The notes beneath the pieces were generated by a model. That model did not search any database. It was given only the letters and a program-made list of their open reading frames with translations, and was not told where the DNA came from. The translations under genes were made by a program, and so were the position numbers. A stretch of 64,000 bases of DNA, from assembly GCA_021732415.1 (NCBI GenBank), contig JAKFVC010000103.1, forward strand, positions 1 to 64,000, read 5' to 3'. This document shows, piece by piece, positions 1 through 64,000 of this stretch (the first letter of the stretch is position 1; each line of letters starts with the position of its first letter). This stretch comes from Planctomycetaceae bacterium (lineage in GTDB: Bacteria; Planctomycetota; Planctomycetia; Planctomycetales; Planctomycetaceae).

Positions 1-2
1 GA

Positions 3-32
3 CCCCTCTCCCCGGGGTACCAGGGCGAGGGG
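3..32. repeat. short GC-rich inverted repeat at window edge
   Basis: Positions 3-12 (CCCCTCTCCC) pair with 23-32 (GGGCGAGGGG) with one mismatch, around a 10-base loop. It may be half of a larger element cut by the window edge. Confidence 0.4.
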
Positions 33-71
33 AGCCAGATTCATACTGGTTGTGACCGCCTGATACGCGGG

Positions 72-96
72 CCCGCGCTCTGGCGAGCGTGGCTAC
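72..96. repeat. single arm of the GTAGCCACG inverted-repeat family
   Basis: Positions 72-96 closely match the right arm of the complete element at 61542-61608 (core GCTCTGGCGAGCGTGGCTAC). No left arm lies between here and the window edge, so this is either a solo arm or a truncated element. Confidence 0.6.
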
Positions 97-178
97 ACGC
101 AATTCATGGCTGTCACGACGCATAATCGCTACACTTCACCACCCCCACTTGCGGTGCATATTCAAAGGAAAGGTGACT

Positions 179-1207
179 GTGAAGGCGATACAACTCGAAA
201 AACCGGGCAAGTTCGATCTGATTCAAATTCCCGAGGCGGCCGCGCCTGGACCAGGTGAAGCCTTGGTGCGCGTCCACCGCGTCGGCATCTGCGGTACCGA
301 TATCAGCGGCTACCTGGGCAAGATGCCGTTCTACAGCTACCCGCGTATTCCGGGCCACGAGTTGGGAGTGGAGGTTCTGGAGGTCGGGTCGGGTGTCACG
401 CAGGTCCGTGCCGGCGACCGCTGCTCGATCGAACCGTACATCAACAACCAGGCCAGCTTCGCCAGTCAGCGTGGCAGCACCAATTGTTGCGAAGATCTGA
501 AGGTGCTGGGGGTTCATATCGACGGCGGCATGCGCCCGAAGTTCATCGTTCCGGCCCGCAAACTGCATCCCTCGGAATCACTGACCTTCGAGCAACTCGC
601 TCTGGTGGAAACGCTGGCGATTGGCTGCCACGCGGTCAATCGCGGGCAGGCTCAGGCAGGGGAAAACGTCCTCGTGATTGGTGCGGGGCCGATTGGGCTG
701 TCGGCCATTGAGTTCTTGCGAATCGCCAAGTCGAAGATCACCGTACTGGATGTCAATCAGCAGCGTCTCGACTTTTGTAAACATACGATGAAGGTCGATC
801 ACACGGTCAAGTTCGAAGCCGAAGGGGGCAGTCTCTCCGCCTTGCAAAACTTGACCGACGGGCATCTTTATACGCTGGTGGTCGATGCCACGGGCAATGC
901 CAAGTCGATGAGCAATGCGCTCAACTATGTGGGCCACACGGGCCGGCTGGTCTATGTGGGCATCACGACCGAAGAGGTCCATTTCCCACACCCGCTGATG
1001 CACCGTCGAGAAATGACTCTGCTGGCTTCTCGCAATGCTCTGCCAGGCGATTTCACACGCATCATCAAGTTGATTCAAGACGGCCAGATTGATACGCGTC
1101 CGTGGATTACTCACCGCAGCTCGATGGATTCGTTGATCGCTGATTTTCCGTCCTATACGAAACCGGAGACTGGCGTGATCAAGGCAATTGTGGAGATTGA
1201 CGGCTAG
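179..1207 (+). CDS. zinc-type medium-chain alcohol dehydrogenase
   Basis: NAD(P)-dependent oxidoreductase of the MDR family, 342 residues; the substrate cannot be told from sequence. The catalytic zinc site is intact: GICGTD with C38 and GHE with H60/E61. The Rossmann motif GAGPIG is at 168-173, followed by the acidic VLDVN strand end. The structural-zinc loop (about 87-104) is degenerate: the usual run of four spaced cysteines is reduced to one NCC pair, so that site is probably lost. An open frame continues upstream to a GTG at 89, but that part reads through a repeat arm. The GTG at 179 follows AAAGGAAAGG at a normal distance and gives the usual family length, so it is preferred; a GTG at 173 is the alternative. 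The gene stands alone and is followed by repeats. Confidence 0.85.
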   Translation: MKAIQLEKPGKFDLIQIPEAAAPGPGEALVRVHRVGICGTDISGYLGKMPFYSYPRIPGHELGVEVLEVGSGVTQVRAGDRCSIEPYINNQASFASQRGSTNCCEDLKVLGVHIDGGMRPKFIVPARKLHPSESLTFEQLALVETLAIGCHAVNRGQAQAGENVLVIGAGPIGLSAIEFLRIAKSKITVLDVNQQRLDFCKHTMKVDHTVKFEAEGGSLSALQNLTDGHLYTLVVDATGNAKSMSNALNYVGHTGRLVYVGITTEEVHFPHPLMHRREMTLLASRNALPGDFTRIIKLIQDGQIDTRPWITHRSSMDSLIADFPSYTKPETGVIKAIVEIDG

Positions 1208-1219
1208 CGACTCCCGTGG

Positions 1220-1349
1220 CCGACGCTGCTAGCGTCGGTATCAACGTCTGAATTTGGCGAGCGGTAGGCGTGAGCCTACTGGTTTGAGTCAACGTCAATG
1301 AGTTATGGAGACTCGATCCAAACCAGTAGGCTTACGCCTACCGCTCGCC
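1220..1349. repeat. two adjacent inverted repeats downstream of the dehydrogenase
   Basis: A small perfect hairpin (CCGACGCT, 3-nt loop, AGCGTCGG) at 1220-1238 is followed by a large inverted repeat. The arms of the large one, 1257-1287 and 1319-1349, are about 31 nt long with one mismatch and begin GGCGAGCGG. Both lie in the 419-base gap between the dehydrogenase and the FHA gene. The rest of that gap shows no convincing gene. Confidence 0.85.
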
Positions 1350-1626
1350 TGGCTGAGATCGGCCTACAAACGGCAAGGTCTCGCAGGCTTCTCCAATCCG
1401 ATCGGCAGACGCGTCACAGGAGCGGAATAGTTTAGCTGTTAAGCATTGCCGGATGTGGAGATGCCAACGCTCGAATTGTCCATAATCAGAGCATTTCGAT
1501 AGCGCGCTCTGAATGCCTCATGCCTCGCGGGGAAGTGGACGAAATCAATGAAGTGAGATGCTGACTTGGGCTGTTTGAGATCAGCTGAGCTCACCTTCAT
1601 TTCCCTGCGAACACGAGGTTGCCTGT

Positions 1627-2499
1627 ATGACGGTGACTGACCGTCCTGAACTACCACCGACTGCAGCGGAGCCGACCTTACAAGCGGAGCGTGCTCCGCG
1701 AATGATGCTGGAAATCTGCCGAGGCCGGACCCGGTTTCCGCAACGTCCCATTTCGGGCCCCCGCTACTTTATTGGCTCGGGTGCCGGTTGCGATTTGCGT
1801 TTGGGTGGCTCGGACTTTCCGGCAATTCATAGTCTCATCCAGACCCGCGAAAATGGCGTCTGGTTCGAGACCCTGGCGGCCGCCCCTGCGGCAAGAATTA
1901 ATGGCGAACTGACGAACGGCGAATGGCTGCGAGATGGTGACCGCATTGAAATCGGTGCGTTCCAGTTCCTCGCTCACGTCGTGCCCCTGCTGCCCCCTAG
2001 TGCGATCGTCGATGCAGACACGGGAGCTCTTCCGGACCAAATGGAAGTGCAGGTCTCCGAACTTTCAGCCACGGAACTGGCTGACCGGCTGGACGTCGAA
2101 ATGCATCAGGTAGAACGGTTCCAGATTGGACGGCGAGCCGGAGCACACGCGCTCCTCCAAGCTCTGCGACGCCGCTCATTGGTACCCGATCAACCAGCAG
2201 CCCGTGCCATCCCTGCGATGCCCTCGCTTCCTTGGCCAACTGCCTCCGCGGCCGCTCAGCATGAGTTCCAGGCCGACTTGGATCGCTTGTGCAAAGACCT
2301 GGAAGAACTGACTTCCACGTTGGAACGACGATCGGAAACGATCTCGCAGCGTGAATTCCAGTTCGCTCAAGCAGCGGAAGCCTTGCTGGAAACGCAACGA
2401 CAACTCGTGACTCAACTCGAATCGGCCCTCGAACATGCCGCTCAGTTGAGTGAATCACGCGAAGTCCCGATGAAGCCGGCGATTCGCGTCAGTGCCTGA
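1627..2499 (+). CDS. FHA-domain protein with C-terminal coiled coil
   Basis: 290 residues. Residues about 28-118 fit a forkhead-associated (FHA) phosphothreonine-binding domain: a PRYFIGSGAGCDLRL strand pair followed by HSLIQ and a glycine-rich NGEW turn. Residues about 150-200 are a basic helical linker. Residues about 210-280 are rich in Glu, Gln and Leu and predict a coiled coil. There is no signal peptide or membrane segment, so it is cytoplasmic, probably a phosphopeptide-binding scaffold. The ATG at 1627 has GAGG 8 bases upstream. No kinase or partner is adjacent; another FHA domain occurs in the cyclase at 39845-41620. Confidence 0.75.
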   Translation: MTVTDRPELPPTAAEPTLQAERAPRMMLEICRGRTRFPQRPISGPRYFIGSGAGCDLRLGGSDFPAIHSLIQTRENGVWFETLAAAPAARINGELTNGEWLRDGDRIEIGAFQFLAHVVPLLPPSAIVDADTGALPDQMEVQVSELSATELADRLDVEMHQVERFQIGRRAGAHALLQALRRRSLVPDQPAARAIPAMPSLPWPTASAAAQHEFQADLDRLCKDLEELTSTLERRSETISQREFQFAQAAEALLETQRQLVTQLESALEHAAQLSESREVPMKPAIRVSA

Positions 2500-2501
2500 C
2501 C

Positions 2502-2566
2502 GTAGCCCAACTCTTCGAGTCGGGTGATTTAGATCGAAATACTCCCGACTCAGAGAGTCGGGCGAC
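2502..2566. repeat. GTAGCCC/GAGTCGGG inverted repeat
   Basis: Begins GTAGCCC two bases after the FHA gene stop codon. The arms (2502-2525 and 2541-2566) contain the sub-palindrome CCCGACTC..GAGTCGGG. Same family as 23354-23445 and 63595-63661. Confidence 0.8.
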
Positions 2567-2572
2567 AATAAG

Positions 2573-2607
2573 ACAGCCCGGTTGCTCTCGCGAGCAACCG
2601 GGCTGTT
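2573..2607 (-). terminator. rho-independent terminator
   Basis: A perfect 15-bp stem (ACAGCCCGGTTGCTC at 2573-2587 with 2592-2606) and a TCGC loop. On the minus strand it is followed by a moderately T-rich stretch (TCTTATTG). It lies just downstream of the minus-strand gene ending at 2634. Confidence 0.8.
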
Positions 2608-2633
2608 GTGATGACAGTCGCACAATACGGCGT

Positions 2634-3620
2634 TTACTTCTTCGCCAGTTCCGTATCAGTTGCTGAACGCCAGGCGGTCTTTGCAAAGATTCCGTAACGG
2701 TTCGCATTGGCACTCACGCGAACTGCTGACAAGGCCGAACGTGTCCGTTGAACAGACGGCTGCCAGGTAACCTTCTCGTTCAATTCAAATCGCGGACCGA
2801 CGCTGGTCCCCTTCTCATCTTCGTCGCCGCCGATGCGCGGCTTCTTTGAAGGGACTACCGGCGGAGTCGCGGCGGGAGGTGCCTCAGCGCCCTCATTTGC
2901 CGGAGCGGCGGGAGGGACGACCTTCGGGGGAACATAGCCGTCAGTCTGAGTGGGATCGACGGTGTTCGGAGCCGGAGATTTCGGAGTTGCCGGAGTAAAC
3001 CCATCAGTGTTAGCCGCGCCGGGTGCGGGCGGAGGCGTCACTGGCGGCACAAAGTTGTCATTCGTGCCCATCGGAGGTGCATTACGATTGTCATACGCAG
3101 GTGACGGACCGCCTGGCGCGGGGGCCGGAGCCGGTGTCACTGGCGAATTGGCGCTACCAGCCGGAGGAGCCGTCCCCGGGGGATAGTTCACATTGCATTG
3201 ACCATTGGCACAGCCGCCGGGACCACACGAAGAAGCTCCGTAGCCACCATCGTAATAGCCGCCGGTTCCACAGGATGAGCAACCAGCACCGCCACAAGAG
3301 TTGCAACCACCCATCGCATAGCCACCGCCATAGTTGCTGTAACTACCGCCGCCACAGCTATTACAACCGCGGCCGAATCGACCCCAGCCACGATAACCCG
3401 TGTAGACCGGAGCCACTGGACCGCAGCAACCGCCACCATAGCCTGCGCCGTAGCCAGTGCCGTAATTGGTAGCGTGCCGAGCGTGAATGCTGCCGACGGG
3501 GCCGAATAGCGTGTCCCAGGCCCAGGGAATAATACCGGCCTCGGAAGTCGCGGGCACGACTCCCAGTACCGACGTGGCGATCACCAACGTCAGCAGGAAA
3601 CGGACTGCGGGACGTCTCAT
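2634..3620 (-). CDS. secreted Cys/Gly-rich then Pro-rich protein, function unknown
   Basis: 328 residues from the ATG at 3620; the frame is open further upstream but this ATG has AGAGG before it and starts a good signal peptide (MRRPAVRFLLTLVIATSVLG, cleavage near SEA-G). Residues about 45-160 are low-complexity Gly/Tyr/Cys with many CNSCGGG, CSSCG and CCGP units. Residues about 160-290 are Pro/Ala-rich linker. A short charged C-terminus contains KKPRIGGDEDEKG. No enzymatic motif is seen. The cysteine pairs suggest a disulphide-linked or metal-binding extracellular or wall-associated protein, which is inference. A terminator follows directly. Confidence 0.7.
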   Translation of the reverse strand: MRRPAVRFLLTLVIATSVLGVVPATSEAGIIPWAWDTLFGPVGSIHARHATNYGTGYGAGYGGGCCGPVAPVYTGYRGWGRFGRGCNSCGGGSYSNYGGGYAMGGCNSCGGAGCSSCGTGGYYDGGYGASSCGPGGCANGQCNVNYPPGTAPPAGSANSPVTPAPAPAPGGPSPAYDNRNAPPMGTNDNFVPPVTPPPAPGAANTDGFTPATPKSPAPNTVDPTQTDGYVPPKVVPPAAPANEGAEAPPAATPPVVPSKKPRIGGDEDEKGTSVGPRFELNEKVTWQPSVQRTRSALSAVRVSANANRYGIFAKTAWRSATDTELAKK

Positions 3621-3969
3621 GTGCTGTACCTCTTCATGAAGCCGGTGCCGGCAACGATCCTGTTGCACTCTCACCGAGAACCTGAGTCTGGGAACCACTG
3701 GAAAACGCACCCAGTGCAGTCGGTCTCGACTTTGGGAACTTCGCAGGCAAGGCCCCGCGGAAATTCGATCAATTCGCCAAACTTGAATCTATTTCAAACG
3801 GAAAGCGATTTTTTTCAATCGTAACAAAACGATTGGGCAAAATCCTCTAGCTTGCGCGAAATCGCCCAAGCCCTCAACTTTTCCTCACAAGACAATGTAG
3901 AATTCGCCGCAGATCCGTGTCAATCGCCCATCTTTACGTCAGACCAAATCCGCTGTGATGTTTTAGAAC

Positions 3970-5025
3970 ATGCTGGCATCTTCGTTTCATTCCGATCCGG
4001 TCACCCGATGTCGCCAGATTATCGCCCAGTTCTTTCTGGATGATCCGGCAGCAACGATTGTGCCGATCATGGGAAATGAGGGGTTTAGTGGTGCGCAAAT
4101 CTATCGTATTGAACTGGGTACACGGCGTTACAGCCTGAGATGCTGGCCCCTCGACGCACCGGAATTCGAACGCCTCAGCGGCCTGCACCGTCTACTGGAG
4201 CTGACTTGGAAATTGGGAGTGACGCAGATCGCGGTCCCACTGAGATCGCGTTCCGGCACCACCTTGCTGAGGGTCGATGAACACCTCTGGCATCTCGAAC
4301 CGTGGATGCCCGGCACGGCCGACTTTCACCAGCGTCCGACTCGACCGCGGCTGGGGGAGGCGATGCGTGTCCTGGCTCATTGGCATGCCGCGGCGCAAAC
4401 CTTCATTCCGCGCTCGAGCGAGCTTGCCTGGTTCGCATCTTCCCCGAGTGCCGTCTCGCCGGGCATGCAAGAACGTTGGCAGGCGATTCGACGATACCAG
4501 GAGAACGGCGACGCGATCTTTCGGCCGAAGCTTGCGAACTACGCCGATCTCGAGATCAAAGCGTACCTCGTCGAGATCTGGAAGGGCTTTCAAGCTCTCT
4601 CATCCGAGGTCGCAAGTAATTTGGCGGAATTAGGTTCCGCAACGGTCGCACTGCAACCGTGCCTGCGAGATGTCTGGCATGATCACCTGTTGTTTACAGG
4701 CGACCAACTGACCGGATTGATAGATCCCGGGGCCTGTCGATCTGACAACGTCACTACGGACCTTGCGCGCTTGCTGGGTAGCCTCGTGGAAGACGATCGT
4801 GCTGAGTGGAATTTTGCCCTCGATTGCTATCAAAAATTGCGGCCGCTTTCCCTGATCGAGTTCAAGATGTTGCACGCGTTCGACGCGAGCGGAGTGGTCT
4901 TGAGTGGCATGACGTGGCTGGATTGGTTGTTGGTTCAACAGCGGTCATTCACGAATCGGGAGAGGGTGCTGGAGAGATTGCAGGCGATCGTACGGCGTTT
5001 GAATAATCTCGCGGGGCGATCTTAG
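3970..5025 (+). CDS. APH-like phosphotransferase with variant catalytic loop
   Basis: 351 residues resembling the aminoglycoside phosphotransferase / choline kinase fold family. N-lobe: IYRIELGTRRYSLRCW. Linker: HLEPWMPG. A conserved helix follows (RVLAHWHAAA). The catalytic segment LRDVWHDHLLF aligns with the family motif HGDxHxxNxL: the catalytic Asp is kept, but the metal-binding Asn position is His. The following IDPGA takes the place of the DFG-like IDFG. The substrate is unknown and antibiotic resistance should not be assumed. The ATG at 3970 lacks a clear ribosome binding site. Confidence 0.65.
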   Translation: MLASSFHSDPVTRCRQIIAQFFLDDPAATIVPIMGNEGFSGAQIYRIELGTRRYSLRCWPLDAPEFERLSGLHRLLELTWKLGVTQIAVPLRSRSGTTLLRVDEHLWHLEPWMPGTADFHQRPTRPRLGEAMRVLAHWHAAAQTFIPRSSELAWFASSPSAVSPGMQERWQAIRRYQENGDAIFRPKLANYADLEIKAYLVEIWKGFQALSSEVASNLAELGSATVALQPCLRDVWHDHLLFTGDQLTGLIDPGACRSDNVTTDLARLLGSLVEDDRAEWNFALDCYQKLRPLSLIEFKMLHAFDASGVVLSGMTWLDWLLVQQRSFTNRERVLERLQAIVRRLNNLAGRS

Positions 5026-5086
5026 GGAAATCAGGTGAGCCGGGTGCGGTGAGGCCTTGGGCAATTCGATTTGTGATCCGACCCGA

Positions 5087-5170
5087 TGGGAGGGTGAGGC
5101 TCCTGCCGAACCGGATATTCTAGCGACGGTCGAAATACGCTTGCGGTTCGGCAGGAGCCTCACCCTCCCA
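5087..5170. repeat. long perfect inverted repeat (TGGGAGGGTGAGG family)
   Basis: Arms at 5087-5113 and 5144-5170 pair perfectly over 27 bases (TGGGAGGGTGAGGCTCCTGC and onward). A second, partly rearranged copy is at 41643-41738. Confidence 0.9.
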
Positions 5171-5204
5171 CAACGTCGAAATACCGAATTATCATCCACA
5201 AACG

Positions 5205-5233
5205 CAAAAACCCGGCCATCGAAACGGCCGGGT
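5205..5233 (-). terminator. rho-independent terminator of the ECF sigma gene
   Basis: Stem ACCCGGCC (5210-5217) with GGCCGGGT (5226-5233), followed on the minus strand by TTTTTGCG. Placed 30 bases after the sigma factor stop. Confidence 0.85.
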
Positions 5234-5262
5234 CTCATTTGTATTGTCGCAACATCGCCAAA

Positions 5263-5844
5263 CTACGCACGAACTTCCCGTGCCCGCAGTTTTTCCTTCG
5301 ACCGAGTCAGTATGGACCCGATCGAATTCTCTGGGATGCTCAGATTGCGGCTGATCTCGCGATAGGACCGGCCTTCGATGTGGAATTGCCGGACCACTTC
5401 CGAATCCGGAAATGGCAGGCCGTCCAACATGATGCGAATCTCGTCTTGATCTTCGACCCGCTGCAGATCCTTGGGATAGCTGACATGGGCCTGATCCAGC
5501 GAGGCCTGATGGGCTTGAACGTGTCCCATCGCTTCTGCCATACGACGGCGAGTCATCTCACAGACAACCACGCGGCGGGCAATCACGGTGAGATAAGTCG
5601 CCAGCGAACTCATGCCACGAAAGTTTCGCAGCACGGCGTATTTGTCGGCGAGAAGTGTGACGAACACCTCGGCACACAGATCATCAAGGTCTTCCTGGGT
5701 CAATTGCACGCTTCTCACGTGGGCGGTGTGTTGCACCACATGAATGAACAAACCCAGGAACCTGTCAACGAAGTCCTTCCACGCACCCGGCTCTTCAGCC
5801 AGACACCGTTTCAGGAGATTACGGTCGATCTCAGTCAGGGCCAC
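5263..5844 (-). CDS. RNA polymerase sigma-70 factor, ECF subfamily
   Basis: 193 residues with the two-domain layout of group 4 sigma factors. Region 2 spans about 10-95, including EDLDDLCAEVFVTLLADK and the LATYLTVIARRVVV helix. Region 4 spans about 130-190, with SEVVRQFHIEGRSYREISRN and a helix-turn-helix ending in SIGSILTRSKEKLR. It should direct core polymerase to a specific promoter set. No anti-sigma gene lies beside it. The start is GTG at 5844, supported by AGAGG six bases upstream. A strong terminator follows. Upstream (5845-6458) is a long non-coding stretch that probably carries its promoter. Confidence 0.9.
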   Translation of the reverse strand: MALTEIDRNLLKRCLAEEPGAWKDFVDRFLGLFIHVVQHTAHVRSVQLTQEDLDDLCAEVFVTLLADKYAVLRNFRGMSSLATYLTVIARRVVVCEMTRRRMAEAMGHVQAHQASLDQAHVSYPKDLQRVEDQDEIRIMLDGLPFPDSEVVRQFHIEGRSYREISRNLSIPENSIGSILTRSKEKLRAREVRA

Positions 5845-6458
5845 GATTACCTCTTATGCCACATGGCTCAACGAGGCTGGGGCAGGCTCGCACTTCCGTG
5901 TGAACGGTGGTTCCAAGTAAATGACTCGTTACCAAAAAATCGAAACCCGTCCAACTTTAGTGAATCGGACCTCGATCTGCAGACCCTGAAGTTTATTCCA
6001 CAGGCCGCATTCGGACAAGACGAGTTCGCGTATGGCGGGCAGGATAGAGGATCTTTCACAGCACGGAAGTCATTGCAGTCCCGTAACTTCCGGCATTCTC
6101 CTTAGAAGTTGCCAACACGTTGCCGTCTGTATCGGTCACTCCGATTAACACGTCTTGACACTTGGGGCCAGATTAAGATATGCACTTCTTTCAATCTCAC
6201 TCCTTGACTTCCATTTCCTGGCCACCGAACAATTCTTCTTGCAAGGATGCAGAGGCCGTCCAGTGCCTACGGATCTCTCCGCGCGATGCAGCACTCGTCG
6301 TTCCTGGCGAATGTCGCTCCATTGTGGAGTAACACGCCTTTCCCCAACAAATATTTCCACGACGGATCTACATCAAGCTCCTCGGTCTCCAGAGATGTGA
6401 CCTAAACGGAGTGTCTTTTTAGAAGGGTAAGTTTACTGCTGAAACAGGAGATCCTGAC
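5845..6458. other. intergenic region without recognisable gene
   Basis: About 610 bases between the divergent sigma factor and the gene at 6459. Short open frames exist but none has a plausible start and composition. It probably holds the promoters of both neighbours; no repeat of the families seen elsewhere was found. Confidence 0.5.
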
Positions 6459-6980
6459 ATGGTGGCCTTCATCCAAGGGGAGGATTCGCTGCGGCGAATG
6501 TTCTGTGCGTACATCGAGCAGACCTTTCAGGTTGAGCTCGGGATTGCCGATCCGCCGCTGACCGATTACCTCACCGATATGCTGGTACGGTTTGTTCACA
6601 ACGATCGAATTTATCAACTGCGAAACCCGCGTGGCCGACGACTCGATCAAGTCGCCGGAATGCTGCAGGAGGCCCAGGAGCGACAGGCCGAACCGCAGCG
6701 CGAAGTTTACCGCCACATTGGCGACTTCACTCTCTTCTGGAGCGGGCTCTATCCCGAAGCCTTGCCCCGGCTGCAATCTCCGGAGTCACCGGATTCTCTG
6801 CTCGATTACCGCGAACAGGGCAAACGCTCTTACTTTCTCGCTAGTCGGTTCCAGACGGATCCATACCGCGAAGAAGCGCACGTCCTGCGACGGCTGAGCG
6901 AAGAATTCGACCTCTGCAGCGTGGGGTTACACCAGGTCCGTAAGGAATGGGAAAAACTGCCTGAGCATCCCGCCGGTTAA
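6459..6980 (+). CDS. conserved hypothetical protein
   Basis: 173 residues, soluble, mostly helical, no signal peptide. The ATG at 6459 follows CAGGAG at 8 bases. The text has a globular protein composition (for example FCAYIEQTFQVELGIADPP and YREQGKRSYFLASRF), but I do not recognise a domain. Synteny gives no clue: a sigma factor lies upstream in the opposite direction and a repeat cluster follows. Confidence 0.65.
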   Translation: MVAFIQGEDSLRRMFCAYIEQTFQVELGIADPPLTDYLTDMLVRFVHNDRIYQLRNPRGRRLDQVAGMLQEAQERQAEPQREVYRHIGDFTLFWSGLYPEALPRLQSPESPDSLLDYREQGKRSYFLASRFQTDPYREEAHVLRRLSEEFDLCSVGLHQVRKEWEKLPEHPAG

Positions 6981-7070
6981 TCGTTCTAGTTCCTCATTCG
7001 ATTCCTGATTGTTCTCATTTTCGACTCGAATCCCCGAAGCCGAGCGCTCAACTTCTGGGGATTGAGTGAG

Positions 7071-7336
7071 TGGGACGGGTCTCCTGGCCCGTCAGTCCGA
7101 TTGGTTTGTCGACCACTTCGTGACCTTTGTGATCTTCTGTTCAAAAAGACTGGAACAGAAGGTCACAAAGGACACGAAGGAATACAAAGCTCAGGAATTA
7201 CAAAAACTCTGGAGCATCGCCGAAATCGAGAGCTTCGTTGTTCATTATTGGACGCGGACGCTAGCAGCGTCCGCCACGTGGCGGACGCTGCTAGCGTCCG
7301 CGAACCGACTGACGGGCCTGGAGACCCGTCCCACGA
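7071..7336. repeat. composite nested inverted repeat (GTGGGACGGG outer arms)
   Basis: Outer arms at about 7071-7096 and 7309-7336 (GTGGGACGGGTCTCC / GGAGACCCGTCCCAC). Inside is an arm pair at about 7124-7177 of the GTGACCTTTGT..ACAAAGGACAC family, then a perfect 50-bp palindrome at 7253-7302 (half: CGCGGACGCTAGCAGCGTCC plus 5 more). Fills nearly all of the gap between the convergent genes ending at 6980 and 7339. Confidence 0.9.
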
Positions 7337-7338
7337 CG

Positions 7339-8985
7339 TCATCGCTCCGCGTCACTCAGGCGGTAGACTTGATAGAGACCGTTGCGATAGACCGGTTTGA
7401 TCGCAAACGGCCCCAATTTACTGGCGATAATGTAGTCGATTTTCGTGTGCTGCCGTAATTCACGAATCGCGGCTCGCGAAAATCCTCGCTGCAGGTGGCG
7501 GGCACTCCAGTCCGAGATAAATCGGAATCGCTCGTTCCAGGCGATGATGCCGAGGGCATCCTGCGGACAGTCCTTTTGGGACAGGTATTCCGCTCGCGAT
7601 GCATACCATTTGAGGGCCCAGCCTTCGTGAGCGGCAAAACAGAGGGCGTCGGGCGGAGTTTCTCGATCCACCCAGCGGCAGGCATCCACCCAATCCGCAA
7701 ACTGCTCGGCCGAGAGCCTGCTGGGGTTGCGATCCATTGCCGGCAGCGCGAGAGCTGCAACGAAACACGCTCCGCAGACTAGCCAGGGGATCGCCCACTG
7801 AGTCCCTAATCGAACGACTCCCAGGGTGAGCAACAGCGACGCCACCCAGGGAACCATCACGTCAGCGAGTCGGAATGGATAGAACTTCAACAAGCCTGCC
7901 AGGTGCGGTTTGTAGCGGACCCAGGTTTCTAACCAGTCATGAGCCGCGGGGATCACATTCATCCGCTGGAGCTGCAAGGCCACTTCCGGAATTGCCCGAA
8001 CGGCGATGCCTCCACTGGCAATCAGGACCGCCATCACGACGTATCGCAGAACCACATTCCAGCGGGTAGATGACCTCAAAAGGACAAGGTACAGCGTCAA
8101 AGACAACACCAGCAGCAGGGTGTAACAAACATAACCAGAGACTGAAAAATTCCACGGATCGAGATGATGTGCCAGGCGATAAAACACCTGGATGTAGTCG
8201 GCAGCATACGACTGGTTGCGATTCGCGCCCCGCAACATGGCCACTGCAGGTATTAGGCCAGGGGCCGCACAGACTCCCCACATCAGGGCACTGATAGACG
8301 CTAGCCGCCAGGGAAATCGGGTGCAAATGCGCCAGATCCGCCAATCGTCGACGACCACAGCCACCAGCAGCGCGGCCGAATTCCAGATTCCGACGACCGG
8401 ATGGAAACTGACGGCAGCTCCGGCCCATGCCGCCGCTGGTATCGGTTTCCCCGCGAGCGCTGCGGCCACCGACAACCACGCGCAGCCGTAGCTGAGAACC
8501 TTGGCCTCAATCCCACCGACCACCCATTCTCCGGACCAGTTGCCAATCGCCGCGAAGCCCAGAAAGATCCACGCGGACCACAATCCGCCCCACCGGATCG
8601 GGATGAGTTGACGAGCCAACGCACACCAGCCCGCGGCCAGCAGGCCCCAGCCGAGCACCCGGCCGACGATTGCGGTGAGTTCCAGGTTGAAGAACCGCGT
8701 CAAGCTTCCCACGGTGGCATAAAAGACGTAATGGGCATTCGCCGATTGCAGAAACGGATCGCGACTGCACCACGAGGGATCCCAAAAGTGCCGCGATTTC
8801 GTGAGATAGTGCGGCTCATTCACGCCGGGGATCGGCGACCGCAACGATGCGAATATCGCGAAACACAGCAGGACCAAAAGCCACTCCGCAAGGAGCCAGC
8901 GTCGGGCGTCAGGCACTTCAAGCGCTGTAGGACGGGTCTCCAGGCCCGTCCGTGAGACGCTCGAGTTAGGATCTGGAACCCCCAT
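7339..8985 (-). CDS. multi-spanning membrane protein (DUF6798-like)
   Basis: About 548 residues with 10 or more hydrophobic segments, starting with a helix at about 27-47 (LLAEWLLVLLCFAIF). A conserved loop, NEPHYLTKSRHFWDP, is followed by SRDPFLQSANAHYVFY. A C-terminal soluble part contains DWVDACRWVDRETPPDA. I associate this pattern with a planctomycete membrane family annotated DUF6798; the name is from memory. The overall look resembles GT-C type integral-membrane glycosyltransferases, but the function is unknown. The start is uncertain: ATGs at 9003 and 8985 both place a repeat arm (8927-8951) inside the coding sequence, and a GTG downstream of the repeat (8910) may be the true start. 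Confidence 0.7.
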   Translation of the reverse strand: MGVPDPNSSVSRTGLETRPTALEVPDARRWLLAEWLLVLLCFAIFASLRSPIPGVNEPHYLTKSRHFWDPSWCSRDPFLQSANAHYVFYATVGSLTRFFNLELTAIVGRVLGWGLLAAGWCALARQLIPIRWGGLWSAWIFLGFAAIGNWSGEWVVGGIEAKVLSYGCAWLSVAAALAGKPIPAAAWAGAAVSFHPVVGIWNSAALLVAVVVDDWRIWRICTRFPWRLASISALMWGVCAAPGLIPAVAMLRGANRNQSYAADYIQVFYRLAHHLDPWNFSVSGYVCYTLLLVLSLTLYLVLLRSSTRWNVVLRYVVMAVLIASGGIAVRAIPEVALQLQRMNVIPAAHDWLETWVRYKPHLAGLLKFYPFRLADVMVPWVASLLLTLGVVRLGTQWAIPWLVCGACFVAALALPAMDRNPSRLSAEQFADWVDACRWVDRETPPDALCFAAHEGWALKWYASRAEYLSQKDCPQDALGIIAWNERFRFISDWSARHLQRGFSRAAIRELRQHTKIDYIIASKLGPFAIKPVYRNGLYQVYRLSDAER

Positions 8986-9114
8986 TATTGTGGCGCAGTA
9001 CATCGAGGGAGTAGGTCAGGCTGTGCCTGACACGGGTCACGCGTTGACGCGGTCCGCAAATCGTCAGGCACAGCCTGACCTACGATCTTGGACGGGCCTG
9101 GAGACCCGTCCTAC
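8927..9114. repeat. nested pair of perfect inverted repeats
   Basis: Outer arms 8927-8951 and 9090-9114 pair perfectly over 25 bases (GTAGGACGGGTCTCCAGGCC and onward). Inside them, 9011-9031 and 9063-9083 pair perfectly over 21 bases (GTAGGTCAGGCTGTGCCTGA and C). Both levels begin GTAG and end CTAC. The element lies over the 5' end of the membrane-protein gene. Confidence 0.95.
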
Positions 9115-9131
9115 GAACGCTTGCTCCATGC

Positions 9132-9695
9132 TTACAGTTTGCCTTCCAACGCCATCTGATGGAAGATGTGCGTCGTCGTTTCCTGATTCTTCAACAACCA
9201 GTCGATCGACGGCTCGTTGTTCATCGCCTTTTTAATGGCCTTGGCCGTTGCCGCGCGGTTGGTTTCGAACAGGATCTTGTGATCGATTTCCAGATCGACA
9301 ACACTCGGATCCAACCAGACCGACACAATGATTCCCAAGTCATTCGCCTTGCGCTTGGGGATGTCGCCGGCGCGGACCGCATCCAGCACGCCGTTCGCAA
9401 TAGCGGCCTGGACGGTCCCCATCAGGATATTGGTGTACTTGGTGCTGTTGACCGTAACCTTGCTGACCATCACCGTCGCGGGACGCACTTGAACATCACA
9501 ATTCAGGATGGCGAAGACACGGCTGTGTCCCTTGGTCTGATCGCCGATCAGGTTCGCAATGGCGTGGCCCACGGGACCGTCGAGTTCACCGATCACGACT
9601 TCCGGTTCAGCAGCGGACCAGGCGGGTTCGGCTTCAACGAGAGCTTCTCCTGTACGCATCACAATTCGCTTGGGACCCACGCGTTTCTTGGCCAT
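9132..9695 (-). CDS. formaldehyde-activating enzyme (Fae) homologue, active-site His absent
   Basis: 187 residues. Homologous to Fae, which condenses formaldehyde with tetrahydromethanopterin in the C1 pathway that planctomycetes share with methylotrophs. Shared text: GEALV at 16-20, VVIGELDGPVGHAIAN near 33-48, a KVTVNSTKYTNILMGTVQAAI segment matching KVTIN..GPAQ..VA, NDLGIIVSVWLDP, and the C-terminal NEPS and THIFHQMA. In canonical Fae the segment before the first glycine reads AHIDLIIG with the catalytic His; here it is AEPEVVIG, so the position is Glu30. It may be a Fae-like paralogue with another role. The ATG at 9695 has AAGGAA upstream. No other C1 gene is adjacent. Confidence 0.75.
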   Translation of the reverse strand: MAKKRVGPKRIVMRTGEALVEAEPAWSAAEPEVVIGELDGPVGHAIANLIGDQTKGHSRVFAILNCDVQVRPATVMVSKVTVNSTKYTNILMGTVQAAIANGVLDAVRAGDIPKRKANDLGIIVSVWLDPSVVDLEIDHKILFETNRAATAKAIKKAMNNEPSIDWLLKNQETTTHIFHQMALEGKL

Positions 9696-9813
9696 ATCGG
9701 CAGTTCCTTCATCGTTTTCAATGGGGTACGCGACGGTAAAATGACCATCGCACTATTGGTGTATCGTTTTTGAGGGTGGCCTGTCGAGTCTACAGGTGGT
9801 TGGGCGTTATCAA

Positions 9814-10707
9814 TTACGACCCCACTCCATGCCGGAACGTATTCAGCCCCGCCAAATAGCTCAGGAATCGCTCTTCAAACGAGGGGATGTCACGTCCGAG
9901 ACGCTTGCTGAGCGGTTCGGGATGCGCGTTGGATTGCAACTCGTGCAGATAATCCAGCATGATCTGCCGCGTTTCGGGCGAGCTGTGATTCATGAAGTGA
10001 ACCCAGGCCCAGGCCTCGCGGTAGTCGGCCCGCTGCATCTGCTCGGTCTTTTCGAGACGCTCGAGGCGTTCGATATCGGGCCGCCAGCCATTTTGAATCC
10101 CCAGCGTCAGGCGATGGGCGTAATCGGGCTGGATGCCGCCGGGCTTCTCACCGGCGACCTCAAAGTATTCCGCCAAGCCTTCGTCGAACCACAAGGGGAC
10201 CGATTGCAGGCAGGCGTGCAATAATCCGTGGGTGTATTCGTGACGCAAATCTTCCTGAATCCGGTCTCCCCAATAGGTGTAGACGGCGAGCTCTTTCGGC
10301 GTGGCGATAAAGTACGCGCGGCGCGAAGGGAGACCGGGATGGGCCGTCTGGATGTACTGGTGATAGGCCAGTTCATCACTGAAGAGATAGACGACCACAT
10401 CTTCCGTCTTCAGCGGCAACTTCAGGGCCTTCGACACCTGCGTCCTCAATTTGACGAGGTCCTCAATCAGCGGGTGCTTGGAGGGAAGCTTGAAATCACT
10501 GAGCACCACGAGTTGATCGGCCCGCAACGAATGCCGTCCGGGTAGCCCAACATCCTTCTTGGATGACAGATGGCATCCCGGAATGGAGAGACTCACGCCG
10601 CCCATCAACGCGACCAGAAACTGACGCCGATCCCAGACGTGCGACCGCGGCATCTCAACTTCACGTGAGACGACTGGCAAGTTCGCATCTATTTGGTCCA
10701 CACTCAT
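9814..10707 (-). CDS. DUF1570-type putative lipoprotein metallopeptidase
   Basis: About 297 residues from the ATG at 10707; the frame runs on to 10806 but there it reads a repeat arm. The N-terminus has a twin-arginine signal (DRRQFL, RR27-28) and a lipobox-like IPGC45, suggesting Tat export and lipidation. The gluzincin-type site HEYTH is at 156-160, followed by WFDEGLAEYFE at about 173-183, which would supply the third ligand Glu. This matches the planctomycete DUF1570 family of predicted zinc peptidases; no substrate is known. An ATG at 10653 is a possible shorter start. The preceding intergenic space holds a large nested repeat. Confidence 0.75.
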   Translation of the reverse strand: MSVDQIDANLPVVSREVEMPRSHVWDRRQFLVALMGGVSLSIPGCHLSSKKDVGLPGRHSLRADQLVVLSDFKLPSKHPLIEDLVKLRTQVSKALKLPLKTEDVVVYLFSDELAYHQYIQTAHPGLPSRRAYFIATPKELAVYTYWGDRIQEDLRHEYTHGLLHACLQSVPLWFDEGLAEYFEVAGEKPGGIQPDYAHRLTLGIQNGWRPDIERLERLEKTEQMQRADYREAWAWVHFMNHSSPETRQIMLDYLHELQSNAHPEPLSKRLGRDIPSFEERFLSYLAGLNTFRHGVGS

Positions 10708-10738
10708 CAGCGTCAGCGTACCACGATTCAGGCGTATT

Positions 10739-10940
10739 GAAGCCCCGGCAGGGGCGTCCGCATAAAGCCTGGGGCGGAAGCCCCAGGAACAGCCGCTAAA
10801 CGACACTCACAAGCCCCGGCGGGGCGACCGAAATCGTCATGTCTCATTGTCGGTCGCCCCTCCGGGGCTTTGGACCCTCTAATACGCAGGAACCTGGGGC
10901 TTCCGCCCCAGGCTTTATGCGGACGCCCCTACCGGGGCTA
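10739..10940. repeat. nested inverted repeat, 200 bp
   Basis: Outer arms of about 48 bases (10740-10788 and 10892-10940; core GGGGCGTCCGCATAAAGCCT) enclose an inner pair (10811-10831 and 10850-10871; core AAGCCCCGGCGGGGCGACCG). Each arm also contains shorter palindromes. It lies 30 bases upstream of the DUF1570 gene. Confidence 0.9.
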
Positions 10941-11072
10941 CATTCAACCAATCCCAATCAGGCCTCATTTGAACATAAGAATGTTCGCTCATTCCCTTTG
11001 ACCATCGTTCATTTCCCCCAACATATTCCGCTATCGGTTTAAAGCACGGCCGGCAGCAATCTCGCCGCCCGA

Positions 11073-11972
11073 TCAAGATTTCTTCGCGATTCTGGCTGCG
11101 GAACGTCGGGCCACTCGACGCCACAAGGACTTCCAGCCGCGTCGCTGCTCTGGTGTCAAATACGCAAATAACAATCGCAAGGCATCTGTCCGGGTAACAC
11201 CAGGAATCGCAGCCACACCGGCCCACAGCCGCGCCAGATTTTGCACCCGACGTGGCCCCGGCAACCACGGCCAGCGCCACACGCCGTCCAGGTCGATCAG
11301 CCAGACACCCAGGCTCGCAGATTGATCAGAGATCAGGATATTCGTGGGTTTCAGATCGCGATGATCGAAGCCGTGCCGGTGCAACTGCTGCAATTGCAGT
11401 CCCAGTTGCCGCGTGATTTCGCGACGCAGTAGGAAATCACTCACCGACCGTGCAGTGGCACTGAAAGACAACCAACGGTGCAGTGAACTCGCGCCAGAGA
11501 CCGCTTCCGTCAACAGGTATTCGTGATAGGCACCGCCGCGTGTGACCGTCAGCACGGCCAGTGGTTGCGGAGTACTGACGTTCGCCCGCAACAGGGCGAG
11601 ACCTTGACGAAATGCATTGTGAGCCCGAAACGAGCCCCAGGTGGTCACAAAGCGAACCCACCAGTCGCGGGTCACGGTTTCTTTGCAACACCACGTTCCG
11701 GGAGCCGTATCCGATTCCGACTCCACCAGTGCCACCCGATGTCCCGGCTGATCCTTGAGCCACACCCGCGCCCCCGCCAGCAACAATTCCGGGGCAGAAG
11801 CCAGTCGCTGCAGGCAGCCAACTCCCAGGCGAGCCAGTCCCAGACCACGCGTCCGCCCATCGAGTGCCCGGATCAATTCCGGCGCCGGCCGCTCGGCCAG
11901 CGTACTCGGTTGCGGAGCACAGACCTCGGCGATCACGCTGGGGGGCAAAAGTTCGACGCTATGAGCGGGCAA
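11073..11972 (-). CDS. WaaP/Kdo-kinase-like protein kinase-fold protein
   Basis: 299 residues of the lipopolysaccharide-kinase branch of the protein-kinase fold. Catalytic loop HRDLKPTNIL at 204-213 (Asp206, Asn211); the DFG equivalent is IDLDG at 226-230; CCKET near 98 probably carries the ATP lysine. Known relatives phosphorylate the lipid A core (heptose or Kdo), which fits an outer envelope location, but the acceptor here is unknown. The start is TTG at 11972, placed 9 bases after AAGGA; no ATG in frame gives the full kinase. No LPS-synthesis genes are adjacent. Confidence 0.7.
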   Translation of the reverse strand: MPAHSVELLPPSVIAEVCAPQPSTLAERPAPELIRALDGRTRGLGLARLGVGCLQRLASAPELLLAGARVWLKDQPGHRVALVESESDTAPGTWCCKETVTRDWWVRFVTTWGSFRAHNAFRQGLALLRANVSTPQPLAVLTVTRGGAYHEYLLTEAVSGASSLHRWLSFSATARSVSDFLLRREITRQLGLQLQQLHRHGFDHRDLKPTNILISDQSASLGVWLIDLDGVWRWPWLPGPRRVQNLARLWAGVAAIPGVTRTDALRLLFAYLTPEQRRGWKSLWRRVARRSAARIAKKS

Positions 11973-12216
11973 CGGACTTCATCCTTGAAGTAGATCTCGC
12001 GCTCAGTCGACAGCAACAGAGACAAATCGCTCCATCCCCTGCCGATCAACGCGGAACTGAATTCGTTGAAGGCACGAATCTTCCCAATTTTCCCCATTTG
12101 CCGCAAGACCGGAACGCCCCATCAAAACAGAGCACAAATCCTTACTCAGACATATTTTACGCTACAAACCCGACCTCGAAGCCCGTCTTCTCCCGACGTC
12201 CTCCCAGGCAGAAAAC

Positions 12217-12248
12217 GAAAAGATCCGCCTACATTGCTGCGGCGGATC
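12217..12248 (-). terminator. rho-independent terminator
   Basis: GATCCGCC (12222-12229) pairs with GGCGGATC (12241-12248); on the minus strand TTTTCGTTTT follows. Terminates the lipoprotein gene ending at 12278. The remainder of 11973-12216 shows nothing recognisable. Confidence 0.85.
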
Positions 12249-12277
12249 AGTATCCATCAACAATCAAACCGATTCGA

Positions 12278-12727
12278 TCAGGGTTTCAAGTCCCACTTAA
12301 TCGCGGGCATCCCTTTCACGACATCGACTTCCAAACCGGACGTTTTCACATCGCTATATTTCGCCGGAATCAGACTCTTCGGTGGCGCCACAGCTCCCGA
12401 AGGCGGGGGTGCGGCAGCGGCTCCAGCGGCCGGTTGCTCCTTGGAATCGATTTGAACCTTATACTTTCCCGCCACAACGCCCGGTGCTGAAACCGTGGTC
12501 GCCATCGTGAAACTGCCATTACTGATCTTGCCTGAAGCGGATTGGCCTGGTCCTTCGGGGATGAAGGCCACCGTTCCCTGAGCCAGCGGTTTTCCCTCCA
12601 GCGAGACCGTGCCACTTACCGGCACCAGGTTCGCCAAAGGCTTCGTGCCATCCCCTCCACCACACCCAGCCGATATTAGAATACCCACTACTATCAATGT
12701 GCGGCAGGACCCGATCGAAAAGCGCAT
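12278..12727 (-). CDS. lipoprotein with transthyretin / carboxypeptidase regulatory-like fold
   Basis: 149 residues. Type II signal with lipobox ISAGC22, then a beta-sandwich region of the kind found in many small planctomycete lipoproteins: VSGTVSLEGKPLAQGTVAF, a SASGKISNGSFTM strand, and GVVAGKYKVQI. The function is unknown; it is presumably exposed at a membrane face. It lies downstream of and co-directional with a DUF1559 gene, separated by a hairpin. The same gene pair occurs again at 56403-57869. Confidence 0.8.
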   Translation of the reverse strand: MRFSIGSCRTLIVVGILISAGCGGGDGTKPLANLVPVSGTVSLEGKPLAQGTVAFIPEGPGQSASGKISNGSFTMATTVSAPGVVAGKYKVQIDSKEQPAAGAAAAPPPSGAVAPPKSLIPAKYSDVKTSGLEVDVVKGMPAIKWDLKP

Positions 12728-12808
12728 CGTCTGTGTTTCCCCGTTAACGGATAAGAATAGAGATGATTCAGAAACCCCCTCGTCACCGGGAGATTCTCAC
12801 CAAACAAC

Positions 12809-12847
12809 ATAGGATTCCATCGAGCGAACGGCCCTATGGAATCCTAT
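12809..12847 (-). terminator. hairpin between DUF1559 and lipoprotein genes
   Basis: A perfect 12-bp stem (ATAGGATTCCAT at 12809-12820 with 12836-12847), followed on the minus strand by GTTGTTTGG. Probably a terminator or attenuator after the DUF1559 gene. Confidence 0.65.
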
Positions 12848-12976
12848 TGTCGAGTCGACCTCGGCCTCGAAATGATTTCGACGACCGAGCTATTCAACGA
12901 TCGCGACTGGACCGGCAACGCATCTCGAAAATCATAACCGGCGCCGCTGAAAGCAGAACACACTAGAGTGTCGGAA

Positions 12977-13936
12977 TTAGAATTCGCCCGGTACAGAACC
13001 TTCTGACTTACCGCTGATGTAGTTATACGTCGAGAAATCGATGTTATTGCTAAGGAAGCGAACGGCGCCGTCCCCCATTAACGCATGCGCCCCGCCGACG
13101 TGATAACTCCCCATACCATGATTCGTGGTGTAAGAACCAGAATTCGTCAACTGCGCGTTGGGGCTATTGATTTTCACTCCCGTACACACCCCTTGGAAAT
13201 TCGATGTGAACAGAGCTTGATAGATCGTGGTCTCGCCCTTCCGTTCGGCAACCATGATTGTATTACTGGTGCCATCTGTGCAATCGCGAATGCTGGTTGA
13301 TACGAAGCCTGATTGGGCAAACATTCCAGGGGCCTGCGCGGGATTATTCGTGTAATTCGCAGTCCCCGCGAGACCACAAACGCTCGGATAAGCCTGCGGA
13401 AAATCAGCCTGCGGTCCCCAGTTCAACTGGGCCGGTCCGGCCATCGGGGAATAGGACATAATCCCGATGTTCCAGGTCGGGCCGCCATCGGCATAAAATG
13501 CTGCGCCGCCGACGGCCGTCGTCCCGCCGCTAAAGGGATTCGACGGGCACGCTTGATAGGGAAATTTCATGAGGTTCAGTAACGCGTAATTGGTGGGAGA
13601 GCCAGTGGCGTTGTCATAGACCGGCACATTGAAATTGATCTTGTTGTACAACGGCGCCAGATCAACGTACGGGAAGATGAACTCGTTCCAAGTGTGCCCC
13701 GGGCCGGCATTGTTCGCGCTATAGGGAAACCGGCCGATTGTGTCGTGGTAATTGTGGAGTGCCAAACCGATCTGCTTGACCTTGTTCTTACACTCGGTCC
13801 GTCGAGCGGCCTCGCGGGCTTGTTGAACGGCAGGCAGCAGCAGGGCGATCAATACGGCAATGATGGCGATCACGACCAACAGCTCAATGAGCGTGAAGGC
13901 GTGTCGCGACGAACGAGCACTGTTCGACGAAGACAT
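12977..13936 (-). CDS. DUF1559 protein with prepilin-type N-terminus
   Basis: 319 residues. A type IV pilin-like N-terminus ([20 protein letters not shown] at about 14-33), with the cleavage/methylation site before Phe, is followed by the planctomycete AVQQAREAARRTECKNK helix. The rest is a DUF1559 (SBP_bac_10) domain with NYHDTIGRFP and the C-terminal HALMGDGAVRFLSN block. Exported pseudopilin-like protein, role unknown; such genes are greatly expanded in planctomycetes. The ATG at 13936 starts it. The 318-base upstream region is AT-rich for this window and probably contains the promoter. Confidence 0.92.
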   Translation of the reverse strand: MSSSNSARSSRHAFTLIELLVVIAIIAVLIALLLPAVQQAREAARRTECKNKVKQIGLALHNYHDTIGRFPYSANNAGPGHTWNEFIFPYVDLAPLYNKINFNVPVYDNATGSPTNYALLNLMKFPYQACPSNPFSGGTTAVGGAAFYADGGPTWNIGIMSYSPMAGPAQLNWGPQADFPQAYPSVCGLAGTANYTNNPAQAPGMFAQSGFVSTSIRDCTDGTSNTIMVAERKGETTIYQALFTSNFQGVCTGVKINSPNAQLTNSGSYTTNHGMGSYHVGGAHALMGDGAVRFLSNNIDFSTYNYISGKSEGSVPGEF

Positions 13937-14254
13937 GGGAGAACTCTTTCGGAAAATGTTTCAGAAAACGACGCAACCTCAATGAATTCAGATGCGTTAT
14001 CGAGTGACTTCTCTTAAACGCGACTGATTAAGTCTAGAACAGACTTCAAAACATCGTATCTACTGAGCCGAAAACAATTTATTAAATGCATCAACAACCC
14101 ATGCTACGTTGTTATTTGCTGCATTTCAAGAACAATTGGCCCTACCAAATTCGTAATCATCGTTAATTACGGAAAGGCGAAGGGTCAGGAAAACCCGCTT
14201 CGGTGAGAACGCTTACCAACTTCCGTGCCAGACTGACTGGTTCATCGGGCGTGT

Positions 14255-14830
14255 CTATTTCGGTTGCAATTGACGCAACTGGGTTTCGATGTCAGCGTCC
14301 GAGGGGACTTTGCCCTGTTCCTGCTGGCGGCGGAAATGGGAGACGAAATCGGCGATGGTGGGCTCAATCTCTTTCCGGGCCATGTCGGTCATCCGCTCGA
14401 AGAACATAATCCCCTGCAAGTGGTCGAACTCGTGCTGCACGCAGCGTGCGGCCAGGTCGTCCAGCGTCATTTCGAAGCCTTGACCGTCCAGATCGAAGCC
14501 TTCCACGACAATTTCTGCGGCCCGGCGGACGTCCCCATAGAGCTTCGGGAGGCTCAAACAGCCTTCTTCGCCTTCTTCCGATCCCTTGCGACGGACGATT
14601 TCCGGGTTAATAAAGACGTGCTCTTCGTCCTTTTCCGTCGGGTCTCCGGTCAGATTCAGGACAAACAGCTGCCACGGCAGGCCCACCTGATTGGCGGCCA
14701 GACCGATTCCCTTGGCTTCGTACATCAGCTCGAACATCTGACGCACGACATTCCGCACTTCATCATTAATCTCACGGATTGGCTGTGATTTCCAGCGCAA
14801 AGCGGGGTGCGGGTACAGGACAATTTCCAT
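14255..14830 (-). CDS. def: peptide deformylase
   Basis: 191 residues. Removes the N-formyl group from nascent proteins; cytoplasmic metal hydrolase. All three signature motifs are present: GIGLAANQ at 41-48, EGCLSLP at 89-95 (ligand Cys91) and QHEFDHLQG at 132-140 (ligands His133 and His137, catalytic Glu134). The start at 14830 (MEIVLYPHP) matches family starts; the open frame beyond it is not conserved sequence. A 30-residue C-terminal tail rich in Gln and Glu extends past the motif-III helix. No fmt gene lies alongside. Confidence 0.97.
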   Translation of the reverse strand: MEIVLYPHPALRWKSQPIREINDEVRNVVRQMFELMYEAKGIGLAANQVGLPWQLFVLNLTGDPTEKDEEHVFINPEIVRRKGSEEGEEGCLSLPKLYGDVRRAAEIVVEGFDLDGQGFEMTLDDLAARCVQHEFDHLQGIMFFERMTDMARKEIEPTIADFVSHFRRQQEQGKVPSDADIETQLRQLQPK

Positions 14831-15101
14831 GAATCGACAGCTACCAGAAAAGCCAGTGGGCGTTTTGATCCACGGCCACCCATGCGGCCGTGTTGAAATA
14901 TACACCGCAATCGGCCGTTTGAGTGCTGATCGGGTGCTATTTAAGCTCCGAAGTATAAGCACTTTCGAAAGTTTGGTCGAGGTGCGGTGCCGGACCCGTA
15001 ACCAAATTCCCAGTTCAGTCATCAATGAGTAGAATGATGTCGATGTTTGGTCAAAACTGAAGACCAAAAGTTCAGAAACCCACCCCGGAGGAGAATTCCC
15101 C

Positions 15102-15656
15102 ATGTTGGTCTGGCAGAATCTCGTTGTAACGATTGTAGCGGCGACCCTGTTAGTCGGGGCCGAAAGCACGACCTCGGTCGCGATCAAGGGCGTCCACCTG
15201 TGCTGTGGATCCTGTTCGTCGGGTGCGGAAGCGGCGTTGGATGGCCTGAAGGGAATTACGAAGGTTGGGACAGACCGCAACACCAAGTTGATTGCGTTCC
15301 AGGCCGCGACCAAAGAAGACGCGGCCGCTGCGTTGGAATCCTTGGCGAAAGAAGGCTTCTACGGCACGGCCACCTTCGGTAAGGAAGAAATGGAGTGGCC
15401 TGATTCCGGTGCGAAGAAGGGCGTGAAGGTCCCCACCGTTGTCGTGCAAGGGGTCCATTTGTGCTGCGGTGCGTGCGTAACGGGTGCCAAAGAGGCCCTC
15501 GAAAAGCTCGCCAATGCTGCCGAGATCGATATCGACCGCACGTCTGAAATCATTACGGTCAAGGGCAAGGAACTGGACGAAGCCGAAGTCATTGCCGCTC
15601 TGAACAAGGGTGGTTTCTATGCCAAGATCAAGCGGGAAGAGAAAAAGAAGAAGTAA
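15102..15656 (+). CDS. exported protein with two HMA-like domains (CCGxC motif)
   Basis: 184 residues. An N-terminal signal or anchor (about 5-20) precedes two tandem ferredoxin-like HMA domains (about 24-92 and 110-178). In each, the usual metal-binding GMTCxxC is replaced by GVHLCCGSC (34-38) or GVHLCCGAC (121-125). The C-terminus is a lysine tail. By fold it could carry a soft metal such as copper, but the CCGxC site is not the classic one and no transporter gene is adjacent. A strong GGAGGAG ribosome binding site lies 8 bases before the ATG. Confidence 0.8.
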   Translation: MLVWQNLVVTIVAATLLVGAESTTSVAIKGVHLCCGSCSSGAEAALDGLKGITKVGTDRNTKLIAFQAATKEDAAAALESLAKEGFYGTATFGKEEMEWPDSGAKKGVKVPTVVVQGVHLCCGACVTGAKEALEKLANAAEIDIDRTSEIITVKGKELDEAEVIAALNKGGFYAKIKREEKKKK

Positions 15657-15661
15657 GCCCC

Positions 15662-15769
15662 GTAGGATGGCCGCCTCGGCCGTCTTCTTTTTGGGTGAAC
15701 ACTCAAGATCTGACAGAGACACGCAACATCGAATAGCGAAGAACACGACGGCCGGGGCGGCCATCCTAC
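15662..15769. repeat. GTAGGATGGCC inverted repeat
   Basis: Arms 15662-15684 and 15747-15769 (GTAGGATGGCCGCCTCGGCC and onward), 22 of 23 bases paired. Begins 5 bases after the stop codon of the HMA-like gene. Confidence 0.9.
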
Positions 15770-15785
15770 AAGCCCCGCCCGCAAT

Positions 15786-15830
15786 AAAAAGCAGCCCGGA
15801 CGGCAACTTGCCATCCGGGCTGCTTTGTTT
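15786..15830. terminator. bidirectional rho-independent terminator
   Basis: AAGCAGCCCGGA pairs with TCCGGGCTGCTT; T-rich tracts on both strands (TTTGTTTTT on plus, TTTTTATTG on minus). Serves the convergent genes ending at 15656 and 15851. Confidence 0.9.
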
Positions 15831-15850
15831 TTCTGACTTACCAACCGGGA

Positions 15851-18448
15851 CTACTGACGCACGGATGGAGCGAGCCGCAATGCGGGGCTGATCAATCGGG
15901 GCGGTGTGCCCGACGATCGAGCCGGCTGATTCGGCGCGACGAATGAGGCGGGTGTATTCTTCGTCGCATTCTTCAACATCGGCGGCAATTCCAACTGCGG
16001 ATCAGGTTGAATGACAGATGGCTTGGCGGCTGGCTGTGCTGCCGGCTTCGCTGCGGGAGCCGGTGCCTCCCGAGTTGTCGATCCCGTGTTCCCAGCGTCC
16101 ACCGGTGTCAGTGCCGGCGTTCCAATCGCCGGTCCCTGGGCTGCAGGTTCGGGCGTATTCGAGTTCACAGGCAGCAAGGGAGGCAAGTCGTCGAGATTGT
16201 CCGACAGGACCGGCAATTCATCGGTCGCCGGGGCCGCCGTGGGTGTCGCTTTGACCTCGGGCTGAGCCGCCACTGCGGTCTCTGCAGCACGCGGTGTTTT
16301 CTGTGGCCGACGGGTCGCAGTCTGCGCGGGTTTCTCGGGCGTCGACACGGCTTTGGTCACGGTCGGCTTCGATTCATCGGCAGCCATATAGAGTTCCGGA
16401 TCGCTCACAAAAATCTCGCGATTGGTGCGGTTGGCGAACAGATACAGATGCCCCTGGTACCACACGGCGTGATCCAATGATCCCGGCAGCGATTCGTCTT
16501 CATCAAGCAACGCGACGCCATCCATTCCCGTATGGACCGGAACAAACAACTGAGGTTCTTTTTCGAAGGCAGCCTTCGCGGCGATGCTCGAAAAATGGAA
16601 CTTCTGGCCCTGATAGACGGCGTTGAATTGCGGCTTTGTTTCGATCAATTGCCCCTTCTGTCGCAGAGCAACGGGACAGAAGCCTTTCAATCCCGTCTTC
16701 TCGGGAGCGTCCGCCAATTTCCGGAGTCGCTCATCCGCCGCAGACAGCGGGGGCTTGGCAGTCGCGGCCTCGTCCGCCACCTTTTTCGGAAGCACGACCG
16801 GAGTCTTCGCTACCGGCGAGGCCGCCTTGCCCGGAGGCATGATGGGTGCAATCTCCAACGGCTTGTTCGTTCCCAATGCCGGTCTCGTCACTGAAGGGGC
16901 CGTCACTTTCGCCGCGGGCGGAGCGACAGGTTTCACGTTTTTCTCGATGACTTCCGCTTTTTCTTTCTCTTCGAAATCTTCCATGTCTTCATCGTCCAGG
17001 AACGGATTGTCCTGCTTCGGCAAACTGGTCGCTGCTGGAGGTGTTGCGACTGGAGTCGCAGTCCGTGCGGCGTTGGCTGCGGGTGACGCGGAGGGCGTCA
17101 ACGCAGGGCCGGCGGCGGGAGTATTCGGTGCCCCGGATGTCGCCGGTACCGCAGGAGTTGTGGGTACCTGAGTCGATGGAGCTGCGGCTTCGGGGATGCT
17201 CAAACGCAGCCCGCTGAAGGGATTTTCCTCGGGCGGCGCGGGATCAGGCTCGGCCGCTGGTTTCGCGTCCGCCGCTTTCGGAGTGCCGGTGGTTGTCGGC
17301 AGCGGAGCGGCCATTACCCCTGAAGGCGGTACTCCGGGGATGATGGCATTGCCTTGAACTGCGGGCGCAGGCTTCGGATTGAGATCAATCTCCAATGATT
17401 CTTCCGGTTCCTCGTCAAGGAGCGGAACGTCATCCGTCCGTGCGGGTGCCTGCGGCGGAACGACCTGGGGCGAACCACCCGTCGGTTGCTGCTGAGGATT
17501 GAACTGCGGCGGGTTCTGAATCGGTTGCGGTGTCGTCACGGGTGGTGGCGGCAACTGAAGTTGGGGTTGGAATTGCTGCGGTTGTTGCACCTGTCCGTTC
17601 GGCTGCTGCGGAATCACTGAAGGCTGCCCTTGAGGCCGCTGTAACTGCAATTGAGGGGCAGGCTGTTGCTGCTGTTGCGGGTATCCGTTGGGCTGTGCGG
17701 TGGCCCCCGGTTGATTCATCCCCGGACGTTGACCGTTGTAACCCTGCGGCGACTGCAGAGCGGGCTGGGCCTGTGGTGCCGGCTGGTAGGGACGATAGTT
17801 CGCAGCGGGTGGCGCGACGGCGGGAGCACCATTCGGCGTGCGAATGGGTTGCTGCCCCATCGGAGCCCGCGGTTGCGGAGGCAGCTGTGGTGCAGGAGCC
17901 TTTTTCCCCAGGAAGACGCGTTCAAAAAAGTTCGGCGATTTCTGAGGAGGCACCTGGGGCTGGGCAAACTGCCCGGGTCCCTGTGGGCCCCCTTGAGGAC
18001 CACCGGGAGCAACTCCCTCCTGCGGTTCGGGGACTTCCATCTCACTCAAGTCCATCACCGGCATTTCCTGCCCGCTCTTCTCATAGAGCAGCCGGAGTTG
18101 CTTCTGGACGTCAGTCTCACCGCCTCCCCCGCCATTACCTTGCTGCTGTTGTTGCTGTGATGCGGCCGGATTGGCGACCTGGTAGACAGGTGGGGAATTG
18201 TTGACCGCCGGCGGCCGGGCAGCGGCCGGGAATTGGGGCTGATTATCGTTCGTCGAGGTCTGCGGCCCTGCTGCCGGAGCCTTCTTGGTGGGGGCCATTC
18301 GCTTCTGAGGCATGCCCGCATTCACTTTGGAATTCGCCGTCGGAAAGTTCTGCGCCCAGGCGTCAGACATCAAGGGACCCTGCCACAGCGCGGTGGGCAG
18401 AACACAGGCGATTGCCAATTTACGGATCGCGAACTTCATGTTCGACAT
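15851..18448 (-). CDS. large secreted Pro/Ala/Gln-rich protein with two YHS-like domains
   Basis: 865 residues. Signal peptide (MKFAIRKLAIACVLP, cleavage near AWA-Q), then about 500 residues of Pro/Gln/Ala low complexity. Around 605-700 there are two tandem related units: FCPVALRQKG..YQGQKFHFSSIAAKAAF..P and GVALLDEDES..YQGHLYLFANRTNREIFVSDPELY. This is the pattern of the YHS domain (short metal- or heme-associated domain), without its usual cysteines except FCP in the first unit. Then more Pro/Ala sequence to the C-terminus. Probably an extracellular or envelope protein. GAGAGG precedes the ATG at 18448; the ATG at 18439 is an alternative. Confidence 0.75.
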   Translation of the reverse strand: MSNMKFAIRKLAIACVLPTALWQGPLMSDAWAQNFPTANSKVNAGMPQKRMAPTKKAPAAGPQTSTNDNQPQFPAAARPPAVNNSPPVYQVANPAASQQQQQQGNGGGGGETDVQKQLRLLYEKSGQEMPVMDLSEMEVPEPQEGVAPGGPQGGPQGPGQFAQPQVPPQKSPNFFERVFLGKKAPAPQLPPQPRAPMGQQPIRTPNGAPAVAPPAANYRPYQPAPQAQPALQSPQGYNGQRPGMNQPGATAQPNGYPQQQQQPAPQLQLQRPQGQPSVIPQQPNGQVQQPQQFQPQLQLPPPPVTTPQPIQNPPQFNPQQQPTGGSPQVVPPQAPARTDDVPLLDEEPEESLEIDLNPKPAPAVQGNAIIPGVPPSGVMAAPLPTTTGTPKAADAKPAAEPDPAPPEENPFSGLRLSIPEAAAPSTQVPTTPAVPATSGAPNTPAAGPALTPSASPAANAARTATPVATPPAATSLPKQDNPFLDDEDMEDFEEKEKAEVIEKNVKPVAPPAAKVTAPSVTRPALGTNKPLEIAPIMPPGKAASPVAKTPVVLPKKVADEAATAKPPLSAADERLRKLADAPEKTGLKGFCPVALRQKGQLIETKPQFNAVYQGQKFHFSSIAAKAAFEKEPQLFVPVHTGMDGVALLDEDESLPGSLDHAVWYQGHLYLFANRTNREIFVSDPELYMAADESKPTVTKAVSTPEKPAQTATRRPQKTPRAAETAVAAQPEVKATPTAAPATDELPVLSDNLDDLPPLLPVNSNTPEPAAQGPAIGTPALTPVDAGNTGSTTREAPAPAAKPAAQPAAKPSVIQPDPQLELPPMLKNATKNTPASFVAPNQPARSSGTPPRLISPALRLAPSVRQ

Positions 18449-18839
18449 TTCCTCTCCCCGCTACACGAACGTAGTCTCTACGCCGCGCAGTCAGACATGC
18501 GGACCGCGCTGCCCTTGGTTCATCCTTGAACCATCGAGCAACGCCGGTACTTGGTGGTCATGATCCTTCACGCATTGAGGAATCAACGCCGCGTCGGCGA
18601 TCGGCCAACATTGAGAATCACTACCTATTCCTATCGTCGTAACGGTCGGGTGGATTATGCCGACAATAGCGAACATGCCGAGGAAACTGGGGAGAGCGCC
18701 GGAGAAATTGGAACAACCCAAACGGTTTGTCCAGTTTCACCAGCTTATGTAAGAGTCAGGGTCGAGGGTCGGGTGGATTACTTCGCCACTTAAGCATGAG
18801 CTAGACAAGTCGCCTCAAAACTGGGATACCTTTTTCACC
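18449..18839. other. intergenic region, short direct repeat only
   Basis: Contains GGTCGGGTGGATTA twice (about 18644 and 18768), 124 bases apart, and otherwise nothing recognised. It should hold the divergent promoters of its neighbours. Confidence 0.4.
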
Positions 18840-19817
18840 ATGAACTCCAGCACTTCCGAACTACGACGAGTCGGCCAGACCGACATTCTGGTAACCCCTG
18901 TGGCCATGGGCTGCTGGCCCATTACGGGGATCACCAGTCTCGGAGTCCAGGAAGACTCCAGCCTGGCAACATTGGCCGCAGCGTTTGACACCGGGATCAA
19001 CTTCTTTGATACAGCTTATTGCTACGGCTATCACGGCGAGAGCGAACGGATGATCGGCCGGGTCTTGGGGGCTCACCGGCAGCAAATCGTCATCGCGACG
19101 AAAGGCGGCATCCATTATGTACACGGCAAGCAGGCCCGCGATGCTTCTCCGGCGACATTGCTCCGCGAGTGCGACGAGAGCCTTCATCGTCTGCAAACGG
19201 ATTACATCGATCTGCTCTACTTACATGCCCCGGACCCTCAAGTGCCAGTCGCCGAATCTGCCGGAGCGTTGCGACAGCTATTGGTTTCAGGAAAAGCCCG
19301 CAGCATCGGGGCCTCCAATCTCACGCTGCAGCAACTCCAAGAGTTTGCCCAAGTCTGTCCGTTGTCGGCATATCAACCGCACTACAACATGTTGCAGCGT
19401 GAAATCGAATTGGAGCAGCTTCCCTGGTGCATTGAGAATCACGTCTCGGTCATCTGCTACTGGCCACTGATGAAAGGCCTCCTGGCCGGACATCTGCCCC
19501 GAAACCACGTATTCGAAGCGCGCGACGGACGCCAGAAGTACCCGATGTTTCACGGCGAAGAATGGCAGAAGACCCAGGATTTCCTCGACGTCTTGCGTCC
19601 CATCGCCACCGAAGCGGGAAAGACAGTCGCGCAACTGGTCATCAACTGGACGATCCAGCAACCGGGCATCACGGCAGCATTATGCGGAGCCAAACGTCCC
19701 GATCAAATCCTCGACAACGCCGGCGGAATGAATTGGACTTTGAGTCTCGAACAGATGGCACGAATCAACGCCGCGATTGCCGCGCGTGGTCCAACGGTCT
19801 CACGGGGTGCGGTCTGA
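18840..19817 (+). CDS. aldo/keto reductase
   Basis: 325 residues, NADPH-dependent aldo/keto reductase barrel. The catalytic tetrad is visible: Asp57 and Tyr62 in FFDTAYCYG, Lys88 in IATKGG, His129 in LLYLHAPD. The cofactor-binding IGASN (about 156-160) and the C-terminal GAKRPDQI loop are present. The substrate is unknown; the GxxxxG and PLMKGLLAG features place it among AKR12/13-like oxidoreductases. It is followed after 55 bases by a co-directional alpha/beta hydrolase, so the two may be co-transcribed. Confidence 0.92.
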   Translation: MNSSTSELRRVGQTDILVTPVAMGCWPITGITSLGVQEDSSLATLAAAFDTGINFFDTAYCYGYHGESERMIGRVLGAHRQQIVIATKGGIHYVHGKQARDASPATLLRECDESLHRLQTDYIDLLYLHAPDPQVPVAESAGALRQLLVSGKARSIGASNLTLQQLQEFAQVCPLSAYQPHYNMLQREIELEQLPWCIENHVSVICYWPLMKGLLAGHLPRNHVFEARDGRQKYPMFHGEEWQKTQDFLDVLRPIATEAGKTVAQLVINWTIQQPGITAALCGAKRPDQILDNAGGMNWTLSLEQMARINAAIAARGPTVSRGAV

Positions 19818-19872
19818 AACAATGGCCGTAAGATGCGCTCTCCTACCCGTCTCGGATCGAGCAACGAACAAT

Positions 19873-20790
19873 ATGAAACCAGACACACCGCTGCCACATC
19901 GACGACTCAGACGGATGAAGACAACCGCCTGGGTGTTGGCTGGCCTGCTCGTGCTGTGGATGCTCCTCTGCACGTTGGCGGTCCACTCATTAACCCGTCG
20001 CAGCCGCGTCCGATCTGCCGAACCAGTTCCGCAAGGTCCGACGCAGGTCGAAGAGCTGCAGTTGGCCACAACCGACGGCGAAGACATTGGTGCATGGTAT
20101 GTCGCAGGCAAACCCGAACTCCCGACTGTCTTGTTGATTCATGGGAATGGTGGCCAGCGAATCGCTTGTTGGCCGCAAGCCGAAATGCTCATTCGAGCCG
20201 GATATCCCGTGATGTTGATTTCCTGCCGTGCTCATGGAGATTCCACTGGCCAGGTCAATGACATTGGCTGGAGTGCCCGACACGATGTGATCGCCGCGGT
20301 CAAGTGGCTGGGCCAACGACGTCCGCAGCCAAAGGTCGTTATCTGGGGGGCATCCTTAGGATCGGCCGCCGCCATTTTTGCCGCCGCAGAACTCGAACAG
20401 TCTGTCTGTGGCTACATCCTGGAATGCCCGTATCAGGACTTGGAAACCGCTGTCTGGAATCGGCTGGAAAACAATCTGCCGCCGGTCATCAATGCGGTGA
20501 CTTATCTAGGTATGCGAACGGCGGCCGCCGTGCTTCTGCCGGAGATCGAACTAATCTCGCCAGTGAATCGCATCGACACAATTCCTACGACGATCCCGAT
20601 TTTGATATTGGCTGGTGGGGCAGATCGGCGAGCTAGACCGGAAGAAGCACGAGCCCTCCACAACCGGGTTTCAACTCATTGCCAGTTGGAAATCATTGAG
20701 CATGGGGACCACCTGCAATTGCGGCGTGCGGCACCCCAGCAGTACGACAATGTTGTACTGAAATTCCTTCGAGAATTTGACAACCAGTAG
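19873..20790 (+). CDS. membrane-anchored alpha/beta hydrolase
   Basis: About 305 residues. After a basic N-terminus, one transmembrane helix (TTAWVLAGLLVLWMLLCTLA) anchors the enzyme facing outward. Alpha/beta hydrolase features: oxyanion HGNGG, nucleophile elbow WGASLGSA, acid in LAGGADRRA, and His in IEHGDHLQL. It resembles serine aminopeptidase / BAAT-like hydrolases. The start is uncertain: ATGs at 19822, 19873 and 19915 are all in frame; 19873 is chosen because it leaves a short basic segment before the membrane helix. The hydrolase ends 5 bases before the convergent caspase-like gene. Confidence 0.8.
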   Translation: MKPDTPLPHRRLRRMKTTAWVLAGLLVLWMLLCTLAVHSLTRRSRVRSAEPVPQGPTQVEELQLATTDGEDIGAWYVAGKPELPTVLLIHGNGGQRIACWPQAEMLIRAGYPVMLISCRAHGDSTGQVNDIGWSARHDVIAAVKWLGQRRPQPKVVIWGASLGSAAAIFAAAELEQSVCGYILECPYQDLETAVWNRLENNLPPVINAVTYLGMRTAAAVLLPEIELISPVNRIDTIPTTIPILILAGGADRRARPEEARALHNRVSTHCQLEIIEHGDHLQLRRAAPQQYDNVVLKFLREFDNQ

Positions 20791-20795
20791 CCGTC

Positions 20796-21935
20796 TTATT
20801 CCCCCTGCAACCGGATCGACTGCGGGCCGATCCATTCATCTGCCGAGGCGTTGTAGCCGTCATAGCGGACGAAATGCAGTCCGTACCAGCTATCGCGCAC
20901 TGTTGCGGGATACCATTTGTCGTCGATCTCCCACCGCACCTGGACTTTGTCTCCGGCTGCGAATTGCCACGGCTGATAGGGGCGGCGGCGTTCTGGACCC
21001 ACCCATTCGTCCCAGGACGCGTCGTAGTTGATGTAGCGCACCTTCCACTGGTTTCCGTTCACCTCGATCGTCCGCGCTTTGTACCATTTCCCTTTGTATT
21101 CGACTTCAATTCGTGCTCCGACCGGGGGCTTCCACGGCTGCTTGGCCTGGACGAAGACCGTTCCCGCAGGAAACCCATGGGCCGAAAAGAACATCGACTT
21201 TTGCCCTTCGACGAAAGCCAGTTCCGTTTCGCTGTGCCGCGCCACTTCAGCCAGCGTCACAGTGCGGTCGCCATCGAGATCCGTGTTCGATTCACCGCGC
21301 AACCCCGCGAGGACACTGTCGCTAAAAGTCCATTTGCCGGTCGAGGAATTGTGGGAATAAGACGACGTCAGAACGGCATACGCGATGTGTGACTGATGAT
21401 GCTTGCGGGCTTCGTCGTACAGGGCGCCGGAATGACAGCAGTCGGCCAGCAACAACGCCTGCCGACCGTGAAACCGGGCTTCGATCGTCTTGAAGATCTC
21501 GCGGACATTCCAAGCGGAGTCACGTTCTTCCCCGGCATCGTAGTTCGCAAACCAGGTTTCGCCGGCGCCGCGGTCGCGAGATCCATGTCCGCAGAAATAG
21601 AAGACGAGCAAATCTCCCGGCTGAGTTCGGTCGAGGAGTTTACCGAACTCACTCACGATACGTGCCTTGGTGGCGTGGGCATCTTGCAGGTAAACCGTAC
21701 GGTCTTTCGTCACGCCCGCCTGTTCGAAGTAGCGAACGAGCTGCTCGTCGCGACGATTGACCTTCGCAGCCGGGAATGACTTCCACATTTCCGGATGCTG
21801 CCATTCCAGCAGTCCGACAGCGAAGACCCACGTTTTCGCGGGATTCCACCGTGGAGGTTCTTCCGCGACGACCGGAGTCGCCGGAATCAACGCACAGCCG
21901 ACGATGAACCAAGTGTGGAAACGAAGTTGGTTCAT
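20796..21935 (-). CDS. secreted caspase-like (C14) protein with tandem Tudor/chromo-barrel-like domains
   Basis: 379 residues. Signal peptide (cleavage near VVA-E). Caspase-fold domain about 34-262 with the catalytic dyad His117 in YFCGHGS and Cys167 in ADCCHSG, the metacaspase-type arrangement. An EF-hand-like loop DLDGDRTVTLAE at 219-230 could bind calcium. Residues about 272-378 are two repeats of a small barrel motif: KWYKARTIEV..VRYINYDASWDEWVG and KWYPATVRDS..VRYDGYNASADEWIG. This is the signature of Tudor-knot/agenet/MBT-like domains known mainly from eukaryotic chromatin proteins. It is predicted to be an Arg/Lys-specific peptidase acting outside the cytoplasm; the target of the barrels is unknown. 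Confidence 0.85.
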   Translation of the reverse strand: MNQLRFHTWFIVGCALIPATPVVAEEPPRWNPAKTWVFAVGLLEWQHPEMWKSFPAAKVNRRDEQLVRYFEQAGVTKDRTVYLQDAHATKARIVSEFGKLLDRTQPGDLLVFYFCGHGSRDRGAGETWFANYDAGEERDSAWNVREIFKTIEARFHGRQALLLADCCHSGALYDEARKHHQSHIAYAVLTSSYSHNSSTGKWTFSDSVLAGLRGESNTDLDGDRTVTLAEVARHSETELAFVEGQKSMFFSAHGFPAGTVFVQAKQPWKPPVGARIEVEYKGKWYKARTIEVNGNQWKVRYINYDASWDEWVGPERRRPYQPWQFAAGDKVQVRWEIDDKWYPATVRDSWYGLHFVRYDGYNASADEWIGPQSIRLQGE

Positions 21936-22044
21936 ACGGACTCCAAGACTGTGACAGCCGTGTTATCGGGATCGATGCGAGAATAATGTAATCTACATCA
22001 TGATCGCGATCGCGACGATATAAAAACTGTCTCACGCAAAGAGT

Positions 22045-22147
22045 GTAGCCTTCATCGCTCCGCGTGAAGATCGCCGAGCGCGCGAACAAACTGGTAAGGC
22101 ATTCGACCGCGAGTTCGGCTGACTTCACGCGGAGCGATGAAGGCTAC
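22045..22147. repeat. perfect inverted repeat overlapping a stop codon
   Basis: Arms 22045-22069 and 22123-22147 pair perfectly over 25 bases (GTAGCCTTCATCGCTCCGCG and onward). The final GGCTAC contains the TAG stop (complement of 22144-22146) of the minus-strand hydrolase. Confidence 0.95.
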
Positions 22148-23046
22148 TTTCGTAGGAATCCGCGAACTTCCATCCATTGCGAACAGCGGCGCGGCCACGA
22201 AGAGAGCACGGGGTCTTTCGGAGCCAGGCCCACTCCATGCTTGCCTTGCTCATAGATGTGCAATTCCGCCGGGACCCCTCGTGCGTGTAAGGCCATGTAG
22301 AACATCAGGCTGTTTTCCGGTGGAACTCCGGTATCTCCTGACGTGTGAAAGAGAAATGTCGGCGGCGTCTCGCGCGTCACGTGCTTTTCGTTTGAAAGCA
22401 ACTCCAGCAGTTTCGGATCGGCATTCGCACCCAGCAAATTGTTGCGTGACCCGACATGGGTGTAGGGCGAGGTCAGCGAAATGACCGGGTAACACAACAC
22501 CATCAGATCAGGACGGCAACTGAGTTTATCGATGGGGTCGTCGGCCCCGGGATCACCTTGATCGAAATGCGTCCCGGCGGTCGATGCGAGATGTCCGCCG
22601 GCGGAGAATCCCAGGATGCCAATCCGCTGCGGATCGAGTTTCCAATCGGCGGCGTGCGATCGGACTAAGCGGATCGCCCGTTGGGCATCGAGCAGCGGGG
22701 CAGGATGGCGGTAACGCGGCGAAAGCCGGTACTTCAACACAATTCCCGTCACGCCCAGGGAATTCAGCCACGTGGCAACATCGCTGCCCTCTTTCACGTC
22801 GGCGAGATGGCCATAGCCTCCACCCGGGCAAATCACAACTGCTGCACCATTCGACTTGTCTTCGGCAGGTCGAAAAATGGTCACCGAGGGACAATCTTCC
22901 GGCTTGGAACCGACAGCGCCAGGGGCTCCCTTGGGCCACAGCAGTTCGACCGGGGCACTCGGCGCGGCGGGATCTTGTGCCAGCAATCCGAGGGGACTGG
23001 ACGAAAAGACCACCGCACAACACAACATCAAGGCGTATCGAAACAT
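22144..23046 (-). CDS. secreted alpha/beta hydrolase, acetyl-xylan-esterase-like
   Basis: 300 residues. Signal peptide (cleavage near LLA-Q). Fold motifs: VVICPGGGYGHLA (oxyanion region), nucleophile GFSAGGHLAS, and a C-terminal HGVGLAPKDP with the His. This is the BD-FAE / endo-xylanase-associated esterase type of hydrolase common in planctomycetes, likely acting on acetylated polysaccharide in the periplasm or outside; substrate inferred. The ATG at 23046 is chosen over a TTG six bases upstream. The last codon and stop lie inside the arm of an inverted repeat, so the element supplies the TAG. Confidence 0.85.
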   Translation of the reverse strand: MFRYALMLCCAVVFSSSPLGLLAQDPAAPSAPVELLWPKGAPGAVGSKPEDCPSVTIFRPAEDKSNGAAVVICPGGGYGHLADVKEGSDVATWLNSLGVTGIVLKYRLSPRYRHPAPLLDAQRAIRLVRSHAADWKLDPQRIGILGFSAGGHLASTAGTHFDQGDPGADDPIDKLSCRPDLMVLCYPVISLTSPYTHVGSRNNLLGANADPKLLELLSNEKHVTRETPPTFLFHTSGDTGVPPENSLMFYMALHARGVPAELHIYEQGKHGVGLAPKDPVLSSWPRRCSQWMEVRGFLRK

Positions 23047-23353
23047 AGTCAAATTACCACAGCGCGGGAAATGGCCCTAGGAAACCCGAACAATGAGACG
23101 TCAACAACTCCTTTTCCCGCCGCGAGTGATACCGTTGAATCTCCGTGAATCAACATGCTTCGCAGCGTTGCCTCCCGATGAAGCAATTCCAGGATTGGTC
23201 GCGGTCTCTACAAGAGTCCGATCCTATTTTCACGCAATCAAATTCCAGCATGTGACTGGAATTGAACCGTTGGCAACATCAAATGCCTGACGTTCCCGTT
23301 ATCCGCCAAAGCCCCCGTTCAAATGCGCGAGGCATAACGATTGGATCGGGTCC

Positions 23354-23445
23354 GTAGCCCGACTATCTGAGTCGGGACTGCAGGCTGACTCTCCGAGTCG
23401 GGCATTTCTCTGACCAGAACGACCCGACTCAGAGAGTCGGGCTAC
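23354..23445. repeat. GTAGCCCGACT/AGTCGGGCTAC element with extra central unit
   Basis: Arms 23354-23376 and 23423-23445, with a third copy of the CTGACTC..GAGTCGGG hairpin between them (about 23383-23404). Ends 6 bases before the dus stop codon. The rest of the gap 23047-23353 holds nothing recognised. Confidence 0.85.
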
Positions 23446-23451
23446 GGCGGA

Positions 23452-24576
23452 CTACCAGTGCGAAATCGGCCCATTCGGAACCTTGATGTCCGCGGTGGGA
23501 ATGGGACTGGTGCGAGTTCCGTGGCGAACTCGCAATTCCGCGAGATTCTTCTCGAATTCCTCAATGCTCCAGAAGTTCTGGAAGCGTTTTTCGAGGTCTT
23601 CTGGAATCCCCAAGCGGGCGCCGTACCACATGCCGAACTTGCGGAATTCGACACAACTGCGTTCTTCTCCGTGCTGATCGATCATCAGATAGAAATGACG
23701 ACGCAAGAAACTGAGTTGCTCGTCGACGGGCGGTTCCCACGGATCTGTCAGCCCACGATTCGCTCGATCGATGCGATAGTACAACCACGGATCAAGCATC
23801 GCTCCGCGGCCAATCGCGACGGCATCGCACCCGGTGAAGCGTCGCATGTGAAAAGCCTGCTCGACGGTTCTCACGTCACCGTTACCAACCACTGGGATGT
23901 TTTCGACAGCCTCGACGACCGCTTTAATCCCAGTCAAATCCGCTTTGCCGGAAAAGCCCTGGGCACGGGTACGACCGTGAATGGTGATCGCCGCGACGCC
24001 AATCTTTTCGAATTCGCGGGCCAGAACCGGCGCTGTGATGTTGTCTCGATCCCAACCCAACCGCATCTTGACCGTCACCGGGATCTTCACCGACGACACG
24101 ATCGAGCCGATCAGTTGCAGGGCATTGTCGGTATCACACATCAATCGGGCACCGCCGCCGGTGCCGACGATCTTCGCCATGGGACATCCCATATTGATGT
24201 CGATGGCCGAATATCCTTTGGCCTCCAGCATCTGGGCCGCGGGGACCATTTCGTGATGTTTGGCGCCGTAGATCTGCACCGACAGCGGTTTGTCGACATC
24301 GTTGGTCGCAATCAGTTCGATTGACTTACGGTGCTTGTGAACCAGATGCACAGCCTGCACCAGATCGGTCGTCGCCAGTCCCAGGCCCCCTCGTTCACGG
24401 ACCACCTGCCGGAAGGCGAGATGCGTATAACCAGCTAGCGGAGCCAGAAAATACCGCGTCGGAATCTGCAGAGGGCCAATCGCAATGCCCGGATTTTCTT
24501 CGGGAAAGGGCGGGGTCAAATCGGGTGCAGCGGCGATCGCCGTCTGGGGTTCGCATTCAATTTCCGTGGCCGACAT
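23452..24576 (-). CDS. dus: tRNA-dihydrouridine synthase
   Basis: 374 residues, FMN-dependent TIM barrel reducing uridines in tRNA (DusB-like). Signature elements: LAPLAGYTHLAFR near the N-terminus, VQIYG, INMGCPMAKIVGTGGGARLM with catalytic Cys131, VTVKMRLGWD, ITIHGRTRAQG, VVGNGDV and GCDAVAIGRGA, then the C-terminal helical domain. An N-terminal extension of about 35 residues precedes the barrel. The ATG at 24576 overlaps the Maf stop codon by one base (TGATG), so the two genes are translationally coupled. Confidence 0.95.
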   Translation of the reverse strand: MSATEIECEPQTAIAAAPDLTPPFPEENPGIAIGPLQIPTRYFLAPLAGYTHLAFRQVVRERGGLGLATTDLVQAVHLVHKHRKSIELIATNDVDKPLSVQIYGAKHHEMVPAAQMLEAKGYSAIDINMGCPMAKIVGTGGGARLMCDTDNALQLIGSIVSSVKIPVTVKMRLGWDRDNITAPVLAREFEKIGVAAITIHGRTRAQGFSGKADLTGIKAVVEAVENIPVVGNGDVRTVEQAFHMRRFTGCDAVAIGRGAMLDPWLYYRIDRANRGLTDPWEPPVDEQLSFLRRHFYLMIDQHGEERSCVEFRKFGMWYGARLGIPEDLEKRFQNFWSIEEFEKNLAELRVRHGTRTSPIPTADIKVPNGPISHW

Positions 24577-25220
24577 CAATTAAACCCTAGCTCCACCAGC
24601 GCTGCTTTAACTTCTCGAATAGGCAGCCCGACCACATTAGACAGGCTGCCGGTGACTTGATCCACGAACAAACTTCCGGCTCCCTGCAGAGCATATCCGC
24701 CCGCCTTGCCGGCGGACTCGCCTGTTTCCAGGTACCAATCCATCCAGGTCTCGACATCGGCGAGAAACTTCACCGTTGACGTCACTACGAACGTTTTGGT
24801 CGCGAATTGATCACCCCGGAACACTGACAGGCAGACACCGGTCTGCACCTGATGTTCGCGGTCGGCATAATACTCGCGGAACCACCGTCGAACCAGTGCG
24901 CTCTGATCTGGACCGGAGGGAGGTTGCCCCAGGACTACTAGTCGTCCGTCCGGCCCGTTCGCCACAACCGTTGTATCTGCCGCAATTAACGCCGCGAATT
25001 GTTGCCCCTCTGTTTGCAACATCTCCAATGTCTGATCGTGTTTATGGCGGGCAATCCGCAACAGTTGCTGCATGATCGCGGGCGGAGACGTCAAGCCATC
25101 GAACGACTCTTCCTCTGCGGAGGGAGGCGGGCGCACCAGGATGCGGTCCGGCGGAATGATCAATTGCAACAGTTCAATCCGACGCGGGGAGCGGGAAGCC
25201 AACACAACGGGGAGCGACAT
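24576..25220 (-). CDS. maf: Maf-like nucleotide pyrophosphatase
   Basis: 214 residues. Maf/HAM1-fold pyrophosphatase hydrolysing non-canonical or specific NTPs (UTP, dTTP and modified forms in studied members). The motif ASRSPRRIELL is at 8-18 and the catalytic Asp lies in ALIAADTTVV. Towards the C-terminus GYALQGAGSLFVDQVTGSLSNVVGLP shows the usual GKAGGYxIQG..F..I.GsySNVvGLPl. It carries an insertion near 86-108 compared with short members. First gene of a two-gene maf-dus operon with a one-base overlap. Confidence 0.93.
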   Translation of the reverse strand: MSLPVVLASRSPRRIELLQLIIPPDRILVRPPPSAEEESFDGLTSPPAIMQQLLRIARHKHDQTLEMLQTEGQQFAALIAADTTVVANGPDGRLVVLGQPPSGPDQSALVRRWFREYYADREHQVQTGVCLSVFRGDQFATKTFVVTSTVKFLADVETWMDWYLETGESAGKAGGYALQGAGSLFVDQVTGSLSNVVGLPIREVKAALVELGFN

Positions 25221-25270
25221 GGAAATTTCACGGGAATCTTGGGGATGGAGTTTACGTCAAAATGTCTCAT

Positions 25271-25376
25271 TGTCGCCTGACTCATGAGCGGCATGGCGCT
25301 AGCCACCGGTTCTTCTATGCAATGCCCGATCCAAAACCGGCGGCTAGCGCCATGCCGCTCACGAGTCCAGGCGACA
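25271..25376. repeat. GCTAGCC-containing inverted repeat
   Basis: Arms about 25271-25315 and 25331-25376 (cores GAGCGGCATGGCGCTAGCC and GGCTAGCGCCATGCCGCTC) pair with few mismatches. Lies upstream of maf and of the surface-protein gene; related to 27886-27989 and, more distantly, 37156-37239. Confidence 0.85.
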
Positions 25377-25660
25377 GGTCTCTGATTTTAACGGCTCGCC
25401 GAGAGCTCCGAAATTGCGACCTCACACAGAACCGATGACGCGTACTGACCACCGCGTTGAAACACTGATAAATCTGAACGATCGCGCCAATTGGGGGCAA
25501 TTTGACGGTCGAACGCCTTTCGGACCATGCGTTCAGATTGACTTGATGCGACGCCAGACTTGTATTGAAGTACTTCTCAAACGGGCCTGTTGTCGCGACC
25601 TGAAACTTTGCCGGTTCCAACTGATGCTGGAATTGGTTTTGAATCTTAGGGGAAATCGAA

Positions 25661-27877
25661 ATGGCCTGGACATCTTTGGGCGAGACAAGCCTCGCGACGC
25701 TGACATTCTGGCCGAAGCGCGGGAAAGCTCGTCGGTCACTGGCAGAAATAAAAAGTCTGGTTGAGCAACTGGAACAGCGGTTGGTGCTGACTGTCAGTCC
25801 GGACGAACAACTGTTCGTCTACCTGTTAAATGAGATCCGGCATAATCCACAAGCTTATGACTCGGCGGCCAATCTGGGCGGAATTCTGGACGATGTCGAA
25901 GCGCGGCAGCCATTGGCCGTCAACGACGATCTGTTTGATTCGTCGGAGGTCCACGCGCAGGAGATGGCCGACCACAACTATTTCGCTCACCAAAGCGCGG
26001 TCACGGGCAAGTGGCCCAATCAATTGGCCCGCGAAGCGGGATATGTCCTGCCAGACTTCTTTCCGGACGATAGTAACCAAATTGAATCGCTCGCAGCGGG
26101 TAACGCGATAGACAATCCTGCAGCCGCCATCAAGTTGTTGATCGTAGATGCTAACACCAACCCGCCCGGGCACCGGATCCATCTGCTGGGAATGGATGAG
26201 TTCAACGCCCAGGCAAACGAAATCGGTGTCGCCCACGGCTTCAATCTGCTCTCGACTTTTGACCATTACTGGGCCGCCCACATCACGTTTTCCGATCCAG
26301 AGAACCTGTTTCTGACCGGAGTCGTGTACGAGGATATCAACACCGATTCGGCATTCAGTTTGAACGAAGGGTTGGCAGGAGTCACCGTCAGCATTGGCGG
26401 CACGAATCTGGAAACCGTGACGAATGCGGCCGGCGGCTGGTCGATTCAAGTTCCCGGGCCGGGAACATACACCGTGACAGTCTCGGGTGGAGATTTCGTG
26501 GGACCGGCGACCAGCACCGTGCAAGTGACCAACTTGAACCGTGAGGTCGATTTCACGTCAGGAATCGATGAAGGCGTGATCGACTTCGGCACGCTCCCCG
26601 CGGGCGCCAACGAACCTCCCGTCAACTCGTTACCAGCCGGACCGATTGACGTGACGGAAGATGTTCCGATCAATCTGACGGGCATCTCGGTGACTGATCC
26701 GGACGTCGGGATCAATTCCGTGTCGGTGACGCTCGATGTTTTGCACGGCAAGCTGCAGATCAACACGAATGTGACCAACGGCCTGGTATCGGGTCAGGTC
26801 GTCGGCAACAACACCGGCCACGTGGTGATTACGGCCCCCCTGGCCAAAATCAATGCAACACTCGCAGCGGCGTCTGGAATCACTTATCGCGGCACCACCG
26901 ATTTCAACGGCGACGATACGCTGACGATGGTGACCAACGACCAACAGACGGATGATCTCGGCGGGGCGATGAGCGACAGCGATACGCTTGAGTTGACGAT
27001 TGCTGCCGTCAATGACGCACCCGTCAATACGGTTCCTTCCGGAACTGTCACCGTGACCACCGAGACTGCCACGAAGATCAATGGCTTGGGGCTAACCGAT
27101 AGTGACCTTGGGATCGGCGATGCGGTAGTCACACTGACCGTAACACATGGCACAGTGACGGTACGAACTGACGTGGCCTCGGGTTTGACCTCGGCCGATG
27201 TCACCAACAACGGAACTGCGTTGGTAACGATTACAGCCGCGCGATCTCGATTGGTGGCGACTTACGCTGCTACCAACGGTGTGACATACACGAGCGATAA
27301 CGGCTACACGGGATCGGACGTATTGACAGTCACCTCAAGCGATCAGGGCCAGGCGGGATCAGGCGGAACCTTGACTGACACCGATACGGTCACCATCCAA
27401 GTGCAGCCGGCTCCTGTCGCCCCCGTCCTGACGATCCCCGCATCGGTGACTGGCCCCACGAAAGGAAAACCGGTAATCATCGGCGGGGGAGCCACCCTTT
27501 CTGATCCCGATTCGCCCAATTATTCAGGCGGCAAGCTGACAATTCAAATTACCGGTGGAGGCACTTCGAACGACAAATTGACATTGACCAAGGAGGGGAC
27601 GCAGACGGGTCAAGTGAACCTGAGTGGCAAGACGAAACTCCGTCTGGGCAGGACCGTTATCGGCAGCATTTCAGGAGGCACCGGTGGTTCGCCCCTGGTG
27701 ATTCAGTTCACGTCGAATGTGTCGCCGGCGGCGGTGCAATCGGTGCTGCAACGAGTGACCCTGCGCGGAGCCCACGGGAAGCTCCCTCCCGGCACGCGAA
27801 CTATTCAATTTACGGCGACCGATCCAACTCATCTGACGAGTGATCCGCAGTCGCGACAGGTAATAATTCCGGTTTGA
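25661..27877 (+). CDS. surface protein: CAP domain, SdrD-like and cadherin/VCBS-like repeats
   Basis: 738 residues. The N-terminus has a LEPR-XLL-like motif (SLVEQLEQRLVLTV, about 32-45), seen in large planctomycete surface proteins. Residues about 50-215 form a CAP/SCP domain (YLLNEIRHNPQAYD, HAQEMADHNYFAHQ, GVAHGF..WAAHITF). Residues about 225-320 are a SdrD B/carboxypeptidase-regulatory-like unit (GVVYEDINTDSAFSLNEGLAGVTVSI). Residues about 325-640 are repeated Ig-like units with ITYRGTTDFNGDDTLT and VTYTSDNGYTGSDVLT, and the C-terminus is beta-rich. No sortase or PEP-CTERM signal is seen. Probably cell-surface or secreted. The ATG has AGGGG upstream. Confidence 0.85.
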   Translation: MAWTSLGETSLATLTFWPKRGKARRSLAEIKSLVEQLEQRLVLTVSPDEQLFVYLLNEIRHNPQAYDSAANLGGILDDVEARQPLAVNDDLFDSSEVHAQEMADHNYFAHQSAVTGKWPNQLAREAGYVLPDFFPDDSNQIESLAAGNAIDNPAAAIKLLIVDANTNPPGHRIHLLGMDEFNAQANEIGVAHGFNLLSTFDHYWAAHITFSDPENLFLTGVVYEDINTDSAFSLNEGLAGVTVSIGGTNLETVTNAAGGWSIQVPGPGTYTVTVSGGDFVGPATSTVQVTNLNREVDFTSGIDEGVIDFGTLPAGANEPPVNSLPAGPIDVTEDVPINLTGISVTDPDVGINSVSVTLDVLHGKLQINTNVTNGLVSGQVVGNNTGHVVITAPLAKINATLAAASGITYRGTTDFNGDDTLTMVTNDQQTDDLGGAMSDSDTLELTIAAVNDAPVNTVPSGTVTVTTETATKINGLGLTDSDLGIGDAVVTLTVTHGTVTVRTDVASGLTSADVTNNGTALVTITAARSRLVATYAATNGVTYTSDNGYTGSDVLTVTSSDQGQAGSGGTLTDTDTVTIQVQPAPVAPVLTIPASVTGPTKGKPVIIGGGATLSDPDSPNYSGGKLTIQITGGGTSNDKLTLTKEGTQTGQVNLSGKTKLRLGRTVIGSISGGTGGSPLVIQFTSNVSPAAVQSVLQRVTLRGAHGKLPPGTRTIQFTATDPTHLTSDPQSRQVIIPV

Positions 27878-27885
27878 AGTTCGCT

Positions 27886-27989
27886 GTAGCCTGACTCGTG
27901 AGCGGACTGGCGCTAGCCACCGGTTCTTCAATCCAACGCATAACTCAGGAACCGGCGGCTAGCGCCGTGCCGCTCACGAGTCGGGCTAC
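27886..27989. repeat. GTAGCCTGACTCG inverted repeat overlapping a stop codon
   Basis: Arms 27886-27929 and 27948-27989, with few mismatches. Begins 9 bases after the surface-protein stop. Its right end GGGCTAC contains the TAG stop (27986-27988) of the minus-strand DUF1501 gene. Confidence 0.95.
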
Positions 27990-29341
27990 GTTCCTGTCAA
28001 CAACTCCTTGATCGGCTTCGCGTCGGGATCTGCCAACCGTATCGGCCGGCCCACGTTCGAGACATTCTGCTTCAAATGATCGACTCCTACGGCCTGGCAA
28101 ATCGTGGCCAACAGATCGGCAGTAGTGACAGGTTTTTCCTTCACCGTCATCCCGTCCTCCGACGTCTGTCCAATCACTTGGCCACCACGAATTCCACCAC
28201 CGCTAAGCACCGTCGACCAGGCCACCGGGAAGTGATCACGACCAGCGTTAGAATTGATGATCGGAGTCCGGCCAAACTCACCCATCCAAACGACGAGCGT
28301 GGATTCCAGCAAACCACGTGACTTCAGGTCGGTCAAGAGCGTCGACCAAGCCGGGTCCAGCACCTCGCACAGCGCTTTCACTGCGGGAAACGCCGACGTG
28401 TGAGTATCCCAACCGATGCCCCCTTGATTTGCCGCTTCGCTCAGCGTGACTTCAACAAACGGGACCCCTCGTTCAACCAGCCGGCGAGCCAACAGGCAAC
28501 CCTGGCCAAAGTTATTACGGCCATAGGCATCCCGCAAATCCACCGGTTCTTCTTCCAGATTGAAAGCCTTCGCCGTCGCCGATCGCATCATCTTGACCGC
28601 CTGTTGATAGGCATTGCGATGCGACTGCGACACGAGTCCCGGGTGGGTCGTCTGAAAATCGGCCTCCAACCCGTCCAACAACTCCAAGCGAGAATCAAAC
28701 TGCGTCGACGTCACCTGAGTCGGCAAATTGAGATTTTTCACTGTCAATTGGTCGGTATTGGCTGCCATCGGCCGACCTCCGCGGCCCGCATTGCCCACTG
28801 TCAGCGGAGCATATTTGGGCCCCAAGAATCCAGGCCCAAAGGCGGCTGGGCTGAGAAACCGTTGCGGTGCAATGCTGACAAAATTGGGGATCTCCGCGTC
28901 CACTCTCCCCAGTTCCTTGCTCAACGAGGACCCTAGCGTCGGATACTTGACCGGCCCTTGCGGCAAGTAACCCGTGCGCAACAAGTACGTGGCTCGTCCA
29001 TGATCGCCCTCTTTGGTGCTCATGGATCGAATCAGGCCGAGATGCTCCATCTGCCGAGCCAGCTTGGGCAGATGTTCGCAGATCTGAATGCCAGGGACCG
29101 AAGTCTCGACCGGTTTGAATTCCCCGCCGTTCTTGTGCCCCGGCTTCAGATCGAAAGTATCAAGTTGACTGGGGCCGCCAGACATCCACAACAAAATGAC
29201 CGACCGGCTTCGTCCCGCCTGCTTCGCCAAATCATCGGCCAGCAGTGGAAACCAGCCGGAGGAGGATGCGCCAAGCAGTCCCAGTCCAGCGTATCGCAGC
29301 CAATCACGTCGGGAGAATGTCGTGTTGCGGAGTTTTGTCAT
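27986..29341 (-). CDS. DUF1501 protein (Tat-exported sulfatase-like fold)
   Basis: 451 residues. Twin-arginine signal FSRRDWLRYAGLGLLG. DUF1501 landmarks: WMSGGPSQLDTFDLKPG, PEICEHLP-like ICEHLPKLA, NFVSIAPQ, the GWDTHTSAFP block and VVWMGEFGRTP..GRDHFPVAWS. The family belongs to the alkaline-phosphatase superfamily; its role is undefined. Second gene of a pair with the DUF1549/DUF1553 gene upstream, the standard planctomycete pairing. The start is the ATG at 29341; a longer open frame reads into a palindrome. The stop codon lies in a repeat arm. Confidence 0.9.
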   Translation of the reverse strand: MTKLRNTTFSRRDWLRYAGLGLLGASSSGWFPLLADDLAKQAGRSRSVILLWMSGGPSQLDTFDLKPGHKNGGEFKPVETSVPGIQICEHLPKLARQMEHLGLIRSMSTKEGDHGRATYLLRTGYLPQGPVKYPTLGSSLSKELGRVDAEIPNFVSIAPQRFLSPAAFGPGFLGPKYAPLTVGNAGRGGRPMAANTDQLTVKNLNLPTQVTSTQFDSRLELLDGLEADFQTTHPGLVSQSHRNAYQQAVKMMRSATAKAFNLEEEPVDLRDAYGRNNFGQGCLLARRLVERGVPFVEVTLSEAANQGGIGWDTHTSAFPAVKALCEVLDPAWSTLLTDLKSRGLLESTLVVWMGEFGRTPIINSNAGRDHFPVAWSTVLSGGGIRGGQVIGQTSEDGMTVKEKPVTTADLLATICQAVGVDHLKQNVSNVGRPIRLADPDAKPIKELLTGT

Positions 29342-29360
29342 TGGAAAAGGCTTAAATAAA

Positions 29361-29394
29361 TTTGGACTGCGGTGATTCATCACCGCAGTCCAAA
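29361..29394. repeat. near-perfect palindrome between paired genes
   Basis: TTTGGACTGCGGTGAT at 29361-29376 pairs perfectly with 29379-29394, with a 2-base centre. It sits in the 55-base gap between the DUF1549/DUF1553 and DUF1501 genes. Same sequence family as 39704-39844. Confidence 0.95.
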
Positions 29395-29396
29395 TG

Positions 29397-30995
29397 CTAA
29401 TGATTCAACAAGAACTCGCTGCTATTCAAAATCGCCCAAAAAATATCGCTCAAGGCCACCGCCAGTTCGCGGTTCTCGCAATGCGCCATGAGTTTCTTCA
29501 GCTCAGCAGGCCGTGGCTTCCGACCGAGTGCGGCGAGATACAACGTCTCGATCCTTTCTTCAGTCTGCATGTCAGGGAAGCTCACGACGGCCGCCAGCAC
29601 CCCGGTCTTGGGATCGGTCGTTTGCGTGATGAACTGACCATTCATCATGGCCAGGGCCTGCAGGATCGTAGTCGGTCTCTCGGTCGGGGGATCAGTTTCA
29701 TTGCTGAAGGCTTCGAGAAACTCGCCCCGCGGCCGGTTGTCGCCATCGAAAATCCCGGGATTCCGGCGGTTGCGTTCAAAATGGCCGGTGGCTTCGGCAA
29801 CACTGTCAAAGAGCTGTTCCGGGCTGAGCCCCTTCAGCGACATCCGGGCAAAGCGTTGTGGCGGTTCCTGGCTGAAATCAGAAACGGCGCTCGTCAATTG
29901 ATAGGCCTCAGTCGCAGTCAGCACCCGCAAGAGGAACTTCAAATCGTGGCCAGAATCGGCAAAAGCAGCGGCGAGTTCGTTTAATAACTCAGGATGGCTG
30001 GCAGGATTTGCATCATTGAAATCATCGACAGGATCGACAATTCCCACTCCAAATAAGCGGCCCCAAACGCGATTCACGGCGGCCTTGGCAAAGTAGGGAT
30101 TCTCTCTTGAAGTCAACCATTTCGCGAGATTCTCGCGCGAACTTTCTTCGGACTTCCAGGCAGGTTCAACACCATTCAAATAGCGAGCCGCCGCTTCCGT
30201 TTTTTTCCCCGGAATCTCCAACATCCGGCGAGATGGCACGTCAGACAGCGGCCCGGCGACGTCCCCCATCTGCTGCCGGGAGACTCCCGAAAAGAAGGCG
30301 GCAAAACTCCAGAACTGCTCCTGCTTCCAGGAATCGAACGGGTGGTCATGGCACTGTGCGCATTCAATCCGCACTCCCAGAAACACGCGGGCCGTTCCCG
30401 ATGCCAGATTCTCTGGCTTGCCCTCTTTAGCCTGATAAAACGCGACAGGACTGACGGTGCCACCTGCTTCCATCGCATTGCGTGAGGCCGCGCCTGTGAT
30501 TTTGTATGTCACCAATTGGCGAGCCAGGTCCGCATAGCTGTCGTTGTCGATCAGTTGGTCGCGTAACCAGGCTTCGAACGACGGCATCAGGAATTGCAAC
30601 TGCGGATCGGCACTGACCTCAGGGAGCAACTCGGCGCGCCAGACGTTCGAGAAATGGATGATATACCGCGGGCTCTCCAGCAATTCCCGAACGATCGCCT
30701 GCCGCTTGTTCGGCACCGCATCGTCGAGAAATCGACGAACCGCGGACACCGGCGGAATCTGCCCGGCCAAATCCAGATAGACGCGGCGGAGAAACTCCGC
30801 GTCATCGGCCCGCGCCGCCGGCACCACTTTCTCGTGCTCCCAGCGTTCTCGAATCCGCTGATTCACGCGTTCAACCAGCTTCTGTTCGGCGACAGCATCA
30901 GCTCCCCAAATGACAGCCGAATCGACACAGCAAACGCAGCAATAACTGGTCAACCAGATCAGCAGCAGCTTGAACGTATTGGCGAACAGGGCCAT
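29397..30995 (-). CDS. DUF1549/DUF1553 protein with CxxCH motif
   Basis: 532 residues. Signal peptide (MALFANTFKLLLIWLTSYCC). DUF1549 spans about 35-240: DDAEFLRRVYLDLAGQIP, and ECAQCHDHPFDSW, where CAQCH is a CxxCH heme-c type motif. DUF1553 spans about 280-525: LAKWLTSRENPYFAKAAVNR, RVWGRLFGVGIVDPVDDFND and LLRVLTATEAYQ. The family, with DUF1501, is expanded in planctomycetes and is often linked to polysaccharide use; the biochemical role is unproven. Its upstream open frame contains part of a GGGTCTCCAGGCCCG repeat, so the ATG at 30995 is preferred. First gene of the operon. Confidence 0.9.
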   Translation of the reverse strand: MALFANTFKLLLIWLTSYCCVCCVDSAVIWGADAVAEQKLVERVNQRIRERWEHEKVVPAARADDAEFLRRVYLDLAGQIPPVSAVRRFLDDAVPNKRQAIVRELLESPRYIIHFSNVWRAELLPEVSADPQLQFLMPSFEAWLRDQLIDNDSYADLARQLVTYKITGAASRNAMEAGGTVSPVAFYQAKEGKPENLASGTARVFLGVRIECAQCHDHPFDSWKQEQFWSFAAFFSGVSRQQMGDVAGPLSDVPSRRMLEIPGKKTEAAARYLNGVEPAWKSEESSRENLAKWLTSRENPYFAKAAVNRVWGRLFGVGIVDPVDDFNDANPASHPELLNELAAAFADSGHDLKFLLRVLTATEAYQLTSAVSDFSQEPPQRFARMSLKGLSPEQLFDSVAEATGHFERNRRNPGIFDGDNRPRGEFLEAFSNETDPPTERPTTILQALAMMNGQFITQTTDPKTGVLAAVVSFPDMQTEERIETLYLAALGRKPRPAELKKLMAHCENRELAVALSDIFWAILNSSEFLLNH

Positions 30996-31030
30996 GACCG
31001 TCTCACGATTGTTGATTTGCCAGGTGATAC

Positions 31031-31200
31031 CGTGGGACGGGTCTCCAGGCCCGTCAGTCAAGATTGGCATTGGCCAATTCTATCTCGCCCACCCACGCGA
31101 ACACATCCAAGTCCTCGAGTCGAAGCAGTTTCCGACGGACTCCACCGACCAGTTTCGATGATGGCACGGGGACGGACGGGCCTGGAGACCCGTCCCACGA
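31031..31200. repeat. GTGGGACGGG element
   Basis: Outer arms 31031-31056 and about 31175-31200 (CGTGGGACGGGTCTCCAGGC and onward) pair perfectly; no inner B-type hairpin. Lies just upstream of the DUF1549/DUF1553 gene. The rest of the gap to 31416 is not recognised. Confidence 0.9.
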
Positions 31201-31416
31201 TACGCTTCTTGATCCTTCAACCTCCGCTTTTTGTCTGATGGCCGCACCATGCACGCGGTTTTGGTGAATTCACGCCAGTCGGGGGACGATGAAGAAGTGC
31301 CGCCCCTTCACAACTTCGTCTGATGTCATCCCAATCTTCCCAGACTCTCAATCACGCTGGGGCACTTCTCCATCCCACATTGCGATTTGAGCCACTGACC
31401 TGTCGTCCGCCATTCC

Positions 31417-33270
31417 ATGATTGTCCGACTTCCGGCGTCTGAACTAGGACTGCGTATTGGCAGGCGACTGTCTGCCGGAACGTTAGGCGTAATCGCGTTG
31501 CTGAGCCTGTCTGCGATCGCAATTTCTGCTTGGTCGCAGCATAGCTCGCCGGGGGTTCCGCATCGATTGGTTCCGAATCAACCGTATGACATCGTTTTCC
31601 GCGATGGAAGCTCCACTGTCGACATCTATCTGCAGCATGACTCTCCTACGCGGTTACTGATCAGCAATCTGGGGTCATCAAATCGGAATGCGATCTTGCA
31701 GGCTCGCGCAGAGCCGCTATCAGACCAAGTGAAATTTCAGCCCGCTCCGTGGAAGGAAAGGACACTCAGCGCCGGGGAATCGATAGATGACAAGAACCCT
31801 CTCTCCATTCCACCCGAACGTCCGAAGTCGACCTCGCCTCCGTCACCAACGCGCGACTTCTGGCTGCACGTCACGGAAACTGCGCTGGAAAATCCGCTAG
31901 GATATCAACTGGTACACAGTCGTCTGGTGGCTTTTCGGGAAACGGTCGAAGTCTACGCCGATTCGAGTTTGCACTCGTCGGCGGGGATTCCGGCTGAGGT
32001 CGAGCGACTCGCGAAAGAGATCGCCACCAGACTGTCGAACGACGTCTTGCCCATGATCGAGAAGCGTGTCGGGCCGATCGCCGATCCCGATCAGAACGGG
32101 CGCGTCACCGTCTTGCTGACTCCGTGGCTGGGACGTCTCCGCGGGGGGACCACGCAAGTTCGCGGCTTCGTCCGCAGCAGCGATTTGCGATTGGACATCC
32201 CCGCGCCATTCAGCAATCGCGCCGATCTGCTGTACCTCAATTCCGATCTCCCGACGGGCGATGCACTGCAATCGTTATTGCTGCATGAGGTAGCCCACAC
32301 CGCGTTGGCCAGTCGACAGAATGCCGCCAGCCGAACGGCATTGCCGGACTGGGACGATTGGCTAAATGAAGGTCTGGCTCATCTGACCGAGCGACTTGGC
32401 CGATACGACTGGTCCAATCTGGATTACCGTGTGGCGCGCTACTGCCAGAACCCGGCCGCCGCACCGCTCATCGTGCGAGATTATTATCGTACCGGACGCT
32501 GGCGAAATCACGGTTGCCGGGGAGCCACGTTCCTGTTTCTCGAGTGGTGCCAGAGACAGGCCGCAAAACGCGGGGTCACCGACTTTGTCCGGGCGCTCAT
32601 GGCAACGGGAAAAACCGATCGGGACGCCGTCGAAGAAGTCTGCCAGGCGTCCATTACCGACCTCTATCGAGCCTGGACGGTGTCACTCGCGACTGAGCCT
32701 TCTGCGTTGAATCAGCGGAAAATCGGGCGGTTTCTGCGTAGCGGGCCCCGATTCCAACAATGGAATGTGACTGACGGTTCGCTCCAGGATTTCGACGTAT
32801 CAGGCTCGGCAACGCAGTTCATGGAATTGCGGGCCTCGCAAGCAGGCTGGTATCGGCTGGAGTTGAAGGGTGACCCTCTCGACGCCTGGCAGGTCACCTT
32901 CATCCCGGTATCGACAACATCCCCAGCAATTTCGCTGAATGCCGAGTGGAGCAGGGCTGAGACCTCGGAACCGATGCGGCTGATTGTCACGTGCAAGGCC
33001 CCTCTGCCAGCCGACTGGTCGCTGGATGAAGTCGGCTGTGAGATGATCCGGGAGCCTCACCCGCGTGCCTGGAATTGGACTGCCGCAAGTCTAGATAGGT
33101 CTGGCGCCGGAATCGGGGCAATCACGCTCCCCTTGAGCGCCGAGGATCTTGCGGGGGCGGACGCTGTGATCAAGGTGCGATTCAAGAACTCCGCTGGGCA
33201 CGTTACCTGGAGTTGGGTCGATGTCCCCGCGAGCGGCAAGATCGAGCGAATTGCCGATCGTACGCGATAA
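31417..33270 (+). CDS. membrane-anchored M30-like zinc metallopeptidase
   Basis: 617 residues. N-terminal signal anchor at about 20-40. Beta-rich region about 50-130, then a peptidase domain: HEVAH at 290-294 (zinc ligands and catalytic Glu), followed by DWLNEGLAHLTERLG at about 315-329 with the third-ligand Glu, and RGATFLFLEWCQRQ further on. This resembles the hyicolysin (M30) and related gluzincins. The C-terminal about 160 residues are a beta-sandwich of PPC-like character (DFDVSGSATQFMELRASQAG). Probably an extracytoplasmic protease. No propeptide-processing partner is adjacent; it converges with ribBA 9 bases away. Confidence 0.8.
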   Translation: MIVRLPASELGLRIGRRLSAGTLGVIALLSLSAIAISAWSQHSSPGVPHRLVPNQPYDIVFRDGSSTVDIYLQHDSPTRLLISNLGSSNRNAILQARAEPLSDQVKFQPAPWKERTLSAGESIDDKNPLSIPPERPKSTSPPSPTRDFWLHVTETALENPLGYQLVHSRLVAFRETVEVYADSSLHSSAGIPAEVERLAKEIATRLSNDVLPMIEKRVGPIADPDQNGRVTVLLTPWLGRLRGGTTQVRGFVRSSDLRLDIPAPFSNRADLLYLNSDLPTGDALQSLLLHEVAHTALASRQNAASRTALPDWDDWLNEGLAHLTERLGRYDWSNLDYRVARYCQNPAAAPLIVRDYYRTGRWRNHGCRGATFLFLEWCQRQAAKRGVTDFVRALMATGKTDRDAVEEVCQASITDLYRAWTVSLATEPSALNQRKIGRFLRSGPRFQQWNVTDGSLQDFDVSGSATQFMELRASQAGWYRLELKGDPLDAWQVTFIPVSTTSPAISLNAEWSRAETSEPMRLIVTCKAPLPADWSLDEVGCEMIREPHPRAWNWTAASLDRSGAGIGAITLPLSAEDLAGADAVIKVRFKNSAGHVTWSWVDVPASGKIERIADRTR

Positions 33271-33279
33271 AGGGGACTA

Positions 33280-34557
33280 TCACCCGGGTGCCTCTGGTGG
33301 CGGCGGTTCCTCGGGCAGGATATGTCCCATCTTGTCGCGCTTGGTAGCCATGTACTTCGCCCGCTGTTCTTCATGCGGGGCGATGATGGGGATTTGCTCC
33401 ACCACTTCCAGATCGACCCCCGTGTAGACCGACGCTTTCGTCTTCTTGGGATTGTTGGTCAACAGGCGGACCTTCGTCAGTCCCAGATCCTTCAGGATCT
33501 GCAGTCCCACCATGTAGTCACGCTGGTCGGCTTTGAAACCTAGCTTGTGGTTGGCTTCGACCGTGTCGTATCCCTGATCCTGCAGATTATAGGCCATCAG
33601 TTTCGCCACGAGCCCGATGCCTCGGCCTTCCTGCGGCAGATAAACCAGGGCTCCTATGCCCGATTTGCCGATCGTTTCCAAGGCCTGATGCAACTGGTCG
33701 CCGCAATCGCAACGGAGTGATGCCAGCAGATCTCCCGTGAAGCAGGATGAATGCATGCGTACCATGGGAGCAACGTCCTGAGTGAGATCGCCGAAGACGA
33801 TCGCCAGCGGGACCTGATCTTCATGTTCGACCTTGTAGGCAATGACGGTGGCATTGCCGTATTTGGTCGGCATCCGGGTTTCCACTTCGCGAGTGACGAG
33901 TCGCTCGCGCAAGCGACGGTGGCGAATGATTTCATCGATGCTGATGATCGGCAGCTTGAACTCGGTCGAGAGGGCCTGCAATTCCAGATGATTGGCCATC
34001 CCGCGGCCGGTGGGGCTCAGGATTTCAATCAGGCCTCCGACTGGCTGCAGTCCGGCCATCTTCAACAAATCGACCGTCGCTTCGGTATGGCCTGCGCGTC
34101 GCAGGACGCCGGCGTCCTTGGCCTGCAGGGGATTGATGTGACCGGGACGCACGAAGTCTTCGGCACGCGTATGAGGATCGGCCAGCGCGGAAATCGTCTT
34201 GGCGCGGTTCTCGGTGCTGACTCCCGTGCCCGCATCGCGATGGTCGACCGGCATCAGAAAATTCGTCTGGTGCGGAGTCGTGTTTCGCTCCACGAGCGGA
34301 TTGATTTGCAGGTGCTCGGCCCGCTCGCGGCTCATGGCAGCGCACAGCGTGCCGCCGCCATACCGCAACATGAAAGCGACGATCTCAGGAGTGATCTTCT
34401 CCGCCGCAACGACGAGATCCCCCTCATTTTCCCGTTCTTGAGCATCCACGACGATAATCACCCGGCCGTCCCGCAGCGCCGCTAAGGCTTCATCGATGGC
34501 GTGATAGGTAATGGCAGGAGCATCGGAATGCGGTGTTTGCGGATCTGAGGTCGTCAT
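33280..34557 (-). CDS. ribBA: bifunctional 3,4-DHBP synthase / GTP cyclohydrolase II
   Basis: 425 residues; both entry reactions of riboflavin synthesis. RibB part about 14-215: DAQERENEGDLV at 38-49, the acidic substrate loop, GHTEATVDL, and the ARTP-like region. RibA part about 218-410: HSSCFTGDLLASLRCDCGDQL (zinc Cys triad), YLPQEGRGIGL, and the C-terminal TNNPKKTKA typical of GTP cyclohydrolase II. The fused order RibB-RibA is the common bacterial one. It stands alone, with no ribDE cluster, and no FMN riboswitch was recognised upstream. Confidence 0.96.
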   Translation of the reverse strand: MTTSDPQTPHSDAPAITYHAIDEALAALRDGRVIIVVDAQERENEGDLVVAAEKITPEIVAFMLRYGGGTLCAAMSRERAEHLQINPLVERNTTPHQTNFLMPVDHRDAGTGVSTENRAKTISALADPHTRAEDFVRPGHINPLQAKDAGVLRRAGHTEATVDLLKMAGLQPVGGLIEILSPTGRGMANHLELQALSTEFKLPIISIDEIIRHRRLRERLVTREVETRMPTKYGNATVIAYKVEHEDQVPLAIVFGDLTQDVAPMVRMHSSCFTGDLLASLRCDCGDQLHQALETIGKSGIGALVYLPQEGRGIGLVAKLMAYNLQDQGYDTVEANHKLGFKADQRDYMVGLQILKDLGLTKVRLLTNNPKKTKASVYTGVDLEVVEQIPIIAPHEEQRAKYMATKRDKMGHILPEEPPPPEAPG

Positions 34558-34731
34558 GTGCGTAGCGGGCTACCTGGGAAGTCGACAGCGAGACCCCGAC
34601 CGGCAGCCACCACGTCAACGACATCATGGCTGCTGAGGTCTCTGATCCCTTATTGTAGGCAGCGCCCTGGAAAGATACACTCCCCGGATCAGATGGACGC
34701 GTTCAATCAAGCAGCCGGATGTGAAATTTCA

Positions 34732-35184
34732 ATGCGAATTCCTCGCGTTCACCGCAGTGCCCAAGGCCCCGACAACAGCAGCATGACGCCGATGATCGAC
34801 GTCGTGTTCCTGCTGCTGATTTTCTTTATTTGTGCGTCCGCCCGTCAGTCTCGGGAAGCGTTGCTCGCCGCGAATCTGCCCAGCGGTTCGATTGAAGCGG
34901 CCGTGAATGCGGTGCCGGTGCAGGTTGACCAGGCGTTCGTGAAACTCAAGCATCGCGAGACTGGCACGATCGCGGAGATCAATAACACGGAATACGCCAC
35001 GATCGAGTTGCTGGAGACCCAATTGCAGGCCCTCGCGCAGGTGGGCCCCGAGGTTCCGGTGATTCTCGACATCGACGGGCCGGTGCCGTTTGGCGATGTC
35101 ATCCGCGTTTACGACCTCTGCCAGCGGTTGAAGTTCACGACGATCAAGTTTGCGATTGATCTGAAGAAGACTCCCGTGAAGTAG
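34732..35184 (+). CDS. ExbD/TolR family biopolymer transport protein
   Basis: 150 residues. Short basic N-terminus, then the diagnostic MTPMIDVVFLLLIFFICASAR membrane helix with its conserved Asp (the proton-path residue), followed by a periplasmic domain ending VIRVYDLCQRLKFTTIKFAI. Known members work with ExbB/TolQ in proton-motive-force-driven energisation of the outer membrane. Here no exbB/tolQ or tonB is adjacent, so it is an orphan in this window. ATGs at 34693 and 34732 are both possible; the latter gives the usual N-terminal length. Confidence 0.88.
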   Translation: MRIPRVHRSAQGPDNSSMTPMIDVVFLLLIFFICASARQSREALLAANLPSGSIEAAVNAVPVQVDQAFVKLKHRETGTIAEINNTEYATIELLETQLQALAQVGPEVPVILDIDGPVPFGDVIRVYDLCQRLKFTTIKFAIDLKKTPVK

Positions 35185-35197
35185 CGTGCGTCGCGCG

Positions 35198-35387
35198 TCG
35201 TGGGACGGGTCTCCAGGCCCGTCCGTCCAGTTGTATGGAGATCACGAACTGTCCAATACAGTGCGAGAAGGCTTTGAGTCCTGCGTGTCCTTTGCGATCG
35301 TCTGTTCAAAACAAGAATTGGAACAGAAGGTCACAAAGGACACGAAGAAAGACAGAGGACGGACGGGCCTGGAGACCCGTCCCCCGA
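35198..35387. repeat. composite element: GTGGGACGGG arms enclosing a GTGTCCTTTG hairpin
   Basis: Outer arms 35198-35228 and 35357-35387 (one mismatch). Inner arms about 35284-35308 and 35321-35347 (GTGTCCTTTG.. with ..CAAAGGACAC). Starts 14 bases after the ExbD stop codon. Confidence 0.92.
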
Positions 35388-36454
35388 CGCCTGCGGCCTT
35401 CTGTTGTCATTCTTGCGACACTCTGTAGCGACGCACCCGGGTTTTGTAGGAACAACAATCTGCGGGTGTCGCATTTTCTTGCCCAAAGCGCAAATTGAGC
35501 CACTGGGCATCCCTTGACGCGTGAAATCTGTCCGCTTATCGTTTAACTACGATATTGATGACATTGCAACATGATTCACCCCCGCCTGACTCACCACTCC
35601 ACACAACCCATTCCGCACTCCCAAGTTACACCAACTGAATCATTAGCACTACGACGTCATTCGTTGCTGAGACTAGATCAGTTCCGTCGCGAATGTTTGA
35701 AAATTCGCGACGCGCACCCTCCGATTGGCACCCCGCTTGCTTTGAAAAAACTCCCATGATTCGCAGTCACGATTGACTTGAAACAGGATCTCGGACAGCA
35801 AGTCTCGCGAAAGATTCGCGACGCTTCGAAGGGAGTTCTGGGGCTGATTGGCCCTGGAGTTCACTTGAAGAAGAGGACCGAGAGTTGGAAATCCGAACCG
35901 CTAGGGTTTGCTGAATCGTTGAAAACAGAGCAGCCGTTATCGGCGATATTCTCGACACACGCTGTGTCGCACTGATTGTCACCGGTCACGCAAGGAACGA
36001 ACTTGAGGAAACTCGGGTGCAGTGTTCCTGGCTGATGTTTTCCTCGATTCAGGCAGAGTTGACCCAGATGGAATTGGCGGTTTGGAGATCAAACTCTCTA
36101 GGGTAAAAATCTTAATAGTCGTGTCACCTCGGCCGCTGTAATGCAAATTCGCGTGCTAGAGTTGGCTGTGTTCCTGATGCTGGCTGTTCACGCTACTCAT
36201 CAGGAATGACGCAGAGATTCGCAATGTCGGACAGATACGCGGGCCGAGCCCATCGGCCGTGAATATTTGACCTCAGTTGCACCACATGTCAGTGAAGCTG
36301 TGCAGGACGGACAGCGATCCGGATCACTCTCTTCCTCAGGGGGTGATTCGAAAAGTAGTGTTCCCAATTCGCCGGCGATTGTCCGCCAGGCAACCACAGC
36401 AGAACAGACATTCGTCCACGCCGAACGTGGGGTGACGAGGGGATTACGAGAATC
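35388..36454. other. long intergenic stretch without recognisable gene
   Basis: About 1.07 kb. Short open frames have no convincing composition or ribosome binding site. A 22-codon hydrophobic frame at 36141-36209 is the most protein-like piece but cannot be supported. No repeat of the listed families. It may contain an unrecognised RNA or decayed gene. Confidence 0.4.
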
Positions 36455-37141
36455 ATGGGATTCATCAAACGATTTTTGAAAAATGTTTTTCGAGACGGCC
36501 AGCAGCACACCGGCCAAAGTAGTTTCGAAAACCTGTCGGAAGATCAGCTTGAGGCACATCTGCAGGTTGCGCGGTATGGCAATTTCACACTGACCGATGC
36601 AATCCGCCCATCATTCGACCTGCAAGTCGTGCCCAAAGCTGGCTTCCGCCATGACGCCTACCGTGATTCCGAAACTGGCGTCCGCATTCCGGTCCTGATG
36701 GCTTCGGCTTCGAAAGAACACGTCTTCGACCTGTTCCTCGAATTGCTCGAGCCCTTGGGATTTGAAGTGGACGTGGTTCTGGAAACCAGTCACGAAACCG
36801 ATAAAAAGGGCCACGAAGACCTCTATCGTGAGCACATCGACCTGCCCGTTCTGAAGAGCACGCTCTACGATTTCGAAGACATGTTGCTCGACGATGGTTG
36901 CACGGGAATCGCTGTGCTGAACCCGAATATTCCCCTGGAAGTGCAGTTCGATGAGCACAAGATGATCATCATGTACGGCCAGGATCTCTCCGAATTTGAA
37001 GCCATCCTGGAAGATGCCGGTCTGCGGTGTCAGGAAGACCTCAAGTTCATCACCGAAGCCGAGCACGTCCACTCGTCGAGTGACGAGTTTCAACGCCGGT
37101 TCCAGAGTTTGCAGTATCGACTGGGCCTGGATGATGAATAA
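36455..37141 (+). CDS. conserved hypothetical protein
   Basis: 228 residues, soluble, acidic C-terminal half. The N-terminus MGFIKRFLKNVF is amphipathic and basic. The rest reads as a globular alpha/beta protein (RIPVLMASASKEHVFDLFLE; GFEVDVVLETSHE; EVQFDEHKMIIMYGQDLSEFE). I do not recognise a family; it has the appearance of a planctomycete-specific cytoplasmic protein. It is monocistronic and followed by an inverted repeat. No regulatory sequence was identified. Confidence 0.7.
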   Translation: MGFIKRFLKNVFRDGQQHTGQSSFENLSEDQLEAHLQVARYGNFTLTDAIRPSFDLQVVPKAGFRHDAYRDSETGVRIPVLMASASKEHVFDLFLELLEPLGFEVDVVLETSHETDKKGHEDLYREHIDLPVLKSTLYDFEDMLLDDGCTGIAVLNPNIPLEVQFDEHKMIIMYGQDLSEFEAILEDAGLRCQEDLKFITEAEHVHSSSDEFQRRFQSLQYRLGLDDE

Positions 37142-37155
37142 GTGCTGTCGTCCCA

Positions 37156-37239
37156 CATCAGCCGGCACGCGCTAGCGTCCGGTTCTCTCGGTAAATCGAG
37201 GTAGAACTCGAACCGGGGGCTAGCGCCCTGCGGCTGATG
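37156..37239. repeat. GCTAGCG-containing inverted repeat
   Basis: Arms 37156-37185 and 37210-37239 (CATCAGCCGGCACGCGCTAG and onward) pair with a few mismatches. Begins 15 bases after a stop codon. Confidence 0.8.
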
Positions 37240-37416
37240 AATTATCCGGGATAAAGGTCGACTTTGAATATTCGCCTTCGAGACGGAGTCTTGGGCGTCG
37301 CTTGCGAGGGAGTTGCTTCGAACCTGTGTTCCCCTACCAGATTCGATGCCGGTCTCACTGCCAGATGTCTTACCTCATTCTTTGATTGAGTCGGCGGCTG
37401 CGCGGAGATCGGGATC

Positions 37417-37779
37417 ATGGAGATGCCGATGCGAATCTGCCAGTTGTTATGCGTCGGCCTGGCGCTCCTGTTATCGAGTTGTGCCAGTTGGCATCGGCCC
37501 GATACGGTTTATCGCGGCAAAAAGGGATCTCCCCCACCCGAGGTTGCGTCACCTGACGAAGCCCCACTCTTCACCGCGGACGAGCCGGACCTTCCCAACG
37601 ATCCTCAGGTATTCGATTTAGAGTCTCCGACCCTGACGCCGCCGGTCCAAGGCGTTTCCCATCGCACCGGATATCGCGGCGAACCCGAACGAGCTCGTCC
37701 AGTTCGCACCGAACGCCGAGCTCCGCACCCGCCAGGTTTGGGCTACATCGAATTGCCGCCGCCACCCGATTTGAAGTAG
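37417..37779 (+). CDS. small lipoprotein
   Basis: 120 residues. Type II signal MEMPMRICQLLCVGLALLL followed by the lipobox SSC. The mature part is short, Pro/Arg-rich and probably unstructured (PPPEVASPDEAPLF; LGYIELPPPPDLK). Function unknown; anchored in a membrane. A repeat element begins 11 bases after its stop codon. Confidence 0.7.
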   Translation: MEMPMRICQLLCVGLALLLSSCASWHRPDTVYRGKKGSPPPEVASPDEAPLFTADEPDLPNDPQVFDLESPTLTPPVQGVSHRTGYRGEPERARPVRTERRAPHPPGLGYIELPPPPDLK

Positions 37780-37789
37780 GCATGGCGTG

Positions 37790-37979
37790 TCGTGGGACGG
37801 GTCTCCAGGCCCGTCCGTCCATTCGCAACGACTTCACACGAATAGTCGAATACTCTGAATCAGAATCTGAATCCTTCGTGTCCTTTGTGACCTTCTGTTC
37901 CAATTCTTTTTCTAACAGAAGGTCACAAAGGACACGAAGAAAGACAGGGGACGGACGGGCCTGGAGACCCGTCCCACGA
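37790..37979. repeat. composite element: GTGGGACGGG arms enclosing a GTGTCCTTTG hairpin
   Basis: Outer arms 37790-37820 and 37949-37979 pair perfectly over 31 bases. Inner arms 37875-37900 and 37914-37939 pair perfectly over 26 bases (CTTCGTGTCCTTTGTGACCT and onward). It fills the space between the convergent lipoprotein and AbgT genes and is the same design as 35198-35387. Confidence 0.97.
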
Positions 37980-37991
37980 TACGTTGGCCCC

Positions 37992-39581
37992 TCAATTGCC
38001 CGGCGAATACGTATATCCGCCGCCAATCCCCAGCGGCCAGCCGCTGGTCCAGAACACCAATAGCAGCCCAATCCACGCGACCATGAATGTCAGCGAATAG
38101 GGCAGCATCAACGAGATCAGCGTGCCGATCCCCGTCTTCTTGACGTACCGCTGACAATAGACCACCACCAGCGGGAAGTAGGGCATCAACGGCGTGACGA
38201 TGTTCATACACGAGTCGCCAACGCGATAAGCGGCCTGGGTAAGTTCCGGCGAAATGCCGACCCGCATCAACATGGGCACGAAGATCGGCCCCAGCAAAGC
38301 CCATTTCGCCGATGCGGAACCAACCACCAGGTCGAGAACCGCGCTGATCAGGATGATCCCGATGATCGTGACCTGCGGCGGAAAATTCAGAGCCTGCAAG
38401 CCATCGGCTCCTTTCACCGCGAGTAGTACGCCGACATTCGAATCGCGGAAGGCGGCTGTGAATTGGGCGGCGAAGAAGGCCAGCACCAGGTAGTAATTCA
38501 TGGCTCCCATCGATTTGATCATGCCGGCCACGATGTCGCGGTGCGTTTTCACAGTTCCCGACAGGTAGCCATACACCACACCGGGAATCAGGAAAAACAA
38601 GAAGATCAACGGCACGATCGCCTGCATGAGGGGCGAATCGTGATTGAAGAGTCCATGGAGTTTCGGATCTCGCAGAGGGGAAGTTTCCGGCCAGGCACCC
38701 GCGACCAGCAGTCCGCCAGCCACCAGTAACGAGGTCACCGCACCTGTCAGGCCCAATCGTTCTGCCGCAGTCAGCGGCTCCAGACGCGGCTGGTTCGCGG
38801 CATCGCCATCAAGTTCAACGCCCATCAGTCGCGGTTCTACTATGTAATCCGTAATCCACCATCCCACCAGGATGACCATTAAGGCGGAAGCACACGTGAA
38901 ATAGTAATTGCACAACGGATTGACGGTACGGGCAGGATCGATGATCTGAGCCGCGGATTGCGTGAAACCCTGTAGCAGTGGATCGAGCGACGATGGCAAG
39001 ATGCTCGCACTAAAGCCACCGGAAACCCCGGCGAACGCCGCGACGATTCCCAAGAGTGGATGACGCCCCGCCGTAGCAAAGATGATCCCTCCGAGCGGAA
39101 TCACGAGCACGTAACCCGTATCGCCAGCGGAATGGCTGAGGATCGCCACAAACAGCAACATCGGAGTCAACAAGGCGCGCGGTGTGATGCTCAGCAGAGA
39201 CTTGATCAGAGCGTTGATCAGCCCCACGTGTTCTGCAACTCCCACCCCCAGCAGCGCGACGAGCACGACTCCGAGCGGCGGAAATTCGACGAACGTCTTC
39301 ACAATCTTGGTGAGAAACGACGTCAGCGCCTTACCTTCCAACTGATTCACGACTTGGATCGGCTTGGGTTCACCCTTCTTGCCCTGTGCGTCGACAGCCA
39401 TCGTGCGCGGGTCAATTTCGGTGAATTGAACGGTCGACAGATACCAGGAAGCGCCCCAGGTGATCACCAGCGCCCAGACAAACAACAGTGCAGGATCGGG
39501 CAGTCGATTTCCCGCCCATTCGACAACATCCAGGAATCTTTGGACGGATGAACGCGCGGCCTGCGGGGAAGCGGTGCTCAT
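37992..39581 (-). CDS. AbgT family transporter
   Basis: 529 residues, about 11-13 transmembrane helices. AbgT family (p-aminobenzoyl-glutamate importer in Escherichia coli; sulfonamide efflux reported for some members). Family text: NRLPDPALLFVWALVITWG, SHSAGDTGYVLVIPLGGIIF, GGFSASILPSSLDPLLQGF, SASAKWALLGPIFVPMLMR and TPLMPYFPLVVVYCQRY. The start MSTASP at 39581 is preferred; the longer frame upstream runs through palindromic repeats. No aminobenzoyl-glutamate hydrolase is adjacent. Inner membrane. Confidence 0.93.
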   Translation of the reverse strand: MSTASPQAARSSVQRFLDVVEWAGNRLPDPALLFVWALVITWGASWYLSTVQFTEIDPRTMAVDAQGKKGEPKPIQVVNQLEGKALTSFLTKIVKTFVEFPPLGVVLVALLGVGVAEHVGLINALIKSLLSITPRALLTPMLLFVAILSHSAGDTGYVLVIPLGGIIFATAGRHPLLGIVAAFAGVSGGFSASILPSSLDPLLQGFTQSAAQIIDPARTVNPLCNYYFTCASALMVILVGWWITDYIVEPRLMGVELDGDAANQPRLEPLTAAERLGLTGAVTSLLVAGGLLVAGAWPETSPLRDPKLHGLFNHDSPLMQAIVPLIFLFFLIPGVVYGYLSGTVKTHRDIVAGMIKSMGAMNYYLVLAFFAAQFTAAFRDSNVGVLLAVKGADGLQALNFPPQVTIIGIILISAVLDLVVGSASAKWALLGPIFVPMLMRVGISPELTQAAYRVGDSCMNIVTPLMPYFPLVVVYCQRYVKKTGIGTLISLMLPYSLTFMVAWIGLLLVFWTSGWPLGIGGGYTYSPGN

Positions 39582-39591
39582 GGATCTGTTC

Positions 39592-39613
39592 CGTTGCCCG
39601 ACTCTCTGAGCCG
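39592..39613. repeat. solo CCCGACTC..GAGCCGGG unit
   Basis: One half-element of the GTAGCCCGACTC family, 11 bases upstream of the AbgT start codon. Confidence 0.6.
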
Positions 39614-39703
39614 GGAGTTTTTCAAACCGTGGAATTCCCAACGGGAAGTGTCGGGTTACGGTTTCGCATAATAACGGAACGCGGCCGTCTGCGCAACCAG
39701 CGC

Positions 39704-39844
39704 ATTTGGACTGCGGTGATTCATCACCGCTTTCCAATTTCCGGTTGAGATACTTGGAGAGGCTAAGATTGCAAACGACACGGCAGTACGGACTGCCAGC
39801 AGTATGTGAATAGGAAAGCGGTGATGAATCACCGCAGTCCAAAT
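39704..39844. repeat. inverted repeat whose arms are themselves palindromic
   Basis: Arms 39704-39735 and 39813-39844 are exact reverse complements over 32 bases (ATTTGGACTGCGGTGATTCA and onward). Each contains GCGGTGAT..ATCACCGC. The right arm ends exactly one base before the stop codon of the cyclase gene. Confidence 0.95.
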
Positions 39845-41620
39845 TTACTTACTTGGCAATCGCACGATCCCGTCCCAACCGGGCGGTGGTTGCCGGCTGT
39901 GCTGGGCGATCAGGACCGCCAGAAAATCCTGCGCTTTATCGCTCGCGGGGAGTTGATGCAGGGCTTCGTGCGCCATTTCCCAGCGACCGGCGATGAAGTG
40001 TTCTACCGCCGTTTCGTAGGATGCGAGTTGGCTGTCGGAGAGTGCGGGATCGACGTGGAGGGGCGGCACCAGTTCGCTGACCAGCAGCGGCGTTTCCATT
40101 CCGAATGGCAGGACTCGAGCCAGATGCCGGACCCGTCCCTCCTGTCGGGCGAGCTTTTCACGGATCATCTCGGCGACCGTTTCATCTAGCAGGATGGGAA
40201 CTCGTAATTGGCGAGTCATCCCTTCCAGACGGCTGGCCAGATTGACTGCCGGCCCGAATACGGTGACCTTCACGAGTTCGTTGGTTCCGATTTTCCCCGC
40301 CACCGCGCGGCCGTTGGCGATGCCGATTCCCATTTGAAAATTGGCCAGCGGATGATCAGGCTGATGATTCAAGGCGTCAAAATCAGCTCGAATCGCGAGT
40401 GCCGCGCGGCAGGCATCCAGGGGACCGCGCGGGGCATCCACGGGCCAACCCCAAAAGCCCATCGCCGCGTCTCCCAGAAAGTCGCCGATACCGCCGCCAT
40501 AGGCCAGGATGTGCTTGGTCATGATGCCCATCGCCTGGCTGACTCGGTCCAGCAGTCCCAGTAGATCGCTCCGGGCTAATTCGGCCTGCTTGCTGAAACC
40601 TCTCAAGTCGCAAAATAAAATGGTCACGTCGGCTTCGCGAGGCGCCAGCAATCCTGTGTCGAGATTTTCTCCGACCGCAGCCAGCACCGCGGGGGCAAAG
40701 AACTGTCGCAGGCCAGACTGCTGTCGTTCCAGTTGGCGCAGTCGCCGGACCGAACTGACAATCTCGGACACCAGTTCCGCAAACTTTACATCGGCCTCGA
40801 GACTCACGACGGTCGTGCTCAAGTTCTCGGCTGCCCCCAGAATTCGGGGCCGTTCTCCCGTCAGGTACAATCCCCAGCCCTCCGTGGCCGAGCCCAGCAC
40901 GGGTGTGCAAAAAGCCCAGTCGGAATTGGCCGCGAGCGTGTAGTTCGCGGCATGCGCGGACGCGTGCTCCCACACGTGCAGCACGCTTTGCTTCCGCACG
41001 CCAATGGCTTCACGGACGAGTCTTGTACTCGGATGCAATTCGCCCGCGGTCTCACGCCGGCGGTCCCAGTGGAGGACTTTCAGCTCGTTGCCGTTCCAAC
41101 TGACAATCGCCGCCGCCTCAGCCAGCACGATTCCCGCCAGGAGCAAGTTCACCAGTCGCGACAACAATTCCGGATCGGTCCGAGCCCCCCAGATCACTTC
41201 CGGCAGATTCGACAGGACTTCGATCCGCTTGTCGGCATCTCGAAATCGAACACCTTGTAGAGCTTGCCGGCTAAAGGTCACTTCATCAACCGGTGATGTC
41301 GCCGGAGTAGGGGCTGACCACTGCGCATTTTCCAATTGAAAACTGGTCTCGCCAATGACGAAATGCTCGCCCGGCAGCAGTTCGCACGTTTCCACATCCT
41401 GACCACCGAAACAGATCGGGTTGCGAGTCTCCGGCAGGGCCTGCACAGACAACCGGTCGTTATTCAGCGTCAGCCGCGCGTGCCGCCGCGAAATCCGCGG
41501 ATCCCACGGAACGACCAACAGACCTTCGTGGTCGCGCCCCAGGCAGTACGACTCGCCCGGTTGCAGGCGAATTCGCCACCGCTGTCGGGGTTCGCGCCCC
41601 ACGGCAATCAAGTCCATCAC
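39845..41620 (-). CDS. FHA-GAF-class III nucleotide cyclase
   Basis: 591 residues, cytoplasmic. FHA domain about 20-98 (YCLGRD..RISRRHARLTL). A GAF-like region about 135-290 (ELLSRLVNLLLAGIVLAEAAAIV). Class III cyclase domain about 310-510: metal Asp338 in FCDLRGFS and Asp384 in FLGDAAMGFWG, and transition-state Asn460 and Arg464 in AVNLASRL. The two purine-specifying positions are unusual: the Lys four residues before Asp384 is Asp380, and the Asp of the VxGDxVN motif is Pro457. AAGGAG upstream fits either the GTG at 41620 or the ATG at 41617. Probably a signal-integrating cyclase; product uncertain. Confidence 0.88.
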   Translation of the reverse strand: MMDLIAVGREPRQRWRIRLQPGESYCLGRDHEGLLVVPWDPRISRRHARLTLNNDRLSVQALPETRNPICFGGQDVETCELLPGEHFVIGETSFQLENAQWSAPTPATSPVDEVTFSRQALQGVRFRDADKRIEVLSNLPEVIWGARTDPELLSRLVNLLLAGIVLAEAAAIVSWNGNELKVLHWDRRRETAGELHPSTRLVREAIGVRKQSVLHVWEHASAHAANYTLAANSDWAFCTPVLGSATEGWGLYLTGERPRILGAAENLSTTVVSLEADVKFAELVSEIVSSVRRLRQLERQQSGLRQFFAPAVLAAVGENLDTGLLAPREADVTILFCDLRGFSKQAELARSDLLGLLDRVSQAMGIMTKHILAYGGGIGDFLGDAAMGFWGWPVDAPRGPLDACRAALAIRADFDALNHQPDHPLANFQMGIGIANGRAVAGKIGTNELVKVTVFGPAVNLASRLEGMTRQLRVPILLDETVAEMIREKLARQEGRVRHLARVLPFGMETPLLVSELVPPLHVDPALSDSQLASYETAVEHFIAGRWEMAHEALHQLPASDKAQDFLAVLIAQHSRQPPPGWDGIVRLPSK

Positions 41621-41642
41621 AGGCAGAACTCCTTAAGACCTT

Positions 41643-41738
41643 ATGGGAGGGTGAGGCTCCTGCCGAACCGCTTGGTCTAGCGGCAGCCAAAAAACCAAGC
41701 GGTTCGGCAGGGTACCCTCTGGGTCCCTCACCCTACCA
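41643..41738. repeat. second TGGGAGGGTGAGG element, right arm interrupted
   Basis: The left arm (41643-41676) matches the element at 5087-5170. The right arm (41693-41738) is split by about 14 extra bases (GTACCCTCTGGGTC). Lies 22 bases upstream of the cyclase start. Confidence 0.85.
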
Positions 41739-42132
41739 TTGACCGGAATCACATCTTTTCGAACATTATGTCAATCCCAGTTATTCGCTCAAATCCACTA
41801 AAAAGCCGGCAATGGCCCGGGCGAATCTCGCTGTCTTCTCTATTTTAACGCTGCCGCGGCATGACATTTCAGCATATCCGTCAAGCCCGTCACAAACTGC
41901 AAACTCTGAACGGGATTTCTCCAAGTGGATTATCCACTACAACCGATACTCCGGGTACATCGCGTCATTTCGTTTCGCCTGATATCCGCGCTGCACCTTA
42001 CGCAGCCGGCTGAGGGAGTGACGAAACCGCAACTGGGTTCTGCGGAGTGTATCGCAAGAATCGCTGGAAAGAACACCACGCCGGGTCACTGTGTTTGCAG
42101 TGGTGCCGCGTGTCGTACCAGGGAAGAACGCT

Positions 42133-43410
42133 ATGGCAAGCAGGAAATGGCTGAGCTGGCTCATGGGCTGTGGTCTTCTCGTCGGCAGCAGCCTGATGGG
42201 AACCGCGTACGCCCAGGATGTCTACAGCGACGGGGGCGGCTACTCTTCCTATGGGGCTTTCGGTGATGGCGCGACGATTCCCAATACGCCGCCGCCGACC
42301 GCCTACAGTTCGCCCTATGGAAACGGAGGGGGCGATCCGTACTGGGTGGCACCCACACCGGATCAACCTCAATACTTCTCCAAGGTCGATGGCTGGCAAA
42401 CGGCGTTCCGTTCGTGGGATGGTTTCTTCTTCCGCACGGAATATCTGCAGTTCGATTATACGCGTCCCGGCAATGTCCTTTTGGGTGCGCCACAGTTTGG
42501 AATCCAAAATGCGAGTCAGCCGTTCCCTGTATTCGATACTCTCAGCAACTTCCTGGGATTCGCCGCCGTCCCGTCGTTGAACGACATGCGGCTCACGAAT
42601 ATTCCCGGCGTACGAGGCACCGTGGGTATTCCCTTGATCTTCGGTTCGTTTGAAGGCAGTGTGTTCGGCATGGGCAATGCTCAGGTGACGATGGAAGACA
42701 CCGCCCTGCTGGGAACCATCGGCCAGCCGTTCCTGGGGACATCCACCCTGGTCAATGGCATAGTTGATAACAACATCGAATTATACAACGACAGCTTCCG
42801 AGCCACGTTCACGTCCAAGCTCTGGAGCAGCGACATGAACTTGTTCTTCGACGGTCCCAGCACGAACTACTTCAGTTTCGCACCGATGATCGGCTTCAAG
42901 TACCTCGACTTGCGAGAAGGCCTGCAACAACGCGGTGTGTTCAATCCGAATCCCGTCCTGGGGTTACCGAAAGTGGTGACGGATATCGATTCGTACTCGG
43001 CCAATCAGTTGTTCGCCCCGCAGATCGGATTGCGGACCAAATTCGAGAACAGCTTCATGGCGGTGTCATTCGATCCCAAGGTCGGCCTGGGTGCCAACGT
43101 TTACAAGAATCGCCTGGAAGTGAACCACTTCCGCAGCAACGCGGATCCCTTTACGGTCATGAACGACAATACGGCACAGCTCACGCCAGTCGTCGACTTG
43201 AATCTGACGGGACGCCTCAAGGTGACACCCAACATCAACATTACGGCCGGTTACAACTTCATCTTCGTCTCGAGAATCACCCGTCCGCAGGACAATATCT
43301 ATTACAACGACACGGGTTCCGCCGACCCCCCAGGCGTGGTGTTGCGAACGCACAAAGAAGACATGACATTCCAAGGTTTGACGTTAGGCTTGGAATTCCG
43401 CCGACCATAA
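42133..43410 (+). CDS. BBP7-like outer-membrane beta-barrel protein
   Basis: 425 residues. Signal peptide MASRKWLSWLMGCGLLVGSS..AYA-Q. A Gly/Tyr/Pro-rich stretch (about 30-75) precedes the barrel, which shows alternating aromatic strands (FFRTEYLQFDYTR, FSFAPMIGFKYLDLREG, SFMAVSFDPKVGLGANVYKN, ITAGYNFIFVSRI) and ends LTLGLEFRRP with a hydrophobic C-terminal strand. The pattern fits the planctomycete BBP7 family of putative porins. GGGAAG precedes the ATG at 42133. The family's role in transport is inferred. A strong terminator follows. Confidence 0.8.
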   Translation: MASRKWLSWLMGCGLLVGSSLMGTAYAQDVYSDGGGYSSYGAFGDGATIPNTPPPTAYSSPYGNGGGDPYWVAPTPDQPQYFSKVDGWQTAFRSWDGFFFRTEYLQFDYTRPGNVLLGAPQFGIQNASQPFPVFDTLSNFLGFAAVPSLNDMRLTNIPGVRGTVGIPLIFGSFEGSVFGMGNAQVTMEDTALLGTIGQPFLGTSTLVNGIVDNNIELYNDSFRATFTSKLWSSDMNLFFDGPSTNYFSFAPMIGFKYLDLREGLQQRGVFNPNPVLGLPKVVTDIDSYSANQLFAPQIGLRTKFENSFMAVSFDPKVGLGANVYKNRLEVNHFRSNADPFTVMNDNTAQLTPVVDLNLTGRLKVTPNINITAGYNFIFVSRITRPQDNIYYNDTGSADPPGVVLRTHKEDMTFQGLTLGLEFRRP

Positions 43411-43426
43411 CCGGGGGCGATTGGAA

Positions 43427-43469
43427 ACGCAGACGCGACCGAAACATCGGCCGCGTCTGCGTGCATTTT
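43427..43469 (+). terminator. rho-independent terminator of the barrel gene
   Basis: ACGCAGACGCG (43427-43437) pairs with CGCGTCTGCGT (43452-43462), followed by GCATTTT. Confidence 0.85.
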
Positions 43470-43527
43470 CCGAGGTTGTGATTTCTCGTAGTTGAGGTTG
43501 CCAGACTTCGGGGTTCCGTCTTCCATC

Positions 43528-43585
43528 GGATAGGCTTCCAGCCTGTCAATCAAAAATGAATTCACGACAGGCTGGAAGCCTATCC
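43528..43585. repeat. GGATAGGCTTCCAGCCTGTC inverted repeat
   Basis: Arms 43528-43547 and 43566-43585 pair perfectly over 20 bases. Ends 8 bases before the tilS stop codon. Related copy at 55418-55480. Confidence 0.92.
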
Positions 43586-43593
43586 CACGGCGA

Positions 43594-44649
43594 TCAACGA
43601 CACTCGCGTGTCAGCATCAGCAAGCCTTCCCGGCGCTGAGCGGTCACTCGCCCCGGCAGCATGACGGTTGAGGTTTCGGAACCCACGACATCGACGAGGC
43701 GTTGCCAGTCGGCAAACCCCATCTGTCGTCGCGGCCAGCCCAGTTGTCGCCACAAGAGGACGAAGCACTCGCGAATGCGTTGCGGAGGTTGCTCCCTGAG
43801 CGGCCCACATCGCAAGCGGCAATGTTCCGGCGCAGCTTCGATCAATACCTCGCGCAGCAGTCCCTCGGCGAGCAGCAATTCATCCGCATAAATCTCTTGA
43901 GCCTGCTGCCCCAGACGAATCAAGGCCTGTTGTATTTGAGGATTGAACTCGCGCGCCAGTAGTGGCAGCAATTCATGGCGAATGCGATTACGAGTGAGTG
44001 TCGTATCGGTATTGGTCGAATCGGTCCGATAAGACTGCTCCTGCTCGGCGAGAAAGCGTACGAGCAGTTGGCGCTCGACGTGCAACAGTGGTCGAACAAG
44101 GGGAACGCCCCCGTGGCGGACGCTGCCAGCGTCCGTACCCAATCCTCTAGTCCCCTCATTCAACACTTCGTCCGCATGCATACCGCGCAGTCCAGCTAAC
44201 CCCGTCCCCCGAATGATATGATGCAGGATGGTCTCGGCCTGATCGTCCGCCGTATGAGCAACCGCAATTCCAGCACAGTGTTGCTCGGCGGCGATCCGCT
44301 GCAGAAAGTGCCGACGCACCAGCCGGGCCGTCCCTTCCAAGCCCAGCTTGGCGAGTTGGGGTGCTTCCGCAATCGACTCCCTTCCGATATGACACGGAAT
44401 CGACTTCAAGCGACAAAAGTCTTCGACCCAGGCAGCGTCAGCATCTGATTCGGCACCGCGAAGTTGATGATTCAGATGGGCCGCATGCAGCGTGATTTGG
44501 AGTTCATCGCGCAAGAGCCACAGCCCCAGCAACAACGACACGCTATCAGCACCTCCGGAAACCGCGACCAGCACACGGGTGCGTGTCAGACGACAGGATT
44601 CGCAGCCAGTTCGCAGGGCGGACAGAAACTCGGAAGTTGCGGATCCCAT
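43594..44649 (-). CDS. tilS: tRNA(Ile)-lysidine synthetase
   Basis: 351 residues. Modifies C34 of tRNA-Ile(CAU) to lysidine. PP-loop SGGADS at 31-36; N-type ATP pyrophosphatase core with HLNHQLRG, VAHTADDQAET, GLAGLRGM and RPLL; RTDSTN..TRNRIRHELLPLL at about 208-232. Short for the family, with only part of the C-terminal domain (about 330-350). Oddity: residues about 163-183 include an extra segment (GTDAGSVRHGGVP) encoded by an inverted-repeat element at 44118-44134, placed in frame between the GLRGM and RPLL blocks. The ATG at 44649 gives a normal N-terminus. Confidence 0.93.
   Translation of the reverse strand: MGSATSEFLSALRTGCESCRLTRTRVLVAVSGGADSVSLLLGLWLLRDELQITLHAAHLNHQLRGAESDADAAWVEDFCRLKSIPCHIGRESIAEAPQLAKLGLEGTARLVRRHFLQRIAAEQHCAGIAVAHTADDQAETILHHIIRGTGLAGLRGMHADEVLNEGTRGLGTDAGSVRHGGVPLVRPLLHVERQLLVRFLAEQEQSYRTDSTNTDTTLTRNRIRHELLPLLAREFNPQIQQALIRLGQQAQEIYADELLLAEGLLREVLIEAAPEHCRLRCGPLREQPPQRIRECFVLLWRQLGWPRRQMGFADWQRLVDVVGSETSTVMLPGRVTAQRREGLLMLTRECR
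44118..44134. repeat. repeat unit inside the tilS coding sequence
   Basis: GGACGCT, 3-nt loop, AGCGTCC within GTGGCGGACGCTGCCAGCGT. Same sequence type as the intergenic units at 7253-7302 and 62618-62671. It is translated in frame in tilS. Confidence 0.85.
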
Positions 44650-44686
44650 CGCGATGGCCCTGATAATTGGGCCGGCAAATCAAGAA

Positions 44687-44779
44687 TCCCATAAGTCCCA
44701 TCCGTCCCATAAGTCCCATAAGTCCCATCGAATTCATGGGACTTATGGGACGGATGGGACCAATGGAACCAATGGGAAC
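44687..44779. repeat. inverted repeat built of CCCATAAGT modules
   Basis: The left side carries CCCATAAGT/CCCATCCGT modules; the right side carries ATGGGACTTATGGGACGGAT. About 25 bases pair perfectly (44698-44722 with 44736-44760). Fills the gap between tilS and carB. Confidence 0.85.
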
Positions 44780-44799
44780 TACGTTTGTGCCGGTTTCCT

Positions 44800-47700
44800 T
44801 TAGGCCTTACAGTGTTCCAGCAAGAACCAATCCTGCAACGCCTTGATATGGGGCACGGGATTCTTCGCCAGAGCTTCCAGAGCCCGCACAACTGCCTGGC
44901 AACCCGCCACCGTGGTCACGCATGGAACACCATACGTCACCGACGCCGAACGAATCTTCCCTTCGTCCGTTCGAGCACCCTTGCCGCTGGGAGTATTGAA
45001 GATCAACTGGACTTGTCCGTTGGCCATGTAGTCCAACAGATTCGGCCGGCCTTCCTGCAGCTTGCGAACGACTTCGATATTGATCCCGGCACCTTGCAGG
45101 ATTCGGACAGTGCCGCTGGTTCCGATCAGCTTGTACCCGAGTTGCTGCAGTCGTCGCGCCGGCTCGATCAAGGCCTCTTTGTGGCGACCTGCCATACTGA
45201 TGAAGACGGTTCCCTCACGCGGCAGTTGATTCCCGGCAGCCACCTGGCTCTTGGCAAAAGCAATCGGGAATTCGTCGTGAATTCCCATGACTTCACCCGT
45301 GGAACGCATTTCCGGTCCGAGGATAATGTCGACGCCAGCGAAGCGGTTGAACGGGAACACACTCTCTTTGACAGAGTAATGCGTGGGGACGACTTCCTCG
45401 GTGACTCCCTGCGTCCGCAGAGATACCCCGGCCATCACCTTGGCGGCGATCTTGGCGAGCGGGACATTCGTGGCCTTCGAGACAAACGGCGAAGTGCGGC
45501 TCGCACGCGGGTTGACTTCCAGCACGTACACGACATGTTTGCCGTCAACGGACTTCACGGCGAATTGCACGTTCATCAGGCCGCGCACATTCAGGCTGCG
45601 AGCCATCGCGTAAGTGGCTTGTTTGATCTCTTCGATCACGGCCGCGGGCAGCGAGAACGGCGGAATGGCACAGGCCGAATCGCCCGAATGCACGCCGGCT
45701 TCTTCGATATGTTCCATGACACCACCGACGATGACCAATTCCCCATCGGCCACCGCATCTACATCGACCTCGATGGCGTCTTCGAGGAACTTGTCGATGA
45801 GTACTGGATGGTCCGGTGCGACATCCATCGCTGCCTGCATGAATTTCGCCAGCGAGACGGCGTCGTAACAAATCTCCATCGCTCGTCCGCCGAGCACATA
45901 GCTGGGACGCACGAGAACCGGATATCCGATCTGATCGGCGATGTGACAACCTTCACTGAGTTCCGTGGCGGTGCCGTTGGGGGGCTGATGCAGGCCGAGT
46001 CGCTCCAGCAGGGCCTGGAATCGCTTGCGGTCTTCCGCGATGTCGATCGAATCGCACGATGTCCCGAGAATCTTGACACCGCCGGCTTCCAATCCACGTG
46101 CCAGATTGAGCGGCGTCTGTCCGCCGAACTGGACGATGACCCCTTCGGGCTGCAGGCGATCACAGATATTCAAGACATCTTCGGTCGTCAGCGGCTCGAA
46201 GAACAGCAGATCCGAGGTGTCATAATCGGTCGAGACTGTTTCCGGGTTCGAGTTGACCATGATGGTCTCGATCCCAAGTTCGCGCAAGGCGTAGGACGCC
46301 TGGCAACAACAGTAGTCGAACTCAATCCCCTGTCCGATCCGGTTTGGACCGCCACCCAGGATCATGATGCGACGCTTGTCCGAACGTGGACGAGGTGCTT
46401 CGTCCTCGTCTTCGTACGTCGAATAATAGTATGGCGTGTAGGCTTCGAATTCGGCGGCACACGTATCAACCGACTTGAACACGGCCGACACGCCCAGCCC
46501 CTTGCGGTACTTGCGGACGTCGGTCTCGGTGGTATCCCACCAGAAGGCGAGTTGCTTGTCCGAATACCCCAGACGTTTGATTTCCCTGAGGAAGTCTTTG
46601 CTGGCATCCTGCAGACGGGGCACCTCACGGATCACCTCTTCCGTTTCGCACAGTTGCCGAATTTGATCGAGGAACCACGGGTCAATATCGGACAGACGAT
46701 GAACGTCAGCCACCGACATGCCGGCCTTCAAGGCAAACCGCACGTAGAAAATGCGGTCACAGTTCGGCACGGCGAGCTTTTGCTCGATCTCGTCAATCGT
46801 CGGCTGCGCGACAGTGCCCCACAGGTCCTTCTTGCCCCCGCCGAGGCCAAAGTGGCCGATTTCCAGACCACGCAAAGCCTTCTGCAGTGACTCTTTGAAC
46901 GTGCGGCCGATGGCCATCGTCTCACCGACCGACTTCATCTGAACGGTCAATGTCGGGTCGGCGTCGGGGAATTTTTCGAACGTCCACCGCGGGATTTTGG
47001 TGACGACGTAGTCGATGGTCGGTTCGAAGCAGGCCAGTGTTTCACGCGTAATATCGTTGTGGATCTCATCCAGCCGATATCCCACCGCCAGCTTCGCCGC
47101 GATCTTGGCGATCGGGAAGCCGGTGGCCTTGGACGCCAATGCGCTCGAACGGCTGACGCGCGGGTTCATCTCGATCACAACCATTCGGCCGTCATCGGGA
47201 TTGATGGCGAACTGCACGTTCGAGCCGCCCGTTTCCACGCCGATTTCGCGCATGACGGCGATCGTCGCGTCACGCATCCGCTGGTATTCTTTATCGGTCA
47301 GCGTCTGAATGGGAGCCACGGTGATCGAATCACCGGTATGCACGCCCATCGGGTCAAAGTTCTCAATCGAGCAGATGATGACGACGTTGTCGGCCACGTC
47401 GCGCATCACTTCCATCTCGAACTCTTTCCAGCCGAGGATCGACTGTTCGAGCAAGACTTCACCGACGGGAGACAGGGCCAGACCCTTGCGGATCATTGAT
47501 TCGAATTCTTCGCGGTTGTAGGCAATTCCGCCACCAGCACCGCCCAGTGTATAGCTGGCACGGATCACGCAGGGCAGCCCCACTTCGCGCACTGCGGCGC
47601 GGGCTTCCTCGAGATTGTGGACCGTCCGGCTGTTGGGGACATCCAGGCCAATCTTGATCATTGCCTGCTTGAAGGATTCGCGCCCTTCGGCCTTGGCGAT

Positions 47701-48066
47701 GACTTCTTCCTTCGCGCCGATCAACTCACAACCAAGTTGCTTGAGGATCCCGCGGCGGGCGAGGTCCATGGCGACATTGAGACCCGTCTGGCCACCCAAA
47801 GTCGGCAGCAAAGCGTCAGGGCGCTCGCGTTCGATGACCTTGGCGACATATTCCCAGGTGATGGGTTCAATGTAGGTGCGGTCTGCCGTGTGAGGGTCAG
47901 TCATGATGGTCGCAGGGTTGGAATTCACCAACACGACCTCGTAACCCTCTTCACGCAGCGCCTTGCACGCCTGGGTTCCGGAATAGTCAAACTCGCAGGC
48001 CTGACCAATGACAATAGGGCCCGATCCGATGATCAGAATCTTCTTGATGTCTGTCCGACGAGGCAC
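44800..48066 (-). CDS. carB: carbamoyl-phosphate synthase large subunit
   Basis: 1088 residues. Makes carbamoyl phosphate from bicarbonate, ammonia and two ATP for arginine and pyrimidines. Two homologous ATP-grasp halves: the first opens [20 protein letters not shown], the second [20 protein letters not shown]. The oligomerisation region lies between, and a C-terminal MGS-like allosteric domain (about 940-1075) ends the protein. Start GTG at 48066, seven bases after GAGAGG, gives MPRRTDIKK, the usual family start; the GTG at 48072 is too close to that site. carA is not in the window. Length is normal. Confidence 0.98.
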
Positions 48067-48588
48067 AACCACACCTCTCTGTAAGTCGTCGATAGCAGCC
48101 CGGGGGGTACTCTGATCCGGTGTTCGAACCGGGGAGACCGCATCGACTGTGAAGGTAGCGAACGTGAGTTATCAATGATCTCGGTGATCTCAGTCGCACT
48201 GCCCGCAGCGCGCACCAAAAGCCGCAACCACTCTAAGTTCGTTTAGGCGGCTACGGCTACACGAAGTAACCACGCTGTCTTGCAACAACACCAACTTAAC
48301 AACCGTTGCCAGAGATGCAAGGCACCACTCGGTGTACGAGGAACGATTTTTCTGGAGTCATTCCGTCGTCAGTCGTGCGAATTCTCGAAACTGGCAGCTC
48401 TTCAGGTATGGAAGTAATGCGTGACCTCTCGCTTTGAACGGCCACGGCCAAGTTGGAATTGACGCACAAGTTTTTACTGATATGTTCAGTTTCAGTAACG
48501 CGACTTGTCTCCATGACAATTATTTAATGTGGGACTCTTCTCTAGGTCCCGCGCGATTCCGCTTGCCATTCCAAATGAGGCCCAAGCC
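48067..48588. promoter_or_regulatory. divergent promoter region of carB and a DUF1501 gene
   Basis: About 520 bases with no gene or listed repeat. It must contain the start sites of carB (minus) and the DUF1501 gene (plus). No pyrimidine- or arginine-responsive element was recognised. Confidence 0.4.
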
Positions 48589-49878
48589 ATGTTGTCGATC
48601 TTCGGACGCTCCGATCGGTACTGTGATGGCGTTTCTCGTCGCAGCTTCATGCAAATTGGTGCGGTAGGGTTAGGTGGGTTCACGCTCGCCGACATCCTTC
48701 GCGGGCAAGCTCAAGGCGGCGAGTCTTCTGCCCCCAAATCGATCATCAACGTCTACCTGCCCGGTGGGCCGTCGCACATCGACACGTTCGACCCCAAGCC
48801 AGATGCCCCGAATGAATTCCGCGGGGAATTCAAAACGATCGACACCAATGTCGCGGGCGTTCAATTCTCGGAACATCTGCCGCAACTGGCGGCTCGGATG
48901 GACAAGCTGGCCATTATTCGTTCGCTGTCCGAGTTGCGGGAAGAACACACCCCGAATCAAACGGAAAGTGGTTGGTCGGTCAACGAATTGCGGTCTGTCG
49001 GCGGTCACCCCAGCCTGGGGTCAGTCATCGCCAAGCTGCAAACAGGTTCAAGATCCCAAACGCCGCCGTTTGTGGACCTCACCGGACATACGAATCATGG
49101 TTTCCTGGGACCCGTCCACGGAGCATTTCGCCCGGACGGAGAGGGACGCAGCAACCTCTCCTTGAACAACGTCACACTCGATCGCCTGGGAGATCGCCGG
49201 CAGTTGCTGTCAGGTCTGGATCGCATCAAACGCAATGCCGATTCGACTGGAATGATGGAAGCCATGGATTCGTTTACGACCCGCGCAGTCGGCGTGATCA
49301 CGTCCGGCAAGATGGCGACAGCCCTCAACCTCGAATACGAAGACCCCCGCGTCCGAGCCCGCTACATCTACGGCGATCGCAACCGCGAGAACGATCGCTT
49401 CCTGACCGCTCGACGCTTGGTAGAAGCCGGCGTCCGCTGCGTGAGTCTCAGTTGGGGCAGTTGGGATACCCACGGCAACAATTTCGGTTACCTGCAAGAA
49501 CAATTGCCACGTTTCGACCAGGGCATCAGCACCCTGATCGATGACTTGGACGCACGAGGCATGCTGGACGACACGATCGTCCTGTGCTGGGGCGAATTCG
49601 GCCGCACACCGCGGATCAACAGCGGAGCAGGGCGAGACCACTGGCCGCGCGTCGCCAGCGTGGCGATCGCCGGCGGTGGCCTGCGAACGGGCCAGGTCAT
49701 CGGGACCACCAATCGCCTGGGCGAGATGGCCAAGGACCGCCCCATCCACTTCCAGGAAGTCTTCGCGACGCTCTACCACAAACTGGGAATTGACCCGCGC
49801 TACACGACGCTGACCGATCCCAACGGAAGGCCGCAGTACCTGGTCGACCAGCGCGAGCCAATCAAAGAGTTGATCTAA
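48589..49878 (+). CDS. DUF1501 protein, orphan
   Basis: 429 residues. The N-terminus YCDGVSRRSFMQIGAVGLGG carries a twin-arginine signal. DUF1501 body: INVYLPGGPSHIDTFDPKPD, HLPQLAARMDKLAIIRS, GSWDTHGNNFG and LCWGEFGRTPRINSGAGRDH, ending in the QYLVDQREPIKELI tail. Unlike the gene at 27986 it has no DUF1549/DUF1553 partner next to it. GAGG lies 8 bases before the ATG at 48589. Closely related in layout to 58539-59888. Confidence 0.9.
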   Translation: MLSIFGRSDRYCDGVSRRSFMQIGAVGLGGFTLADILRGQAQGGESSAPKSIINVYLPGGPSHIDTFDPKPDAPNEFRGEFKTIDTNVAGVQFSEHLPQLAARMDKLAIIRSLSELREEHTPNQTESGWSVNELRSVGGHPSLGSVIAKLQTGSRSQTPPFVDLTGHTNHGFLGPVHGAFRPDGEGRSNLSLNNVTLDRLGDRRQLLSGLDRIKRNADSTGMMEAMDSFTTRAVGVITSGKMATALNLEYEDPRVRARYIYGDRNRENDRFLTARRLVEAGVRCVSLSWGSWDTHGNNFGYLQEQLPRFDQGISTLIDDLDARGMLDDTIVLCWGEFGRTPRINSGAGRDHWPRVASVAIAGGGLRTGQVIGTTNRLGEMAKDRPIHFQEVFATLYHKLGIDPRYTTLTDPNGRPQYLVDQREPIKELI

Positions 49879-49888
49879 CAACAGCCGC

Positions 49889-49985
49889 GGGGTCGGGTCT
49901 ACAATTTTTCGAAATTGGCCATGTGAGATCTTCTATGCTCACAACGGTCAACTGGCCAATTTCCAAAAATCGTGGCCCCGACCCC
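49889..49985. repeat. inverted repeat downstream of the DUF1501 gene
   Basis: Ends GGGGTCGGG (49889-49897) and CCCGACCCC (49977-49985) enclose a second pair (AATTTTTCGAAATTGGCCA with TGGCCAATTTCCAAAAAT). Begins 11 bases after the stop codon. Confidence 0.8.
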
Positions 49986-50030
49986 TGATCAACCCGAACG
50001 GCTGCATTCAAGGAAGAATGTCCAGAACCA

Positions 50031-50489
50031 ATGAGAGCTGCCAACCAATCTGATTCCGCTCCCCGAGCACGAATGGGGTGGCCGACATATAGCGGTATTG
50101 TTTCCGTATTTGTGGTGCTGTACTTCGCGAGTATCGGGCCGCTGGCGTGGCTGGAAATCAACGGTTACGGGAATCGTGTTTTCTGGCAACGGCTCCATGT
50201 TGCCTATACGCCAATTTATCAAACATGGCTGCATGGTCCAGATTCGTGCGGTCGGTGGATTAAGAACTATCTTGGTCTTTTCGGGCGCCACCACACGCGA
50301 CACGGTCCGTTCTTGTTCGCGTCTCCGAATGAGGTTGAAGCAGAAAGATTCTTGTACGCTTTGGATAGTGTCGAATGGACGAGCCTACCTTTTGAGTCTG
50401 CCCCCTTGACCTCTCCCACGAAATGGAAAGACCTCAAGGCAAGAATATCTTCTCGCGACAAGAAAAAGCAGCAAAATGGTCGACGCTAG
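50031..50489 (+). CDS. small membrane protein, unknown
   Basis: 152 residues. One clear hydrophobic helix at about 22-42 (GIVSVFVVLYFASIGPLAWL), then a soluble domain (YTPIYQTWLHGPDSCGRWIKN, FASPNEVEAERFLYALDSVEW) and a basic tail. AAGGAAG lies about 15 bases before the ATG, so the ribosome site is weak. Not recognised; it opens a short accessory stretch between two conserved regions. Confidence 0.55.
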   Translation: MRAANQSDSAPRARMGWPTYSGIVSVFVVLYFASIGPLAWLEINGYGNRVFWQRLHVAYTPIYQTWLHGPDSCGRWIKNYLGLFGRHHTRHGPFLFASPNEVEAERFLYALDSVEWTSLPFESAPLTSPTKWKDLKARISSRDKKKQQNGRR

Positions 50490-50507
50490 GGGATGCCTAG
50501 GTCTGAA

Positions 50508-50684
50508 TTAGGTGTGAGGCAGTGGATTGGCCGCCTTCGGACGCCACACCGGGTGATCGGATGCGGCTTGACGTCTGGCCGCATCTGCTGCTATCGCTGC
50601 GATGTCGCCAGCAAAACGATCCGAGATTTCGCGGCGAATTCGGTGTATCTGTTCCAGCGGAGATTCAATCGGCGTTGGTATCAT
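50508..50684 (-). CDS. 58-residue conserved small protein
   Basis: 58 residues from the ATG at 50684. The core LEQIHRIRREISDRFAGDIAAIAADAARRQAAS matches a pattern I know from many uncharacterised small bacterial proteins (helical, RREI..RF.GDI.AI..DARRRQ..S), common in cyanobacteria and planctomycetes and sometimes next to toxin-antitoxin genes. Function unknown; such proteins have been suspected as antitoxin-like, which is not shown here. Opposite in strand to both neighbours. Confidence 0.6.
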   Translation of the reverse strand: MIPTPIESPLEQIHRIRREISDRFAGDIAAIAADAARRQAASDHPVWRPKAANPLPHT

Positions 50685-50833
50685 TCTAAAATAGCCATCC
50701 CCAAACACCGACGACTCAGAGGTACGCGCTGTGTTGATTCGCGCAGAGATGCCAATTGTTTGCCAGAAGTTGAAACCGTAGAATGTGTTTATCTTGGACG
50801 GAGTAGGCCGTTCAAGAGCAAGGAGGAGCGGGA

Positions 50834-51067
50834 ATGTCTATTTCTGAACAAGCGAAGCAAATCTACGAACTCGAACTACGAGATCGTTTGGAAGCAACGC
50901 ACCGCAACAAGTTCGTGGCAATCGAACCAATGTCAAGGTCCTACTTCCTGGGCGACACTTTCATCGTCGCCGCGATGGCTGCAAAGCAGGCATTTCCGGA
51001 TCGAAAGTCCTTCTTGTTGCGGATCGGTCATGACGCGGCGTTCCACATTGGAGCTGCAAATCGATGA
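50834..51067 (+). CDS. small protein coupled to a retropepsin-like protease
   Basis: 77 residues, no signal peptide. Starts MSISEQAKQIYELELRDRLE, then a short beta region with FVAIEP..YFLGDTFIVA, and ends FLLRIGHDAAFHIGAANR. AGGAGG is positioned ideally before the ATG at 50834. The stop overlaps the next ATG (ATGA at 51064-51067), so the two genes are translationally coupled. Not recognised by domain; the pair resembles widespread two-gene cassettes in which this short protein precedes a clan AA protease. Confidence 0.75.
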   Translation: MSISEQAKQIYELELRDRLEATHRNKFVAIEPMSRSYFLGDTFIVAAMAAKQAFPDRKSFLLRIGHDAAFHIGAANR

Positions 51068-51423
51068 TCGGAAGGGTTGAAGACGTTAAAGCATTGCTGG
51101 ACATCGAGATTTCTAACAAGTTGCACGGCGGTCGCACTGTCGTGACAAGTTGGATTGATACTGCGTTCGACGGTCATTTGGTACTGTCACTGCAAATGAT
51201 CAAGGATTTAGAACTTGATTCATGGGGCGAAACGGAGGCCATTCTCGCCGACGGGTCGAGGATCACTCTGGAAACATTTATCTGCTATCTCAACTGGTTC
51301 GGTGACCAAATACCGCTTCAAGTGATTGCGAACGACGGGCGATTTCCTTTGCTGGGAACTGGTCTGTTAGAATCGCGCATTCTGCACATCGACTATCGTA
51401 TGAAAACAGTTATCTTGGAATGA
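51064..51423 (+). CDS. clan AA (retropepsin-like) aspartic protease
   Basis: 119 residues. The catalytic motif WIDTAFDGHLVL (Asp at about 31, D-T-A variant) and the C-terminal hydrophobic-hydrophobic-Gly block PLLGTGLLESRILHIDY mark the fold of single-domain, dimeric aspartic proteases such as retropepsin. An ILADGSRITLETF strand pair lies between. Probably active as a homodimer in the cytoplasm. Its substrate is unknown; the coupled 77-residue protein is the obvious candidate partner. Confidence 0.75.
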   Translation: MIGRVEDVKALLDIEISNKLHGGRTVVTSWIDTAFDGHLVLSLQMIKDLELDSWGETEAILADGSRITLETFICYLNWFGDQIPLQVIANDGRFPLLGTGLLESRILHIDYRMKTVILE

Positions 51424-51488
51424 GCCGACGCCCACTGGTTCAAAGTGAAGTTTGAAAACTTGCAGAAATCTCAGAGGTAGAAAAATAT

Positions 51489-51888
<400 letters not shown>

Positions 51889-51979
51889 AACTGTAATGTT
51901 AGAAGGTAGAGGGACGTTTCGCCATGAGGTTCAGGGCGGGGCAAACCTAAATGACTACCGGCAAGCCCCTTCTACGAAG

Positions 51980-52918
51980 CTAGAAGGCCACCTGCATGTT
52001 GGATGTCAGGGTTGGTCGGTGAGTCCCGTTGTCACGCGTGACCAGTCGGACCGGCTGGCCGGATCGAGGGACCAGTCGCAGGCCGTAACCCTGCCACAAG
52101 ACACTCAAGTCTTTGCGGGTCCAGTTTTCCTGCCCTTCCTCCACGGAAGGATCGCCGATGCGCACCAGATGGTCGTCGAAAAAACGGAAGAGGACGACCG
52201 AGTGCGACACGCCGGGAACCCAGCCCCATTCCTTTTGATAGATGGGGTCAACCTCCGAGTTCCGGGTCAGTCCCACCGTCAGAATCACGGGGCCGGATTC
52301 GGTCTTCTCACGCAACCTTTCCAGATCCTGCGAGGCGAAGACTTCGACGTCCCAGGGCGTCCCCTGTGTTTTGAGCTTGAGACCACGATACAAACCTTGC
52401 CAGTAGGTCCCTTCGTATCGCGTCAGGCAGAGTTTCGCCATTTCCTGCTCAGTGGCCGGGATCTTATACCAGTGCAACAACGTCGCTGCGCTGGCGGGAC
52501 TGCAGGAAGCGTCTGTGCTCTGAATGCAGACGTCGTTGCGCCACACATTCGCGCATTGCGGGACCTGGCCCGACAGCGGATGCCACAGCGAATAGCCGGC
52601 GATGATCAGCATTGTTCCGATCAGGACGCTCTTGCGAAAAACTCGACCTGGCACCCTGCGCCAGGCCAGGCCCCCCAACATGGCCACGGTGGGAGCCATC
52701 CAGTTCCCCAGCACAATCAAATTGGAAAAAGGCAGCAACTGCGCGAGAGCCTGCGAACTCCACAGATCTCGGATGAAGAGGACCAGGCACAGGACAAGCG
52801 CAATGGCTAGCAGATCACACAACCGAGGCGACGCATTGCGGCTCAGACAGGAGCCGAACCAGAAGGCCAAGGCCGAAAGCCCTGCGGCAATCGCCAAGCC
52901 GAGATAGATATCCAACAT
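51980..52918 (-). CDS. membrane protein with C39-like cysteine peptidase domain
   Basis: 312 residues. Three to four transmembrane helices in the first 115 residues, then a C39-like papain-fold domain: Gln133 and Cys139 in IQSTDASCSPASAA, His in GVSHSVVLF (about 236-240), and the IGDPS loop. In bacteriocin systems this fold cleaves double-glycine leaders during export, but there is no ABC transporter domain or leader-bearing peptide gene here, so the substrate is unknown. It lies directly upstream of rnpB on the same strand. Confidence 0.8.
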   Translation of the reverse strand: MLDIYLGLAIAAGLSALAFWFGSCLSRNASPRLCDLLAIALVLCLVLFIRDLWSSQALAQLLPFSNLIVLGNWMAPTVAMLGGLAWRRVPGRVFRKSVLIGTMLIIAGYSLWHPLSGQVPQCANVWRNDVCIQSTDASCSPASAATLLHWYKIPATEQEMAKLCLTRYEGTYWQGLYRGLKLKTQGTPWDVEVFASQDLERLREKTESGPVILTVGLTRNSEVDPIYQKEWGWVPGVSHSVVLFRFFDDHLVRIGDPSVEEGQENWTRKDLSVLWQGYGLRLVPRSGQPVRLVTRDNGTHRPTLTSNMQVAF

Positions 52919-53177
52919 CTGCAGCCTCCGCTACGAAAACCTGACAGCCCCAATGGAGCTGCCTAACAGGACCGAACATCTTCATTCCTGGTTTGGTATC
53001 GCGACCGACAGCCGAGAGCGCGATTCGGCTGGAAACGGTCGAGTTTCATCGCTCCGGAGGCCCGAGTGGAGCATTCATAGTTGTGTATTTAGATAGTCCG
53101 CGTCGCACCTCAGAGATTCATAACAATTTGGCCAACCGACACATGCATTCTTCTGCCATCACTTATCTTCGCATTTC

Positions 53178-53251
53178 CTTCGTGTCCTTTGTGTCCTTCT
53201 GTTTAAAAAGGATTGGGATTCGAACAGAAGGACACAAAGGACACAAAGAAG
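53178..53251. repeat. solo CTTCGTGTCCTTTG inverted repeat
   Basis: Arms about 53178-53206 and 53221-53251 (CTTCGTGTCCTTTGTGTCCT with the reverse complement). Same type as the inner hairpins at 35284 and 37875 but without the GTGGGACGGG flanks. Ends 16 bases before the C45-type gene stop. The rest of 52919-53177 is not recognised. Confidence 0.9.
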
Positions 53252-53267
53252 ATTCCAATCGAATTAT

Positions 53268-54482
53268 TTACTGTTTGTCCGGTTTGGCAACTGCCGCGAC
53301 TTTGGCGACCAGCGGCATCTCAGGAGCTGCGGAATCAGGTTTGCGTTGCAGCAGTTCTGATAACTGGAAAGCATGGTATTTCTGGTCGGCAGCCGGCTTT
53401 TTGTCGGGGGAGGCATTGGCTACCCACAGTTTGGTACTCTTCGGTTCGAACAACGCATTGTGGAGATTGGACTTCATCGCTACGGGGCAATCCATCAGAC
53501 GCAAAGCGGACTCGGCATCGAACTGACCGTGATTCCCCTTGGCACGTTTCACGAGTTCCTTGTAGCGTCCTCCTGCCGAGAGCAGCACGGCATCGGTAAC
53601 TGGGTCGGGCAGCCGCTCGTGCATTTCCCCGGGCTTGATGAGACTGAAGGTATCCCAGGAGGCTTCCATTCCGACGGCACGATTCGTCTTGCCGTCAGCA
53701 ATTACGTAGAAGTATTGGCACGTCCGCGGCTTGTCCCGAAAAATCGCGATGGCCGCATCCAGGTCGGGGGCCGTCTCGAGGACCTCGCGCACAAGAAACG
53801 CCATCGGCACGCCTTGCCAATGCCCCAAACCACCGCCACCCATTTCGCCGATCGAAACGTGTTGGGCATTCATGCCGGTCACGGAACCGACAAATCCGGC
53901 ATACGTCACATTCACGAAGGGAATGCCGCCAGTCGGTTCGGCCACGACCAGCACGGCATGCTCCTGCAGCTTCCAGTCAATCGCATAATCGAGCACGCGA
54001 CCGTGATACAGCGTGCCATCTTTGGTGGCCGAATTCATCACGGCAAACCCGCTGCAATGAAACAGCTCCGGCAGGTAATTGCCGGCCATGATGTCCTTCA
54101 AAGGCATCCCTGTCGCGGCGGCCAGGCCGGCCATCTCTTCCTGATATTTCGCCGGAACATACTTCTTCTGCCCGCGTACGATCCCGTCAATGACGTCGCG
54201 GGGCTTGATCTTCAGCGGCCCGAACTCCAGGACTTCCGTCCCTTTTTCCAGGACGATGTAATTCAGATTCGCCTTCACGTGTTCCTTCAGCAGCGCTCCC
54301 TGCTGATAGCCCATCTCGTAGTGTGTTCCCTTGAGATGCAGCACCCGATAGCCGTCGATCATTTCCAGCCAGCCCTGGCCGCAACGGGCAACGGTCTGTG
54401 CCTGAAGAGTTCCCCCGGCATTCAATCCGGCCAGCAGACAGACAGACAGCAGACACGCCCTCAAGAAGGTTCGGCGCAGCAT
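53268..54482 (-). CDS. secreted C45 family Ntn hydrolase
   Basis: 404 residues. Signal peptide (cleavage near LQA-Q). Peptidase C45 / acyltransferase-type Ntn hydrolase: LHLKGTHYEMGYQQG, AGLAAATGMPLKDIMAGNY, then catalytic Cys143 in LFHCSGFAVMNSATKDG, with DYAIDW and VTGMNAQHVSIGEMGGG downstream. Autocleavage before the Cys would make it the N-terminal nucleophile. Family members include acyl-CoA:6-APA acyltransferase and phospholipase-B-like enzymes; substrate unknown. The ATG at 54482 has GAGGAA upstream. Confidence 0.88.
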   Translation of the reverse strand: MLRRTFLRACLLSVCLLAGLNAGGTLQAQTVARCGQGWLEMIDGYRVLHLKGTHYEMGYQQGALLKEHVKANLNYIVLEKGTEVLEFGPLKIKPRDVIDGIVRGQKKYVPAKYQEEMAGLAAATGMPLKDIMAGNYLPELFHCSGFAVMNSATKDGTLYHGRVLDYAIDWKLQEHAVLVVAEPTGGIPFVNVTYAGFVGSVTGMNAQHVSIGEMGGGGLGHWQGVPMAFLVREVLETAPDLDAAIAIFRDKPRTCQYFYVIADGKTNRAVGMEASWDTFSLIKPGEMHERLPDPVTDAVLLSAGGRYKELVKRAKGNHGQFDAESALRLMDCPVAMKSNLHNALFEPKSTKLWVANASPDKKPAADQKYHAFQLSELLQRKPDSAAPEMPLVAKVAAVAKPDKQ

Positions 54483-54921
54483 TTGAGAAGTTTCCTCTCG
54501 ATTATCAAATTCCAAAGTCGCGATGTCAGGAACCAAACTGTGACATGATACCCGCCCCGCGCGCTCCTGGATTCAGTCCTGTGAATTATGAGCGAATTTC
54601 TCCGCGTCGGCCATAGGGATTTCCCCTTAAAGTCGTAGCAATTCACAAGTTGCTCTGACCAAAATTCGACCGCATTGATCACGCTTCATAGTCGTGCGCG
54701 CCGGCTAACTTGAAGCCTAAAGGTCGTCCCCGATCCAGCCGGGTTTAAAGCCGAGGGCCTCCCCTCATGGTCCGACGATTTTCACAAGAAATCATCCGGA
54801 CGGCCTGCGTGAGGTTGACGCGAATGCGGTCCGACTTGAAACTCAATCTGGGCCCTGTATTTCTGGTTAACCTCAAGAAGCCCTTTTTCAAAGCCGAGGC
54901 TCGGCCCGGCAGGAGTACTCC
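54483..54921. other. intergenic region, divergent promoters
   Basis: About 440 bases between the C45 gene and the gene at 54922. GC-rich text with several small hairpins, no listed repeat and no recognised riboswitch. Confidence 0.35.
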
Positions 54922-55404
54922 ATGACAAACCTGCTCAAGTCCCCGATCCTGGATCGATTGTTGTCAAAACTCATCGGATCCAGCAAAAGACGACCGCGAA
55001 TTTCGCTGGGGACAACTCTGGAAAACCTGGAGTCGCGTGCATTGCTATCCGCGGTGGGAGCTGAGTCGCTGTGCATTGCCATCGATGTTCAGACCATCGA
55101 TGGTCCGCAGCATGGTAAGGCCGCTGTTCCCAAGGTTGCTGGGGTTGCCGGAACATTCAGTGTTTCCGGGGGAAATATCGGCAGCGGCAGTTTGACCATC
55201 ACCCAGACAGGCCAGCATCTCGATGGTGTTTTCGACACCAACGGCTTAATCTCGGGCACCTTCAGTGCCGACTTCAAAACCGCGAAAGCACGTACCGCCA
55301 AGGGGACGGCAGCACTTCAATTCAACGGTGATGACGCTCCGGGGATCTATAAATTTACCATCCATTACAAAAAGAATCTCGACTTCACCTATCGGTACCG
55401 TTAG
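54922..55404 (+). CDS. small LEPR-XLL-motif protein
   Basis: 160 residues. A basic N-terminus, then LENLESRALLSAV (about 34-46), matching the LEPR-XLL motif found near the N-terminus of planctomycete surface proteins. Residues about 72-155 are a beta-rich domain (AGTFSVSGGNIGSGSLTITQ, GQHLDGVFDTNGLISGTFSA). AGGAG sits 6 bases before the ATG. No catalytic motif. It looks like a miniature extracellular protein; compare the 738-residue protein at 25661. Confidence 0.8.
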   Translation: MTNLLKSPILDRLLSKLIGSSKRRPRISLGTTLENLESRALLSAVGAESLCIAIDVQTIDGPQHGKAAVPKVAGVAGTFSVSGGNIGSGSLTITQTGQHLDGVFDTNGLISGTFSADFKTAKARTAKGTAALQFNGDDAPGIYKFTIHYKKNLDFTYRYR

Positions 55405-55417
55405 CAGCCGCATCACC

Positions 55418-55480
55418 GTAGGATAGGCTTCCAACCTGTCATTCCTAAATGCAGAATGACGGGTTGGAAGGCGATCCTAC
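55418..55480. repeat. GTAGGATAGGCTTCC inverted repeat
   Basis: Arms 55418-55444 and 55454-55480, with two mismatches, ends GTAGGAT / ATCCTAC. Begins 13 bases after a stop codon and ends 19 bases before the CHAD gene start. Confidence 0.9.
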
Positions 55481-55499
55481 GAATAGGCAAAGGCACGAC

Positions 55500-56402
55500 A
55501 TGGCACTGCGACTGAAACCGAACAAGCGCCCGGGAAAACGGACCGGGCAGATCGTACGTCACGAAATTGATACATCCCTGCGTGAGCTTTCGCCACGGCC
55601 TGTCGATGTCGAACAATTGGACGAAGTCGTTCACGACGTGCGAAAACGCCTCAAGAAAGTGCGAGCAGTCCTGGCGCTGATACGTGCGGAATTGGGCGAG
55701 AAAATCTACAAGCGAGAAATCGCCTGCTTCCGTGAATCGGCCCAACCGCTTAGAGACATTCGGGATGCCCAGGCACTGATCGAGACTCTGGATAAGCTGA
55801 CCCGCAGTTCCAGCAATCATCTTTCGGCTCGCGCTGTCGCCGATTTTCGCGAATTCCTGGAGGCCCGCAAACAGAATGTCTGCGACCAGTTTGAAGACAA
55901 CAGCCCTGGCTACAATCAAGTTCTACGGAAGCTGAGCGAGGCCCGCCGACACCCCCGCAAGTGGGAATTGGAGGGGGTGAATTGGTCGATTCTGCGGCAG
56001 GGACTGAAGCACGTCTATGTCGCCGGGTCGCGCGCCTTCGTCGTGGCGAGTGCCAATCAGACGGCGGAGCATCTCCACGAGTGGCGCAAGAAGGTGAAGT
56101 GTTTCTGGTACCAATTACAGGTTCTGCGTCCCGTCTGGCAGCACACCCGGGATGAACTCGGCCGCGAACTCGATGCCCTGGCCGAGACCCTGGGCGAAGA
56201 TCACGATCTCGCAACACTCCATCAAGTTGTAAAGACCGAAGCGATCGCCGCCGGTCACGACACCGAACTGGTGGACCTGACGATTGTGATTGACGACCGC
56301 CGCCACGAACTAGAAAGAGCGGCTTTCGAACTCGGACGGCAAGTCTACGGACGTCGCCCGAAGGTGCTCATGGACCAGATCGAACGCTGGTGGAAGGCGT
56401 GA
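55500..56402 (+). CDS. CHAD domain protein
   Basis: 300 residues, all-helical. Two CHAD half-repeats: the first with VHDVRKRLKKVRAVLALIRAELG (about 44-66), the second with LHEWRKKVKCFWYQLQVLRP (about 193-212), giving the conserved His/Arg/Lys surface. CHAD domains bind polyphosphate and often sit beside polyphosphate kinase or CYTH genes; none is present here. Cytoplasmic. Its TGA abuts directly the TAA of the convergent lipoprotein gene, with no base between them. The ATG at 55500 begins just after an inverted repeat. Confidence 0.9.
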   Translation: MALRLKPNKRPGKRTGQIVRHEIDTSLRELSPRPVDVEQLDEVVHDVRKRLKKVRAVLALIRAELGEKIYKREIACFRESAQPLRDIRDAQALIETLDKLTRSSSNHLSARAVADFREFLEARKQNVCDQFEDNSPGYNQVLRKLSEARRHPRKWELEGVNWSILRQGLKHVYVAGSRAFVVASANQTAEHLHEWRKKVKCFWYQLQVLRPVWQHTRDELGRELDALAETLGEDHDLATLHQVVKTEAIAAGHDTELVDLTIVIDDRRHELERAAFELGRQVYGRRPKVLMDQIERWWKA

Positions 56403-56828
56403 TTATTCGCCGACATCGATCACGATGGCCTCAGCGCCCGTCACGTCTTTGATGATTTTCGTGTTCTTTTCATCAAATTTCCCTTGCAGCACATCCTTGT
56501 TCGGGAATTCTTCCCACTGGCGCACGGCGATCTTGTACTTTCCAGCCGCGATACCCTTGCTGTCAGTGCCGTGAACAATGAAGTCTCCGTTGGGCTGCAC
56601 AGCCGCTTCCTGGGGATCGGATCGCGGAGCCCCCGGTTCTGTCACGGGATAAAACGTGACTTGAACGCGCCCCACCATGGCGCGCACCTTGAGAGGCTCC
56701 CCTTTATTGGAAACGTGGCCCTTCACTTTGAAACGTGGAGGTCCGCTGGGGCCGCCGCATCCCGCAACCATCAATCCACACAGCGCCGCACAGATAGCGA
56801 CCTGTTTTGCGGTCAAATAGCAATTCAT
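56403..56828 (-). CDS. lipoprotein with transthyretin-like fold
   Basis: 141 residues. Type II signal with lipobox MVAGC, then FKVKGHVSNKGEPLKVRA, VQVTFYPV, EAAVQPNGDFIVHG and GIAAGKYKIAV, the same strand pattern as 12278-12727. Ends TGAEAIVIDV. It lies immediately downstream of a DUF1559 gene (56937-57869) and shares its strand, so the gene pair repeats the arrangement at 12278-13936. The start ATG at 56828 is chosen for the signal peptide; GAGAG lies upstream. Confidence 0.82.
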   Translation of the reverse strand: MNCYLTAKQVAICAALCGLMVAGCGGPSGPPRFKVKGHVSNKGEPLKVRAMVGRVQVTFYPVTEPGAPRSDPQEAAVQPNGDFIVHGTDSKGIAAGKYKIAVRQWEEFPNKDVLQGKFDEKNTKIIKDVTGAEAIVIDVGE

Positions 56829-56870
56829 CGAACTCTCATCCGTCCGCAGAAACAAAAATCTAGTGATTAG

Positions 56871-56908
56871 AAACAAATGCCGCCCCGATCTACCAGGATC
56901 GGGCGGCA
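56871..56908 (-). terminator. hairpin between DUF1559 and lipoprotein genes
   Basis: GCCGCCCCGATC (56879-56890) pairs with GATCGGGCGGC (56897-56907) with one bulged base; minus-strand T-rich tail ATTTGTTTCT. Placed 28 bases after the DUF1559 stop. Confidence 0.8.
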
Positions 56909-56936
56909 CGCGGATTCCGTCGGCACCTTCGGAGCA

Positions 56937-57869
56937 CTACTCGAACGAATTTGGCTGTCCGTCGGAGCGGTCGCCAATCCGGCTGAATACCGTCAGGTCG
57001 ATATTGTAGCTGAGTGTCTTGACAGACCCGTCGCAGAACAGGGCGTTGAATCCGCCGGGATGAGACGAACCAAAGCGTTGCTCGCCCCAGCCTCCCGGGA
57101 TGTTTGTATCAGGTCCTGGAGCACGATCGGTCCACCGAACGGTGTCGTGGTCCCAGCCGGCCGTATAGCCTTCGTTGTCGTCACCCTGGTATTGCCCCAA
57201 AGCAGTGCGGTCCAGTTTCTTCTCTCCGAGCAACATCGTCTGCGACGTTCCATCTGTAATATCAGCCAGGCGCTGTGGAGTCGTTTGCGTAATCGCGCCC
57301 GTATTTTGCCCGTTGCTGGAGGCATAGTCAGTCTGCGCATGTGCGTACGTCAGACCGCTGTTGGCGGGAATCGAGTACCAATCGAGAATCGGCGGATTGA
57401 CCGAGACAGTCCGACGGCTCGGGCAAAAGAACATCTGGTTCGGCGTACTGATGGCGAGAATGGAGCGGTTCATATCGGTCGTCGCGCTACCGCCGTTCCA
57501 GACGATGTGGGCCTCAATGAAGGGGAGAATCTGGAATCCCCAGCCACCATTTTGCCGGGGAGCAATTTCAGGGGCACCGTTAGACGCATAAGTCATGTGA
57601 TACGTCCACCCGGTACCACCTGACGGTAAGGCGCGATAAGTATCGTGATGATTGTGCATCGCCAACCCGAACTGCTTCATGTTATTGCGACATTGCGTGC
57701 GCCGCGCCGATTCACGCGCTTGCTGAACGGCGGGCAACAGTAAGGCAATCAACACGGCGATAATCGCAATCACGACCAGCAATTCGATCAGCGTAAATCC
57801 TGATCTCGACTCTGGCCGAACGCCACGATGGGAAGGACGACGAACGAACACCTGATACCTCAAATTCAT
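56937..57869 (-). CDS. DUF1559 protein with prepilin-type N-terminus
   Basis: 310 residues. The prepilin motif [20 protein letters not shown] (about 24-43) is followed by [23 protein letters not shown]1559 body with [25 protein letters not shown] and the C-terminal [18 protein letters not shown] block. Exported pseudopilin-like, function unknown. Pairs with a co-directional lipoprotein gene, with a terminator-like hairpin between, as at 12977-13936. Confidence 0.92.
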
Positions 57870-58538
57870 ATGAAATTAATACGAAACAACACCCGCACGC
57901 GCAAAGGTATTGGATCGTGCAATGCACAACTGAATAAAGACTGCCCGATAAAGACTGCCCGAAAGCGACAAGATATGGCTCAGATAAATACTATCCGGAG
58001 CGATGTGTGATGATCAGTATAACCCAATCGGCAGAATATAATAGTAAAAATATATCCCGCGGAATGGATAGAGATTGTATACCAAATGCGATCCATCTGC
58101 CGACTCAACAGATCAACATATTTGACCGTGTCGCTGCGAGGTGCGATTACTAAACCGACGCGAATCAGGGACTTCTCACTGATACGGAACACGCCGCAGA
58201 TCGTCGACACACAACGGCATTGCGATCCTTGGGAGGGCGAGGGCCCAGAGGGTACCCAGCCCTCCCCGCAACCTGGTCCTGCGTTCAAAATGGATTCAAA
58301 ATTGGCACACGGCTATCACGGTCCAGGCGAGATGTGTAACTTGGGCGGGATCAAGAGGTTCTGTCGTTTGCCATATGTTAAGTGTTGACACCTCATATTC
58401 CGTGGCTTACCATACCGATTGGATAAGAGTTCGTTGAATTATGCGGCCAAGAACCGTCTTCCCGCCCTCAGCCTCATCCTTCCCGAGGTCATCGAGGGTT
58501 GAAGATTCGGTCGATTCCGTGACGGGAGAACCACCACC
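57870..58538. other. intergenic region with terminator-like GC block
   Basis: About 670 bases. Around 58228-58266 there is a GC-rich stretch (GGGAGGGCGAGGGCCCAGAG) containing CCCAGAGGGTACC, also found in the interrupted arm at 41643-41738. Otherwise AT-rich and not recognised; contains the divergent promoters. Confidence 0.4.
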
Positions 58539-59888
58539 GTGCTCACCATTAATGGTCGAAGTCAAACATTTTGTGATGGTGTTTCCCGCCGCAGCTTTCT
58601 GCATATTGGCGGCCTGTCCATTGCCGGCATGGCATCGCTAACTCTTCCGGAAGTCTTGCGTGCTGAAGCACTTGCAGGTGCCGGCAGCCGCCATAAAGGG
58701 GTCATCAACATCTTCTTGGGTGGCGGAGCTCCCCATCAGGATATGTGGGAAATCAAGACTGACGCGCCGAAAGAAATTCGGGGTGAATTCTCTCCCATCG
58801 CGACAAAGATCGCGGGCATCGAAATTGGTGAAACATTCCCCCTCATCGCCGCCAAGATGGACAAGTTCGCTGTCATTCGCTCCGTAGTCGGCAACTCGGG
58901 TGGCCATGACGCCTTCCAGTGTTTCAGTGGCTGGGAGCGAAATTCGATCACGTCAGTCGGCGGACGGCCGAGTATCGGCTCCGTGATTTCCAAGCTCGGT
59001 GGTCCGGTTGACCCCGGGGTGCCGCCGTTTGTAGCGTTGGCCGAAAAGACTCAGCATGCTCAGTGGTCAGAACCGGGAGCTCCGGGTTTCCTGGGTGCCG
59101 CATTCAAGGCCTTCAAGCCGCAAGGCGAGGGCATGGCAGACTTGCGTTTGAACACGGTTTCCAGCGATCGGTTGCAGGACCGCAAGTCCTTGCTGCGCGG
59201 TTTGGACAACCTGAAGCGCGAAGTGGATGCGACCGGCATGCTGCGTGGGATGGACGCCTTCACGGAAGCGGCGTTCGGTGTGCTGACCTCCAGCAAACTG
59301 GTGGATGCACTGGATCTCTCGAAAGAAGATCCGAAGATCGTGGAACGTTACGGTGACGGCAAACCGTACAAGTTCCAGTATGACGGTGCCCCGACTTGTA
59401 ACGATCAACTGTTGATGGCCCGTCGGCTCATCGAGGCTGGTGTCCGTTGCGTGACCCTGTCATACGGCCGCTGGGATTCACACGGCGACAACTTCGGATT
59501 GGTTCGCGATCACGGTGCGAAGCTGGACCAATGCGTCTCGGCTCTGGTTCAGGATCTCGAAGACCGCGGCATGTTGGATGATGTCACTGTCGTGGTCTGG
59601 GGCGAATTCGGCCGGACCCCCAGAATCAATCCGCAAGCGGGACGCGACCACTGGCCGCAGGTCAATTCCTGTCTGATGGCTGGCGGCGGGATGCGAACCG
59701 GACAAGCCATCGGTGCGACAAATCGCCTGGGTGAATACGCGAAAGAGCGCCCCGTACACGTCCAGGAAGTTGTCGCCACAATCTATCGGAATATGGGCAT
59801 CGACCCAATGACCACAACGTTGCGTGACCCGACTGGGCGTCCGCAGTTTTTGGTCGACGTTCGCGATCCGATTCACGAGTTGGTGTAA
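58539..59888 (+). CDS. DUF1501 protein, orphan
   Basis: 449 residues. FCDGVSRRSFLHIGGLSIAG is a twin-arginine signal with the same CDGVSRRSF text as 48589-49878. DUF1501 landmarks: INIFLGGGAPHQDMWEIKTD, TFPLIAAKMDKFAVIRSVVG, LSYGRWDSHGDNFG and VVWGEFGRTPRINPQAGRDH, ending in the VDVRDPIHELV tail. The start is GTG at 58539 after GGGAG. No DUF1549/DUF1553 partner is adjacent. A terminator-like hairpin follows. Confidence 0.9.
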   Translation: MLTINGRSQTFCDGVSRRSFLHIGGLSIAGMASLTLPEVLRAEALAGAGSRHKGVINIFLGGGAPHQDMWEIKTDAPKEIRGEFSPIATKIAGIEIGETFPLIAAKMDKFAVIRSVVGNSGGHDAFQCFSGWERNSITSVGGRPSIGSVISKLGGPVDPGVPPFVALAEKTQHAQWSEPGAPGFLGAAFKAFKPQGEGMADLRLNTVSSDRLQDRKSLLRGLDNLKREVDATGMLRGMDAFTEAAFGVLTSSKLVDALDLSKEDPKIVERYGDGKPYKFQYDGAPTCNDQLLMARRLIEAGVRCVTLSYGRWDSHGDNFGLVRDHGAKLDQCVSALVQDLEDRGMLDDVTVVVWGEFGRTPRINPQAGRDHWPQVNSCLMAGGGMRTGQAIGATNRLGEYAKERPVHVQEVVATIYRNMGIDPMTTTLRDPTGRPQFLVDVRDPIHELV

Positions 59889-59937
59889 GCCGTCCTCACT
59901 GAGTGGGTGAATTGGCTAACATCTGACGTTCAATCAC

Positions 59938-59975
59938 AAGGCACCGTGGGGCTTCCGCAGTGCCTTGTCGCATTT
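59938..59975 (+). terminator. terminator-like hairpin
   Basis: AAGGCAC (59938-59944) pairs with GTGCCTT (59960-59966) around a GC-rich partly paired centre, followed by GTCGCATTTG. About 50 bases after the DUF1501 stop. The remaining 59976-60385 is not recognised. Confidence 0.6.
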
Positions 59976-60385
59976 GAGCAGGAGACTTTTGCAATCCTTG
60001 AGGTGTCAGCCTCCACAATGGTGTTGAGAACAAACCGACGCCGAGTTTCACACTGTTCCGCATGTTTCGTGCTGTTGCTGCGCATGTCTCGATGCACACC
60101 GGACAAATTGCGCCCGCTCTTGTTGGAATTCTCACGTAATTACGGCTAGTCGCTGAACTTCCGATGTTTTAAGATGCCCGATCAGCCTTGACGCCTGCTG
60201 CCAACAGCGAGCGACAAGCTTGACCTCATCTTTGATTGCGTGATTCACTGCTCTGCAATTGTCCAGAGTTGCGAGTCCATACCCCGGTTCGGTCAACTCG
60301 AGACCGATGTTCGCGGTAGACGTTCTTGATAGCTTTTTTGCTGGTTGCGAACCGAATCATCTTGCTCAACAAGGAGTGTAACGTC

Positions 60386-61483
60386 ATGCCCACCCGACGC
60401 GACACGAATCATCACTGTACCCACCCGATCGCATTACCAACGATCTTGATCGCGTTGCTCAGCCTGCTGGCTGCTGGCTGTGACAAGATCCAAATTCCGG
60501 AAGTGGGTCAGCAAGCCGCGCCCGTGGCACCACCGGCCCCCACCACGGCAGGCGGTCCAGTCGCAGGACAAGCTGCCCCCGTGGCGCAGGCTCCCACCCC
60601 CGTGCCCGCCGCTCCAGCCGCCAAGCCGGACTCCAAGGCGGTCGTCGACGCGTTTCTTGCGAAAGCAAAGTCGAGCCCCCTGACAGATATCGATCTCATG
60701 CAGATCACCGATATCGAAGGCCTGGAACACTTGGAAGATGTGCAGGAGCTGAATCTGCTTGGCGCCGGAGTGACCAACACTGGCGTCGCCCGGTTGACGA
60801 AGTTTCCCAAGCTGGCCAAGCTCGACCTCAGTACCGGAGGAGTCACGAATGAGGGATTGAAAGTCATCAAGGACCTGCCGGAACTGCGTTCTCTGAGCTT
60901 GAATCATGTTCTGGCAGTTGATGATCTCACCATGTCGACGATCGCAGCCAATCCGGGAATCAAAGAGCTGTACCTTGACTCAACTCACATCACCGATGTG
61001 GGCTTGAACGAGTTGGAAAAACTCGAAAATCTGGAAGTTCTGAATATCAGCAGCACGTCGATTACCGGCGCCGGTTTTGAGCGGTTCAAGGGACACAAGC
61101 ATCTACGCTCGGTGATTGCTCAAAGGTCCCAATTGAAAGACGACGCACTCAAGTACCTCTTGGGTTCTCCGATTGAAGTCTTGGAAATTGACATGAGTGG
61201 AGTGACTGATATGGGAATGGTCCATATTGGGAAGATGAAAAATCTCAAACGACTTTCGATGGGTTTTTCGAACATCAGTGACTTTGGGATTAGAAAACTC
61301 GGTGTGATGAAAAACTTGGAATATGTCAATGCTCGCAACTGCGGCGGCATCTCCAATCTGCTGTTTGAGAAGCTCAAGACCTGCAAGAACCTGAAATATG
61401 TCTGTGTCACGGGAACGGGCGTGACGCCTGCCGCGTGTGTGATTATGAAGAAACTCATCCCGGGATGTGAGATTGCTTACTAA
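60386..61483 (+). CDS. leucine-rich-repeat lipoprotein
   Basis: 365 residues. Type II signal with lipobox LLAAGC32. A Pro/Ala linker (about 40-80) precedes 8 to 9 LRR units of the internalin-like/planctomycete type (LNLLGAGVTNTGVARLTK, LDLSTGGVTNEGLKVIKD, LYLDSTHITDVGLNELEK, LEIDMSGVTDMGMVHIGK). It should form a curved binding solenoid anchored at a membrane; ligand unknown. AAGGAG lies 9 bases before the ATG at 60386. Confidence 0.88.
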   Translation: MPTRRDTNHHCTHPIALPTILIALLSLLAAGCDKIQIPEVGQQAAPVAPPAPTTAGGPVAGQAAPVAQAPTPVPAAPAAKPDSKAVVDAFLAKAKSSPLTDIDLMQITDIEGLEHLEDVQELNLLGAGVTNTGVARLTKFPKLAKLDLSTGGVTNEGLKVIKDLPELRSLSLNHVLAVDDLTMSTIAANPGIKELYLDSTHITDVGLNELEKLENLEVLNISSTSITGAGFERFKGHKHLRSVIAQRSQLKDDALKYLLGSPIEVLEIDMSGVTDMGMVHIGKMKNLKRLSMGFSNISDFGIRKLGVMKNLEYVNARNCGGISNLLFEKLKTCKNLKYVCVTGTGVTPAACVIMKKLIPGCEIAY

Positions 61484-61541
61484 CATGTCGAATTCGCAAT
61501 TTCTGTGAGCTCGTCTGAGCGCAATAACTCGAGATATCCAA

Positions 61542-61608
61542 GTAGCCACGTTCGCCAGAACGTGGGAAAAATTGCCTCGGAGTCCCACGCTCTGGCGAGC
61601 GTGGCTAC
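61542..61608. repeat. GTAGCCACG inverted repeat
   Basis: Arms 61542-61567 and 61583-61608 (GTAGCCACGTTCGCCAGAAC; about 23 of 26 bases paired), each internally palindromic. It lies 22 bases before scpB. A solo arm of this family is at 72-96. Confidence 0.9.
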
Positions 61609-61630
61609 AGGACTGGCAGGGAGGCCACGG

Positions 61631-62614
61631 ATGGCTGACGAACAGGAATTCGAAGACGACGAGTTCGAACCTGAACTCGACTTCGCGGAAGCGGAATTCG
61701 CTGCCGACGAGGTTGAAGAAACTGGTTACAGCGATGAGTTGCTGTTCGCTCGATCGTCAGCAGACGGAGAATCGGACGATCTCTCCACGGAAGATCTGGA
61801 AGTGGCCTATCTGAAGGCACTCGCCGCAATGGAGTCCGCCGAATGGGCGGTTGCTGAATCAGGCGACGAGGCCGAAGATGAGCCCGCTGCGGACGAATCG
61901 CTGGAGCCTGCGATTGCAGCCTTGGCACCGGTCGGGGTTGAGATCGCCGGTACCGACTTCCTGGGTGGGAATTCGGCATCCGATCAACCCACTGCCATTG
62001 AAGTCACCAACGGCAGCAACACTGACGCCGACGTGCCAGTCGAAATTCCCGAGCCAAGGATTTCAGCAGCGCCGACCACGCCAGCACACGACGCGACCAT
62101 CAAGCCGTTACGTGTCATCGAAGCCTGTCTGTTTGTCGGCGGCCAACCCTTGTCAGCGAAGAAGCTTGCCGGATTGCTGGATGGCAATAATGAAGCGAGT
62201 GATATCGAGACGCTGATCGATGAGCTCAATCTGGAATATGCGGCGCAAGGGCGACCGTATGAGATCCGATTGGTGGATGGCGGTTACAAATTGACGTTGC
62301 GAGCCGAATTCGAAGCGATCCGCAGCCGAGTTTACGGCGTCGGCCCGCGCGATGTGAAGCTCTCACAGGACGTCCTGGAAGTCCTCGCCCTGGTGGCTTA
62401 TCAACAGCCGATCACCCAGGCCGCCGTTGAGGCTTGTAAGCCCAATTCGGCAAATATCCTGCGACAACTACTCCGACGCGAACTGATCAGCCTCAATCGC
62501 GTGGATCAGAGTCGCAAGGGGGTCGAATACCAGACTACCCCCCGCTTCCTGCAACTGTTCGGCCTGGCGCAGCTCAACGAACTGCCGCGTCCTGAGGATC
62601 TCAGTGTGAGGTAA
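61631..62614 (+). CDS. scpB: SMC-Scp complex subunit ScpB with acidic N-terminal extension
   Basis: 327 residues. The C-terminal about 170 residues are ScpB, the winged-helix kleisin-associated subunit of condensin: LRVIEACLFVGGQPLSAKKLA, IDELNLEYAAQGRPYEIRLVDGGYKL and LSQDVLEVLALVAYQQPITQAAVEA, ending LRQLLRRELI..GVEYQTTPRFLQLFGL. The first about 150 residues are an acidic, low-complexity extension absent from typical ScpB. GGGAGG lies 5 bases before the ATG at 61631; open frame upstream reads a repeat. scpA is not adjacent in the window. Confidence 0.92.
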   Translation: MADEQEFEDDEFEPELDFAEAEFAADEVEETGYSDELLFARSSADGESDDLSTEDLEVAYLKALAAMESAEWAVAESGDEAEDEPAADESLEPAIAALAPVGVEIAGTDFLGGNSASDQPTAIEVTNGSNTDADVPVEIPEPRISAAPTTPAHDATIKPLRVIEACLFVGGQPLSAKKLAGLLDGNNEASDIETLIDELNLEYAAQGRPYEIRLVDGGYKLTLRAEFEAIRSRVYGVGPRDVKLSQDVLEVLALVAYQQPITQAAVEACKPNSANILRQLLRRELISLNRVDQSRKGVEYQTTPRFLQLFGLAQLNELPRPEDLSVR

Positions 62615-62617
62615 CCC

Positions 62618-62671
62618 CCGTGGCAGACGCTGCTAGCGTCTGCATCCCGACGCGGACGGCGTCGGCCACGG
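62618..62671. repeat. GTGGC..GCCAC element
   Basis: CCGTGGCAGACGCTGCTAGC and GGCGTCGGCCACGG ends with internal AGACGCT/AGCGTCT and CGACGC/GCGTCG hairpins. Begins 4 bases after the scpB stop. Confidence 0.8.
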
Positions 62672-62818
62672 AACAGTCGCCTCATTCAGTCGCATCGCAT
62701 CACCCATTCTCGATGTCGGGGACGTCGGATGTTCCGGTCGGGGCGTTTCTGATACGCTGTGTTGACCAACACTTGGGTTGAGCCGCCTCGTAAATTGCAT
62801 CGTGAAAACTGACCTCCA

Positions 62819-63553
62819 ATGACCGCCGAACCTGTACGTCTTTCCAAACTCATGGCCCAACGCGGGCTCTGCTCACGACGTGAAGCGGATGAATACATCG
62901 AGCGGGGCCTGGTCCTGGTCGACGGCGTCCGGATCAGCACTCTGGGATCCAAAGTCTTCGAACATCAGACGATCACCTTGGAAGCGGCAGCACAGCAGAT
63001 CCAGGACGAGCGAGTCACGATCCTGGTGAATAAGCCGGTCGGCTACGTCTCGGGCCAGCCTGAGCGGGAATATCCTCCCGCGGCAAAATTGATTACCCCG
63101 GAGAATCAAGATCCGAACGTCGCGCCGCAGCAACTGTTGCGTGAGCATTTCGATGGCCTGGCGCCCGCGGGCCGCTTGGACATCGATTCCCGCGGCCTGC
63201 TGGTCTTCACCAACGACGGCCGCATCGCCAAACTGTTGACCTCCGAGCGGGGCGAAATCGAAAAGGAATACATGGTCCGGTTCCGCGGCGAATTGCGGGA
63301 AGAACAACTCGCCATGCTGCGTGAGGGGCTCAGCCTGGATGGCAAGAAACTGCGACCAGCCCGAGTCGAACTGATTTCCGAGGACCGCTTGCGGTTCGAA
63401 CTGCACGAGGGCCGTCATCGCCAGATTCGACGCATGTGCGATGCAGTCGGATTGCAAATCCTCAGTCTAATGCGCGTCCGGATCGGCAAAGTACGGCTCG
63501 GACAATTGGCCGAAGGTTGCTGGCGATTCCTGCGTCCGGATGAGAGTTTCTGA
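62819..63553 (+). CDS. RsuA/RluB/RluF-type rRNA pseudouridine synthase
   Basis: 244 residues. An S4 RNA-binding domain (about 6-52: [20 protein letters not shown]) precedes the synthase domain: [12 protein letters not shown] (about 69-80), catalytic Asp121 in [29 protein letters not shown], and [21 protein letters not shown]. Isomerises a uridine of rRNA; the NKPVGYVS text is closest to RluF, but the exact target (23S or 16S) cannot be set from sequence. It follows scpB at 204 bases with a repeat between; scpB-rluB adjacency is widespread in bacteria. Confidence 0.92.
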
Positions 63554-63594
63554 ACCTGGCCCCAGTCAAATGTGTCGTTCTGCGAAGCAGAACC

Positions 63595-63661
63595 GTAGCC
63601 CGACTCTCCGAGTCGGGTTCTTCGTCGTCTTCGACGCACCCGACTCGGAGAGTCGGGCTAC
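63595..63661. repeat. GTAGCCCGACTC inverted repeat, perfect
   Basis: Arms 63595-63617 and 63639-63661 pair perfectly over 23 bases, ends GTAGCCC / GGGCTAC. Each arm is itself nearly palindromic (CCCGACTC..GAGTCGGG). Confidence 0.95.
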
Positions 63662-63750
63662 AACAGAGCATCAGCCAACGAACTCCGCTTTTGCATTCAC
63701 CGCAATTCCGTTAAGGTTCAATTGCAGGCCAATCCACAATACCGCCCAGA

Positions 63751-64000
63751 ATGATGTCACCAGCCATGACCGACTCCGCGAAGCCTAGTACGCCCCCCAC
63801 CGAACGCACTCCGATGACCGTCCCTCGCTTTGTGCGGGCCAAGCAGCGAGGCGAAAAAATCGCGATGCTGACGGGATACGACTTCCTGTGGGCGGGCATC
63901 CTGGATGAGTCTGGTATCGACGCTGTGTTGGTTGGAGACTCCATGGGGATGGTCGTCCAGGGCAAATCATCGACGATTCCGGTGACGCTCGATGAAATGA
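63751..64000 (+). CDS. panB: ketopantoate hydroxymethyltransferase, 5' part
   Basis: Cut by the window end after about 83 codons. PanB makes ketopantoate from 2-oxoisovalerate and methylene-tetrahydrofolate for pantothenate and coenzyme A. Visible text: VPRFVRAKQRGEKIAMLTGYDFLWAGILDES, then VDAVLVGDSMGMVVQG-like AVLVGDSMGMVVQG with metal Asp, and SSTIPVTLDEM. An N-terminal extension of about 20 residues precedes MTVPRF; ATGs at 63751, 63754, 63766 and 63814 are in frame and the start cannot be fixed. Confidence 0.9.
   Translation, partial: MMSPAMTDSAKPSTPPTERTPMTVPRFVRAKQRGEKIAMLTGYDFLWAGILDESGIDAVLVGDSMGMVVQGKSSTIPVTLDEM

What the first reader, a model, noticed from the sequence alone, without database searches (positions are those of the whole stretch)
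2502..63661. A dense set of inverted-repeat elements with shared GTAG...CTAC (or GTGGGA...TCCCAC) ends
Around thirty intergenic inverted repeats of about ten sequence families occur in 64 kb. Many have perfect arms of 20-31 nt. Families with unrelated interiors share their termini: GTAGCCC..GGGCTAC (63595-63661, 23354-23445), GTAGGA..TCCTAC (8927-9114, 15662-15769, 55418-55480), GTAGGTC..GACCTAC (9011-9083), GTAGCCT..GGCTAC (22045-22147, 27886-27989), GTAGCCACG..CGTGGCTAC (61542-61608). Perfect arm pairing implies recent spread or ongoing correction. They carry no gene, so they would be non-autonomous elements moved or maintained by an enzyme elsewhere, perhaps in the manner of REP/RAYT or MITE systems. 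I know of no description of this set.
Basis: partly seen in the sequence, partly recalled or inferred. Interest (0 to 1): 0.72.

Follow-up and report, generated by a model that had tools for sequence, protein, structure and literature searches.

The report
Nested REP/RAYT hairpin repeat families
The hairpin repeats between these genes are mostly the bacterial 'REP' kind of miniature mobile DNA, several families of which are each matched by a copying-enzyme gene elsewhere in the genome, and one family often carries other repeats inside it.

Summary
The inverted repeats are real, mostly intergenic and genome-wide. Those with GTAG/GTGG ends are mainly REPs: a GT[AG]G tag followed by its own hairpin, paired head-to-head as REPINs. 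Genome-wide the three main families have 539 (A), 516 (B) and 535 (C) arms at 1, 1 and 2 mismatches, with 0 reversed-pattern controls. Families A, C and E each have a REP-associated tyrosine transposase (RAYT) gene in this genome flanked by that family's own inverted REPs; a 65%-identical RAYT has a variant REP. This explains the shared ends. GTAG/GTGG REPs and RAYTs are published, with several families in the planctomycete R. baltica (PMC3733652), so the kind is known. Other repeats in the window (X, Y, T, Z, P, Q, an IS200-like element) are different. Less usual: family A pairs enclose 55-331 nt interiors, mostly unrelated, 17 of 42 of which hold an arm of another family (random intergenic stretches 5.9%). 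Copies sharing an interior have unrelated flanks in 8 of 8 pairs tested. Arms are better conserved than flanks and interiors at 4 orthologous sites. No cognate RAYT was found for B, D, F, I or J.

The parts
7070..7334 (.). Family A REP pair (GTGGGACGGGTCTCCAGGCCCGTC, head-to-head) with a nested X pair (7116-7179) and a tail-to-tail pair of B arms (7255-7300) in its interior
   Evidence: absent from the orthologous site of G002 (27 nt there) and of G003
8927..9114 (.). Family A pair (GTAG variant) with a nested family D REPIN (9011-9083)
   Evidence: G002 has decayed A arms at the site but no D
31028..31202 (.). Family A pair
   Evidence: G003 has a different inverted repeat there
35195..35390 (.). 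Family A pair with a nested X pair (35281-35347); 80% identical over 193 nt to 37786-37983, no flank similarity
   Evidence: absent in G003
37786..37983 (.). Family A pair with a nested X pair (37874-37939), present at the same site in G003
2502..2566 (.). Family C REPIN (GTAGCCCGACTCTCYGAGTCGGG)
   Evidence: F-type REPIN at this site in G003
23354..23445 (.). Family C REPIN with an extra C-like arm at 23380-23402
   Evidence: different repeat in G003
39593..39615 (+). Single degenerate family C arm
63595..63661 (.). Family C REPIN
15662..15769 (.). Family E REPIN (GTAGGATGGCCGCCYCGGCCGTC)
   Evidence: absent in G002, other repeats in G003
1216..1238 (+). Single family B arm (GTGGCNGACGCTGCYAGCGTCNG)
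44113..44135 (+). Single family B arm inside a predicted gene
62620..62669 (.). Family B REPIN (arms with different compensated stems)
61542..61608 (.). Family F REPIN (GTAGCCACGCTCGCCAGAGCGTGG)
73..96 (-). Single family F arm
43525..43588 (.). Family I pair (one head decayed)
55418..55480 (.). Family I pair (GTAGGATAGGCTTCCAACCTGTC, imperfect stem)
22045..22147 (.). Family G-type pair (GTAGCCTTCATCGCTCCGCGTGAAG)
   Evidence: 83% match to a family G pair nested in a family A pair on L088
25272..25374 (.). Family J pair (GTCGCCTGACTCATGAGCGG...); begins like a tag but no tag-plus-hairpin arm was scored
   Evidence: left half seen at the G003 site, contig ends inside
27886..27989 (.). Family J pair (GTAGCCTGACTCGTGAGCGG...)
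   Evidence: right half seen at the G003 site, contig ends inside
53168..53258 (.). Family X inverted repeat (CTTCGTGTCCTTTGTGTCCTTCTGTT), no GTRG tag
   Evidence: absent in G002 (6 nt there)
10738..10942 (.). IS200-like terminal-inverted-repeat element (H) without its gene; not filed as a REPIN
   Evidence: arms resemble the ends flanking Y1 transposase genes L011 and L013; L011 is NCBIfam transpos_IS200, L013 was not scanned
5087..5170 (.). Inverted repeat T (TGGGAGGGTGAGGCTCC...), no GTRG tag
   Evidence: 10 nt at the G003 site
37156..37239 (.). Inverted repeat Z, no GTRG tag
   Evidence: 40 nt in G003 and 8 nt in G002 at the site
39704..39844 (.). Inverted repeat Y (ACTGCGGTGATTCATCACCGC), no GTRG tag; single palindrome copy at 29366-29389
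   Evidence: other repeats at both sites in G003

Best explanation
The GTAG/GTGG-ended elements are REPINs: two inverted REPs, each a GT[AG]G tag plus a short hairpin (7-9 bp in the families scored). They are copied as units into mostly intergenic DNA by RAYTs (HUH/Y1 single-strand transposases) encoded elsewhere in the genome, one found for each of families A, C and E. The tag is common because the RAYT reads it as a guide; the stem differs because each RAYT has its own REP. Family A is a looser version: DNA bracketed by two A arms is carried, including other REPINs and, once, the RAYT gene itself, and its interior decays and collects insertions while the arms largely stay. Shown by sequence: REP anatomy, copy number, cognate RAYT flanking, whole A units at unrelated sites, differences between congeners, and arm conservation at 4 sites. 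Inferred: that these RAYTs do the cutting and joining, and by which strand chemistry; that interiors are cargo rather than bystanders.
For: Arm anatomy. Genome-wide arms with 0 reversed controls: A 539, B 516, C 535. 13 Y1_Tnp genes in the genome plus one more by protein search. One RAYT each is flanked by A, C and E REPs; a RAYT 65% identical to the A one is flanked by variant REP A2. In relatives 11 of 28 fetched RAYT loci are flanked by matching outward-tagged inverted REPs, against 3 of 400 random positions in this genome. The A, C and E RAYTs have NF047646 REP_Tyr_transpos as their only NCBIfam match, and a five-RAYT profile finds TnpA-REP 4ER8 first in the PDB; NHxH, WQ and YxxxN are invariant in 5 of 5. 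Head-to-head/tail-to-tail/tandem neighbours within 450 nt: A 42/0/0, B 31/2/1, C 25/0/7. Family B stem position 6/22 is C-G in 32, A-T in 27, G-C in 23 of 88. 16 of 348 GTRG arms lie deep in predicted genes and 18 more within 60 nt of a gene edge, against 65% and 6% of random positions. A units sharing interiors show no flank similarity in 8 of 8 tested pairs.
Against: The A, C and E RAYTs score below the NCBIfam cut-off (53.6-68.5 against 80 bits), and in the PDB an ordinary transposase, 2xm3, scores nearly as well as 4ER8 (E 0.0024 against 0.0017). 17 of 28 RAYT loci in relatives did not pass the flanking test (in two the script found no HUH motif). No cognate RAYT was found for B, D, F, I or J, although B has 516 arms. 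G003 keeps 90 A arms but only two remoter RAYT relatives (38% and 43% identity) were seen in its fragmented, 87% complete assembly. Empty sites are too diverged to give exact junctions or target sites. Within family A, GTAG-tagged arms are preceded by CC (7 of 14) more often than by the CT (2 of 14) that the published guide rule predicts. At one of the 4 orthologous sites the arms agree at only 40 of 48 bases.
Confidence: 0.9

Rival explanations
1. The elements are MITEs moved by a DDE transposase, the GTAG..CTAC being plain terminal inverted repeats.
For: Short, gene-free, inverted ends, polymorphic between congeners.
Against: In most GTRG families the arm is itself a hairpin behind the tag. 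The genes found between A, C and E ends are Y1 HUH transposases. I did not search for DDE transposases flanked by these ends.
Confidence: 0.04
2. They are transcription terminators or RNA-stabilising hairpins kept by selection, not mobile DNA.
For: Mostly intergenic, mildly enriched between convergent genes (77 of 274 intergenic arms, 28%, against about 20% of random intergenic positions); stem covariation in B.
Against: Orthologous sites in congeners mostly lack the element (16 of 20 inspected in G003, 11 of 13 in G002). Separate terminator-like hairpins are conserved beside two of them in all three species (E15662, C2502). 47 of 348 GTRG arms are between divergent genes.
Confidence: 0.03
3. 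Family A pairs are two independently inserted REPs, the interior being ordinary intergenic DNA rather than cargo.
For: Most interiors are mutually unrelated (42 pairs fall in 26 groups, the largest, of 11, linked by shared nested X or B repeats); lengths 102-378 nt.
Against: All 42 close pairs are head-to-head with 0 of other orientations; copies sharing an interior sit in unrelated flanks, at least one pair inverted relative to each other.
Confidence: 0.15

Closest known systems
GTAG-tagged REP families and REPtrons (Di Nocera et al. 2013, PMC3733652; Nunvar et al. 2010, PMC2817692)
   Same: GT(A/G)G tag, short GC-rich hairpin, many copies, head-to-head dimers, several families per genome with repeat-specific RAYTs, reported in R. 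baltica and O. terrae of the PVC group
   Different: These exact families were not found described in my searches. PMC3733652 gives most dimer spacers as 20-100 bp and, as a rule of thumb, conserved in head-to-head dimers, whereas family A spacers here are 55-331 nt, mostly unrelated and often hold other repeats. Precedents exist: the same paper notes spacers differing in sequence and size, DNA inserted between dimer partners, GTAG-15 dimers inside longer palindromes and CGTC-1 elements interleaved with other repeats; PMC2817692 notes unrelated inter-REP segments of varied length in clusters
REPINs of Pseudomonas fluorescens SBW25 (Bertels and Rainey 2011, PMC3116915)
   Same: Inverted REP pair taken as the replicative unit, arms conserved, spacer less so, compensatory changes
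   Different: SBW25 GI pairs have 71 bp between the first residues of their two 16-mers and length is called a critical feature; families B, C, D, F, X here are also near-fixed in length, family A is not
E. coli TnpA-REP (PDB 4ER8) and REP recognition (PMC8266576)
   Same: Best PDB match to the RAYT profile here; HUH, WQ and tyrosine motifs; GTAG guide
   Different: A, C and E RAYTs have an extra N-terminal part (about 230-290 aa as read, the chain 165 residues) and fall below NCBIfam's equivalog cut-off
IS200/IS605 elements with hairpin ends
   Same: Window element H10738 has ends like those flanking Y1 transposase genes L011 (IS200 by NCBIfam) and L013
   Different: Long terminal inverted repeats rather than REP pairs; L011's inner hairpin begins GTAG, the window copy's AAAG, so the border between the two kinds is not sharp

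Membership tests
GTAG/GTGG REP (REPIN) | GT[AG]G tag 0-2 nt before a paired stem with a short loop | tested here: met
   tag GTGG or GTAG in 91 of 93 A arms, GTGG in 82 of 88 B arms, GTAG in 64 of 78 C arms; stems 7-9 bp. Not met for J; imperfect stem for I
GTAG/GTGG REP (REPIN) | High copy number, intergenic | tested here: met
   539, 516, 535 arms for A, B, C; D to I have 7-21 arms in the 1.264 Mb sample; 16 of 348 arms deep in genes
GTAG/GTGG REP (REPIN) | Inverted doublet as the unit of spread | tested here: met
   Head-to-head pairs dominate; whole A units with no flank similarity in 8 of 8 pairs; unit copying was tested for A only
GTAG/GTGG REP (REPIN) | Spacer of near-constant length within a family | tested here: inconclusive
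   Near-constant for most B, C, D, F, G pairs, not for A (102-378 nt overall), E (88-280) or C2 (68-219)
GTAG/GTGG REP (REPIN) | Cognate RAYT flanked by the same REPs | tested here: inconclusive
   Met for A, C, E in this genome and by resemblance for G in a relative; none found for B, D, F, I, J
RAYT (TnpA-REP) | HUH and tyrosine motifs, WQ motif of GTAG-reading subclasses | tested here: met
   Invariant in the 5 aligned RAYTs; aligned with 4ER8; motif meaning from PMC6006769 passages
RAYT (TnpA-REP) | NCBIfam NF047646 above cut-off | tested here: not met
   A, C, E RAYTs 59.4, 53.6, 68.5 bits against 80, though it is their only match at E 0.001; L016 passes with 106 bits
RAYT (TnpA-REP) | Cleaves cognate single-stranded REP | not testable with these tools
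   needs protein assay
MITE of a DDE transposon | Target-site duplication and DDE transposase with the same ends | not tested
   Empty sites in congeners were too diverged for exact junctions; no DDE search was made

The most novel reading that the evidence does not exclude
Family A is a cargo-carrying REPIN: its RAYT copies any DNA bracketed by two inverted A REPs, so the pair serves as a vehicle and nest for other REPIN families, and its own transposase gene is just one of many interiors. It would be a nested, self-assembling hierarchy of single-strand mobile elements rather than a set of fixed hairpins.
Probability: 0.35. Interest if true: 0.6.

Novelty: new member of a known kind. Interest (0 to 1): 0.42.

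Why it matters
It gives a planctomycete-like genome in which about eight GTRG REP families coexist, three with their own RAYT, so REP/RAYT specificity can be compared inside one cell. Three congeners at roughly 70-90% identity in aligned stretches let gain, loss and arm correction be followed. If family A really carries cargo, RAYTs do more than copy a short hairpin of set length, which bears on how REP pairs spread and on why so many intergenic sites here swap one hairpin for another.

Tried and rejected
Terminator reading: set aside because elements turn over at orthologous sites while separate terminator-like hairpins stay at two of them. 'GTAG ends by chance': rejected by the outer/inner comparison; the earlier head-permutation test on the window alone was weaker, with 17 GTRG hits at score >=7 against 1-11 for nine other heads, some of which may overlap the same elements. 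A interiors against the sample: 34 of 42 match at least one other place; in 7 of these all matches overlap a catalogued arm, and I did not classify the rest. I did not search interiors for protein-coding cargo; the RAYT gene was noted only because it was searched for. Cleavage-site guide rule (GTAG reads CT, GTGG reads CC, shown for one flexible RAYT, PMC8266576 passages): the two bases before the tag are CT 34/CC 42 for GTAG and CT 0/CC 90 for GTGG, other dinucleotides left out, in line with it, but copies within a few families are not independent and family A's own GTAG arms go against it; I keep it as a hint. Six weak protein hits (L048-L053): L050 is the Y1 gene at C5 already found (as L019); the other five cover query residues 2-44, which in the A RAYT reading are the translated A arm and what follows, so I take them as A arms, not genes. 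A phmmer search of one RAYT against the PDB found nothing relevant; the profile did. Exact insertion junctions could not be read.
Full report
WHAT WAS CHECKED. In 1.264 Mb of the same genome (window plus 60 stretches) there are 273 exact inverted repeats with arms of 16 nt or more within 400 nt, and none in a Markov resample of 444 kb (93 observed there). GTAG or GTGG sits in the outer 9 nt of 75 of 273 arms but in the inner 9 nt of only 9. So the shared ends are real, for about a quarter of the repeats; the rest are other kinds or unclassified.

ANATOMY. In most GTRG families each arm is a tag plus its own hairpin, for example GTGG-GACGGGTCTCCAGGCCCGTC (A), GTGG-CNGACGCTGCYAGCGTCNG (B), GTAG-CCCGACTCTCYGAGTCGGG (C), GTAG-GATGGCCGCCCCGGCCGTC (E). 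At B stem position 6/22 the pair is C-G in 32, A-T in 27 and G-C in 23 of 88 arms, in a search that left both letters free, so the hairpin is what is kept. Arms lie head-to-head, tags outward; neighbours within 450 nt are head-to-head/tail-to-tail/tandem A 42/0/0, B 31/2/1, C 25/0/7. In the sample the arms number A 93, B 88, C 78, C2 29, D 12, E 21, F 8, G 7, I 12; genome-wide A 539, B 516, C 535 (1, 1 and 2 mismatches), with 0 matches to the reversed patterns. Of these 348 sampled arms, 16 lie deep in predicted genes, 18 within 60 nt of a gene edge, 274 between genes and 40 at stretch ends, against 65% of random positions deep in genes; the gene calls are my own crude ones.

THE ENZYMES. The genome has 13 Y1_Tnp genes and a further one found by protein search (L045). 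Three RAYTs are flanked by the window's families: L023 by single A arms, L022 by family C pairs on both sides, L020 by family E pairs on both sides. L045, 65% identical to the A RAYT, is flanked by a variant, GTGGGACGGGTCTCCGACCCGTC, which was not met in 464 kb at 4 mismatches. L016 carries another family, also not met in that sample; L015 carries one that I did not search; L011 and L013 carry long ends like window element H10738. In 79 genomes, own included, 24 have a relative of the A RAYT; of 28 loci fetched from relatives, 11 have matching outward-tagged inverted REPs around the gene, against 3 of 400 random places in this REP-rich genome. One of these, L065 from another genus, carries REPs like family G. 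The A, C and E RAYTs match only NCBIfam's REP-associated tyrosine transposase, below its cut-off, and a five-sequence profile finds E. coli TnpA-REP (4ER8) first in the PDB (E 0.0017), closely followed by a transposase, 2xm3 (0.0024). NHxH, WQ and YxxxN are invariant in all five. For B, D, F, I and J no RAYT was found with their arms in the 42 loci examined.

SPREAD AND TURNOVER. Three congeners are held. Against G003 I inspected 20 window sites by alignment: 3 share the element (A37786; J25272 and J27886, each half seen because a contig ends there), 1 has a related IS200-like element (H10738), and 16 lack it. By eye, 9 of the 16 have another inverted repeat at the same place, 2 a short gap and 5 other sequence. 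Against G002, 13 sites: A8927 shared with decayed arms and without the nested D, F61542 partly related, 11 without. Sites where contigs broke or that I did not align are left out, among them B44113 and P44687, which fall inside long aligned blocks. Clear absences include A7070 in G002 (27 nt against 278), Z37156 (8 nt in G002, 40 in G003), T5087 (10 nt in G003) and X53168 (6 nt in G002). Family A has 539 arms here, 90 in G003, 1 in G002, 0 in G001, 5 and 8 in two more distant genomes, and none in the other 73 of 79.

FAMILY A. Pair length is near-fixed for most pairs of B, C, D, F, G and X, but 102-378 nt for A and 88-280 for E; C2 also varies, 68-219. The 42 sampled A interiors fall in 26 groups by similarity, the largest linked through shared nested X or B repeats. 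Seventeen of 42 hold an arm of another catalogued family, against 237 of 4000 random 140-nt intergenic stretches; A interiors vary in length, so the two are not exactly matched. Pairs of seven other families hold one in 3 of 83 cases. Where two A copies share an interior, elements align at 72-88% but flanks of 600 nt show no similarity in 8 of 8 pairs tested, at least one of them inverted: the unit moved, interior included. Some of these copies lie only 2-4 kb apart. At four orthologous pairs between this genome and G003 the arms agree at 179 of 192 bases, interiors at 406 of 538 aligned bases (gaps left out), 250-nt flanks at 1675 of 1944. These four are a choice: A37786 plus three of the pairs on the G003 contigs fetched, searched back here because they carry A arms, so they say nothing about how often sites are shared. 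One site has 40 of 48 arm bases, so arms are not always kept. A fifth pair (L211) has in this genome an A-like unit lying within truncated A arms and was left out of that count. The A RAYT gene lies between one A pair of about 818 nt, as one interior among many.

MECHANISM. Published for other bacteria: RAYTs recognise the tag and hairpin in single-stranded DNA and cut at a nearby dinucleotide, CT in the cases tested and CA or CC in one flexible case (PMC8266576: abstract, one section and search passages seen). I infer the same here. The two bases before the tag, CT 34/CC 42 for GTAG and CT 0/CC 90 for GTGG, fit the published guide rule across families but not within family A. How interiors of varied length are carried is not shown.

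KNOWN OR NEW. PMC3733652 (abstract, sections on GTAG families, dimers, other repeats and transposases, and search passages seen) describes GTAG families, several in R. baltica, GTGG variants in O. terrae, repeat-specific REPtrons, and also spacers of varied sequence and size and REP dimers associated with other repeats. PMC2817692 (search passages) gives the GT(A/G)G head and unrelated inter-REP segments in clusters. PMC3116915 (search passages) defines REPINs. PMC6006769 (search passages) treats TnpA classes including planctomycetes. Four library searches joining REP, RAYT, REPIN, MITE or palindromic terms with planctomycetes or Rhodopirellula and one with 'nested' (20 of 416 listed) showed in their listings no account of these families or of REPINs nested in REPINs; supplements were not readable. 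So: new members of a known kind, with family A as a possible variant. That the organism is planctomycete-like is my inference from named relatives of its RAYT.

Noticed in passing
51488-51884, - strand: Bacterial RNase P RNA class A gene (291.6 bits), the only Rfam match at gathering score in the window.
   Followed up: no
62613-62723: G002 and G003 both have about 2.5 kb between the flanks where this genome has 108 nt with a family B REPIN, suggesting a loss here with a REPIN at the join.
   Followed up: partly
window 2567-2620 and 15770-15830: Terminator-like hairpins (AACAGCCCGG...CCGGGCTGTT) are conserved in all three congeners next to places where REPINs differ.
   Followed up: partly
G000:C1, loci L017 and L018: Two near-identical 226-codon Y1 transposase frames 2.8 kb apart with AAAGGGGACAGGTCCATT repeats rather than REPs nearby.
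   Followed up: no
7116-7179, 35281-35347, 37874-37939, 53168-53258: Family X (CTTCGTGTCCTTTGTGTCCTTCTGTT) has no GTRG tag, a pair length of 63-70 nt (20 sampled pairs), and lies inside family A pairs in 8 of 42 sampled cases; what moves it is unknown.
   Followed up: partly
G000, G003, G002 genome-wide: Family B has 516, 212 and 117 arms in three congeners (2 in G001) yet no RAYT with its arms was found: an orphan REP family so far.
   Followed up: partly
44687-44777: Inverted repeat built of TCCCATAAGTCCCAT-like units; similar stretches occur inside a family A pair on L085 and elsewhere.
   Followed up: no

Follow-up and report, generated by a model that had tools for sequence, protein, structure and literature searches.

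A caspase-like planctomycete protein with a predicted signal peptide and tandem Tudor/chromo-type barrels

Secreted bacterial chromo-like domains are commonly fused to caspase-like peptidases, planctomycetes included (Kaur, Iyer, Subramanian, and Aravind 2018; PMC5906684). The aromatic cage is conserved in bacterial chromo-like domains, the domains occur consistently in secreted proteins, and methylated-lysine-like groups in murein or matrix peptides have been proposed as their ligands (PMC5906684). The contexts in which caspase and chromo-like domains are joined are unlike any in eukaryotes, parallel architectures with ordinary bacterial SH3 domains have been described, and an origin of the eukaryotic domains from the bacterial ones has been proposed (PMC5906684).

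A gene of this kind lies in a 64,000-nucleotide stretch of DNA from a Planctomycetaceae bacterium (the window; GenBank assembly GCA_021732415.1, contig JAKFVC010000103.1, positions 1 to 64,000). Its product combines a predicted signal peptide, a caspase-like peptidase and chromo-like domains in one protein. Since it has every feature of the class described by Kaur et al. (2018), it is a member of that class, and the caspase-barrel architecture itself is not new. An earlier note on this DNA had called the combination a eukaryote-like domain pairing. This is misleading, because the architecture is a common bacterial one and Kaur et al. derive the eukaryotic domains from those of bacteria (PMC5906684).

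Gene, family and surroundings

The gene (20796-21935, minus strand, as for all features of the protein given below) starts with ATG and encodes 379 amino acids. Pfam matches of the protein to Peptidase_C14 (5e-7) and Tudor-knot (6e-5) are both above the gathering cut-offs, and those to the Tudor_4, MORC2 chromo and MBT profiles are below theirs. The motif KWYxA...RY...DEW[VI]G occurs in two copies, at about residues 283-313 and 340-370. The earlier note had described a signal peptide, a caspase domain with His117 and Cys167, a loop at residues 219-230 and this double motif, and all were seen as claimed. A genome profile search found no second gene with such barrels in the same genome.

A search of 99 related genomes returned seven further full-length relatives (L002-L008), which range from 92% down to about 23-27% identical. 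In a scan of the species genomes in GTDB, 31 loci turned up in Planctomycetota (Schlesneria, Lacipirellula, Pirellula, Planctomicrobium and others), Cyanobacteriota, Acidobacteriota and Myxococcota, with Verrucomicrobiota represented by a fragment. The survey of caspase and barrel fusions proposed earlier found them in at least four phyla. Residues D165, C167, S198, T199, W202, T203, D219, F241, E243, Q245, W341 and W368 are invariant (n=31), and Y358 in barrel 2 is invariant or almost so. Compared with the 92%-identical relative L031, dN/dS is 0.06 for the gene as a whole, 0.03 for the caspase domain and 0 for barrel 2. It is a real gene that is conserved and subject to strong purifying selection.

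The fusion is scattered and uncommon, as counts in evenly drawn samples indicate. The barrel profile matched in 28/297 genomes of the class, 18/199 of the phylum and 17/292 of the cyanobacteria, and the caspase-barrel fusion itself, with open frames read by eye, was present in about 13, about 12 and 6 of these, respectively. In a tree obtained by a quick search without bootstraps, most cyanobacterial members form one clade (99% SH-aLRT) and the protein studied here groups with its Schlesneria relatives. A viral origin was considered and rejected: viral contigs, when scanned, yielded a single distant caspase match.

The neighbouring genes encode an aldo-keto reductase, an S33-type hydrolase, a BD-FAE esterase, Dus, Maf and a YHS-domain proline-rich protein. 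No partner gene recurs across the loci of the relatives that would hint at a substrate or regulator, and only near relatives share neighbours. An operon was rejected on this ground and because the same-strand upstream esterase gene ends about 209 bp away. Membership in a defence system was likewise rejected: PADLOC matches the protein to nothing but its generic caspase model, and no partner gene recurs from locus to locus. Promoter and terminator scans found nothing. The caspase-barrel enzyme apparently works as a unit of one gene.

A perfect 24-bp inverted repeat, GTAGCCTTCATCGCTCCGCGTGAA, lies immediately upstream of the caspase gene and abuts the end of the esterase gene; its arms are at 22045-22068 (plus strand) and 22124-22147 (minus strand), with about 55 bp between them. 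At up to 2 mismatches its core has 14 copies in the genome, of which several form inverted pairs at short distance, against 0 for the reversed control pattern. The repeat resembles small dispersed elements of the MITE or REP kind. The genome also encodes one SET-domain (lysine methyltransferase-like) protein (G000:C57:41709-41996, an open frame of ~154 aa, E 1.5e-14); nothing was found that ties it to an exported target.

Caspase domain and EF-hand-like loop

AlphaFold2 modelled the full-length protein from 27 sequences with pLDDT 92.2 and pTM 0.87. Residues 33-263 (21147-21839) adopt a caspase fold in this model, and their closest fold matches are legumain (Z 20.9, 2.2 A over 193) and metacaspase-4 (Z 20.8, 2.8 A over 213). 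Caspases follow with Z near 20, so that legumain, metacaspase-4 and caspase entries are tied. Together with a Pfam match to Peptidase_C14 in 27/27 relatives, the Z of about 20 to caspases, metacaspases and legumains supports a caspase alpha/beta fold. It is not a member of the EACC1-associated caspases (NCBIfam NF047832), against which it scores 52.8 bits where the curated cut-off is 140.

His117 (21585-21587) lies within YFCGHG and Cys167 within DCCHSG, and a HMMER alignment equates them with the catalytic residues His86 and Cys139 of AtMC4. The dyad is retained throughout the core family, with Cys167 in 31/31 sequences and His117 in 29/29 that are readable. Asp165-Cys166-Cys167 (21435-21443) supplies the nucleophile, Cys167, and a probable S1 acid, Asp165. 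The p10 part contributes a loop S198-T-G-x-W202-T203 (21327-21344), in which the four named positions S198, T199, W202 and T203 belong to the invariant set.

In AtMC4 the pocket for a basic residue consists of Asp137, Ser84, Asp352 and Ser350 (PMC7206013). The invariant D165 corresponds to Asp137. The position of Ser84 is occupied here by C115 and across the family mostly by Ala or Cys, also by Thr or Asn, and the equivalents of Asp352 and Ser350 in p10 have no reliable alignment, so that one of the four pocket residues is clearly kept. Another residue, R61, is invariant and precedes the invariant D63 by two residues; at its site, other planctomycete caspases (L023 and L026) have a Cys-x-x-Asp motif. 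The earlier label of a metacaspase with Arg/Lys cleavage agrees with the fold, the dyad and the match of D165 to Asp137, but the replaced Ser84, the invariant R61 near D63 and the equally close legumain fold leave it putative. Arg/Lys specificity is an unproven candidate.

The EF-hand-like loop at residues 219-230 (DLDGDRTVTLAE; 21246-21281) has D219, D221, D223, T227 and E230 at ligand positions 1, 3, 5, 9 and 12, and helices at 203-212 and 228-243 flank it in the AlphaFold2 model. Conservation supports the assignment made earlier: position 1 is D in 31/31 sequences, position 3 is D/N in 29/31, position 5 is D/N in 31/31, position 8 is I/V/L in 31/31 and position 12 is E/D in 31/31. Pfam EF-hand_5 matches 4/27 relatives and does not match the protein studied here at E 0.1. 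The loop is not unique to the caspase-barrel family, since a similar one was seen in 2/8 other planctomycete caspases examined.

Barrels, aromatic cage and predicted export

Barrel 1 comprises residues 271-322 (20970-21125) and barrel 2 residues 325-377 (20805-20963). Modelled alone, the barrels reach pLDDT 94.7, and their best fold matches are Tbtudor (Z 10.7) and MRG2 (Z 10.6, 0.8 A over 53, and 10.4, 0.7 A over 52), followed by the UHRF1 tandem Tudor, MRG15 and further domains that are nearly all of the royal family. Foldseek ranks the tandem Tudor/agenet proteins FXR2, AGDP1, FMRP and ADCP1 at the top, and a barrel profile searched against the PDB gives MBT (3e-11), EAF3 (3e-10) and MRG2 (2.5e-9). 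As modelled, both barrels really belong to the Tudor/chromo-barrel (royal) superfamily. The likeness to Tudor, agenet and MBT domains noticed earlier is thus borne out, and an unrelated SH3 barrel was rejected on fold comparison and profiles that give almost solely royal-family domains.

The chromodomain of MRG2 binds H3K4me3/H3K36me3, and its cage for trimethyl-lysine is formed by His62, Tyr67, Tyr87, Trp90 and Trp94 (PMC4161306). By sequence alignment, these correspond to Y280, Y285, Y301, Y304 and W308 in barrel 1, and the alignment of the two barrels extends them to W335, Y342, Y358, Y361 and A365 in barrel 2. On this mapping, the cage positions are aromatic in 5/5 cases in barrel 1 and in 4/5 in barrel 2, A365 being the exception. 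Across the family, positions 1 to 5 are aromatic in 23/31, 31/31, 31/31, 23/26 (non-gap) and 13/30 sequences in barrel 1, and in 20/31, 31/31, 31/31, 29/30 and 22/31 in barrel 2, where the position of A365 is Trp in 22/31. The central cage tyrosines are therefore fixed and the rim is variable. Because of A365 in barrel 2 and the fifth position of barrel 1, aromatic in only 13/30, the ligand may not be methyl-lysine.

Such barrels were also seen in other company. Three planctomycete proteins (L113, L116 and L111) have one C-terminal barrel behind an apparent protease, which when read by eye appears to be a trypsin-like serine protease with a GNSGGPV motif in L113 and a BlaR1/M56-type metallopeptidase in L111. 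Three exported planctomycete proteins (L077, L078 and L083) have three tandem barrels ahead of a further C-terminal domain.

A Sec signal peptide is predicted at residues 1-24 (MNQLRFHTWFIVGCALIPATPVVA|EE, with cleavage at VVA|EE; 21864-21935), with a maximum 10-residue hydropathy of 2.39; signal peptides were judged by a hydropathy check and by comparison with relatives. A lipoprotein was rejected: there is a lipobox-like FIVGC, but the preceding hydrophobic stretch is short and the Cys is absent in relatives such as L032 and L033. Where the N-terminus can be read, the start is hydrophobic and Sec-like in most planctomycete relatives, three relatives (L040, L058 and L059) have Tat-like twin-arginine starts, and in L042, L046 and L099 the N-terminus is apparently truncated or misread. 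In four cyanobacterial members (L043, L047, L056 and L127) there is an in-frame stop at 8-16 codons ahead of the caspase domain, which leaves no room for a signal peptide. Longer, non-hydrophobic N-terminal starts occur in L044, L045, L041 and L124, and the first two and the last of these probably also lack a signal peptide. The description as secreted accordingly fits the protein studied here and most planctomycete relatives, judged by hydropathy, but not several cyanobacterial members. The caspase-barrel enzyme is not always exported, and a ligand in the cell wall cannot account for the family as a whole. The cyanobacterial members without a signal peptide look like exceptions to the secretion rule of Kaur et al. 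and may be new. A set of ~440-aa cyanobacterial proteins (L133-L137, L141 and L142; MDKSIIQLVDELPTDNITVKVLKALD...) likewise lacks a signal peptide and ends in two Tudor-type barrels.

Proposed function and comparison with known proteins

The best explanation, at a probability of roughly 0.6, is an exported, probably periplasmic or surface-released caspase-clan cysteine endopeptidase that is guided or anchored by cage barrels and carries a Ca2+ loop. The signal peptide would take the protein across the inner membrane, and the caspase domain would cleave peptides by means of the His117/Cys167 dyad. Ca2+ held by residues 219-230 would probably stabilise or switch on the p10 side of the active site. 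The aromatic cages of the tandem barrels may hold a peptide side chain that is modified or cationic, which could deliver the protease to its substrate or tether it to material of the cell wall or matrix. What stands of the earlier interpretation is the exported caspase-fold protein with its dyad, EF-hand-like loop and royal-family barrels; the metacaspase label is putative, the eukaryote-like pairing is misleading, and secretion does not extend to several cyanobacterial members.

Bacterial SH3 domains are thought to be generic peptide-binding or structural modules in the cell wall. The barrels could be generic SH3-fold modules of this sort rather than readers of modified side chains, or an autoinhibitory or substrate-orienting part folded onto the caspase domain. 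In its favour, the cage is variable at position 5 and not aromatic in every sequence at positions 1 and 4, ordinary SH3 domains occupy parallel architectures (PMC5906684), and the pTM of 0.87 predicts a fixed packing of barrels and caspase domain with fair confidence. This view is nevertheless rather improbable, as two cage tyrosine positions are aromatic in 31/31 sequences in both barrels and the closest folds are almost all readers of methylated Lys or Arg. It is very unlikely that the caspase fold serves as a mere scaffold in a pseudoprotease or a binding protein. Prokaryotic caspase homologues without the dyad are common and only 64% of planctomycete sequences keep it (PMC3501461), but all relatives in which these positions are readable have His117, Cys167 and D165.

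The protease might also cut not after Arg or Lys but after Asn, Asp or another residue, through an amphoteric S1 pocket of R61 and D165 as in legumain. R61 is invariant where L023 and L026 have the Cys-x-x-Asp motif, legumain ties for the best fold match, and Peptidase_C13 matches 9/27 relatives weakly, although it gives no match to the protein studied here at E 0.1. Sequence matches to metacaspases are clearly better than to legumain, and the place of R61 in the pocket is putative, which leaves such a specificity doubtful. A wider and more speculative proposal, rated as distinctly unlikely, is a modification-guided protease with several sites of action. Planctomycetes, acidobacteria and myxobacteria would export it, and in a clade of cyanobacteria it would be cytosolic, with the tandem barrels reading methylated or otherwise modified Lys/Arg on the cell's own proteins and directing caspase cleavage there. 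If true, bacteria would have a reader-protease, contrary to the view that their chromo-like domains are always extracellular.

A compact and well-defined family lets the published idea that cage barrels guide extracellular proteases be tested on one small soluble protein. Binding of methyl-lysine-like groups by the barrels would support a bacterial origin of chromatin readers, and with the members that lack a signal peptide the question would also concern protein methylation inside cyanobacterial cells.

Plant metacaspase-4 and -9 (C14B) share with the protein the caspase fold, the His/Cys dyad and an Asp two residues before the Cys; unlike them, it has no linker domain and no Ser84, and it has the invariant R61, the EF-hand-like loop and fused barrels. 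Legumain (C13) has an acidic residue two positions before its catalytic Cys, as the protein has, and matches its fold as well as metacaspase does, but sequence matches are weak, and barrels stand in place of a legumain-type prodomain. The chromo barrels of MRG2, MRG15 and EAF3 and the tandem Tudor/agenet domains of FXR1/2 and ADCP1/AGDP1 have the same five-stranded barrel and cage residues, with a like tandem order in FXR2 and ADCP1; in contrast to the protein, they are eukaryotic, intracellular and chiefly histone readers. The caspase-chromo fusions of Kaur et al. (2018) are alike in signal peptide, caspase-like peptidase, tandem chromo-like (Tudor-type) barrels and conserved cage, and the protein shows no essential difference from them. 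What is added to that class is the built-in EF-hand-like loop, one coherent family in at least four phyla and members without a signal peptide.
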